Below, piece after piece: positions 1 to 30,818 of a stretch of DNA of 30,818 nucleotides (the stretch's first letter is position 1; every line of letters starts with the position of its first letter). The notes under the pieces were generated by a model. That model saw only the letters and a list, made by a program, of their open reading frames with translations, did not search any database and was not told the DNA's origin. This stretch comes from a virus. The stretch is taken from the IMG/VR virus record IMGVR_UViG_3300025849_000144, positions 1 to 30,818 of that record, one strand, 5' to 3'. A program made the position numbers and the translations under genes.

Positions 1-714
1 TGTTTGTTCGAGATGCTTGGCTATAAAGTTGAGTACATAAAGGAAAACGAAGAGAAGCAAAAGAAAGGCGCTAAATCACGCCGTAAAGGTAGCAACGAAG
101 AAAAGGAGATGAGACGTAACAATGTAATCAACGCTCCTAAAATTGATAGCAAAGAAGCTACAAGCCTAAGAGACATTGGTGAATATAACTCACAGGATGC
201 AAAAAATAAGCTAGAAAGCTATAATATTCGTAGCTCATATAATGTTACTGATATTGACTTAGAACTTATGGAGTTCGATGCTGAAGGTAAAGGCCGTACT
301 ACAATCAAAAACATGATTATCGCAAGAGACGGCGACCTTAAAGCAAAAACAACTGAAGAGCTTGTTAAGCAAGAGATGTTTAAAAAGTTCTTTGAATTAA
401 CTGGCATTGATGCTAACGACTTTGGAACTTACAGTCAACAAGATGCGGTAGATTTTCAAGAGTTTATCGATGAAGGCAAAATACAAATAAACAAAGGTAT
501 GAGTATGCCAGCAAAAACGGCTTTTGATATCGCCTTTAAAGACTGTAGCTTATGCCCTAAGACGCCAATGAAAACAATATCTAGTATACTTGTAACAGCG
601 TTTAGGCTTAAGAAGCCTGCCAATAGCGGAATGAGAAAGCAAGGCAAATATATCTACATCGCAACTAAAAACGAAACAGCTGAGAAGTACTACACACAAG
701 TAGCAGGAAAATAA
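1..714 (+). CDS. C-terminal part of a phage replication protein (helicase/primase type), 5' partial
   Basis: The reading frame is open from the first base, so the gene almost certainly starts before the window; the TTG at position 4 is not a convincing start. About 237 residues are visible. A Lys/Glu-rich linker (residues 13-40) is followed by a segment with N-APKIDSKEA-L, then a helical stretch and ELMEFDAEGKGR-T. This order resembles the C-terminal region of large replication or origin-binding helicases of the CyRepA1 kind, from memory of the family pattern. No Walker motif is inside the visible part, so the catalytic region would be upstream. A CxxC-like pair (SLCPKT) lies near residue 180. 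A terminator-like hairpin follows the stop. The family assignment is tentative; the partial, phage-like nature is clear. Confidence 0.4.
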   Translation, partial: CLFEMLGYKVEYIKENEEKQKKGAKSRRKGSNEEKEMRRNNVINAPKIDSKEATSLRDIGEYNSQDAKNKLESYNIRSSYNVTDIDLELMEFDAEGKGRTTIKNMIIARDGDLKAKTTEELVKQEMFKKFFELTGIDANDFGTYSQQDAVDFQEFIDEGKIQINKGMSMPAKTAFDIAFKDCSLCPKTPMKTISSILVTAFRLKKPANSGMRKQGKYIYIATKNETAEKYYTQVAGK

Positions 715-719
715 TCAAA

Positions 720-741
720 AAGGGGTGAAAGCCCCTTGACT
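720..741 (+). terminator. Hairpin after the replication gene, overlapping the next promoter
   Basis: AAGGGG (720-725) pairs with CCCCTT (732-737) around loop TGAAAG. No long T-run follows, so termination would be weak. The 3' arm ends in the TT of the -35 box TTGACT (736-741), so stop and start signals share bases. Confidence 0.4.
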
Positions 742-764
742 TGTACAATAATATTATGTATTAT
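736..764 (+). promoter_or_regulatory. sigma70-type promoter, AT-rich class
   Basis: TTGACT (736-741), a 17-bp spacer and TATTAT (759-764), followed by TAATAT. It sits 34 bp before the start of the 103-residue gene and fits an operon of three overlapping genes. Confidence 0.65.
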
Positions 765-797
765 TAATATATCTTAATAAATAAAGGTGAAAATAAG

Positions 798-1109
798 ATG
801 AAAGAATATAAACAAACATTAATTGAAGTTCTACATAAAGAGTTTAAAGACCAAAACACTTTCTTTGATATCTTTGCAGGTAAGGGCCTAGCATCAAACA
901 CATTTGAGTGGGACGAAAAAACACTACATGCTACTATGACAATCCCAAAAGGCGTTAAAGATATTGTCGACGATAGCTTTGAAATATTCACAGATACCGT
1001 CAGAGACTTTATGAAAACTAAAGTAGCGCCAGAAGGTATGACGTACAGGGTTAATACGTACGAGCGTAAGGGTAATCTAATTCTAAAACTAGAAGCAAAG
1101 GTGAAGTAA
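798..1109 (+). CDS. Unknown 103-residue phage protein
   Basis: I do not recognise this protein. It is a soluble alpha/beta-looking chain without membrane segment or cysteines. AAGGTGA ends about 7 bases before the ATG and supports the start. The stop overlaps the next start by one base (TAATG at 1106-1110), so it is translationally coupled to the RecU-like nuclease gene and led by the promoter at 736. A role beside recombination or replication is suggested by position only. Confidence 0.7.
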   Translation: MKEYKQTLIEVLHKEFKDQNTFFDIFAGKGLASNTFEWDEKTLHATMTIPKGVKDIVDDSFEIFTDTVRDFMKTKVAPEGMTYRVNTYERKGNLILKLEAKVK

Positions 1110-1624
1110 TGAAAACAATGACAGGTAAAGCATTTGAACAAAGGTTCAAGCAAGCCTGCGATGAGCAAGGCGTATTAATTATACGTCTTCGCGATGCAGG
1201 TTACCAAGGCGAGCAAACATCTCAAAGACGTTTTACGATAAAGAACGTTGCAGACTGTATTGTATTCGACGGAACAAAGTTTGTAGTATGTGAACTTAAA
1301 CACAGAAAAAGCTCACTGGCATTTAAAGACATATCTCAATATAAAGACATCAAAAAGATTAATGATTTTATTGAGAGCAATGGCATGCACAATGCGACAG
1401 CCGGGCTACTGGTATGTTTTGGCTCAATGGACAAGATATACTGGGTACATATTGCAATGATAGATGAGCTTAAACACATGACGAGCAAAAAGTCATTTAA
1501 TTTTAAAGACTGCCAAAAGCTTGAGTTAGATCATCCTTTGATGTGCATGAAGGTTGATGCGATCATACCGCCGAGAAAGCGCACACAACGCATAGATACG
1601 AGCTTTATAGGAGATGCAATATGA
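1109..1624 (+). CDS. RecU-like Holliday junction resolvase / PD-(D/E)xK nuclease
   Basis: The 171-residue protein opens with G6-xx-FE10, the start typical of RecU-type resolvases, followed by an arginine-rich stretch. The nuclease core is visible as NVADCIVFDGTKFVVCELK, giving D49 and E62-x-K64 of the PD-(D/E)xK fold, then a helix with SQYKDIKKIN. RecU enzymes cut four-way junctions; in phages such enzymes resolve branched DNA before packaging. It sits in a three-gene overlapping operon, one base after the preceding gene and four bases (ATGA) into the next. The length is close to that of small RecU proteins. A VRR-NUC-type nuclease is the main alternative; the fold class is more certain than the substrate. 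Confidence 0.68.
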   Translation: MKTMTGKAFEQRFKQACDEQGVLIIRLRDAGYQGEQTSQRRFTIKNVADCIVFDGTKFVVCELKHRKSSLAFKDISQYKDIKKINDFIESNGMHNATAGLLVCFGSMDKIYWVHIAMIDELKHMTSKKSFNFKDCQKLELDHPLMCMKVDAIIPPRKRTQRIDTSFIGDAI

Positions 1625-1974
1625 TAAACGCAGTATTAGGCAAAGTTACTAACGGGCCGTCTGAGTGCGTTATTGTTGGCAAATATGACAGAGGGGTTTT
1701 TACTTATAGTTCATCTTCATATTGTAATGGTGTGTTAGATGAGGAAAAGGATTTTGCAAATATATTTGAAGTAGAAGACTATCTTAATAAGTGGTTACCT
1801 ACATCTAAACTTAAGGTTTATGATATGGTATCTATAACAAGAATTTTTGAAGATATTGTAAATGATAAAAGTTTTTGTGCTTTTGATTATTATCTTCAGA
1901 TGTACGATCATGTGGAAGAGGTGGTGGATATGATAAATAATCTAAAAGAATGCTATAAATTAAGATTAATTTAA
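1621..1974 (+). CDS. Unknown 117-residue protein, last gene of the RecU operon
   Basis: Not recognised. The start overlaps the stop of the RecU-like gene as ATGA, so it is likely translated by coupling. It is rich in aromatic residues and serine in the first third (FTYSSSSYCNG), then acidic and helical. Codon use is more AT-rich (many TAT, GAT, AAT) than in the resolvase just before it, which may mean separate origin. A promoter for the next unit follows directly. Confidence 0.65.
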   Translation: MINAVLGKVTNGPSECVIVGKYDRGVFTYSSSSYCNGVLDEEKDFANIFEVEDYLNKWLPTSKLKVYDMVSITRIFEDIVNDKSFCAFDYYLQMYDHVEEVVDMINNLKECYKLRLI

Positions 1975-1982
1975 AAAAACAC

Positions 1983-2010
1983 TTGCAATCTAATTAAGAT
2001 TATTTAATAA
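1983..2010 (+). promoter_or_regulatory. sigma70-type promoter, AT-rich class
   Basis: TTGCAA (1983-1988) and TAATAA (2005-2010) with a 16-bp spacer, in a TTTAATAAT context like the other early promoters. The expected transcript start near 2017 lies at the base of a strong hairpin. Confidence 0.5.
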
Positions 2011-2017
2011 TACAAAT

Positions 2018-2043
2018 ATGGAAGGCGGAAAGTCCGCCTCCAT
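2018..2043 (+). promoter_or_regulatory. 5' leader stem-loop
   Basis: ATGG-A-AGGCGGA (2018-2029) pairs with TCCGCCT-CCAT (2033-2043) around loop AAG; one A is bulged. The hairpin begins at the predicted 5' end of the mRNA and lies 26 bases before the next gene. There is no T-run, so a leader structure is more likely than a terminator. Confidence 0.55.
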
Positions 2044-2068
2044 TAACTAAAATATAAGGTATATTATT

Positions 2069-2293
2069 ATGAACACTCAAACAAATAACTCAAAACAAGT
2101 AGCTTTCCGTATGTTACCAGTAGACCAGCAAATCGCTATCACTAAGAAGCGCAAAGAGAAGCAAGACGCTGAAGCAAATGCAATTATAATGAAGCAGTAC
2201 AAACAGCGCGTACTTAGTGAAGTACTAGCAGTATCTGCATTAATTATGACAGCTACCGCAACAATCATCCTAGCAATCAACGGAGTGGCATAA
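2069..2293 (+). CDS. Small membrane protein with C-terminal anchor
   Basis: 74 residues: a polar, Lys/Arg-rich helical N-terminal part (residues 1-46), then one hydrophobic segment of about 22 residues (roughly 49-71, LAVSALIMTATATIILAI). By the positive-inside rule the basic N-terminal part should stay in the cytoplasm. The start follows AAGGT at 2056, in a 26-base initiation segment that recurs before the 2915 gene with one mismatch. Function unknown; early membrane proteins of this size in phages often act on the host envelope, but nothing here proves that. Confidence 0.65.
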   Translation: MNTQTNNSKQVAFRMLPVDQQIAITKKRKEKQDAEANAIIMKQYKQRVLSEVLAVSALIMTATATIILAINGVA

Positions 2294-2294
2294 A

Positions 2295-2513
2295 ATGGAC
2301 AACAAACATTATGAAAATTGGGAGTTGTTATCAAGTGCTATTGATGGCAACAGAGCAACCATAAAGCGAATGGAAGATTTGTTTAAACAGAACCCTAAAG
2401 GGGTAGATTTGAATAAACTAATTAGCATGATCGATCATGCTAAAGAAGACACAAAGAAGCTTGTTTTAGCAGAAACTAGAATATTTGGAGGCCCTTATTC
2501 AGTGCATAAATGA
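2295..2513 (+). CDS. Unknown 72-residue helical protein
   Basis: Not recognised. It is mostly helical and charged, without membrane segment. It starts two bases after the stop of the membrane protein gene; GGAGTGG in the end of that gene can serve as ribosome binding site. The two are probably one operon, closed by the terminator at 2543-2574. Confidence 0.6.
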   Translation: MDNKHYENWELLSSAIDGNRATIKRMEDLFKQNPKGVDLNKLISMIDHAKEDTKKLVLAETRIFGGPYSVHK

Positions 2514-2542
2514 TATTATAGGGCATACCATTTTAGTAATTT

Positions 2543-2574
2543 AAAGGGTGATTTTTTATGAATCGCCCTTTTTT
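2543..2574 (+). terminator. Rho-independent terminator
   Basis: AAAGGGTGATT (2543-2553) pairs with AATCGCCCTTT (2561-2571) with one G-T pair, loop of 7, then more T to 2574. It ends the two-gene unit before a 400-bp non-coding gap. Confidence 0.75.
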
Positions 2575-2669
2575 GTGTTTTGGCGCTGGTGGCGTGTAAA
2601 AATGCTTGGCGAGGTGGATAAAGTCGTTTAAAATCAATGCTTAGGCAAAATAATACGTTTTGTGATATC

Positions 2670-2748
2670 AAGTGCAACGTTTTGTGACACCCTATATATA
2701 TAGTAATTGCAAAAACGTTGCACTTACTTAATTCGCTACGCTCACTTT
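2670..2748 (+). repeat. Dispersed intergenic repeat, copy A
   Basis: Inverted arms: AAGTGCAACGTTTT from 2670 and its complement ending at 2725, around a loop with ACACCCTATATATA and TAGTAATT. Then follows TTAATTCGCTACGCTCACTTT to 2748, shared with copies B-D (which read CTCC instead of CTAC). After 2748 a T-rich stretch and TCCATTGGAT replace the second hairpin of the other copies. A partial echo, ACGTTTTGTGA, lies just before it at 2655. It sits in the 2514-2914 gap, which otherwise holds only the terminator at 2543 and the promoter at 2834. Confidence 0.85.
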
Positions 2749-2833
2749 GTTTTTCTTTTTTGTTGTGTTTCCATTGGATTTGTCAACCTGATAGCTGTTT
2801 TTGAAATTATTTTAATTTATTTATAAAAAAGAC

Positions 2834-2862
2834 TTGCAATGTGTTTGATATTTAGTTATATT
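2834..2862 (+). promoter_or_regulatory. sigma70-type promoter, AT-rich class
   Basis: TTGCAA (2834-2839), 17 bp, TATATT (2857-2862), then AATAAT. It leads the 148-residue gene at 2915. The same boxes and downstream bases recur at 16541-16569. Confidence 0.65.
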
Positions 2863-2867
2863 AATAA

Positions 2868-2884
2868 TGTACCAACGGGGTACA
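2868..2884 (+). promoter_or_regulatory. 5' leader stem-loop
   Basis: TGTACC (2868-2873) pairs with GGTACA (2879-2884), loop AACGG. It lies at the predicted start of the transcript from the promoter at 2834. Confidence 0.5.
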
Positions 2885-2914
2885 CAATATTAATTAATAA
2901 GAAGGTATACTATT

Positions 2915-3361
2915 ATGAACACTCAAATTACTAAAAACGAAAACACTGTTAGCTTTAAATATTTCAACCCTGTATCAAAATCGTTTGATGTATACTATAT
3001 CAATAAGGAAAGTTTGGCGGCCACGTTAGTAACAAAAGATGGTAATGTTATCATCGCAACAGATAATTCAATGAAGCAAGTTATTTATTTTCACGACAGA
3101 GAATTTGCTACAGAGTTCGCAGAGTCATTAATGATACTTGCAGACGCTTCACCTGTTATGGTTAAATCATTCTTGGACGGAATCTTTTTCATCCGCCACA
3201 ACTCGTGCCCTATGGTTATATGCAAACACCAAGGTGATTATTTTAATCTTATAATTACCATTAAGGGACACGATCAGAACTCAAAACACGGTTTGTTTGT
3301 GCAAAAAGTAAGAGTACAGACAGAGAAGCAAGCAGAATATTTAATCAACCAATTAACTTAA
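2915..3361 (+). CDS. Unknown 148-residue protein
   Basis: Not recognised. It appears alpha/beta, with no membrane segment; cysteines occur at SCPMVICKH near residue 105. The start is fixed by AAGGTATA 12 bases before the ATG. The first codons (ATGAACACTCAAA) and 13 bases before them match the 2069 gene with one mismatch, although the proteins differ afterwards. It is the first gene after repeat copy A and has its own promoter. Confidence 0.65.
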   Translation: MNTQITKNENTVSFKYFNPVSKSFDVYYINKESLAATLVTKDGNVIIATDNSMKQVIYFHDREFATEFAESLMILADASPVMVKSFLDGIFFIRHNSCPMVICKHQGDYFNLIITIKGHDQNSKHGLFVQKVRVQTEKQAEYLINQLT

Positions 3362-3371
3362 TTATTAAACA

Positions 3372-3388
3372 GGAGGGCTAAGCCCTCC
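3372..3388 (+). promoter_or_regulatory. Intergenic hairpin before the regulator gene
   Basis: GGAGGG (3372-3377) pairs with CCCTCC (3383-3388). No T-run follows. It may be a leader or processing structure like those at 2018 and 2868, though no convincing promoter precedes it. Confidence 0.4.
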
Positions 3389-3410
3389 ATAATCACAAAG
3401 GTAAAACAAA

Positions 3411-3659
3411 ATGAAAAACGCACTTAACCCAGTAGACCAACGAGCAGCCAACAACCTAAAGTCAATATGGCTACAACATAAAGAAAAAAGAAAAACAACT
3501 CAATCAGAGTTCGCGGAGTCAATTGGCATAAGTCAAAGCAAGTTTGCTTTGTACTTAAATGGCCACTACCCTATCTCTCTCAACAACCTCGTTTTCTTTG
3601 CTGACGCATTAGACTGCAACTGCTCAGATATTCGACCAGAAGTAAAGGATAAAAGATAA
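3411..3659 (+). CDS. Small Cro/CI-type helix-turn-helix regulator
   Basis: 82 residues. Residues about 28-76 fit an XRE helix-turn-helix domain: TQSEFAESIGISQSKFALYL (helices 2 and 3 with the GIS turn), then NGHYPISLNNLVFFADAL. It lacks any dimerisation or protease domain, so it looks Cro-sized rather than a full repressor. Such proteins bind operators and switch transcription of neighbouring promoters. AAAGGT ends about 7 bases before the ATG. Its stop overlaps the next start (TAATG), so it is coupled to a small membrane protein. The target sites are unknown. Confidence 0.8.
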   Translation: MKNALNPVDQRAANNLKSIWLQHKEKRKTTQSEFAESIGISQSKFALYLNGHYPISLNNLVFFADALDCNCSDIRPEVKDKR

Positions 3660-3892
3660 TGGAATACAGTTTATTATTATTTGTTTGGCCAGTGGCATTG
3701 ATATTAGCAATGTCATTAGGCGCAACCATTGGTATCGGAATCTACCACCTCATCCACCTCACCGCGTCAACGATAGTTGATTTAACTTGTAACGCATCAG
3801 GGGCGATTAAACAGGAGCGAGGCATACAAGACGTACTCAACTCAATCCAACGCCACAGGCGCAAGCGAGAGCGCGAGAAGGGGCGATCATAA
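3659..3892 (+). CDS. Small membrane protein coupled to the regulator
   Basis: 77 residues. A long hydrophobic N-terminal stretch (about residues 4-40, LLLFVWPVALILAMSLGATI then GIYHLIHL) gives one or two membrane passes. The C-terminal tail is strongly basic (RHRRKREREKGR) and should be cytoplasmic. The start overlaps the stop of the HTH gene by one base. Function not recognised. Confidence 0.6.
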   Translation: MEYSLLLFVWPVALILAMSLGATIGIGIYHLIHLTASTIVDLTCNASGAIKQERGIQDVLNSIQRHRRKREREKGRS

Positions 3893-3920
3893 TTCCCGAC
3901 TATAAAGAAAGAATCTACCG

Positions 3921-3942
3921 CAAGCCCTTGATTTAGGGCTTG
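3921..3942 (+). terminator. Hairpin with TTGATT in its loop
   Basis: CAAGCCC (3921-3927) pairs with GGGCTTG (3936-3942); the loop is TTGATTTA. No T-run follows. The loop could act as a -35 box, but the best -10 at 17 bp (ATAAAA, 3951-3956) is poor. It lies 33 bases before the next gene and may be terminator remnant, leader or both. Confidence 0.4.
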
Positions 3943-3974
3943 CTATAGCAATAAAAAACAAAAGGTATAAGATT

Positions 3975-4469
3975 ATGAACATATCCACAGAATTAAAAAA
4001 GCACGTATCAGGTGAGTTAAGTATGTACAATAACAACAATATAATAAATATTGTACGCAAAAGACTAACAAACAAAGCTAATGAAAAAATAAAACTAATG
4101 GCATTTAATGTTAATGCAGCAAGAAAGCACCCACTAGTATCAGAAGTTACTTACGGCGTGACTAGCTATCATGACGATGATGTCGAATACTCAACAACAA
4201 GAATTAAGGTTAAAGTTGAGTTAGATGAGTTTAGGACAATATACAATATAGAATGCACAGCCAACGTTTGCGATGAGCTGTGTAAGTATATGTCCGACAG
4301 ATTCGGGCGGGATGGGTTTATACTTTCTAATGAAATTGTAAGCTTAAATAGTAAAGATGAGGAAAAGAGACAGATGATAATTGATTTATTAAGTAGATTT
4401 GAAAAAACCCAAGAACAACAACCATCCACCACGCCCCGAACATTCGGGGCTTTTCATTACCTAAAATAA
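3975..4469 (+). CDS. Unknown 164-residue protein whose end overlaps a terminator
   Basis: Not recognised. The first half is basic and helical; the middle alternates charged beta strands (TTRIKVKVELDEF). AAGGTATA precedes the ATG as in several other early genes. The last codons, from TPRTFGAF onward, are written by the terminator hairpin at 4433-4454, so the tail of the protein is probably a by-product of that overlap. Confidence 0.65.
   Translation: MNISTELKKHVSGELSMYNNNNIINIVRKRLTNKANEKIKLMAFNVNAARKHPLVSEVTYGVTSYHDDDVEYSTTRIKVKVELDEFRTIYNIECTANVCDELCKYMSDRFGRDGFILSNEIVSLNSKDEEKRQMIIDLLSRFEKTQEQQPSTTPRTFGAFHYLK
4433..4454 (+). terminator. Terminator inside the 3' end of a coding region
   Basis: GCCCCGAA (4433-4440) pairs with TTCGGGGC (4443-4450), followed by TTTT. 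It lies within the last 13 codons of the preceding gene. Confidence 0.65.
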
Positions 4470-4482
4470 TTTAAAATAAAAC

Positions 4483-4511
4483 TTGTAAAAAAAAATAATA
4501 TTAAGTATTAT
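4483..4511 (+). promoter_or_regulatory. sigma70-type promoter, AT-rich class
   Basis: TTGTAA (4483-4488), 17 bp, TATTAT (4506-4511), then TAATAATAAG. A small hairpin (AGGG 4524-4527 with CCCT 4534-4537) follows near the transcript start. The whole leader is nearly repeated at 4869-4925. Confidence 0.65.
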
Positions 4512-4565
4512 TAATAATAAGTAAGGGGAAAGGCCCTGACCTAAAATAATATAAGGACTAATAAA

Positions 4566-4865
4566 ATGAAATTAATATCCATAAGAATCCCAGATAATCA
4601 CCACACACCTAACACGCTAGAATCTACCGCAGGAACAGCCCTAAGGCTAATCAACGGCAGGATGGCTAACAAAGTACTGATACTACTACCAAAGGCTACG
4701 CCGTTGCGTGAAGAGCTTTTTGAGCACAATGAAAAATCAAGCGTAAAAATAATTGAAGGTTACGAGAAAGCGGCGGCGGTAGATGTTGGCGAGTTCGATC
4801 ATGTTATATATGGCCCCGGCTCGTTTAAAAGTTTTTATGAAATAATTAAAAGTAATTTAAAATAA
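4566..4865 (+). CDS. Unknown 99-residue protein, single-gene unit
   Basis: Not recognised. Alternating hydrophobic and polar segments (KVLILLPKATPL, then VKIIEGYEKAAAV and VIYGPGS) suggest a small alpha/beta fold. ATAAGGA lies about 8 bases before the ATG. It has its own promoter (4483), and another nearly identical promoter/leader follows it, so it is transcribed as a short separate unit. Confidence 0.65.
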   Translation: MKLISIRIPDNHHTPNTLESTAGTALRLINGRMANKVLILLPKATPLREELFEHNEKSSVKIIEGYEKAAAVDVGEFDHVIYGPGSFKSFYEIIKSNLK

Positions 4866-4868
4866 AGC

Positions 4869-4897
4869 TTGTATTAATATCCGGTATTTAGTATTAT
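4869..4897 (+). promoter_or_regulatory. sigma70-type promoter, AT-rich class
   Basis: TTGTAT (4869-4874), 17 bp, TATTAT (4892-4897), then TAATAATAAGG and the same AGGGGAAAGGCCCT leader hairpin as the promoter at 4483. Confidence 0.65.
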
Positions 4898-4951
4898 TAA
4901 TAATAAGGAAGGGGAAAGGCCCTAACCTAAAATAAATAAGGTAAAAATAAG

Positions 4952-5422
4952 ATGAATAATTTAATAAACAAAATCCAAAGCCAACTAGGTAAAATCGGAA
5001 CAAGAGAAAATGTTTTCGACATGCTAACAGCTGAAGAGCTTAAGGTTATCTTTATTAATAAAGAAATTAATCCAAATAATGGTTTGGCTCTTGAAGATGA
5101 GTTTTTAAACTGTAACGGCCAACTACTTGAGCAAATGACTGACTCAAAAAATTGCGACACTGATTATTTTCATGAATTATTATTAGACCATTTAGAAGAT
5201 ATGGATAATTCTGAGATTATCAAAACATACACCGAACACATCAACGCAATTGAAGGTGGCGAAGTACTTAGCGATAAGATGTTTGATTTTGTAAACAAAG
5301 AAACAACACAAGAAACACTTGAAGCTTACAACCTATATAGAGAGGTAGAGGCGGCGTTAGATGCTGACGTAATGAAAGCTATTGAAAAATACCAAGATAA
5401 AGCACTAAACCTAATGGAATAA
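4952..5422 (+). CDS. Unknown acidic 156-residue protein
   Basis: Not recognised. It is acidic and predicted almost wholly helical (long runs such as EAYNLYREVEAALDADVMKA near the C-terminus). AAGGT lies about 9 bases before the ATG. It is the last gene before the packaging genes, with its own promoter (4869) and a hairpin after the stop. Confidence 0.65.
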   Translation: MNNLINKIQSQLGKIGTRENVFDMLTAEELKVIFINKEINPNNGLALEDEFLNCNGQLLEQMTDSKNCDTDYFHELLLDHLEDMDNSEIIKTYTEHINAIEGGEVLSDKMFDFVNKETTQETLEAYNLYREVEAALDADVMKAIEKYQDKALNLME

Positions 5423-5429
5423 AAACAAA

Positions 5430-5445
5430 AGCCCCGAAAGGGGCT
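5430..5445 (+). terminator. Hairpin at the end of the early region
   Basis: AGCCCC (5430-5435), loop GAAA, GGGGCT (5440-5445). The following bases are TTAAAAAA, so the T-run is minimal on the + strand. The same hairpin core occurs at 17605-17627 with a good T-run. Confidence 0.5.
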
Positions 5446-5467
5446 TAAAAAATAAATAAAATAAAGC

Positions 5468-5496
5468 TTGACATTAAGTTCACTTAATATTATTAT
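5468..5496 (+). promoter_or_regulatory. Near-consensus sigma70 promoter before the packaging operon
   Basis: TTGACA (5468-5473), 17 bp, TATTAT (5491-5496). The predicted start near 5503 is followed only about 25 bases later by a strong terminator, so the primary product would be a transcript of about 50 bases unless polymerase reads through. Confidence 0.7.
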
Positions 5497-5502
5497 ACTT
5501 AT

Positions 5503-5551
5503 AACATATAAATACCTTATACTTTTACCCCTTACTTGTAAGGGGTTTTTT
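5503..5551 (+). ncRNA. Possible short leader RNA between promoter and terminator
   Basis: Predicted only from the spacing of the promoter (5468-5496) and terminator (5527-5551). No coding sequence fits. It could be a small RNA or an attenuated leader of the late operon. Confidence 0.3.
5527..5551 (+). terminator. Rho-independent terminator upstream of the terminase genes
   Basis: CCCCTTAC (5528-5535) pairs with GTAAGGGG (5538-5545); TTTTTT follows. The stem is strong and the T-run good. Confidence 0.75.
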
Positions 5552-5552
5552 A

Positions 5553-5581
5553 TTGATTAAATTATTATAACGTGATAAAAT
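5553..5581 (+). promoter_or_regulatory. sigma70-type promoter for the packaging operon
   Basis: TTGATT (5553-5558), 17 bp, TAAAAT (5576-5581), 26 bp before the small terminase start. It lies just after the terminator, so the terminase genes need not depend on read-through from 5468. Confidence 0.5.
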
Positions 5582-5607
5582 AAAAGAAACACTTTGAGGT
5601 TATAAAG

Positions 5608-6084
5608 ATGACAAATAAAAAATCAACCGCAACAGACAAACCGAAGGTTACTAAAAGAGTAACAAAGGGCAGGCCAAAAGCTACTAAGAAGATAGCAAGA
5701 GGAAAGCCAGAACACAAACCAACCAAAGCAAAGCGCGACACGGTAGCTATGCACGCTATGGTAGGCACGCCGCAAGAAGATATAGCCAGAGTATTAGGCA
5801 TCGACCCCAAGACGCTCAGAAAGCATTACAGGGACGATCTAGACCTAGCAACAGCTTCAGCCAATGCCGACATTGGTGGAGCGTTATATAGGCAAGCAAT
5901 TGATGGCAATGTATCAGCACAAATATTTTGGCTCAAGACTCGCGCAGGCTTTAGAGAGAAGAGTGAAGTAGATTTGACAAGCTCAGACGGTTCAATGACG
6001 CCTACAGGCTTCGACATTAACTTTATAGAGGCCAAAGCGCCCGATGTGGAAGATGATGACGATAACGGCAAGCACGACTACTAA
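5608..6084 (+). CDS. terS: Terminase small subunit
   Basis: 158 residues. The N-terminal 45 residues are very Lys/Arg-rich. Then follows a helix-turn-helix (about residues 46-75, MVGTPQEDIARVLGIDPKTL) and GGALYRQAIDGNVSAQIFWLKTRAGF, typical of small terminase subunits (residues 90-120); the C-terminus is acidic. The small subunit recognises the packaging site on phage DNA and loads the large subunit. It lies 12 bases before the large subunit gene, the usual order. GAGG lies about 9 bases before the ATG. Confidence 0.85.
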   Translation: MTNKKSTATDKPKVTKRVTKGRPKATKKIARGKPEHKPTKAKRDTVAMHAMVGTPQEDIARVLGIDPKTLRKHYRDDLDLATASANADIGGALYRQAIDGNVSAQIFWLKTRAGFREKSEVDLTSSDGSMTPTGFDINFIEAKAPDVEDDDDNGKHDY

Positions 6085-6096
6085 CAGGGATTAATC

Positions 6097-7329
6097 ATGC
6101 CACGAAAGCAACTACAGATACCAGAATGGGGACGACCTTACTTCTCCCCTAAAAGGTACAAAGGCCTAAAGGGCGGAAGGGGATCGGGCAAGTCCCACTT
6201 CTTCGCCGAACTCGGTATCATACTGATGGTAAAACATCCAGAGCTTAAAATAGTTTCAGTTCGTGAGCACGCAGTATCTACCGCCGACTCAACCAAAACG
6301 CTATTCGTCGATAAGATTGACGAGCTTGGTGTATCTTCTATGTTTAGGATTACCGACAAAGGTATATTCAGAATAGGCGGAGTAGGTAAGATTATATTCA
6401 GAGGCCTGAAAGACCATACGGCTGGCGCTATCAAATCACTAGAAGGTTTTGATATAGCATGGGTGGAAGAGGCTCAGCAATTGAGCGAGCGAAGCTTAGA
6501 GGTATTGGAGCCAACGATCCGATCATCCTCCATCTTCCCCAACGCCGAAATTTGGTTTAGCTGGAACCCTTACGTTGAGAGCGACGCGGTTGATAAGTTT
6601 TTTGCGAATGGCGAGGGTGATGATGACTTTATGTTATCGCACGTTAACTTTGAAGATAATCCATTTTGTCCGGCTGCCCTTATCAAGTCAGCAATGAGAG
6701 CAAAGAAGTTTGACTTCGACAAGTATCTTAATATTTGGCTTGGCCACCATCTAACACGCACAGACGACCAAGTATTTGGCGGTAAATGGAGAGTGGATAC
6801 ATTAGAACCAAATAGAAGAACATGGGACGGCCCTTATCATGGCTTAGACTTTGGCTTCTCAAAAGACCCTATGGCCGCCGTAAAAGTATGGGTAACAAAT
6901 AACAATAAATTATACGTAGAAAAAGAGGCTGGCGGGGTTGGAGTTGAGTTAGATGCTACCGCTAAACACGTAAAGAAAAAGATACCGGAGTTTAACGACC
7001 AGTCAATACGCGCCGACTCTTCAGCGCCGCAATCAATAAGTTACTTGAAAAGACATGGCTTATCGCGTATAATAGGCGTAGACAAATGGAAAGGCTCGAT
7101 CGTTGATGGTATTAATTTCATGAAGGCGTTCGATGAGATAGTTGTACACCCTGACTGCACAGAAGTACAAGGCGAAATGGCTAACTACAGGTATAAAAGC
7201 AATAAGGGGGGCGATCCGCTTACTGATATAATTGACGCGGATAACCATTACATTGATGCAATAAGATACGCCTTATGTCCGCTAATCAAAACAGACGGAA
7301 AATTCACAGATTATGGTTCTTTACTTTAA
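6097..7329 (+). CDS. terL: Terminase large subunit (PBSX type)
   Basis: 410 residues, normal for the family. ATPase domain: Walker A GGRGSGKS (residues 26-33), Walker B IAWVEEA (120-126) with E124/E125, and the coupling motif FSWNP (154-158). Nuclease domain: D251 in GLDFGFSKDP, D307 in RADSSA, and D381/D387 in DADNHYIDAIRYA. The motor packs DNA into the prohead through the portal and cuts concatemers. It follows the small subunit and precedes the portal. All key residues are present, so it is probably active. Confidence 0.95.
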   Translation: MPRKQLQIPEWGRPYFSPKRYKGLKGGRGSGKSHFFAELGIILMVKHPELKIVSVREHAVSTADSTKTLFVDKIDELGVSSMFRITDKGIFRIGGVGKIIFRGLKDHTAGAIKSLEGFDIAWVEEAQQLSERSLEVLEPTIRSSSIFPNAEIWFSWNPYVESDAVDKFFANGEGDDDFMLSHVNFEDNPFCPAALIKSAMRAKKFDFDKYLNIWLGHHLTRTDDQVFGGKWRVDTLEPNRRTWDGPYHGLDFGFSKDPMAAVKVWVTNNNKLYVEKEAGGVGVELDATAKHVKKKIPEFNDQSIRADSSAPQSISYLKRHGLSRIIGVDKWKGSIVDGINFMKAFDEIVVHPDCTEVQGEMANYRYKSNKGGDPLTDIIDADNHYIDAIRYALCPLIKTDGKFTDYGSLL

Positions 7330-7340
7330 GGAAGTAAAAC

Positions 7341-8567
7341 ATGAAATTTATAGACGGCATTCAAAGCCTATTTAGTAACCTTACAAACAGACGCAACGCG
7401 CTAGCATCTAACGCAGTTGCGCAACAACCACGCCTAGACGATTCAGCTGCTAGGGCTATTTATAAAACTGGCATAGGCTCAAAAATTGTTAGACTTAAGG
7501 CGGGATACTCGCTAGACGATACAATACAGTTCGAGCGCACGCACGACATGGAAGAGTTCAACACCTACCTCGCCCCTACCTTTAAAGATGCAGCGAAATA
7601 CATGGTAGGATTTGGGCGCGGTATTATCGTTATCATGCCAGAAGGAACGGACGACTTGTCTAAACCCATGCCACTAAAAGCCAAGCTTGATATCAAGACG
7701 ACAAGACTAAAAGCATTCAGCGGCGATATGGTTAGTGTAACGTCGTACGACACAAACTTACTTAGTAACAGATTCTTAAAGCCTAATGTTTATAGTGTTC
7801 GCGGTGAAAGTATCCACCACACACGCGTGTTAGATGTTACGTATGTTAAGCCGAGCGATCACGAATTACCTGAATACAAATACGGCGGCATGAGTGAGTT
7901 TGAAATTATCCTGCCTCAACTTATCGCCGATAGCGTTGTTCAACGCGCTACGCCTTCTATTTTGGAAAAGAGTTCAACGCTATTCTATAAGATAAGCGGA
8001 TTTAAAGAAACGATAGCGCAAGGCCGAGAGTCAGAGATATTGTCTTACTTTGGTACGCTTGAAGATGCTCGAAATATTTACGGAGCTGGCGTTATAGACA
8101 GCGAGGATGATGTGGAGGTTGTGCAACAAAACCTATCTAATCTTTCAGAAACTGATAACATTACGCTAAGGCGTTTAGCTATGGTTACTGGCATACCATT
8201 GGCTATACTTATTGGCGAGAACGTAAAAGGCCTTAATAGTACTGGCGATAATGAGATGCGAGTATTCCAAGATACGATAGAGACGCTTCAGAGTGATTAC
8301 TTACTAGAGCCTCTACAAAAGCTTTGTAGGCTTTTTGGTATTGATGGAGTACAATTTAAAGATAATCAAGGCGAAACACCTCTTAATCGCATAGAGTACG
8401 AATCAAAGGTTATTGATAACGCCGTTAAGCTTTATAGTATGCAGCAAGACCATGCTTTATACTTAGAAGAGAAGGGCGTTATACCTAAAGATGATTTTGC
8501 ATCAATGTTTGACGACATCGACCACGACAAAGAAACCGATAAAGGTGACGAAGATGGCGAAGTTTAA
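7341..8567 (+). CDS. Portal protein (DUF1073 type)
   Basis: 408 residues. The pattern DSAARAIYKTGIGSKIVRL near residue 33, then AAKYMVGFGRGIIVIM, the strands around SVRGESIHHTRVLDV, and GIPLAILIGENVKGLNSTGDNE near residue 280 fit DUF1073 portal proteins. Portals form the 12-fold ring at one vertex through which DNA passes. It starts 11 bases after terL; its last 14 bases overlap the minor head protein. The C-terminal tail is acidic (DDIDHDKETDKGDEDG). Confidence 0.88.
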   Translation: MKFIDGIQSLFSNLTNRRNALASNAVAQQPRLDDSAARAIYKTGIGSKIVRLKAGYSLDDTIQFERTHDMEEFNTYLAPTFKDAAKYMVGFGRGIIVIMPEGTDDLSKPMPLKAKLDIKTTRLKAFSGDMVSVTSYDTNLLSNRFLKPNVYSVRGESIHHTRVLDVTYVKPSDHELPEYKYGGMSEFEIILPQLIADSVVQRATPSILEKSSTLFYKISGFKETIAQGRESEILSYFGTLEDARNIYGAGVIDSEDDVEVVQQNLSNLSETDNITLRRLAMVTGIPLAILIGENVKGLNSTGDNEMRVFQDTIETLQSDYLLEPLQKLCRLFGIDGVQFKDNQGETPLNRIEYESKVIDNAVKLYSMQQDHALYLEEKGVIPKDDFASMFDDIDHDKETDKGDEDGEV

Positions 8568-9420
8568 TATAACCGCAGTTAGACCAATGGAAGTGAAGAC
8601 GGCTCAGCCGTCTCGCTCACTAGAGAGAAAGATGCAGGGATTTTTGTCAGCAATGATTGAAGGCATGGCCAAGACTTTTGAAAACAATACTTTCAAGAAA
8701 TTAAACAAGGGTACGGTTGAGAAATTCGAAGATAATGCAAAGGGCGTGCCAGTTGTGGTGGATGGAGTAGAATTTAAAGATGCGCAGGTTGGTAATTATG
8801 CTAAGGTGTTTTTATCATTATCTAGAAAATCTCGCCGCATGATGCTAAAGCGCTTTTCTGATAAGCGTATACATAAAATTGTTACTGATATTTTACTAAA
8901 GGTTAAGAAGCAAAACGCTGAGCATTTCTATAGTAAGGTTGAAAACATTACTGGCATTAGTCAAAGCCGTCTATCAGCCGCAGAGGCATTAAAACCTCAA
9001 ACTAATGCATTGATATTGGAAACAGCTGAATGGGCTACCAAGTTACGTGACGATGCATTAAATCAGTTTACCGCTGATACTCTTCGAGGTATGGCGCAAG
9101 GCAAAGGTATCGATGAGATTATTGAAGAATTTGGCGTACTTACAAATAAAAGAGTGACACGCGCAAAGATGGTTGCTCGTACTCAAGTTAGTACATTTAA
9201 TTCTTTGCTTAGTAAAACTCGTGCGCAAAATCTAGGTATTAAAAAAGCTATTTGGGTTACATCAAAAGATGAGCGCGTTCGTGTTAGTCATGCTAAAAGA
9301 GATGGAATGGAGTTTGATTTAAGTAAAGGTTTGCCAATTTCATCAGATGATCGTCCGTTACTTCCCGGGGTAGATTATAATTGTCGCTGTGATTATAAAA
9401 TGATCATACCTGAAGAATAA
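8554..9420 (+). CDS. Mu F-like minor head protein
   Basis: 288 residues from the ATG at 8554, chosen because AAAGGTGA sits 6-13 bases before it; an in-frame start at 8491 would add 21 residues with no good binding site and deeper overlap with the portal gene. The last 90 residues hold the Mu F pattern: RAKMVARTQVSTFNS, GIKKAIWVTSKDERVRVSHA, and a final PGVDYNCRC. Proteins of this family bind next to the portal inside the head and are injected or help assembly. Order terS-terL-portal-MuF is standard. A weak hairpin at 9421-9436 follows. Confidence 0.9.
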   Translation: MAKFNITAVRPMEVKTAQPSRSLERKMQGFLSAMIEGMAKTFENNTFKKLNKGTVEKFEDNAKGVPVVVDGVEFKDAQVGNYAKVFLSLSRKSRRMMLKRFSDKRIHKIVTDILLKVKKQNAEHFYSKVENITGISQSRLSAAEALKPQTNALILETAEWATKLRDDALNQFTADTLRGMAQGKGIDEIIEEFGVLTNKRVTRAKMVARTQVSTFNSLLSKTRAQNLGIKKAIWVTSKDERVRVSHAKRDGMEFDLSKGLPISSDDRPLLPGVDYNCRCDYKMIIPEE

Positions 9421-9436
9421 TGTGAAAAAGTTCACA
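9421..9436 (+). terminator. Weak terminator-like hairpin after the minor head gene
   Basis: TGTGAA (9421-9426), loop AAAG, TTCACA (9431-9436), then CTTTT. The stem is AT-rich and short, so stopping is probably partial. Confidence 0.4.
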
Positions 9437-9442
9437 CTTTTA

Positions 9443-9617
9443 AAGTGCAACGTTTTGTGACACCCTATATATACAATATTTACAAAAACGTTGCACTTAC
9501 TTAATTCGCTCCGCTCACTTTCTTTTATTTTTTATTATAAGCTATCCATTAAATCAACATCGTTACTAAACCAATGGATAAAACACTAGACAAAATAAAA
9601 CAAGCCCCGCGCAGCGG
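9443..9617 (+). repeat. Dispersed intergenic repeat, copy B (full length)
   Basis: First hairpin: AAGTGCAACGTTTT from 9443, complementary arm ending at 9498, loop with ACACCCTATATATACAATATT. Then TTAATTCGCTCCGCTCACTT and a T-rich tract. Second hairpin: TATCCATT (9543-9550) with AATGGATA (9573-9580). End: AAGCCCCGCGCAGCGG (9602-9617). Copy C is almost identical over the whole length. Nothing in it is coding. It fills most of the 9421-9706 gap. Confidence 0.9.
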
Positions 9618-9653
9618 ATACTCTTGCAAAATAACAGTCATAGTGTTAAACTG

Positions 9654-9682
9654 TTGACTATGGCAAAAAAAACATATATAAT
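9654..9682 (+). promoter_or_regulatory. Strong sigma70 promoter for the head operon
   Basis: TTGACT (9654-9659), 17 bp, TATAAT (9677-9682). It lies 37 bp after repeat copy B and 24 bp before the protease/scaffold start. Confidence 0.75.
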
Positions 9683-9706
9683 CATTATAATATTTTTGAG
9701 GAACTA

Positions 9707-10858
9707 ATGATGCACTTAAAGTTTAAAGACTTAGCAACCTATGACCCTAGCGCTAAAACGGCTATATCTGTCCGTGATGGCGTTTTAGAGTATTTGGGTG
9801 CTGAGATTGGCATGACGCCAGCTGACAAAGTGTTCACCATCTACCGCAGCCCTGCGACCATTGCTAACGCAGCAATGAAAATGCAAGGCATCGCTGTAAC
9901 AAATGAGCATATCGACTTAAGCAGCCCTGCCCCTAAAGACGGCGGAACTGTTACGCAATCAGAGATGATTGATATTGTCGAAAACGGCGTGGCAACTATT
10001 GCGATCAAAAATAAAGTAAAACTATCTGACGAGCTAAAAGAAACCGCGCAAGAAAAACGCGAACTTTCGTTAGGTTATTTTGCTGACCTAGTCGAGCATG
10101 AAGTTTATGACTTCGAGCAAAAAGACATTGTACCGCACCATCTAGCAATTGTCCCAGCTGGGCGTTGTGGTGATATGTGTAGTTTTATTGATAGAAAACC
10201 AAATGTATCGGAGCAAGATATGAAATTTAAATTTATTGACGAAGACGGCAAAATTGATTTGCAAACGATTGTCGAGGTGATGACAAAATTACCTGAAGCA
10301 ATTCGTAAAGTTCCTGTTGAGGAAGTTGCAAAAATCATGCCAATGTTACAAGAATTAATTGCAGCGTCTGAAGGTGTTATGCCTGAAGAAGACGGCGACA
10401 ATGAATCACCTGCTGAAGAAGCGGTTGAAGAAGTTGTTGAAGAAGAAGCGGCTGAAGAGCAACTTGACGAAGAAGCTGATAAAGAAGAAATTACTGACGA
10501 AGAAGCTGGCGAAGATTCTGACGAAGACAAGCAGGGCATGAAAGATGCAGCTATTGACTTCAAGGATACTCAAGAGTTTGCTGATGCAGTTAAAGCGGCG
10601 GTAGATGCTGAGACGGGTAAGATTGTTTCTGTTATCGAGAAGGCTCGCGACTTCGTTGATGCTGGTTATGTGTTTGCTGATAAAGACGCTAACCAAATTA
10701 TGCGTGATGCTATCGCTACGCAATCAAAAGAATCTTTTGCAGATGCTGAATTGCCAGTGGCGTTCAAGATGCTAAAGAAAAGCGTTGACAAATATATTAC
10801 ATTTGGCGACAAAAAAGTTGATACAGGCCTTGACAGCTTGTATGATAAAGAGCTATAA
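9707..10858 (+). CDS. Prohead protease / scaffold fusion (DUF2213)
   Basis: 383 residues. Residues 1-165 match DUF2213: RSPATIANAAMKMQGIAVTNEHID, then KRELSLGYFAD, then IVPHHLAIVPAGRCG. H68 and S121 are candidates for the His/Ser pair of the HK97-like prohead protease fold; this is inferred by pattern. Residues 223-275 form a very Glu/Asp-rich low-complexity stretch and the rest is helical, like a scaffold. So one protein probably both shapes and matures the head. Start: GAGGA lies 5-9 bases before the first of two ATGs (9707 and 9710). It leads the head operon after promoter 9654. Confidence 0.8.
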   Translation: MMHLKFKDLATYDPSAKTAISVRDGVLEYLGAEIGMTPADKVFTIYRSPATIANAAMKMQGIAVTNEHIDLSSPAPKDGGTVTQSEMIDIVENGVATIAIKNKVKLSDELKETAQEKRELSLGYFADLVEHEVYDFEQKDIVPHHLAIVPAGRCGDMCSFIDRKPNVSEQDMKFKFIDEDGKIDLQTIVEVMTKLPEAIRKVPVEEVAKIMPMLQELIAASEGVMPEEDGDNESPAEEAVEEVVEEEAAEEQLDEEADKEEITDEEAGEDSDEDKQGMKDAAIDFKDTQEFADAVKAAVDAETGKIVSVIEKARDFVDAGYVFADKDANQIMRDAIATQSKESFADAELPVAFKMLKKSVDKYITFGDKKVDTGLDSLYDKEL

Positions 10859-10900
10859 TATTCAAAATAGCTTATAATCTTAAATAAAAGGTAAAATAAA

Positions 10901-11368
10901 ATGGCATTTTCAAAAGGTTTAACAAGTGAGATTCCAGCAATTAGCGCTGGTGTTATTCAAAATCGTGAAGCTTCTGTAATCTTATCTGCTCAAGAGTTTG
11001 GCGACTTGGAAGCTGGTTTGTTTGTGAAGTTCGAAGCGGGCAGCTTAGAAAAAGTTGACGGTTCAGCAGATCCAGAATTAGTTGGTGTTGCATTACGTGA
11101 CTTAGGTGCATCTTTCCCAGCTGCTCTATCTCCTGATGTAGTTCAGTCTTATTCTGAGTACGCTTATAAAGGCTTAGTAACAGTTACTGTAAAAGCTGAT
11201 GAAGCTCCAGCAGTACACGGCGACGTTTTCGTATCTAACGCGGGCGATGCTGACGATGGTAAAGCAACAGCAACGGGGACTGATTTAGCAACTTCTGCTA
11301 AATTCATTCAAGAGAAGAAGCCTGTAACCGCTACACAAGATGGCGTATGGTTAGTATACGTAGGTTAA
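10901..11368 (+). CDS. Head decoration / cement-type protein
   Basis: 155 residues, beta-rich. GVALRDLG near residue 62, then YKGLVTVTVKADEAPAVHGDVFVSN and a C-terminal KPVTATQDGVWLVYVG resemble the small structural (cement) proteins encoded next to DUF2184 capsid genes. These bind the outside of the shell and stabilise it. It sits between scaffold and major capsid gene, the usual place. AAAGGT lies about 8 bases before the ATG. Optimal codons (GCT, TCT, GAA) suggest high expression. Confidence 0.6.
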   Translation: MAFSKGLTSEIPAISAGVIQNREASVILSAQEFGDLEAGLFVKFEAGSLEKVDGSADPELVGVALRDLGASFPAALSPDVVQSYSEYAYKGLVTVTVKADEAPAVHGDVFVSNAGDADDGKATATGTDLATSAKFIQEKKPVTATQDGVWLVYVG

Positions 11369-11409
11369 TAGCCTGCGTTACTCAAATTAATTTTTAAAAG
11401 GTAAAAAAA

Positions 11410-12372
11410 ATGAAAATTGGAAATCTATTAAACATCGCGTCAATCAAAGCACTAACAGCATCTGCCACGGCATTCAATGACGCTGCTCCGGGCCTTACTT
11501 TAGGTGAAGACTTAATTGCTGTCAATCAAAAAGTACTTGAGAAAAAATACCCTGAGTTGGTTTTCTTAAACTCTGGTCTTCAAGCTGACAACACTGGTGG
11601 TTATGCTGAAGCGGTGCGTTCGTTGCGTCTTAATGAAGAAGGTGGTTACCAAATCGCTGGCTCTCAATCTGGTAACAAGGGTAAAATCTCTTTATCTAAC
11701 GATTCTAGCTTACTAGAAGTTGTTGCTAAATCTGCTGAGTCTACTTGGACTACTACTGAAGTTCAACAAGCTGCATTATCAAACATCAACTTAGTTGAAA
11801 AGTTTGTAGCTGCTCACAACAAAGTTTATCAACGTGAAGTTGATGCGACAATCGCATTTGGTACTGGTAAAGCTGGTTCTGAAGGTCTATTAAACAACAG
11901 TGAGTTCGTTGCATCTGCTGCATCTGATGACGCTGCTACCTTAGCCGCTGCATCTGGCGAAGATCTTTATAATGAGATTTCAGTATTAATTACTGACCAA
12001 CACTCAGACGTTGAAGATATCGAAGAGTATTCAGCTAACGTTGTTATCATGCCAACGCGTGTTAAAAACATCGCTGCTAAAACTATCTTAGATACTGCTG
12101 GCGGTTCAAAAACTGTACTTACTGCGCTTAAAGAAAACTTCCCAGAGGTTAAATTCTTAAGCTCTAATAAGTGTGACAGTGACGAACTAGCAGCAAGCGT
12201 TGTAGTTGCATTCTCTACAAGCGACGAAGCTATGGTTACACGTATTCCACAGCCAATCACTTTCGCTCCTGTATTCCAACACGGTTTCAAGTTCGAATCT
12301 GAATCTCAATACCGCATCGCTGGTCTTGATTTATACGAGCCGAAAGCTGGTCGAATCCTTACAGGTTTATAA
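11410..12372 (+). CDS. Major capsid protein (DUF2184 family)
   Basis: 320 residues, usual for the family. Visible: the N-terminal LGEDLIAVNQKVLEKKYPELVF, the central TWTTTEVQQAALSNINLVEKFVAAHNKVYQREVDATIAFG, VVIMPTRVKNI, and the C-terminal RIPQPITFAPVFQHGFKFESESQYRIAGLDLYEP. This HK97-fold protein builds the icosahedral shell. Position after scaffold and decoration genes supports it. Codon use is strongly biased to fast codons. AAAGGTAAAA precedes the ATG. Two terminator/promoter units follow directly, which separate its very high transcription from the neck genes. Confidence 0.9.
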   Translation: MKIGNLLNIASIKALTASATAFNDAAPGLTLGEDLIAVNQKVLEKKYPELVFLNSGLQADNTGGYAEAVRSLRLNEEGGYQIAGSQSGNKGKISLSNDSSLLEVVAKSAESTWTTTEVQQAALSNINLVEKFVAAHNKVYQREVDATIAFGTGKAGSEGLLNNSEFVASAASDDAATLAAASGEDLYNEISVLITDQHSDVEDIEEYSANVVIMPTRVKNIAAKTILDTAGGSKTVLTALKENFPEVKFLSSNKCDSDELAASVVVAFSTSDEAMVTRIPQPITFAPVFQHGFKFESESQYRIAGLDLYEPKAGRILTGL

Positions 12373-12380
12373 TAATTTTA

Positions 12381-12410
12381 GAAAGTCCTTGACAGGGCTT
12401 TCTTTATTTA
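12381..12410 (+). terminator. Terminator whose loop is a perfect -35 box
   Basis: GAAAGTCC (12381-12388) pairs with GGGCTTTC (12395-12402) with one G-T pair; the six-base loop is exactly TTGACA. The tail is TTTATTTA. It stops transcription after the capsid gene. Confidence 0.65.
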
Positions 12411-12417
12411 CTATAAT
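12389..12417 (+). promoter_or_regulatory. Perfect-consensus sigma70 promoter nested in a terminator
   Basis: TTGACA (12389-12394), 17 bp, TATAAT (12412-12417): both boxes and the spacing are consensus. The -35 box is the loop of the hairpin at 12381-12402. Confidence 0.75.
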
Positions 12418-12452
12418 TTAGCTGTATTAATTCATAATATATACCTCACTTC

Positions 12453-12476
12453 AAAAGCCCCTTGACGGGGCTTTTT
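12453..12476 (+). terminator. Second terminator with TTGAC loop
   Basis: AAAAGCCCC (12453-12461) pairs with GGGGCTTTT (12467-12475), loop TTGAC, then TTCTTT. A strong terminator only about 30 bases after the start expected from the promoter at 12389. Confidence 0.75.
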
Positions 12477-12490
12477 CTTTATGTTATAAA
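12462..12490 (+). promoter_or_regulatory. Second promoter nested in a terminator
   Basis: TTGACG (12462-12467), 17 bp, TATAAA (12485-12490). The -35 box is the loop of the hairpin at 12453-12475. It leads the neck and tail genes from 12525. Confidence 0.6.
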
Positions 12491-12524
12491 TAGTAATAGT
12501 TATAAACAAACAAAGGTAATCAAA

Positions 12525-12806
12525 ATGTCTGAAAAAATTCAAGAAATCGAAGATAAAGAAGTTGAAGCTAAAGTTGATTTGTCAAAATCTGAAGAATCTA
12601 CCCCAGCTCCAAAGAAAAAGAGAGCAACAAAACCAAAAACAATCACCGTTAAGAATATGCGAAACGGAAAACTTGTTGTATGCAATGACGTACTAGAGCC
12701 GGGCGAAGAAAAAGAAATTGACGCCAAGTACCTTAAAGATGCTAGACAAAGCAAGGTTATTCAACGCGCATTGAAAATAGGTATCTTAAAGAAAACTAAG
12801 GGCTAA
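12525..12806 (+). CDS. Unknown 93-residue basic/acidic protein
   Basis: The start at 12525 (MSEKIQ) is chosen because AAAGGTAA lies 6-13 bases before it; an in-frame ATG at 12462-numbered sequence would fall inside the terminator and promoter. The N-terminal third is acidic, then PKKKRATKPK, then a compact domain (ITVKNMRNGKLVVCNDVLEPGEEKEI) ending in a helix. Small proteins of this kind often lie between the capsid and neck genes, but I do not recognise a family. Three bases separate it from the next gene. Confidence 0.65.
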   Translation: MSEKIQEIEDKEVEAKVDLSKSEESTPAPKKKRATKPKTITVKNMRNGKLVVCNDVLEPGEEKEIDAKYLKDARQSKVIQRALKIGILKKTKG

Positions 12807-12809
12807 CCA

Positions 12810-13163
12810 ATGGCTATTATAGATGACTTTAAAACAAGATTCCCTGAGTTCGATCCTGTAGTGGTGGATGCTAAGTTACCAAGCTTAGAGGGTGTTTATC
12901 ATTGCTATTATGGATTACCATACAAAGCAGGTACGTGCTCGCAAGAGATTATACTTAATCTTTTGGCCCACTTAATGGTAAGAGAAACAAGCGAATCCGC
13001 TGCGCCTACAAAAGATATATCATCTAAAAGCGCTGACGGCCTATCTGTTACTTTCTCGCAACCACAAGGGCAATCAGAGACGAGCCTTTTCTTTTCTACT
13101 ACTAAGTATGGCCAAAACTACTTAATGCTTACTAAGAGTCGTATAGGTGGCTTCTTCGTATGA
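12810..13163 (+). CDS. DUF4054-type head-tail connector (adaptor)
   Basis: 117 residues. DDFKTRFPEFDPVVVDAKL at the start, ILNLLAHLMVRE in the middle and SSKSADGLSVTF, then TKYGQNYLMLTKSRIGG at the end fit DUF4054 proteins. They are thought to form the adaptor ring below the portal. The gene follows the capsid block and overlaps the next gene by four bases (ATGA at 13160). Confidence 0.78.
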   Translation: MAIIDDFKTRFPEFDPVVVDAKLPSLEGVYHCYYGLPYKAGTCSQEIILNLLAHLMVRETSESAAPTKDISSKSADGLSVTFSQPQGQSETSLFFSTTKYGQNYLMLTKSRIGGFFV

Positions 13164-13636
13164 ACCTGTCACCAAATGAGATGCTTAGGCATTTAGATCA
13201 ATTAGAGGATAGTTTAGATAAGCTCAACAAGAGAGATGTTGCGGTAGGTGTTACGCAAGATACAGCAACGTCAAAAATATATGAGAGTGGCATAAACGTT
13301 CTTGAGAATGCCACTTTTCATGAGTTCGGAACTAGCACTATCCCTAAGCGCTCATTCTTAAGAGTTCCGTTTTTAGAGAAGGCCAAAGACATTAATGGAT
13401 TCATAGAAAAACAATACAAAAGGATCTTGGAGGAAGGCGCTAGCGTCGACGACTCTTTAGGCCTAATTGGCGTATTTGCTCAAAACATATCAAAAGAAGC
13501 TTTTACAACCAAAGGTTACGGCAAGTGGCCAGACATTAAGCAATCAACTAAAAACGCAAAAGGATCTTCCGCACCTCTAATAGATACGGGATCACTTAGG
13601 CGAGCAGTTACATACGAGGTTAGAGATAAAGAATGA
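13160..13636 (+). CDS. Neck / tail completion protein (HK97 gp10 or Mu gpG-like)
   Basis: 158 residues. A helical start (EMLRHLDQLEDSLDKLNKRD) is followed by VAVGV and the core pattern ATFHEFGTSTIPKRSFLRVPF, then KWPDIKQSTKNAKG and PLIDTGSLRRAV. That combination is typical of HK97-gp10/virion morphogenesis proteins that complete the head-tail joint. Overlaps of four bases with both neighbours show one translational unit. Confidence 0.78.
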   Translation: MNLSPNEMLRHLDQLEDSLDKLNKRDVAVGVTQDTATSKIYESGINVLENATFHEFGTSTIPKRSFLRVPFLEKAKDINGFIEKQYKRILEEGASVDDSLGLIGVFAQNISKEAFTTKGYGKWPDIKQSTKNAKGSSAPLIDTGSLRRAVTYEVRDKE

Positions 13637-13986
13637 ATATAAATATTTTTGATGGTCACTTTAATGACTTCGAATGCTTTAAGCAACCGCTAACAATCTA
13701 CAAAGTATCAACCACAACTGTTGACTTTGTAAAAACGAGCGTGGCGACGTCTGACGTCCATAAATGCATCATAACTAGCCAAAACCCAGCTACATTAAAT
13801 AAAGGCACTGTTGATTACTCTAAGGAGTATTACAAGGTACGCTCACCTGTATTTATTGATAACAATGACTTTATTGAATACAAAGGAAAAAACTACAAGG
13901 TTTTTCAGTACTCTGACTTTAAAGATTACGGCTTTTATAATTGCGTTATTGAAGAGTACAAGCAACCAATCCCGGGAGTGGCATAA
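13633..13986 (+). CDS. Probable head-tail stopper-like neck protein
   Basis: 117 residues, beta-rich. The C-terminal half (DYSKEYYKVRSPVFIDNNDF, then YKGKNYKVFQYSDFKDYGFYNCVIEEYK) resembles small barrel-like stopper proteins that follow gp10-type genes. Sequence similarity is loose; the assignment rests mainly on position between the gp10-like and terminator-like genes. ATGA overlap upstream, TAATG overlap downstream. Confidence 0.5.
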   Translation: MNINIFDGHFNDFECFKQPLTIYKVSTTTVDFVKTSVATSDVHKCIITSQNPATLNKGTVDYSKEYYKVRSPVFIDNNDFIEYKGKNYKVFQYSDFKDYGFYNCVIEEYKQPIPGVA

Positions 13987-14471
13987 TGAACAAAGTATTA
14001 ATAAGCGTTGCAAAGTACATAAGAGATTTATTATCTCATGATGAGCAACTAATAAAAATTGGTAGGTCAGACGAAGAGCTAGAAAACTCAACAGACAACT
14101 ATATAGCGGTAGATGCTTTAGGGCCTGCACAAAGACTTACACAAGGAAAGAAATTTGACGGAGATGCTGAAGTAATGATGCATAGCGTTAAATACAGACA
14201 GGAGATTACCTTGTCTTTTTATGGGGTGGATGCTTATGATTTAGCTAATGACTTTATATTGATGCAGTCAGATCAGTTATCTTATGACTTACAAAACCAA
14301 CTTCAAATAACCGTATTGAAAGCAGACTCGATAATAGATGTAAAATTATTATCTTCAGATACCTACGTTAATAGGCTTGATGTTTCCTTTAGTTTGTTAT
14401 ATAATAAGCAAAAGGAAATAAGTACGAGGCGCATTGACGAGCTTCAATACACTTTAATCGAAAACAAATAA
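13986..14471 (+). CDS. Tail terminator / neck terminator-like protein
   Basis: 161 residues. The pattern of an N-terminal helix, NYIAVDALGPAQR, then YRQEITLSFYGVDAYDLANDFI and RLDVSFSLLYN fits the neck terminator (gp12-like) family, which caps the tail and joins it to the head. The alternation of strands and one long helix after FYG is characteristic. It directly precedes the sheath gene, as expected. One-base TAATG overlap with the previous gene. Confidence 0.7.
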   Translation: MNKVLISVAKYIRDLLSHDEQLIKIGRSDEELENSTDNYIAVDALGPAQRLTQGKKFDGDAEVMMHSVKYRQEITLSFYGVDAYDLANDFILMQSDQLSYDLQNQLQITVLKADSIIDVKLLSSDTYVNRLDVSFSLLYNKQKEISTRRIDELQYTLIENK

Positions 14472-14484
14472 TACTCGGAGTATT
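14470..14484 (+). promoter_or_regulatory. Small hairpin at the sheath ribosome binding site
   Basis: AATACT (14470-14475), loop CGG, AGTATT (14479-14484). The binding-site bases GGAG (14477-14480) lie in the loop and stem, 9 bases before the sheath ATG at 14489. It may tune the start; the stem is weak. Confidence 0.35.
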
Positions 14485-14488
14485 TAAA

Positions 14489-16027
14489 ATGTCAATAAAT
14501 TTAGCTAATATTATTAATGTATCACTTAATGAAGGTGCTACATTACTACAGGCAGATAACGCAAACGTTGTTGGTTTAATTACCCGTAACGATGCTATCG
14601 GCCTCGATGAAGATAACAGAACAATGTCTTTTACAGACTTAGCATCTGTAGGCGCAGCTTTCGGCACTATTGGTGCTGAGTATGATTTTGCTCAATCTTT
14701 TTTCGGAACTAAGCCAAATGCTGTTTCTGCTGGTGGTAGATTAGTATATGGATACCAAGGTACAGGTGCTGGAACTAATGCTTTTTCTGCTAGGTTAGTA
14801 GGCGGTTTTATTAATGACGAGGCAGCGCTTTTGTCAACTCTTCAGACAATCTCTGACGGACGCTTTTCAGTATGGTTAAATGGACAAGGTCAAGATGTTG
14901 TAGGGCTTGATTTTACTGGTGCTTCAAGCATGTTTCAGGTTACCAATATAATTGAGGACGCTATTGAAGCTCAACAACCTGCTGGTATCACAAACCCTAG
15001 AGTCTCTTACTTCAACTCTGAAGGCAAGATTTATATAGACACTGGCGAGACTGGCTCTCAATCTACCACAGACTATTCTACTGATTTCGCAGATCCGGGT
15101 ACTTATATTGGTGCTCTTCTAAATCTTGAGTTTGGTTCTGGCGCGGTAGTTGAAAACGGTACTGACGCAGTTCCGGGTGAGCCTGAAGATGTAGCATCTG
15201 CTTTAAACGCTATCTTAGCTGAACAGCCTTGTAAAGGTATTACTTTTATCAATGCTCCTGCTGATGATGCAGAGGTTGCAGATCGCGCAACTTACGCACA
15301 AGCAAATGATGTTCTTATTTATGACGTATTTAGCGAATCATCTAACTTAGAAACAGTTACGGGTAACCCAGTATGGGACGCAAAGCTTGCAGGTCAAGAT
15401 CGCTACCGTATGTTGTATTCAAAAGCCAATAACCGTAAAATGGCTGTATCTTATATGGCTCGTATGCACACGGTTAATTTTGATGGTGACTCTACTGCAA
15501 TCACAATGAATCTTAAAGAGCTGTCTATTACTCCTGAGAGTTATTCACAGACTGAAGTCGATAAGGCTCAAACCGTTGGGTTAGATGTTTACACTACTGT
15601 TAAAAATGGCGTTCCTTTGGTTCTTTCAAGTGGTGCTAACAACTTCACTGATAATGTTTATAATACTCTTGCTTTTGTTGAAGACATTAAAGTTGGCGCA
15701 TTTAATGCATTAAAAGGAACCAGCACAAAAGTGGCTCAAACAAATCAAGGCGTAAACTACCTTGTAAATGAGCTTGAACAAATCACTCGTAAGTTCGTAA
15801 ATGCTGGCGTATTTGCTGGTGGAACTTGGAATGGTTCAGACACTTTTGGTGACCTAGATGTATTTAATAAAAACATCGAACTCAACGGTTTTTACTGGAA
15901 GGCTGGAAGTTTAGCTGCTCAATCGCAAGTTGATCGAGAGGCTCGTAAATCGCCTGCTATCCAAGGTGCTGTTAAATTCGCTGGTGCAATCCATAGCGCC
16001 GATATCATCATTAACTTTAATAAATAA
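14489..16027 (+). CDS. Contractile tail sheath protein (DUF3383 family)
   Basis: 512 residues. Visible family segments: SINLANIINVSLN at the start, VVGLITRNDAIG, FGTIGAEYDFAQSFFGTKPNA, then ADRATYAQANDVLIYDVF and RKMAVSYMARMHTVNF, and a C-terminal domain with VNYLVNELEQITRKFVNAG. DUF3383 proteins are the sheath subunits of this phage type; contraction drives the tube through the host envelope. It is followed 14 bases later by the tube gene. This gene is the main evidence for a myovirus. Confidence 0.85.
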   Translation: MSINLANIINVSLNEGATLLQADNANVVGLITRNDAIGLDEDNRTMSFTDLASVGAAFGTIGAEYDFAQSFFGTKPNAVSAGGRLVYGYQGTGAGTNAFSARLVGGFINDEAALLSTLQTISDGRFSVWLNGQGQDVVGLDFTGASSMFQVTNIIEDAIEAQQPAGITNPRVSYFNSEGKIYIDTGETGSQSTTDYSTDFADPGTYIGALLNLEFGSGAVVENGTDAVPGEPEDVASALNAILAEQPCKGITFINAPADDAEVADRATYAQANDVLIYDVFSESSNLETVTGNPVWDAKLAGQDRYRMLYSKANNRKMAVSYMARMHTVNFDGDSTAITMNLKELSITPESYSQTEVDKAQTVGLDVYTTVKNGVPLVLSSGANNFTDNVYNTLAFVEDIKVGAFNALKGTSTKVAQTNQGVNYLVNELEQITRKFVNAGVFAGGTWNGSDTFGDLDVFNKNIELNGFYWKAGSLAAQSQVDREARKSPAIQGAVKFAGAIHSADIIINFNK

Positions 16028-16041
16028 AAGAGGGCTAGTAA

Positions 16042-16473
16042 ATGACTACTATTGCATATGCCACTGAGAGTTCTACGCTAACTCTCAATGGTAACTTAAT
16101 CACAGAGATGGCTGAAGGTGACTTCATTACACTTACTCCGGTAAACCCATCTACCTCGCACGTAAACGCGTCAAACGGTGGTGTTAATATCAACCGCCGT
16201 ATCGATGCTGACGTTCATGACTTTGTTGTTCGTGTACAACGTAACGGCGATGACGATAGCTTACTTAATGAGCTAGAGCGTCAAGACACTCCTGTTGTTA
16301 TCAATGGTTCACATAAAGTAAACCTACAGCGCAACGGAACAGATGTTGTTGAGTCTTGGAGCTTACAGAATGGTTCATTCACAACTCGCCCAACCTTGAC
16401 GTATAACAATACTGATGGTAATGCAGTTACTGAATACACTATTCGTTTTAGAACCGCTAAACGCGACATCTAA
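16042..16473 (+). CDS. Tail tube protein (DUF3277 family)
   Basis: 143 residues. TLTLNGNLITEMAEGDFITLTPVNPST, then NGGVNINRRIDADVHDFVVRVQRNGDDDSLLNELERQD is the DUF3277 pattern. These proteins stack into hexameric rings forming the inner tube. The place right after the sheath gene is usual. GAGGG lies before the ATG, and a strong terminator at 16490-16514 closes the unit. Confidence 0.8.
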   Translation: MTTIAYATESSTLTLNGNLITEMAEGDFITLTPVNPSTSHVNASNGGVNINRRIDADVHDFVVRVQRNGDDDSLLNELERQDTPVVINGSHKVNLQRNGTDVVESWSLQNGSFTTRPTLTYNNTDGNAVTEYTIRFRTAKRDI

Positions 16474-16489
16474 TATTTATAGTTTAAGG

Positions 16490-16514
16490 GCGAGGTTGAT
16501 ACCTCGCTTTTTTT
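16490..16514 (+). terminator. Rho-independent terminator after the tail tube gene
   Basis: GCGAGGT (16490-16496), loop TGAT, ACCTCGC (16501-16507), then seven T. A perfect stem with a good T-run; it isolates the accessory unit that follows. Confidence 0.85.
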
Positions 16515-16540
16515 ATACCTAAAATAAATTAAAATAATAC

Positions 16541-16569
16541 TTGCATTAGTTGTTTTATTGAGTTATATT
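16541..16569 (+). promoter_or_regulatory. AT-rich class promoter of the S49 peptidase gene
   Basis: TTGCAT (16541-16546), 17 bp, TATATT (16564-16569), then AATAAT. It resembles the early promoter at 2834 more than the nearby late ones. Confidence 0.65.
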
Positions 16570-16573
16570 AATA

Positions 16574-16592
16574 ATATGACAATAAGTCATAT
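16574..16592 (+). promoter_or_regulatory. 5' leader stem-loop
   Basis: ATATGAC (16574-16580), loop AATAA, GTCATAT (16586-16592), at the predicted transcript start. Same design as the early leaders at 2018 and 2868. Confidence 0.5.
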
Positions 16593-16616
16593 AAACTTTA
16601 TAAGAAGGTATACATT

Positions 16617-17600
16617 ATGAGTATTTTAAAAAAGAAACAAAAGACAAATGAAGAACTGAAAAACGAAGCGTTGAGCTACAGTGTTGATGAGCTTAAGGCA
16701 AAAGCGCAAGGTGCAAAAAAAATGTCTGCATTGAAAGGCGGACTTATTATAGCGCTATCATTGTGTTCATTATTATTTTCTTACACTCAATTCCAAGAAG
16801 CTATGGTCTGTAAGGGTATTTGCGCGGTAGATGTTAATGAAAGTATGATTAAAACAGGCTGGGCAAAAGGTGAGCAACAAAAAGAAGAAACAGTTTGGGT
16901 GGTTGACTATAAAGGAAACTACACTCAACAAGAATCTATTTTATTTAGAATGAAACTGGATAAAATCGCAGCTATATCAAAAACAGGTGATGGCCTTATT
17001 ATCAATATCGAAAGTAACGGCGGTGATGCTATTGCATGCGCTAACGATTACGATCGAGTAGTTAAGATGCGAACAATGCATGGCCTTAAGGTTTCAGCAG
17101 TTGTTGATAGAGCAGCACACTCTTGCGGATATTATCTAGCATCTGCCGCAACATCTATCTACGCTCAGAAAGGCGCAAGCGTTGGTAACATTGGATCGGC
17201 TATGACAATGATGACAAACCCTATTCAAGCACTGGTTAAAAAAGTAACAGGCGCAGAAGTTATTGTTATTGGCTCTACTCGTGCAAAAGAAATATTTGCT
17301 GGATCACCACTTAAGACAAAGGAAGATCACGCCATTGTCAAAAAGTACGTAGACGCAGGTGCTAAAAACTTCTTTATGGACGTTATTAAAGGACGAGCTG
17401 GACGCATTAACCCTAAAGATTATCCTACTGTGTTTAGTGCATACCCATTCTCGGCACGTCATGCAAAACAACTAGGCCTTATCGATGGTTTCGCAAGTAT
17501 CAGCGAAATACTTCAAGGCTATCACGCCAACGGATACACAATCAAACGCATCACTATAAACGATGTAGCAAAAGCAAGTAAGCAAGTATTTGTAGGATAA
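16617..17600 (+). CDS. Membrane-anchored S49 (SppA/SohB-like) peptidase
   Basis: 327 residues. A charged N-terminal part (1-38), one membrane segment (about 39-57, LKGGLIIALSLCSLLFSY), a linker, then an S49 serine peptidase domain: GLIINIESNGGDA (126-138), SCGYYLASAA (169-178, candidate nucleophile S169), GASVGNIGSAM (186-196), and K224 in RAKEIFAGSPL as candidate general base. The pair fits the Ser/Lys dyad of SohB-type enzymes. Host SppA degrades signal peptides in the membrane; phage S49 enzymes usually belong to the head module and lack an anchor. Here the gene lies after the tail tube, with its own early-style promoter and terminators on both sides, so it looks like an accessory (moron) gene acting at the inner membrane. 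Confidence 0.85.
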   Translation: MSILKKKQKTNEELKNEALSYSVDELKAKAQGAKKMSALKGGLIIALSLCSLLFSYTQFQEAMVCKGICAVDVNESMIKTGWAKGEQQKEETVWVVDYKGNYTQQESILFRMKLDKIAAISKTGDGLIINIESNGGDAIACANDYDRVVKMRTMHGLKVSAVVDRAAHSCGYYLASAATSIYAQKGASVGNIGSAMTMMTNPIQALVKKVTGAEVIVIGSTRAKEIFAGSPLKTKEDHAIVKKYVDAGAKNFFMDVIKGRAGRINPKDYPTVFSAYPFSARHAKQLGLIDGFASISEILQGYHANGYTIKRITINDVAKASKQVFVG

Positions 17601-17604
17601 TACC

Positions 17605-17627
17605 AAAGCCCCGAAAGGGGCTTTTTT
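17605..17627 (+). terminator. Terminator shared by two convergent genes
   Basis: AAAGCCCC (17605-17612), loop GAAA, GGGGCTTT (17617-17624), T-run to 17627. Strong on the + strand. On the - strand the T-run is only three bases; the stop codon of the minus gene lies in the A-tract. Confidence 0.8.
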
Positions 17628-17838
17628 AATGCCTTACTATTTTATTTGTATAATCTAACACATCCCCTTCAGTCCAATCATGTCTATTTATTTTAATGGT
17701 ACCTTCAATGGCATGCTGTAGCCTTCCTATTTTGAGAACAATGCATGTAGCAATAATACCCTTACTATCCTCTAAAATACATTCATACGCTTCTGTGTGG
17801 TTGATGGGGTCGATTCTTGTCTTGCTTGCTGTTATCAT
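17626..17838 (-). CDS. Orphan 70-residue protein on the minus strand
   Basis: The only supported minus-strand gene. The start at 17838 (MITASK) is chosen because AGAGGAAAG lies just before it on the minus strand; an open extension to 17943 would run into repeat copy C and lacks a binding site. The protein is small, beta-rich and charged (TEAYECILEDSKGIIATCIVLKIGRL, then EGTIKINRHDWTEGDVLDYT), with two cysteines and no membrane segment. Not recognised. It has its own promoter at 17862-17890 and converges on the S49 gene. Confidence 0.65.
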   Translation of the reverse strand: MITASKTRIDPINHTEAYECILEDSKGIIATCIVLKIGRLQHAIEGTIKINRHDWTEGDVLDYTNKIVRH

Positions 17839-17861
17839 TTTCTTTCCTCTGTTTTTTGTTA

Positions 17862-17890
17862 AGTATATCACAAAATGCGGTGGATGTGAA
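17862..17890 (-). promoter_or_regulatory. Minus-strand sigma70 promoter for the orphan gene
   Basis: On the minus strand: TTCACA (17890-17885), 17 bp, TATACT (17867-17862), each one base from consensus. The predicted transcript start is about 17 bases before the start codon at 17838. Confidence 0.55.
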
Positions 17891-17891
17891 G

Positions 17892-18064
17892 GTGCAACGT
17901 TTTGTGACACCCTATATATACAATATTTACAAAAACGTTGCACTTACTTAATTCGCTCCGCTCACTTTCTTTTATTTTTTATTATAAGCTATCCATTAAA
18001 TCAATAACGTCACTCAACCAATGGATAAAACATTAAACAAAATAAAACAAGCCCCGCGCAGCGG
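17892..18064 (+). repeat. Dispersed intergenic repeat, copy C (full length)
   Basis: First hairpin: GTGCAACGTTTT (17892-17903) with complementary arm ending at 17943 and the same loop as copy B. Then TTAATTCGCTCCGCTCACTT and the T-rich tract. Second hairpin: TATCCATT (17990-17997) with AATGGATA (18020-18027). End: AAGCCCCGCGCAGCGG (to 18064). It fills the gap between the minus gene and the promoter at 18067. Confidence 0.9.
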
Positions 18065-18066
18065 TA

Positions 18067-18095
18067 TTGACTAAATTATGATCATGTAGTATAAT
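18067..18095 (+). promoter_or_regulatory. Strong sigma70 promoter after repeat copy C
   Basis: TTGACT (18067-18072), 17 bp, TATAAT (18090-18095), starting two bases after the repeat. It leads the two genes from 18133. Confidence 0.75.
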
Positions 18096-18132
18096 CATAA
18101 CTCCGGCAATAAACCATTTAAGGAACAAAAAA

Positions 18133-18513
18133 ATGGCTGATAAAAACTTTTTTAAAACTGAAAGCGGAAGCAGAGCTTTGCCTGTAAATGCTGACGGAAC
18201 TTTTGAGACAGATGTTATTAATTACGATGAAGGATCACTATCTGAGGTTTACTTTGAATTCTATTCAGACGAATCTCTATCTAACCCAGTAACTCCGACA
18301 GGAGGTACAATATCAGTTGAAGCTAGTCCATTAGGTAACGTTTACCTATCGCCAGCAGAGCCAACGCCTGTGAACGCCGTAGATGTATCTTCTACATCAA
18401 CCGCAACATACACGCCTCCAACTATAGATGGTCTTGTCACAAAGGCTAGGGTTATTGTTAGTGGCATAACTGGCGCATCTTACATGCGTGCTGTTTTATT
18501 TAATCACGATTAA
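18133..18513 (+). CDS. Unknown 126-residue beta-rich protein, probably virion
   Basis: Not recognised. Thr/Ser/Val-rich and beta-rich throughout (SEVYFEFYSDE, GTISVEASPLG, ATYTPPTIDG, KARVIVSGITGASYMRAVLF), resembling a single sandwich domain. AAGGA lies 11 bases before the ATG. It begins an operon with the 409-residue protein ten bases downstream. Position among tail genes suggests a surface or accessory virion protein; this is inference. Confidence 0.6.
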   Translation: MADKNFFKTESGSRALPVNADGTFETDVINYDEGSLSEVYFEFYSDESLSNPVTPTGGTISVEASPLGNVYLSPAEPTPVNAVDVSSTSTATYTPPTIDGLVTKARVIVSGITGASYMRAVLFNHD

Positions 18514-18522
18514 GGAGATGTC

Positions 18523-19752
18523 ATGAGTTATCCAAATAGGCGCGGTTCTAACATTAGCAATAGTCAATTACTAACAAGCGATCAACAAGAAACCTTAAAG
18601 TACATTAAGTACATAGAGGAGGACGATCAAATCGTATCTCAAAAACCTCTTGAGACCACACTTAATTCACTTTACCTTAGTTCTGCTCATAAAATATCAA
18701 GCGGACAAGAAAACATATTCTTTACCAACCTTGCTTCCAATATAAACTATTACCCTTCTTGGGGTGGTATACTTCCGCAAAACATACCATCAAACCAAGG
18801 TGATTTAGGATTACTTCAACCAACTCATCGAGTATACAGTAGTAACCTTGTGTTTAATGAGGTAGATGGTGATATATCATCAACAGGACAAACAACTGAG
18901 TACGCAACATCAGCAACGCCATCAGAGAAAATATCTCTTCACGGCATAAAGTTTAGACTAGGTCAGGATTTATTAGAAGAAAATGTACTTTACTACAGAT
19001 TATACTTAGGAGGAGATAATACAGGTACAAAGATATATGAAGAAAAATTTGCAGAATTAGGGCCTAAGTCGTCTGGTGAATACTTAGAGATATGGTTCTC
19101 TCACCCTTCAGAGGGTAGAGCAGATCAGGAGGTTTATGCAGAGGTAATTATTGAATCTGAGCTTAACGCAGAGGATTTTCAAAGGCTAATCGTTTACGCC
19201 ACAGAAGCGGATGAAAATAAAAACTGGGTAGAGCTTAGGTATAGAAATTTTATAGATAAGCCTATTAGTTACGGCGAGAATGCTTATGCAACTGCTGTAT
19301 CAAGATCTAACCAACTAATAACATCTAACTCCTCTGGTGCTCCAGTAACCTACACTCATTTTATAGAACTTAATAGTGTTGAGGTTTATGGAAACGGAAC
19401 AATAAAACTCATTGAAGAGGGTGTTTATGCCATAAACCTAAGAACAAATATTGATATACAAACATCAAATGTAGAGACTATAGAGTTTTGGGTTGAATTC
19501 CTAATAGATGGCGTATGGACTCCAAAAAATGATAGTGGAGTTAAGTATGAAGTTAGTGGAAGGTCAGAGGGTGCTTATGCACAGAGTTTACTCATAGACT
19601 CAAGTGAGAACGATGTTAGTCTAAGAATAATGTCCAGAATGGCAAATGGTAATAATAGAATATTTGCCTACGAAACATTAAACAATGGCGTAACAGTACC
19701 ATCAGCAAACCTTTCAGTAGTTCGAGTATCTTCCGCAATTACTGAAGCATAA
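18523..19752 (+). CDS. Unknown 409-residue virion-type protein with a jelly-roll-like C-terminus
   Basis: Not recognised as a family. The N-terminal 50 residues are polar and helical (LLTSDQQETLKYIKYIEEDD). The middle is beta-rich, with KISLHGIKFRLGQDL near residue 145. The last 140 residues (FIELNSVEVYGNGTIKLIEEGVYAINL, then TIEFWVEFLIDGVW) have the strand order of C1q/TNF-type trimeric jelly rolls, which in phages often decorate surfaces or bind receptors. AAGGAG before the ATG is a good site. It lies between tube and chaperone genes, where a cassette is not expected in the core tail order. Confidence 0.55.
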   Translation: MSYPNRRGSNISNSQLLTSDQQETLKYIKYIEEDDQIVSQKPLETTLNSLYLSSAHKISSGQENIFFTNLASNINYYPSWGGILPQNIPSNQGDLGLLQPTHRVYSSNLVFNEVDGDISSTGQTTEYATSATPSEKISLHGIKFRLGQDLLEENVLYYRLYLGGDNTGTKIYEEKFAELGPKSSGEYLEIWFSHPSEGRADQEVYAEVIIESELNAEDFQRLIVYATEADENKNWVELRYRNFIDKPISYGENAYATAVSRSNQLITSNSSGAPVTYTHFIELNSVEVYGNGTIKLIEEGVYAINLRTNIDIQTSNVETIEFWVEFLIDGVWTPKNDSGVKYEVSGRSEGAYAQSLLIDSSENDVSLRIMSRMANGNNRIFAYETLNNGVTVPSANLSVVRVSSAITEA

Positions 19753-19757
19753 ATATA

Positions 19758-19786
19758 TTGCACAATACGTGCGTATGTAGTATAAT
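19758..19786 (+). promoter_or_regulatory. sigma70 promoter of the tail chaperone operon
   Basis: TTGCAC (19758-19763), 17 bp, TATAAT (19781-19786). The start of transcription near 19793 falls within the left half of the hairpin at 19784-19817. Confidence 0.7.
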
Positions 19787-19817
19787 CACCTTTGTAGACA
19801 AATTTACAATGGTGATT
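19784..19817 (+). promoter_or_regulatory. Hairpin covering the ribosome binding site of the chaperone gene
   Basis: AATCACC (19784-19790) pairs with GGTGATT (19811-19817); after one mismatch, TTGTA (19792-19796) pairs with TACAA (19805-19809). The right arm holds the binding site GGTGA of the ATG at 19822. Messages read through from upstream would contain both arms; messages from the local promoter would lack most of the left arm. Confidence 0.55.
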
Positions 19818-19821
19818 TTTT

Positions 19822-20181
19822 ATGAAAGATAATAAACAAGCATTAAATATGATTAAGTCCGTTTATGAAGACGGCGTAGCAGAAATTAACGGAAACTCAT
19901 ACGAGTTTGCAGGAAAGTTTAATCACAAAGAGCGTCGCAAAGTTTTTGCATACTACACAAAGATTGCTCCCATGCTAGAAAAGGGTGATTTTGACTTCTT
20001 AGATTCTCCAAAATTTGACGATATCGAAGACCTAATTAGTCAAAAAGTTTTATTTGACGGACAGCAAATTAGTAAAATCAAAGACCACTGGGATAATCAC
20101 GCTGATGATTACGTGGTATTTATCACAACGGCCATTGCGGTTGTAAGCTACCCTTTTTTGAAAGGCAGCCTTACAGGTTAA
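19822..20181 (+). CDS. Tail assembly chaperone (short form)
   Basis: 119 residues: helical and charged (NHKERRKVFAYYTKIAPML, ISKIKDHWDNHADDYVVFIT), with no membrane role implied. It lies directly before the tape measure gene, where tail assembly chaperones (lambda gpG/gpGT type) are encoded; these keep the tape measure soluble during tail assembly and are not in the final virion. The end of the gene carries a slippery heptamer, C CCT TTT (20151-20157), and the -1 frame stays open afterwards. Confidence 0.75.
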   Translation: MKDNKQALNMIKSVYEDGVAEINGNSYEFAGKFNHKERRKVFAYYTKIAPMLEKGDFDFLDSPKFDDIEDLISQKVLFDGQQISKIKDHWDNHADDYVVFITTAIAVVSYPFLKGSLTG

Positions 20182-20402
20182 ATGGTATACCTAGTTTAAG
20201 GGGTGGCGATGACGTCATCTCTTTTACCAATATATCTGACTACATGTTCCAAGTTTTGCTGCTGGTTAAAAAAGGTTATGGAACAATACAAGACATTGAG
20301 GCGTTAGATACTCCACAGTTTTTAGATGCATTAGAGTATGAAAATATCTTATCTGACATAGAATCTCACGAACAAAAAGAAGCAGAATCAAAGGCGAAAT
20401 AA
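19822..20402 (+). CDS. Tail assembly chaperone, -1 frameshift long form
   Basis: Ribosomes slipping back one base on C CCT TTT (20151-20157) after residue F112 would continue in the -1 frame from 20157 to the stop at 20400-20402, adding 81 residues for a total of 193. The extension reads FERQPYRLNGIPSLRGGDD and then YMFQVLLLVKKGYGTIQDIEALDTPQ, and ends ESKAK. It has no stop and no good independent ribosome binding site; the first ATG inside it (about 20244) would give only 53 residues. The arrangement equals lambda G/GT, conserved in many tailed phages just before the tape measure gene. The extension ends two bases before the tape measure start. Confidence 0.75.
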
Positions 20403-20404
20403 AA

Positions 20405-21796
20405 ATGGCGACAGTAACAGAATTAGTAACCAAATTTAGCTTTGTTGGAAGCCTAAACCCTCTAAAGAATTTCAGAAGCGGATTGGCTGGAGCTACAATA
20501 GGCACGGCAAAAATGGCTGCTGGATTGGCCGTGGCTGCTGGCTCGGCTTTAGCTTTTGGTAATGCAATAGCTCAATCACTAAAGCCATTAAACGTACTAT
20601 CAAAGCAAAGTGGCGTAACAGTAGGAAATATACAAAAGCTAGAGTTTGCAGCGCTATCCACAGGAGCTAACATTGGATCACTTGAAATGGCATTGGAAAG
20701 CTTATCCCAGCAAGTAAACCAAACAGCATTAACAGGGCAGGGTACTTTAGTAGAAAGGTTAGGTCTTGGTGCTGAAGATTTAGAGAACTCTGAAACAGCA
20801 TTATTCGGAGCTATACGAGCAATGAATGATATGGGATTTGATAGAAGACAGCGACTTGCTATAGCTGAAGAATTAGGCCTAGATGCATCACTAATAGGCT
20901 TGCTTGAATCAAGCAACCATGAACTTCAAAGAATGTCAAAAATAGCTGATGATATAGGATTTATAACGCCTGAGCAAAGCAAGGCGGTAGAAGAGTATAC
21001 AAACTTAACCGCTACATTAGGCCTTAGTTTTAAGCGACTAGGTGAGCAGCTGGGAGTATCACTACTTCCTGCACTAAATGAAACGGCAGAATCTATGTTT
21101 AGTATTGTTAGATCTGTTGCTCCAGCTCTTAAGCGTGCTTTTGGTGTTATAAGCTTCGGTATCGTTACGGCTACTGATTTTATAAAAGATCATATAGGAT
21201 TTTTAACAGTACTTGGTGGAACCCTTCTTGCGGTTACGGCTGGCCCAATATTACTTGCAGCGGCGCTAGCATTAATACCAGTAGCTCTTAAGGCTATTTT
21301 AATAGCTCCATTCCTGCTTGTTCTACAAGACCTTCACGTTGCATTTAATGACGGCAAATCGGTTATTGGTGACTGGGTAGAAAAAATGACTGGCATCGAC
21401 CTCACCAAGGCTGGATCGGCAATAAAAGATCTGGCTGGAGATATTAGAAATATTTTAGGCGATGCTTTTGATTATGTTATAGAAAAAATTGAAGGATTAT
21501 TCGGCTGGATAGGAAAGCTAGGTAAAATTATAGGTGAAGACTTGGCAGAAAGTAGAATATCAGACTTGCAATCAACAGGCCAACTACCTACAGGTAATGA
21601 AGAGTTCTTGACATACAGAGCAAGAAAGGCTTTAGAATCTAGAAACTCTGGCGGCGGATCTAACACTACAAACAATGTTACTGTTGAAGTCAATACGAAT
21701 AAAGAAAGCGTCGCAGACGCAGCAGTTGGTGGCGTATACAAAAGATACGGCTCCGGTACATTAGAAGCTGAGCAAAACAGAAGGAGCGGTAGATAA
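20405..21796 (+). CDS. Tape measure protein (short)
   Basis: 463 residues. Typical features: hydrophobic Ala/Gly-rich segments at about 36-56 and 264-308, long helices between them (GNIQKLEFAALSTGANIGSLEMALESLSQQ), and a Gly/Asn/Thr-rich tail (GGGSNTTNNVTVEVNTN near 423). The protein sets tail length and helps eject DNA through the membrane. By the usual rule of about 0.15 nm per residue the tail tube would be near 70 nm, which is short for a myovirus. It follows the chaperones by two bases and overlaps the next gene by one (TAATG). Confidence 0.88.
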   Translation: MATVTELVTKFSFVGSLNPLKNFRSGLAGATIGTAKMAAGLAVAAGSALAFGNAIAQSLKPLNVLSKQSGVTVGNIQKLEFAALSTGANIGSLEMALESLSQQVNQTALTGQGTLVERLGLGAEDLENSETALFGAIRAMNDMGFDRRQRLAIAEELGLDASLIGLLESSNHELQRMSKIADDIGFITPEQSKAVEEYTNLTATLGLSFKRLGEQLGVSLLPALNETAESMFSIVRSVAPALKRAFGVISFGIVTATDFIKDHIGFLTVLGGTLLAVTAGPILLAAALALIPVALKAILIAPFLLVLQDLHVAFNDGKSVIGDWVEKMTGIDLTKAGSAIKDLAGDIRNILGDAFDYVIEKIEGLFGWIGKLGKIIGEDLAESRISDLQSTGQLPTGNEEFLTYRARKALESRNSGGGSNTTNNVTVEVNTNKESVADAAVGGVYKRYGSGTLEAEQNRRSGR

Positions 21797-22599
21797 TGCC
21801 ATCAAAACTAGAAAACTACAGAGACTCGGTAAGAAAGGCCCTTAGCGGTACTAATGAAAAAAGCACGCAACTAGGCATAGGTGGGTTTACCACCCTTGCT
21901 AGAGTTTCTGAGACCGTACAAAGAACAGCACAAGTACCAGCAATAACGCTAGAAGATGGAACGGTTATAAGTGATCACATAATTCTCGATCCATTAACCA
22001 TAAACATATCTGGCGATGTATCTGATATTTATATAGAAAAAAACAAAAACATAGGCCTTATTGGAGATATATCTGACAAACTTAGCGTGGTAGATCAGTA
22101 TCTTCCACAACGAACACAGTCGCAAATAAGCAAGGCAGAAGGTATTATAAACGACGTAAATAATAAGGCCTTGAGAGTTGTTAATGAGATAGATAGGATT
22201 GATGGATTTTTCTCAGACCTTATGTCTAATTCAAACCCTGACACTAAAAATAGAGAAAAATTTGTTAATCAAATGAAGGCGTTTTACGAGGGAAGAAGAC
22301 CTATATCAATAGACATGCCAGACAACCAAAAACTGGATAATATGGTTATAACGTCACTATCATTTGAGTATGATAATCAAGGTGACAGTACTGGTTTTTC
22401 AATAGAAGCCACACAAGTAACATTCGTAAAAACACAAGCGTCTGATATAGCACTAGCTCCAAAACAAGAAGAATCTGACGCAGTATCTGAAAATGAAGAT
22501 AAAGGCCCACAAGAGCCTCAAGAAGCAGCAGAAAGCGTACTTGGAGGTGTGCTTGATGAGTATGGAATTAAATTCATTAAAAGAACAGAAGGGGCTTAA
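21796..22599 (+). CDS. Dit-like tail/baseplate protein
   Basis: 267 residues. The segment VPAITLEDGTVISDHIILDPLTINISGDVSDIYI (47-80) is the pattern of Dit-like N-terminal domains (DGTVISDHI ... PLTINISG). A helical middle is followed by RRPISIDMPDNQKLDNMVITSLSFEYDNQGDSTGFSIEAT and an acidic, Glu/Gln-rich tail. Dit-like proteins form the ring joining tube and hub. Position just after the tape measure gene fits. The Glu-rich C-terminus looks like a flexible extension. Confidence 0.68.
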   Translation: MPSKLENYRDSVRKALSGTNEKSTQLGIGGFTTLARVSETVQRTAQVPAITLEDGTVISDHIILDPLTINISGDVSDIYIEKNKNIGLIGDISDKLSVVDQYLPQRTQSQISKAEGIINDVNNKALRVVNEIDRIDGFFSDLMSNSNPDTKNREKFVNQMKAFYEGRRPISIDMPDNQKLDNMVITSLSFEYDNQGDSTGFSIEATQVTFVKTQASDIALAPKQEESDAVSENEDKGPQEPQEAAESVLGGVLDEYGIKFIKRTEGA

Positions 22600-22600
22600 G

Positions 22601-22936
22601 ATGATTAGAGAAGTAAGAAACATAACAAGCGAAGCGCATCAAACACACTCGCTATTTTATAATGACGTACAAGCTGAACTTGAATTAAGATTTATTCCAC
22701 AAGTTGGGCAGTGGTTTATTAGCTGCACTATTGGAGACAAAGCTATAAAAAATGCAAAGCTATCAGTTGGTGTGCTTCATATGGTATCAAGAAACATGCC
22801 AATTGATTTTATAGTGGTAGATAACAGCGGTGAAGATTTAGATCCGTTTTTATCTACAGATTTTACTAGCGGTAGGTGTACTTTACTGATGCTTGATGAT
22901 GAATCTATGACAGACCTTAGGGGTGTAGAGGTGTAA
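22601..22936 (+). CDS. Baseplate plug-family protein
   Basis: 111 residues from the ATG at 22601; AAGGGG lies 7-13 bases before it, and the stop of the Dit-like gene is one base upstream. An open frame extends back to 22493 inside the previous gene but has no binding site. The pattern (HSLFYNDVQAELELRFIPQV, QWFISCTIGDKAIKNAKLSVGVLHM, FIVVDNSGEDLDPFLSTDF, GRCTLLMLDD) fits small phage baseplate plug proteins that lie between Dit-like and hub genes. Confidence 0.65.
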   Translation: MIREVRNITSEAHQTHSLFYNDVQAELELRFIPQVGQWFISCTIGDKAIKNAKLSVGVLHMVSRNMPIDFIVVDNSGEDLDPFLSTDFTSGRCTLLMLDDESMTDLRGVEV

Positions 22937-22937
22937 T

Positions 22938-23804
22938 ATGGAAAATAAAAGATTTTTAAGAAGCTACAAGCTAACAGTAACTACAGAAACAGGCTCTGTT
23001 ATTATTAGCGATCCTTTAAAAATATCTTTCTCTTGCAATAAATCGATATCGGGCGGGCTTAATAGCTCAACAATTAATATTTATAATATTGCACAAAAGT
23101 CAAGAGAATTAATATCAAAAGAAAGATTTCAGACAGACAAAAGAATTAAAGTAACTTTAGATGTTGGTTATGGTGACAGATCGGAAACTATATTTAAAGG
23201 AACTGTGCTTAGCGCTATTAGCTTAAGAGATGGAGCTGACATAGTAACTGAAATTGAAGCTACTGACGGCGGAGAGGCTCTTGAGAAGTCATTTGTAACT
23301 AAGGTTATAGACGCCGGGGTTGATAAGGTTGAAGAAATTGTTGACGAACTAACAGGTGTTGCGAAAGGGAAGGTTACCGCCAAAGTCGTTAACACAAGGC
23401 CAATCGTTATTGTTGGAAACGCCGTTGAAGAATTAAGGAAGGCATCAAGAGAAAACGGCTATATATTTTATATAGGTGAAGAAAAATGCCATGTTATAAA
23501 ATCAGACGAGGTTATATTTGAGCAAGTTCAAATAGTAAAGGCATCTACCGGATTAATAAACACGCCAACAAGAGAAGGTTTAAATGTTGTATTCAATACG
23601 GTTCTAAACCCAGCTATTAAGGTTGGTGGAAAAGTTAAGGTAGAGAGCGAGGTTGATAAGAGAGATGCTAAAGAAGGTGGCGTAAATGGCATTTATGTTG
23701 TAACATCTATGAATATACAGGGCGATAATTACGGCGACTTATGGAATCAAACTATAACAGCAAAGCCCTTTGGTGTAAATATCGGAGATGGAAATGCAAA
23801 TTAA
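22938..23804 (+). CDS. Baseplate hub protein
   Basis: 288 residues. The start YKLTVTTETGSVIISDPLKISFSCNKSISGGLNSSTINIYNI and VGYGDRSETIFKGTVLSA are typical of hub proteins of the gpD/gp27-like group (DPL-I-F ... N-S-I-I-N). The second half (VEELRKASRENGYIFYI, then GINGIY-like GVNGIYVVTSMNIQGD) matches the second barrel domain. The hub trimer sits between tube and spike. It overlaps the spike gene by a few codons. Confidence 0.78.
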   Translation: MENKRFLRSYKLTVTTETGSVIISDPLKISFSCNKSISGGLNSSTINIYNIAQKSRELISKERFQTDKRIKVTLDVGYGDRSETIFKGTVLSAISLRDGADIVTEIEATDGGEALEKSFVTKVIDAGVDKVEEIVDELTGVAKGKVTAKVVNTRPIVIVGNAVEELRKASRENGYIFYIGEEKCHVIKSDEVIFEQVQIVKASTGLINTPTREGLNVVFNTVLNPAIKVGGKVKVESEVDKRDAKEGGVNGIYVVTSMNIQGDNYGDLWNQTITAKPFGVNIGDGNAN

Positions 23805-24402
23805 AAATAGAAGTGATTTATTTGATTTAATGAGAGGTGAGATAGATTTTGCATTATCAAACCTACATACATCCACTATAGCAAGGGTGACAAAAGTAAA
23901 CGAAAAGACAATAAACTGCAAAGTTATAATACCTCTTGATGTTGATGGTGAGCTTGTTCAGATGCCAGAGTTTATTAAGGTTCCACCAATATTTATGCAA
24001 GGCGGTGGATCGTACACCGCCCACCCAATAAAGCCGGGAGATTATTGCTTGCTTGTATTTACTGAGCGTTGTTTTGATGCTTGGTACGGTGGTAGTGATG
24101 ATGTGGAGAAGCCAGACTTTAGGATGCATGATTACTCAGACGGATTTGCTATTGTTGGTGTTAATCCTCTAGAGGCTGCAATATCTATACCAGAAGTTAT
24201 AACTAATATTGGTGACAGCTATCATGAAGGAGATCACGAGCATAAAGGAGACTTGGAGCAGGATGGTAGTCAAAAGATAACAGGAAGTAACGACGCCAAG
24301 GATTATAAGGTTGATGGGGAAGATGGAGCAACGGGCGTTTTCTTAGACTTAAACGGAAAATCAGTAACCGTAAAGAGTGGTATAATAACAAGTATAGTGT
24401 AA
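23794..24402 (+). CDS. Gp138-type membrane-piercing spike
   Basis: 202 residues from the ATG at 23794, which has GGAG six bases upstream; the in-frame ATG at 23788 is adjoining that GGAG and is less likely. The N-terminal domain (IARVTKVNEKTINCKVIIPLDVDGELV, then PVY-like PPIFMQGGGSYTAHPIKPGDYCLLVFTERCFDAWYGG) is the Gp138 OB-type fold. The C-terminal part is repetitive and His/Asp-rich (YHEGDHEHKGDLEQDG, DGATGVFLDLNGKSVTVKSG), like the beta-helical needle of spikes that bind a metal at the tip. It pierces the outer membrane. Confidence 0.88.
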   Translation: MQIKNRSDLFDLMRGEIDFALSNLHTSTIARVTKVNEKTINCKVIIPLDVDGELVQMPEFIKVPPIFMQGGGSYTAHPIKPGDYCLLVFTERCFDAWYGGSDDVEKPDFRMHDYSDGFAIVGVNPLEAAISIPEVITNIGDSYHEGDHEHKGDLEQDGSQKITGSNDAKDYKVDGEDGATGVFLDLNGKSVTVKSGIITSIV

Positions 24403-24408
24403 AAAGTA

Positions 24409-24548
24409 AAGTGCAACGTTTTGTGACACCCTTATATAATAGTAATTACAAAAACGTTGCACTTACTTAATTCGCTCCGCTCACTTTCTTTTATTTTTTA
24501 TTATAAGCTATCCATTTAAAACAAACCTCAACCTCTCACTAATGGATA
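24409..24548 (+). repeat. Dispersed intergenic repeat, copy D
   Basis: First hairpin: AAGTGCAACGTTTT from 24409, complementary arm ending at 24464; loop with ACACCCTTATATAATAGTAATT, closest to copy A. Then TTAATTCGCTCCGCTCACTT and the T-rich tract as in B and C. Second hairpin: TATCCATT (24509-24516) with AATGGATA (24541-24548). The GC-rich end of B and C is replaced by a true terminator at 24571. Confidence 0.88.
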
Positions 24549-24570
24549 CAAAATCAAACAAAACAAACAC

Positions 24571-24592
24571 AGCAGCGATAGCTGCTTTTTTT
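24571..24592 (+). terminator. Rho-independent terminator after repeat copy D
   Basis: AGCAGC (24571-24576)/GCTGC-type stem with loop GATA, then seven T to 24592. It separates the spike gene from the wedge operon, directly before the promoter at 24596. Confidence 0.7.
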
Positions 24593-24595
24593 AAA

Positions 24596-24624
24596 TTGCT
24601 TTAAGGGCATAATTATTGTATAAT
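24596..24624 (+). promoter_or_regulatory. sigma70 promoter of the baseplate wedge operon
   Basis: TTGCTT (24596-24601), 17 bp, TATAAT (24619-24624), 27 bp before the gp25-like gene and four bases after the terminator. Confidence 0.7.
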
Positions 24625-24651
24625 AATTAATAAACTAATATCGGTGGCAAA

Positions 24652-25005
24652 ATGAAAGTTTCAGCAATTACAAATAATGGCGACTGGACGTTCGGGAGCG
24701 GACTTGCAGGCTACAAAAAGAAAAGCTCAGCTATTAGGCAAAATATAGCTACAAGGCTGCGATCGTTTAAGAATGATTATTTTTTAGACGTAAACGCAGG
24801 AACTGATTGGTTATCTATCCTATCTACCCCTAACAATAAACTAACGCTAGAGAGAGCTGTTAGGAGTGTAGTTATAACTACAGAAGGTGTTCTTAGTGTT
24901 GATAGTGTATCAATAATAGTTAGTGATAGAGTAGCAAAGGTTGAGGTTACTTACACAGATATTTACGAATTACAAATAGTCATTACAGAGAGAATACAAG
25001 CATGA
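24652..25005 (+). CDS. gp25/gpW-like baseplate wedge protein
   Basis: 117 residues. The pattern SAIRQNIATRLRSFKNDYFLDVNAGTDWLSIL followed by LERAVRSVVITTEGVLSVDSVSI and a final strand ELQIVI is the gp25-like wedge family (lysozyme-like fold name, no catalytic role expected). It lies directly before the gpJ-like gene and overlaps it by four bases (ATGA at 25002). GGTGGC about 8 bases before the ATG is a modest binding site. Confidence 0.82.
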   Translation: MKVSAITNNGDWTFGSGLAGYKKKSSAIRQNIATRLRSFKNDYFLDVNAGTDWLSILSTPNNKLTLERAVRSVVITTEGVLSVDSVSIIVSDRVAKVEVTYTDIYELQIVITERIQA

Positions 25006-26165
25006 TACAGTTAACAGATAACGGCATCGAGATACAAACATACCAAGAGGTTTTTGACGAGCTTGCTAATGGCTACAAGGCTATTTACGGCAACGATATC
25101 AACCTTGACCAAGATACTCCGGACGGACAGCGTATAGCTATCGAAGCGCGTCAAATTTTAGATATGCAAGTTTACTTATCGTCTCTTTATAACTCATTAG
25201 ATCCAGACTTCGCAACAGGACTGAGTTTAGAGCGATTACTAAAATTATCGGGCATAACAAGGCGTCCGGCAACAAAATCACAAGTTGACGTAACAATTAA
25301 TGTATCACGTAATCTAACGCTACCAGTAGGTTATAAAGTCCAAGATGAGCTTGGCCAGTTGTGGGAGACTGACGGCGAGAAGACGCTTTTTATTGGTGAC
25401 AATACTGTTACGCTATTCGCGGAAGAGTTCGGCGCTACAGAAGCGCAAGCTGGCACAGTAAACGAACAAGCAACCATCGTGTTAGGTGTGGTATCGATTA
25501 CTAACGACACTTCGGCAACGGTAGGGCAAGACGAGGAAACTGACGTTGAACTTAGAGTTAAGCGAAACAAGTCACTACAAAATCCGTCAAGCACGGGCGT
25601 GGGAAGTATGTTTTCTGCAATTGCTCAGTTACCAAACGTTACAGACTTAGCGGTTTACGAGAACTTCACTAATCAATTTGATACTGATACACAAATGGAG
25701 GCTCATAGTATATGGGTGGTAGTTGAAGGCGGAACTGTTGAAGGTATTACAGAAACTATAATTAAAAACAAAGATACTGGTACAGGCCTAAAAGGTGATG
25801 TTACTGGAGAGTATACGGAAACGGTTACGGTTGGTGACTTGACTTTTGATAGAACAACTACTGTTGAGTTTGATAGACCTATTAGCTCAGATATTTTTCT
25901 TAAGGTTAATATCAAAGGTGAAGGTGGAATAATTCCAAATACAGATTTAATAAAACAGCAGTTATCTAACGCAACCTATTCAATTGGTGATGACGTTGTA
26001 GCAAGTAAGCTATACAATATCATTTATACGACGCAGGACGGCATTGTGGCCACTGATTTAGAAATCAGTAGTAATGGCATTGATTACGTCGATACTCTTG
26101 TTGACGGCGTTCCTGCTACTAAATACGTATTAGATGTTGATAACATCGATATCAACTTAATTTAA
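25002..26165 (+). CDS. Baseplate J-like protein
   Basis: 387 residues. The opening YQEVFDELANGYKAIYGNDINLDQDTPDGQRIAIEARQILDM is diagnostic of the gpJ/gp47 wedge family. Further segments: LERLLKLSGITRRPATKS, LPVGYKVQDELGQLWETDGE and DVELRVKRNKSLQNPSSTGVGSM, then GVPATKYVLDVDNIDINLI at the end. The protein forms the wedge around the hub and triggers sheath contraction. It is coupled by ATGA to the gp25-like gene and followed nine bases later by the gpI-position gene. Confidence 0.93.
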   Translation: MIQLTDNGIEIQTYQEVFDELANGYKAIYGNDINLDQDTPDGQRIAIEARQILDMQVYLSSLYNSLDPDFATGLSLERLLKLSGITRRPATKSQVDVTINVSRNLTLPVGYKVQDELGQLWETDGEKTLFIGDNTVTLFAEEFGATEAQAGTVNEQATIVLGVVSITNDTSATVGQDEETDVELRVKRNKSLQNPSSTGVGSMFSAIAQLPNVTDLAVYENFTNQFDTDTQMEAHSIWVVVEGGTVEGITETIIKNKDTGTGLKGDVTGEYTETVTVGDLTFDRTTTVEFDRPISSDIFLKVNIKGEGGIIPNTDLIKQQLSNATYSIGDDVVASKLYNIIYTTQDGIVATDLEISSNGIDYVDTLVDGVPATKYVLDVDNIDINLI

Positions 26166-26174
26166 GGAGTTACA

Positions 26175-26777
26175 ATGTCTGACTTTATTATGCAGTATAT
26201 AAATCTACTGATCATACAATACTACAATAAACCTAACGCAAGAGCAGAGATTGCAAATTTTTCTTCTCAATTCGAATCAATAAAAAGCGCAGCGGATGCG
26301 CTTCTTGAGGAGTTTGATATTGACGTAGCTACTGGCGCAACTCTCGATAAGATTGGTAAGATTGTTGGGATAAAGAGATCTGAACCTGTATTAAATGATG
26401 ATGAGGTTTATAGATTTTTTATAAAACTTAAGATAGCCAAGAATAACGCGTTAGGCTCTTTAACCTCTGATACAAATAATGGTATACAGGATGTTATAAA
26501 ATTTGCCTTTGGTAATGATTCTTATATCGTTGACAAAAAAAACATGTCAATGGACTTGTATGTACCGGAAGGTACAGACGTGGATATATTAAGAACCATA
26601 TTTAGGTTAAACTTGTTGCCAAGACCCCAAGGTGTGCGCTACAATAACGTAAAGATTTCATCAAGTGAGCCTAAATTCGGTATAAGTAATAACCCTTTTG
26701 CAGCTCCATTCTCAAGCAAGAATGATGCCAGTTATACTAACGGCGCTCCATTTGATAGAAAAATAGTAATAAACTAA
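26175..26777 (+). CDS. DUF2612-type baseplate/tail protein (gpI position)
   Basis: 200 residues. IQYYNKPNARAEIANFSSQ, then DIDVATGATLDKIGKIVGIKRSEP and DDEVYRFFIKLKIAKNNALGSLTSDTNNGIQDVIKFAFG are the DUF2612 pattern. These proteins occupy the gpI place, linking wedge and fibres. The C-terminal tail (NPFAAPFSSKNDASYTNGAPFD) repeats NPFAAPFS/NGAPFD-like bits. AAGGAGTT before the ATG is a strong binding site. Confidence 0.82.
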   Translation: MSDFIMQYINLLIIQYYNKPNARAEIANFSSQFESIKSAADALLEEFDIDVATGATLDKIGKIVGIKRSEPVLNDDEVYRFFIKLKIAKNNALGSLTSDTNNGIQDVIKFAFGNDSYIVDKKNMSMDLYVPEGTDVDILRTIFRLNLLPRPQGVRYNNVKISSSEPKFGISNNPFAAPFSSKNDASYTNGAPFDRKIVIN

Positions 26778-26788
26778 AGGTGTAAATA

Positions 26789-29614
26789 ATGTCAAAAATT
26801 TTAAGACCAAATAAAAACATAGTTTCATTCTCATCTAAAGCGGCTACGGGCGAGCGTACAACGTTTAACACATCTAATGTGACTGATGACCTGTCTGCTA
26901 ATATTAATAGCGACTACAAGCGCGGGTTTAAGGTTTACGGGCCGGATGAAGTACTGGAAATGAAAGACATGAACGCTTTCGCGTTTACCTTATCGGATCT
27001 TACTTCTTATTTATTTCAGTCAGGTATTGCAGAATATGACTCACAGCAAGAGTATCATTTGAACCAAATGTGTTCAGAGGATGGCGTTATTTACGTATCT
27101 CTGCAAAATGATAATATTGGTAACAACCCGGTTGGAGAGAACTCACTTTGGTTAAGTAATTCAAATACTGAAAACAAAGCGCCCTCTGCATCTACTGCGT
27201 CAATAAACGACAATCAATTTGTTCAATTCGATTTATCCAACAATAAGTTGTTCTTGGTGGATGCTTCTGATGATAGTATATCTTATGTTAATTCTGAAGG
27301 CAGCGAGGTTGATGGCTTTATATCAAGTGATTTTTTATCTTATCAGTATACTACATCTGTCGATAATGTTGCGATGGGTTTTTCTGGTTTTGTTATAGCA
27401 GGTGAGACGACTGTTGACGTTGGTGATAATCAATTCTTTTCTGTTATATGTGATACTAATATCAATGGAGAAAAAAAGCTTGTATTGTTTAACTCTTTAG
27501 GGTTCCCCGATCCTGTTAGTATTCCTGCTTCATCTAATATTCAAGATGCAGAGATTGAAGGTTATTCAAATGCGTTTCCAACTTGTGCTGTTAAAGACCC
27601 AAGCTCAGACACAATCTTTGTTACTTATGGCTGGACTTTTGGCGCACCAGTATCAGAGCAGAATGCTTTTATCATAGCTTATTCTTTTGATAGAAATTCT
27701 GGTTTATTTACTAAGGTAGGTAATAGATTTGATATTACTGCTAGTGGTGCTAATGATGGAAACGGACAGCCAATGTATAGCGGGTTTGTACCTAAACTAA
27801 ATGGCGATGCTCAAATTGTAGACGTGTATGGAAATCTAATTTCTTTTAATGGCATTGATTTTTCTTATGAAGGTATTATTGATAGTTCAGCCATTGATTC
27901 GTCTCAATCATTTTCTGTTACGTTTCCTTTTTCTGCTTGTGATTTTATAAGAGATGATATTATAGCGCTTAGAGGTGTTGGCCTACAGTCGTCTGATAGA
28001 ACAGGGTTAATAATAGCTTCTTATGATGAGGCGCTAAATACAGTATCAATACTGTCGGAAACTGACTTTGCCAATATAGGTGATGGTTCTGGGGATACTG
28101 AGGTTACTCTAAAAATACAGAGGGTTGGTGATTCTCAAGTGTACGTTTACGGATTAAATCATAAGTATGTATTAAAATTTGATAGTGAGTTTGAGGTTAC
28201 TGCCATATCTGGTAACGTAGACGATCTCTTGCCAAGTGATGGAAGTTCCAATATAAAACAAGGTAGTGTTTTAGTATTGCCTAACAAGAATATACTAGCC
28301 GTACCGGAGTCAGGGACTGTTTTTTATACAGCAACTAGCGACTCAACATTTGCTCAATCAGTATGCTCTTCAAAGGGTGTTAGGGTTTTTGCAACTAACG
28401 GATCTAACATATTAGCTTATGATATAGATAGAGAAAACGGAACATTCACAAAGGTAGGGAATTCTCTTGAGTTATCAAGCCCTGATAATTCTGTTAGCTT
28501 GTGCTCTATAGTTAGTGATAACTTACCTAGCAACGGTACGCTGGATTACATCCTTGTTTATACAGATACGAACGGTGAGATTAATTGCTACTCATTTAAT
28601 GGACTTAATTTTGAGTTTTACAAGCAGGTTTACACATCTAACATTACTGGCTTTAAAAGTCAGGTATCGAACATAAGTAGAAACGGAGATATTGTTCTAT
28701 TTAACGATAGAGGAAGACAAGAGTTTGTTAGCCACTCTGTAAATACTGATGGTGACTTTGTTATTGTAAACAATGTATCTAGCAACTCTATTCACACCCC
28801 TAATCCCAACATAATAGGTGGGGTAGATGGTAACGTAGTAGCAACAAGTCAAGACGGTACGCTGCTTTATAATTATGATTTTACTTCAGCAGATCCGGAA
28901 CTAACAAGCATTCAAGAGCTAATGCAACCAGCGGTGGATGTTGTGGCACTTACGGAAGAGAATAGGATCGTATCGACTGGTTTTAATAACAGGCTTACTA
29001 GCTACAACTTGAGCTTTATCCCTAAAGATACAGCGTTTTGGCGCAGGCTTGATGGCGGTCAAAATTTATCATTTGATGGATCGGACATCGGAATTAATTC
29101 AACTAATATCAATGACGCAATTAAAGCTTTATTGACAGACGTTAGATATCCAGTTGGTGCTATACATATGAGCGCGGAAGACTCAAGGAACCCTGCGGAA
29201 ATACTTGGCTTTGGTACTTGGCAAAAAATAGAAGGTAAATTTATTGTAGGTCACGATGGATCAGATTCTGACTTTGATGATGTTAATGCCAGTGGCGGCG
29301 ATAAATCTCACACGCACAGTGTTACAAGCGGTACAAGCGCGGTTAAGGTTAGCACTACAGTAAGTAGAAGTGACTGGGGCGCAGAGCAGACTGATGGCGT
29401 ACTATCAAGCGGCTCAATACCTTCGGTAAGTGGTAGATTGGTCACAGGTTCTGGCAATAGCGAAAATGCAGAAAACCTAGAATCTCTGGGCCACGCATTT
29501 AATAATAAAGAACTGGAAAGTGATTTTCATAATCACGCAATAAACACAAATACAAATGAAGCTAGTAATCTACCTCCTTATTTGGCTCTTTACTTATGGG
29601 AAAGAATAGGGTAA
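26789..29614 (+). CDS. Tail fibre / receptor-binding protein 1
   Basis: 941 residues. Residues 1-125 form an attachment domain also found in the next gene (ILRPNKNIVSFSSKAATGER, then YKRGFKVYGPDE and YVSLQNDNIGNNPVG). Residues about 150-760 are beta-rich with recurring strands such as AYSFDRNSGLFTKVGNRF and AYDIDRENGTFTKVGNSL, which suggests a propeller-like fold. The last 155 residues are a gp10/collar-type tip: PVGAIHMSAEDSRNPAEILG-FGTW, GKFIVGHDG, two His motifs (SHTHS near 839, FHNH near 912) as possible metal ligands, and NLPPYLALYLWERIG. The tip should bind the host. It has no chaperone gene next to it; the next gene starts 27 bases later. Confidence 0.85.
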   Translation: MSKILRPNKNIVSFSSKAATGERTTFNTSNVTDDLSANINSDYKRGFKVYGPDEVLEMKDMNAFAFTLSDLTSYLFQSGIAEYDSQQEYHLNQMCSEDGVIYVSLQNDNIGNNPVGENSLWLSNSNTENKAPSASTASINDNQFVQFDLSNNKLFLVDASDDSISYVNSEGSEVDGFISSDFLSYQYTTSVDNVAMGFSGFVIAGETTVDVGDNQFFSVICDTNINGEKKLVLFNSLGFPDPVSIPASSNIQDAEIEGYSNAFPTCAVKDPSSDTIFVTYGWTFGAPVSEQNAFIIAYSFDRNSGLFTKVGNRFDITASGANDGNGQPMYSGFVPKLNGDAQIVDVYGNLISFNGIDFSYEGIIDSSAIDSSQSFSVTFPFSACDFIRDDIIALRGVGLQSSDRTGLIIASYDEALNTVSILSETDFANIGDGSGDTEVTLKIQRVGDSQVYVYGLNHKYVLKFDSEFEVTAISGNVDDLLPSDGSSNIKQGSVLVLPNKNILAVPESGTVFYTATSDSTFAQSVCSSKGVRVFATNGSNILAYDIDRENGTFTKVGNSLELSSPDNSVSLCSIVSDNLPSNGTLDYILVYTDTNGEINCYSFNGLNFEFYKQVYTSNITGFKSQVSNISRNGDIVLFNDRGRQEFVSHSVNTDGDFVIVNNVSSNSIHTPNPNIIGGVDGNVVATSQDGTLLYNYDFTSADPELTSIQELMQPAVDVVALTEENRIVSTGFNNRLTSYNLSFIPKDTAFWRRLDGGQNLSFDGSDIGINSTNINDAIKALLTDVRYPVGAIHMSAEDSRNPAEILGFGTWQKIEGKFIVGHDGSDSDFDDVNASGGDKSHTHSVTSGTSAVKVSTTVSRSDWGAEQTDGVLSSGSIPSVSGRLVTGSGNSENAENLESLGHAFNNKELESDFHNHAINTNTNEASNLPPYLALYLWERIG

Positions 29615-29641
29615 AATAAATAAAAATTCTAAGGAATAAAA

Positions 29642-30818
29642 ATGGCTAAAATTAATCGACCTAATACAAATGTTAAGGCCTTCGCTTCGGAGGCCTTGGC
29701 CGGAGAAAGAACAATTTTTGATGATTCTACATCGTCGGACGATCTTGCTCAAAACCTAAACCCTAGCTTTGCGAGAGGCTTTGGGGTTTTTGGCCCTTCT
29801 GAGTTTCCAACATTAGAGGACTTTAATGGATTTGGTTACACAGCTACTCAGCTCGTATCATACCTGTATCAGCAAGGCGTTCCGGAATGGACACAGGCTC
29901 AGACTTACTATAAAAACTCGTTAGCATCGGTTGACGGGCGTATTTTCGTATCATCTCAAAACGACAATACAGGCAATAACCCGGCTCAAGGAATTTCACA
30001 AGATTATACTAACTGGGAAGAGTCAAACCAAATATCAACGCCAGTATTATCATCATCTAAAATAACAAAGATAAATGATATTGGTTACCATGCAAAAGTT
30101 AATACTGATAATACAATAACTATTTTTAGCGAAAAGGTTCTTATTAGTGATAATGAAACAGTTGTGGTATTGGATGAAGAGTTTTCTGATACCATTAATA
30201 TGATCCAAACAGGTGCTATGTATATAACTAGACTATCTGAAGATAGGATCGCGGTTATGACTCAGAGTGAGATCGGCGTTTATGATATCGATACTGACGC
30301 ACTAACCGTAAACCAAGTAGGCTCAAAGCTTCCTTTGTCTTTAGTTACTGCTACTGATTACGATATTGTAGGACTATCCATAGCACCTACCACAACCAAC
30401 CATATGGCCGTTTACAATGGTGATAATGGTAACATCCGTATTTATAGCTTTGACGGCTCTGCGTTCACTGACGAAGGCGTGAAGTACAGCGGACTATCTG
30501 GAAGAATACAGCTTGCAAAAACTTTATTTGATGGTAGTGACTTAGTGGCATACAGCAACTCTGTTCAAGAGATTTACAAGTTATCTTATAACGGAACCTC
30601 TTTCGACCTAGATGGTACTACATCTACCGCAGGCTTTGATTCTTTTAATACAATTAGTAGCGGAGAGCTTAATACTATTATTGCCTACAATGTAGGTGGA
30701 GCGAGCGCAAGGGTATTGTCTACGTCTGGATCTTCTATCTTTGAACTTGGTGTGGCGGTAGATACTTCACCAAACCTTATAACAGATGCTATACTTACTG
30801 GCGAAAATCTATTGGTTA
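29642..30818 (+). CDS. Tail fibre paralogue 2, 3' partial
   Basis: Open from the ATG at 29642 to the window end without a stop, 392 residues visible. TAAGGA lies about 10 bases before the ATG. The first 120 residues copy the attachment domain of fibre 1: KINRPNTNVKAFASEALAGER, then FARGFGVFGPSEFPTLEDFN, LVSYLYQQGVPEW and FVSSQNDNTGNNPAQG. After that the sequences diverge; IRIYSFDGSAFTDEGVKYSG again suggests propeller-like repeats. Probably a second receptor-binding fibre on the same attachment site or a partner in a mixed fibre. The host-binding end is outside the window. Confidence 0.8.
   Translation, partial: MAKINRPNTNVKAFASEALAGERTIFDDSTSSDDLAQNLNPSFARGFGVFGPSEFPTLEDFNGFGYTATQLVSYLYQQGVPEWTQAQTYYKNSLASVDGRIFVSSQNDNTGNNPAQGISQDYTNWEESNQISTPVLSSSKITKINDIGYHAKVNTDNTITIFSEKVLISDNETVVVLDEEFSDTINMIQTGAMYITRLSEDRIAVMTQSEIGVYDIDTDALTVNQVGSKLPLSLVTATDYDIVGLSIAPTTTNHMAVYNGDNGNIRIYSFDGSAFTDEGVKYSGLSGRIQLAKTLFDGSDLVAYSNSVQEIYKLSYNGTSFDLDGTTSTAGFDSFNTISSGELNTIIAYNVGGASARVLSTSGSSIFELGVAVDTSPNLITDAILTGENLLV

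Follow-up and report, generated by a model that had tools for sequence, protein, structure and literature searches.

The stoperators of mycobacteriophages are short, asymmetric and numerous. The dispersed element described here resembles them in having several intergenic copies, all in one orientation, and in being a possible repressor target, and it differs from them in consisting of four long palindromic modules. As outlined in two published accounts, the promoter early stem-loop (PeSL) cassettes of T4-type phages are short non-coding units of a stem-loop and a promoter located at gene borders (PMC4503421, PMC5348500); the same accounts, with attribution to Arbiol 2010 and Comeau 2014, describe cassettes that occur repeatedly in a single genome and are associated with module shuffling. 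Compared with the PeSL cassettes as these accounts portray them, our element likewise joins a stem-loop and a promoter in one intergenic unit (the promoter of copy D being weak by consensus), but its core consists of a 56-bp palindrome with a conserved tail, its promoters are sigma-70-like and differ among copies instead of representing a shared phage early promoter, and it is tied to head, tail and baseplate operons. Furthermore, the phage that carries it has terminase, portal and capsid proteins matching small myoviruses and is not T4-type. Since the phage is not T4-type and an early promoter is not shared, the element is not a member of PeSL, although by analogy it would work like those cassettes. 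A third precedent is galETKM, where a stem-loop and a Rho-dependent terminator lie behind the last gene, galM (PMC9927376). In copies B and D, similarly, the last stop codon is succeeded first by a hairpin and then by a C-rich, G-poor tract; in contrast to galETKM, regular C spacing was not found at the C/G peaks here, the sequence is strictly conserved, and a promoter follows.

The phage and its record

The window, that is the whole stretch of DNA analysed, is an IMG/VR virus record of 30.8 kb whose completeness is unstated, so that further copies of the element may exist. It represents a contractile-tailed phage with an identified sheath gene. The terminase, portal and capsid resemble those of small myoviruses, Vibrio phages VBM1 and XM1 among them; for the capsid protein, identity to the counterparts in VBM1, XM1, 1.052.A and similar Vibrio phages is 39-43%. 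Apart from the element, the window encodes a Holliday-junction-resolvase-like gene (1109-1624; PHROG 843) and contains a 108-nt promoter and leader duplicated with 81% identity before two adjacent genes (4463-4570 and 4849-4956), a second duplicated gene start (2056 and 2902), and a consensus promoter, TTGACA-17-TATAAT, that overlaps an intrinsic-terminator-like hairpin 3' of the capsid gene (12380-12417). A moron-like unit located among the tail genes (16617-17838) is composed of an S49 peptidase gene and a terminator, followed by a small minus-strand gene; the head protease, at 9707, is separate from this S49 peptidase.

Architecture and conservation of the element

Four near-copies of the element (A to D, 79-175 bases, Table 1) were found in one orientation, each between two gene blocks. 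Common to all four is a 79-nt core comprised of a 56-bp quasi-palindrome and a 23-nt tail, ACTTAATTCGCTCCGCTCACTTT, which is nearly invariant, with a single base differing in A. The arms of the quasi-palindrome are 14 bp long, perfect in A, B and D and with one mismatch in C (AGGTGC); their centres are 42 bp apart, the centre of the palindrome is TA-rich and symmetric, and none of the copies departs from the length of 56 bp. Copies B, C and D run on past the core to about 140-175 nt, through a T-rich stretch and then a second inverted repeat (TATCCATT/AATGGATA) that is missing from A. By BLAST, the similarity between B and C reaches positions 9617 and 18064 with 97% identity, while copy D shows 94% over about 115 nt and copy A 91% over 91 nt. 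The left edge of the element is sharp, with upstream 20-nt blocks agreeing at only 3-8 of 20 positions; on the right, the homology between B and C stops within a GC-rich mini-hairpin, beyond which the promoters differ.

Table 1. Positions of the element copies and associated features in the window, and of repeats found in related phages
Feature	Position	Strand	Remarks
Copy A	2670..2748	+	Palindrome 2670-2725 and 23-nt tail; no second inverted repeat
Copy B	9443..9617	+	Core 9443-9521; second inverted repeat 9543-9550/9573-9580; GC-rich mini-hairpin about 9606-9618
Copy C	17890..18064	+	Core 17890-17968; second inverted repeat 17990-17997/18020-18027
Copy D	24409..24548	+	Core 24409-24487; second inverted repeat 24509-24516/24541-24548, loop diverged, C-rich, G-free
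Promoter 3' of A	2834..2862	+	Sigma-70-like, TTGCAA-17-TATATT
Promoter 3' of B	9654..9682	+	Sigma-70-like, TTGACT-17-TATAAT, 11/12 consensus bases
Promoter 3' of C	18067..18095	+	Sigma-70-like, TTGACT-17-TATAAT, 11/12 consensus bases
Promoter-like site 3' of D	24596..24624	+	TTGCTT-17-TATAAT, first hexamer weak, below scan threshold; read from sequence
Intrinsic terminator upstream of A	2543..2577	+	Terminator scan
Intrinsic terminator upstream of C	17604..17626	+	AAAGCCCC-GAAA-GGGGCTTTTTT; read from sequence, absent from scan list
Intrinsic terminator behind D	24571..24593	+	AGCAGC-GATA-GCTGCT-T7
Cro/CI-type HTH protein, 82 aa	3411..3659	+	In the operon downstream of copy A; may read the core
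DUF7265-family gene (gene 18133)	18133..18513	+	Behind copy C
Relatives' own repeats	L020 3379/12019; L040 6798/7488/12167; L043 2151/2331/4404; L056 641/12229		One copy at the head-morphogenesis/protease junction

An earlier sequence-only reading had reported four copies in the same orientation, a common quasi-palindrome and a second hairpin in three of them, all of which our analysis reproduced, with the core of copy C now starting at 17890. It had also called the copies non-coding. This holds for copy C as well, which is crossed by ORFs on both strands (17696-18007, plus; 17626-17943, minus), because no family matches the plus-strand ORF and the minus-strand gene (17838-17626) starts outside the element, with its own ATG and ribosome site at 17838. 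Finally, it had recognised no described element with this sequence, and our searches agree: BLASTN of the element against phages, plasmids and E. coli gave no match, and scans of IMG/VR with an exact 21-mer, the tail and a loose palindrome pattern gave none or chance matches only. Host genomes were covered by the loose palindrome pattern only, which produced five matches, all unrelated, in 84,980 species genomes. A known RNA family is not supported, as Rfam returned no family at gathering score and the sub-threshold microRNA models, on a hairpin only, were taken as chance.

Chance was excluded as the origin of the repetition, with 128 repeated 30-mers observed versus 0 in Markov simulations; three perfect 14-bp inverted repeats within 40 nt were observed versus 0 in 30 simulations. 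Variation among the cores is concentrated in the spacer (10 of 17 columns, versus 2 of 62 columns elsewhere; Fisher p=7e-7), and the 56-bp length is constant although the spacer has diverged. This concentration favours sequence-specific recognition of the core, as does the conservation of the unpaired GTGACACCC and the tail, which base pairing alone does not explain. The likeness of the copies could stem from recent, or very recent, duplication alone.

Gene context

The operon that follows copy A includes a Cro/CI-type HTH gene, copy B stands before the protease and capsid block, copy C before a DUF7265 module and the tape-measure block, and copy D before the baseplate block; B and D begin 22 and 6 nt, respectively, after stop codons. 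The location at operon borders, already proposed from the sequence, was thereby confirmed, each copy lying between gene blocks, oriented along transcription, and being followed by a promoter-like site of host type. Downstream of all four copies a sigma-70-like promoter was found, whose first hexamer is 136-184 bp from the palindrome centre; these promoters differ in sequence from one another, and the homology between copies ends before them. The variable distance makes direct activation of the promoters unlikely, and the element is not a universal late-gene switch, since it is absent from other promoters, including that of the terminase/portal operon near 5468. Ending the upstream operon is not its sole role either, as A and C are already behind intrinsic terminators and C also adjoins the minus-strand gene. 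The promoters behind every copy, the terminators before A and C, and the apparent insertion of D and C relative to other phages (see below) had not been part of the earlier description. In A and B, both strands of the palindrome carry GTGCAA-17-TATATA, and one may speculate about a two-sided promoter there, although these hexamers are weak. A plain intrinsic terminator was considered for the core and is not supported, because its hairpin encloses 28 nt between 14-bp arms, is not followed by a U run and is absent from the terminator list.

Comparison with related phages

About 90 related loci were gathered by alignment, and no relatives above 55% portal identity were found. The element was found neither in 30 related records by BLAST nor in 26 by a covariance model. 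In most relatives read (L011, L073, L075 and L103), the genes at the D site overlap or leave almost no gap, versus a gap of 249 nt in the window, and the tube gene is separated from gene 19822 by short gaps (about 10-100 nt) in the relatives read, versus 3.3 kb in the window, where extra units and copy C intervene. This comparison suggests that copies D and C are inserted cassettes. In L047 and L054 the sequence as read out places the homologue of gene 18133 immediately 3' of the head-morphogenesis gene, and tblastn positions in L046, L053 and L067 are consistent with the same location; in the window, this junction holds copy B, and gene 18133 is instead found behind copy C. The gene 18133 module may have moved between the B-type and C sites, in a direction that we infer.

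At the head-morphogenesis junction several relatives display, by eye, only promoter-like sequence, and in four relative lineages this B-type (head-morphogenesis/protease) junction is occupied by repeated DNA that is particular to each lineage and unrelated to our element (Table 1), promoter/operator-like in L020, L040 and L056 and a stem-loop in L043/L045. The idea that these repeats precede HTH repressor genes was not supported, as no HTH domain was found behind them. In L021, a palindrome of about 34 nt (88%) lies over a promoter at the head-morphogenesis junction (3010-3043) and is operator-like. Absence of conservation between related phages, which the sequence-only reading had named as evidence against it, is thus found for the sequence, the core being present in none of the relatives tested, but not for the arrangement, as some relatives have unrelated repeats at the same junction.

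Function and origin of the element

We read the element as an operon-border regulatory cassette duplicated within the phage, with a function of the core that we infer; we give this reading roughly an even chance. Rather than being a transposon, the element is probably an on/off cassette for borders that has been duplicated. Its copies would have spread via duplication and homologous recombination, each providing a ready-made border at which the previous unit would be stopped and the next one started, and they may serve as homology patches for the shuffling of gene modules. Recognition of the core would depend on its sequence, with a phage regulator that binds both arms as DNA, their centres about four helical turns apart, as the most likely reader. 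The first candidate is the Cro/CI-type HTH protein behind copy A, whose link to the core is one of proximity only. The C-rich tract and the second hairpin may limit read-through, together with the intrinsic terminator in the case of D.

Several features of the core, namely its perfect 14-bp arms, its fixed length, its TA-rich symmetric centre and its sequence-specific conservation outside the spacer, would also be expected of a purely DNA operator of a prophage-type repressor, as with dispersed repressor sites, with the cassette-like spread being incidental, and the operon downstream of copy A, with its HTH gene, points in the same direction. We consider this rather unlikely: the promoters would lie 136-184 bp downstream of such an operator, conservation is as strong in the non-palindromic 23-nt tail as in the arms, isolated half-sites elsewhere do not occur beyond chance, and the temperate lifestyle of this phage is only putative. 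Somewhat less probable still is an RNA element, in which the upstream mRNA would have its 3' end protected by the hairpin after the stop codon, and Rho-dependent termination would take place at the C-rich, G-poor tract. The close distance of B and D to stop codons, the plus-strand folding z-scores of the hairpins (-3.5 to -5.2), the loop of D, which though diverged remains C-rich and G-free, and the order of hairpin and C-rich tract at galM (PMC9927376) are consistent with it. Moreover, when 78-nt windows of the plus strand are ranked by C/G, the top three places go to the tails of D, C and B, in each of which C exceeds G; yet the regular spacing of C that RhoTermPredict requires (PMC6407284) was not found at these peaks, and the tail of copy A is not C-rich. 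The existing terminators before A and C also argue against an RNA element, as does the invariance of the unpaired half of the loop and of the tail, which goes beyond what pairing explains.

The MITE-like option of the sequence-only reading, taken here as mobilisation by a transposase of the host or of a satellite, is not supported and appears very improbable. It would account for the sharp left edge, the repeated insertion at intergenic sites and the lack of coding capacity, but the outer ends (flanks inspected by eye) have neither target-site duplications nor consistent terminal repeats, only 5-nt AAGTG/CACTT ends, the orientation is the same in 4/4 copies, the right-hand extent differs among copies, and plasmids, E. 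coli, the IMG/VR patterns and the species genomes, the last by the loose palindrome, provided no related match. The earlier interpretation is supported in part: its other two options, a binding site and a structured RNA, both retain some probability. Plasmid-prophages have dispersed partition sites, and a few palindromic copies distributed through the genome could resemble a centromere-like, packaging or single-strand initiation site. No ParA/ParB-type gene was found among the ORFs scanned of a record that may be a fragment, and the strict tie to promoters and operon borders makes such a site the least probable explanation, with hardly any weight.

Returning to the duplicated border cassette, one may go further and propose an undescribed element family in which one phage protein would read the palindrome and tail at operon borders and coordinate termination and re-initiation across the structural blocks, the element doubling as a recombination patch; this extension we regard as doubtful. 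If the border-cassette reading is right, small myoviruses outside the T4 group would also make gene borders from copyable regulatory cassettes, the junction behind the head-morphogenesis gene would have been used for border cassettes independently in several lineages, and module shuffling in small myoviruses would become testable at defined sequence patches.

Follow-up and report, generated by a model that had tools for sequence, protein, structure and literature searches.

In phage lambda, the pR'-tR' region places a promoter, a short RNA, and a terminator at the entry to the late genes. The lambda antisense RNAs OOP and aQ are transcribed across their targets. A published source gives these targets as cII and Q, and describes lambda 6S RNA as an Hfq-dependent sRNA with an unexplored function (PMC12197685). 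The same source states that P22 sar and the c4 RNA of P1 and P7 block the translation of ant (PMC12197685). StxS of Stx phages is made between pR' and tR' and binds the ribosome-binding site of stx1B (PMC7873438). Phage-made sRNAs with targets in the same phage have been described mostly as single cases (sar, c4, OOP, and StxS). The unit described here has the element order of pR'-tR' and is one of two in the phage.

Virus record and gene content

The window analysed is the whole stretch of 30,818 bases of the virus record IMGVR_UViG_3300025849_000144. It comes from a marine phage, has a G+C content of 0.38, and carries nearly all of its predicted genes on the + strand. The head and packaging genes comprise terS (5608-6084, + strand), terL (6097-7329), portal, and capsid. 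The sheath-like tail gene has its best phage matches in Vibrio myophages, at about 42-44% identity, and the best match of terL in viral_contigs is only 51% identical. For the stretch 4900-7400, the best record in the phages collection is Pseudoalteromonas phage SL25, with the match in terS. No close relative was found by capsid, promoter-pattern (8 stretches with one match each), or repeat-pattern searches, nor among the matches listed for blastn of the two units described below. The latter gave 282 and 5 records, with short partial matches among those listed.

Several elements recur in the window. An intergenic repeat of about 176 nt has four copies (2669-2844, 9442-9617, 17889-18064, and 24408-24583), with the arms GTGCAACGTTTT/AAAACGTTGCAC and TATCCATT/AATGGATA and a promoter-like site beside each copy. 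No further copy turned up in exact-pattern searches of viral_contigs and genome_contigs or in blastn against phages. A 108-nt cassette of promoter and 5'UTR is present twice (4463-4570 and 4849-4956, 81% alike), preceding the genes that start at 4566 and 4952. Several early promoters have in common a small 5'UTR hairpin and the pattern CTTGnA-17-TAT(A/T)TTAATAAT. The S49 peptidase-like gene 16617-17600 lies in the tail region and has an early-type promoter and an early-type start site.

Unit 1 upstream of terS

The preliminary description of this DNA named a near-consensus promoter, a terminator, and a second promoter in front of terS, and all three are present at 5468-5581. The first promoter, TTGACA-17-TATTAT (5468-5496, + strand), matches the consensus at 11/12 positions. 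The predicted transcript, RNA1, is about 50 nt long (5503-5552, + strand, with the start placed from the promoter) and consists of an unpaired 5' part and the terminator hairpin. The intrinsic terminator (5527-5546, + strand) begins about 24 nt past the expected transcription start and has an 8-bp stem with 4 G-C pairs, a loop of 4, and a following TTTTTT. This hairpin is the only fold of RNA1, at -10.9 kcal/mol, and the fold z is just -1.55. No open reading frame was seen in the leader of unit 1 and no alternative fold was predicted for it. The weaker promoter assigned to terS (5553-5581, + strand) exists as sequence, with a 9/12 match and a TG extension, but by itself it does not exceed chance, as 12 kb hold 50 sites of at least this grade vs 34.7 in shuffles.

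A hairpin 3' of gene 4952-5422 (5429-5446, - strand) carries a T tract on the - strand only. The 5527-5546 terminator would thus also end the transcript of that gene. A terminator hairpin covering 5422-5446 recurs at 17599-17623 (92%), where the T tract is on the + strand, whereas the 5422 copy has A's there. The unit may be nothing other than a gene junction, in which the 5527 terminator ends the 4952-5422 transcript, the weak promoter starts terS, and the short transcript of the consensus promoter is functionless. The genome as a whole is a chain of such terminator-then-promoter junctions, which is consistent with this possible though rather unlikely reading. It leaves two of the strongest promoter-like sites of the window (those of unit 1 and of the second unit described below) reaching only dead ends after 50-60 nt.

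The spacer of the unit 1 promoter holds a perfect palindrome, ATTAAGT-TC-ACTTAAT (5473-5488), a possible operator. Four sites with at most two mismatches occur in the window against 0.6 expected, and three of the four lie within promoters (1983, 4483, and 5468). The palindromes of these promoters (1993-2008, 4500-4515, and 5473-5488) are similar, with different offsets from the -35 box. They are possibly a common operator, perhaps for the Cro-like HTH gene 3411-3659.

Unit 2 behind the capsid gene

The second unit has the same element order. Its promoter, TTGACA-17-TATAAT (12389-12417, + strand), is a 12/12 match, and the -35 box lies in the loop of a terminator at 12380-12403. The predicted RNA2 is about 59 nt long (12424-12482, + strand, with the start again placed from the promoter) and ends at an intrinsic terminator (12453-12475, + strand). 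A putative second promoter for gene 12525, TTGACG-17-TATAAA, was found by eye and starts at 12462 in the terminator loop. Each unit has a further promoter-like site past its terminator. This argues against a leader attenuator, in which the stop would be tuned and a cellular or phage factor other than Q, such as a repressor or RNA-binding protein, would set the read-through into terS and gene 12525. The spacer palindrome and the Cro-like HTH gene would allow regulation of the promoter, but the unit 1 leader, in which no reading frame was seen and no alternative fold predicted, also speaks against attenuation, which is highly improbable.

The self-contained promoter-terminator units are not due to chance. 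Strict TTGACA-16/18-TATWAT promoters occur four times in the window (three on the + strand and one on the - strand) vs 0.09 expected. Promoters of at least 10/12 with a terminator 10-70 nt further on number two on both strands of the whole window, at 5468 and 12389. In 60 dinucleotide shuffles, such units had a mean of 0.05 and a maximum of 1 at 10/12, and none appeared at 11/12. Rfam covariance models gave no match at their curated cut-offs. The many sRNA family names obtained for unit 1 at a loose Rfam threshold were rejected, as every score was far under its cut-off. A common origin of the two leaders was likewise rejected, since their likeness is not significant and 265/3000 shuffles gave as good an alignment.

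Antisense matches to phage start sites

CATA..ATACCT is present in both leaders and is complementary to AGGTAT..TATG, the start-site word of four genes. These are 2069-2293 (74 aa, start region 2057-2073, target word AGGTATATTATTATGAA), 2915-3361 (148 aa, start region 2903-2919), 3975-4469 (164 aa, start region 3963-3979), and the S49 peptidase-like gene 16617-17600 (start region 16605-16621), all on the + strand. The word AGGTATA-(N)-ATTATGA, in the SD-to-AUG region, is common to the four. In RNA1 the anti-start-site word (5505-5517, + strand) is the complement of AGGTAT-N4-ATG. In RNA2 (12431-12446, + strand) it is one missing base away from the exact antisense of the SD-AUG regions of 2069 and 2915. 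On the - strand, AGGTAT-N2..7-ATG occurs only within the leaders of units 1 and 2. Because the word was noticed in the leaders before it was tested, and also served to group the four targets, the shuffle counts given below err on the optimistic side. The 37 start regions used come from the authors' own gene list and not from an annotation.

By edit distance to the antisense, RNA2 is at 1 from genes 2069 and 2915, 2 from 3975, and 3 from 16617. No shuffled leader out of 1000 came within one edit, and shuffled genomes held 0.03 sites each at two edits or fewer. The match of RNA1 at an edit distance of 4 is weak by this measure, being found in 249/1000 shuffled leaders.

Gapped alignment over the whole + strand places the best antisense match of each leader in the start region of gene 2069. 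Of the shuffled leaders, 18/400 (RNA1) and 22/400 (RNA2) landed on any of the four start regions, and 102/400 and 88/400 had their best match on some start region. The RNA1 score against any of the 37 start regions was equalled in 37/10,000 shuffles, and the RNA2 mean score over the four genes in 19/10,000. With the measures swapped, the counts per 10,000 shuffles are 364 for the RNA1 mean of four and 439 for RNA2 against any of 37. Among 6158 windows of the + strand, the best score places RNA1 first and RNA2 fourth, and the mean places RNA2 first and RNA1 sixth. Eight shuffled genomes (49,264 windows) contained 1 window as good as RNA1 by best score and 8 by mean, and 1 as good as RNA2 by mean and 11 by best score. 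Compared with the other promoter leaders of the window, 14 in all, those of RNA1 and RNA2 are the top two for antisense match.

Predicted pairing energies in context give a similar picture. For RNA2, the four genes take ranks 1-4 of 37 (-14.5, -13.8, -13.7, and -12.4, with the fifth at -9.4), and the mean over the four was reached by 0/400 shuffles. For RNA1, genes 2069 (-11.8) and 3975 (-11.1) take ranks 1-2 of 37, 2915 has -8.1, and 16617 comes twelfth with -5.7; the mean over the four was reached by 4/400 shuffles. The single best pairing energy is less special, being reached by 19/400 (RNA1) and 17/400 (RNA2) shuffles. When plain duplex energies are compared with those of GC-matched windows, RNA1 ranks 3/392 by best and 26/392 by mean, and RNA2 19/784 by best and 22/784 by mean. 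Without GC matching, 2004/6159 windows do as well as or better than RNA1 in mean duplex energy across all 37 start regions.

An unpaired stretch complementary to distant ribosome-binding sites beyond chance is thus indicated clearly for RNA2 and weakly for RNA1. As judged from sequence, RNA2 makes a good antisense case and RNA1 a suggestive one. The searches for close relatives yielded none that could show RNA and targets covarying. The functionless-transcript reading of the junction draws on the fact that AT-rich leaders fairly easily match AT-rich start sites, yet it would not lead one to expect both leaders to match the same start region. Two-codon minigenes on the - strand of the leaders (ATG TTA TAA and ATG AAT TAA) were also considered and rejected, with no - strand promoter-like site listed nearby.

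Genes 2069, 2915, and 16617 have a promoter type in common, so that the target set looks coordinated. None of the target genes has an assigned function save 16617, which resembles S49 peptidases. An antisense regulon, in which mostly early genes with a common start-site word would be shut down together, as packaging and capsid genes come on, by two sRNAs made from stand-alone strong promoters of the late region and pairing with that word in trans, is conceivable but doubtful.

Late transcription and the candidate antiterminator

The preliminary description had also proposed a late switch like pR'-tR'. In such a switch, an always-on promoter would be stopped at the terminator until a phage antiterminator loaded at the promoter carries transcription into the packaging genes. 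The position and form of unit 1 agree with this. However, PF06530 and PF03589, the Q families searched, have no match in the window record (30.8 kb, possibly incomplete) or in four comparison phages. In controls these models gave a signal in 6 and 7 of 14 genomes, above the cut-off in 1 each, and they would miss Q types outside the known families. As the record is possibly incomplete, an antiterminator may lie beyond the 30.8 kb seen.

Gene 4952-5422 (+ strand), suggested as Q-like from its position, does not bear out that role. Its protein is very acidic (pI 4.3, charge -20) and matches no family at E<=0.001 (PHROGs) or E<=0.1 (Pfam), with chance-level PHROG matches only, at E>=0.096. In viral_contigs, 16 stretches match its pattern and none is a relative. 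The predicted structure is of low confidence, with a mean pLDDT of 41.7.

The late genes do not appear to depend on one read-through promoter. Promoter-like sites lie directly 5' of later genes at 9654, 10830, 16542, 18067, 19759, and about 24600, those at 16542 and about 24600 having been picked by eye. The second unit behind the capsid gene is a further feature at odds with a single late switch, and so is the additional promoter-like site past the terminator of each unit. Such a switch is improbable here. The other product envisaged in the preliminary description, an RNA of about 50 bases, fits better as a prediction, supported by a promoter-terminator anatomy that is self-contained and by the antisense match to start sites of the phage.

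Relatives and Vibrio phages

A unit before terS is present in 3/85 relatives, all three near-identical, and absent in 82/85, which also speaks against a late switch (of 87 loci matched by terS, these 85 have at least 100 nt upstream). Within 2 kb upstream of terL, 90 loci contain 4 units, three of them near-identical. This is somewhat denser than elsewhere and counts in favour of the switch; the 90 loci remain from 100 after dropping those with less than 600 nt upstream and locus L163.

Vibrio phages VBM1, 1.154.O, PvVp04, PP270, and XM1 have a promoter, then a leader about 83-85 nt long, an intrinsic terminator, an extended -10 promoter, and finally an operon, with a metallopeptidase-like gene first and continuing to terminase. 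The first promoter of 1.154.O is TTGATA-16-TATAAT. Between the -10 box and the terminator, these phages agree at 85/92 to 91/93 positions, compared with 147/180 to 166/180 for the first 180 coding bases, and the former stretch is the more alike in 10/10 pairs. In Athena1, the terminator and second promoter are kept and the first promoter and leader are missing. The terminator and extended -10 promoter are thus found in 6/6 Vibrio phages, and the first promoter and leader in 5/6. The weak promoter at 5553-5581 of the window corresponds in position to the extended -10 site of the six. This layout is a positional analogy, as the sequences are unrelated and the phages are not the nearest terL relatives of the window.

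These phages bear on the alternatives in different ways. A conserved leader in the same layout before a packaging operon would suit a late switch, but Athena1 does without the first promoter and leader. The constant terminator and extended -10 promoter are what a plain junction would retain, whereas conservation of the promoter and leader in 5/6, above that of coding bases, is not. Given that this layout is seen again in other phages, with a first promoter and leader that seem dispensable, a separate RNA gene fits better than a sole late promoter. The leader of 1.154.O, the sole Vibrio leader tested, has no antisense match to start sites (196/500 simple shuffles were as good).

Before the Vibrio packaging operon, a conserved and unannotated promoter-leader-terminator is found at L165:35890-36057, and also in L166, L167, L168, and L169. 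Its RNA of about 115 nt has a fold z of -2.76 in L165. It may be a small RNA gene in its own right.

Proposed function

The best explanation of the two units, held tentatively and at slightly less than even confidence, is that they encode two trans-acting antisense sRNAs that block translation of a few of the phage's genes, in the manner of StxS. Each unit reads as its own promoter and intrinsic terminator round a short noncoding RNA. A near-consensus sigma70-type promoter would produce RNA1 of about 50 nt, which the intrinsic terminator of the unit would end. Through its unpaired 5' part, RNA1 would pair with the SD-to-AUG region of 2069 and less strongly with that of 3975, and RNA2 would pair with the start regions of 2069, 2915, 3975, and 16617. 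This pairing would keep ribosomes off the target mRNAs. Because one unit precedes the packaging genes and the other follows the capsid gene, the most plausible outcome is that the target genes would be turned down as late expression begins. The terS gene would be transcribed from the 5553-5581 promoter, together with any read-through.

If true, a pair of short RNAs acting on a common start-site word would be a simple way to coordinate the early-to-late transition at translation. Among the papers listed by the literature search there was no description of such an sRNA pair, which is not proof of its absence in print. The recurrence of the layout in Vibrio phages suggests that the position before the packaging genes should be checked for small RNAs in other phages.

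Comparison with known systems

Lambda pR'-tR' and 6S RNA: The window resembles lambda in having a promoter, a short RNA, and a terminator. In lambda there is a single such site together with a Q gene, whereas the window has two sites, no Q found, and many other late promoter-like sites.

OOP and aQ: These are likewise phage antisense RNAs on the phage's own genes, but each acts on one gene.

sar and c4: Both are phage antisense RNAs against the translation initiation of a phage gene (PMC12197685), as proposed for RNA1 and RNA2. They act on ant, in contrast to the window RNAs, which are encoded far from their predicted targets and would act on several genes each.

Vibrio phages: VBM1, 1.154.O, PvVp04, PP270, and XM1 share the element order, and no feature is annotated there in the records seen. 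Unlike RNA1, the Vibrio leader is about 83-85 nt long, is unrelated in sequence, and, for 1.154.O only, is not antisense to start sites.

StxS: This is a short RNA that runs from a strong pre-late promoter to its terminator and blocks the ribosome-binding site of a phage gene, which is the arrangement proposed here; its late promoter is under antitermination control and the RNA binds Hfq (PMC7873438). The window differs from StxS in that no Q was found, two units are present, and several predicted targets are joined by one start-site word.
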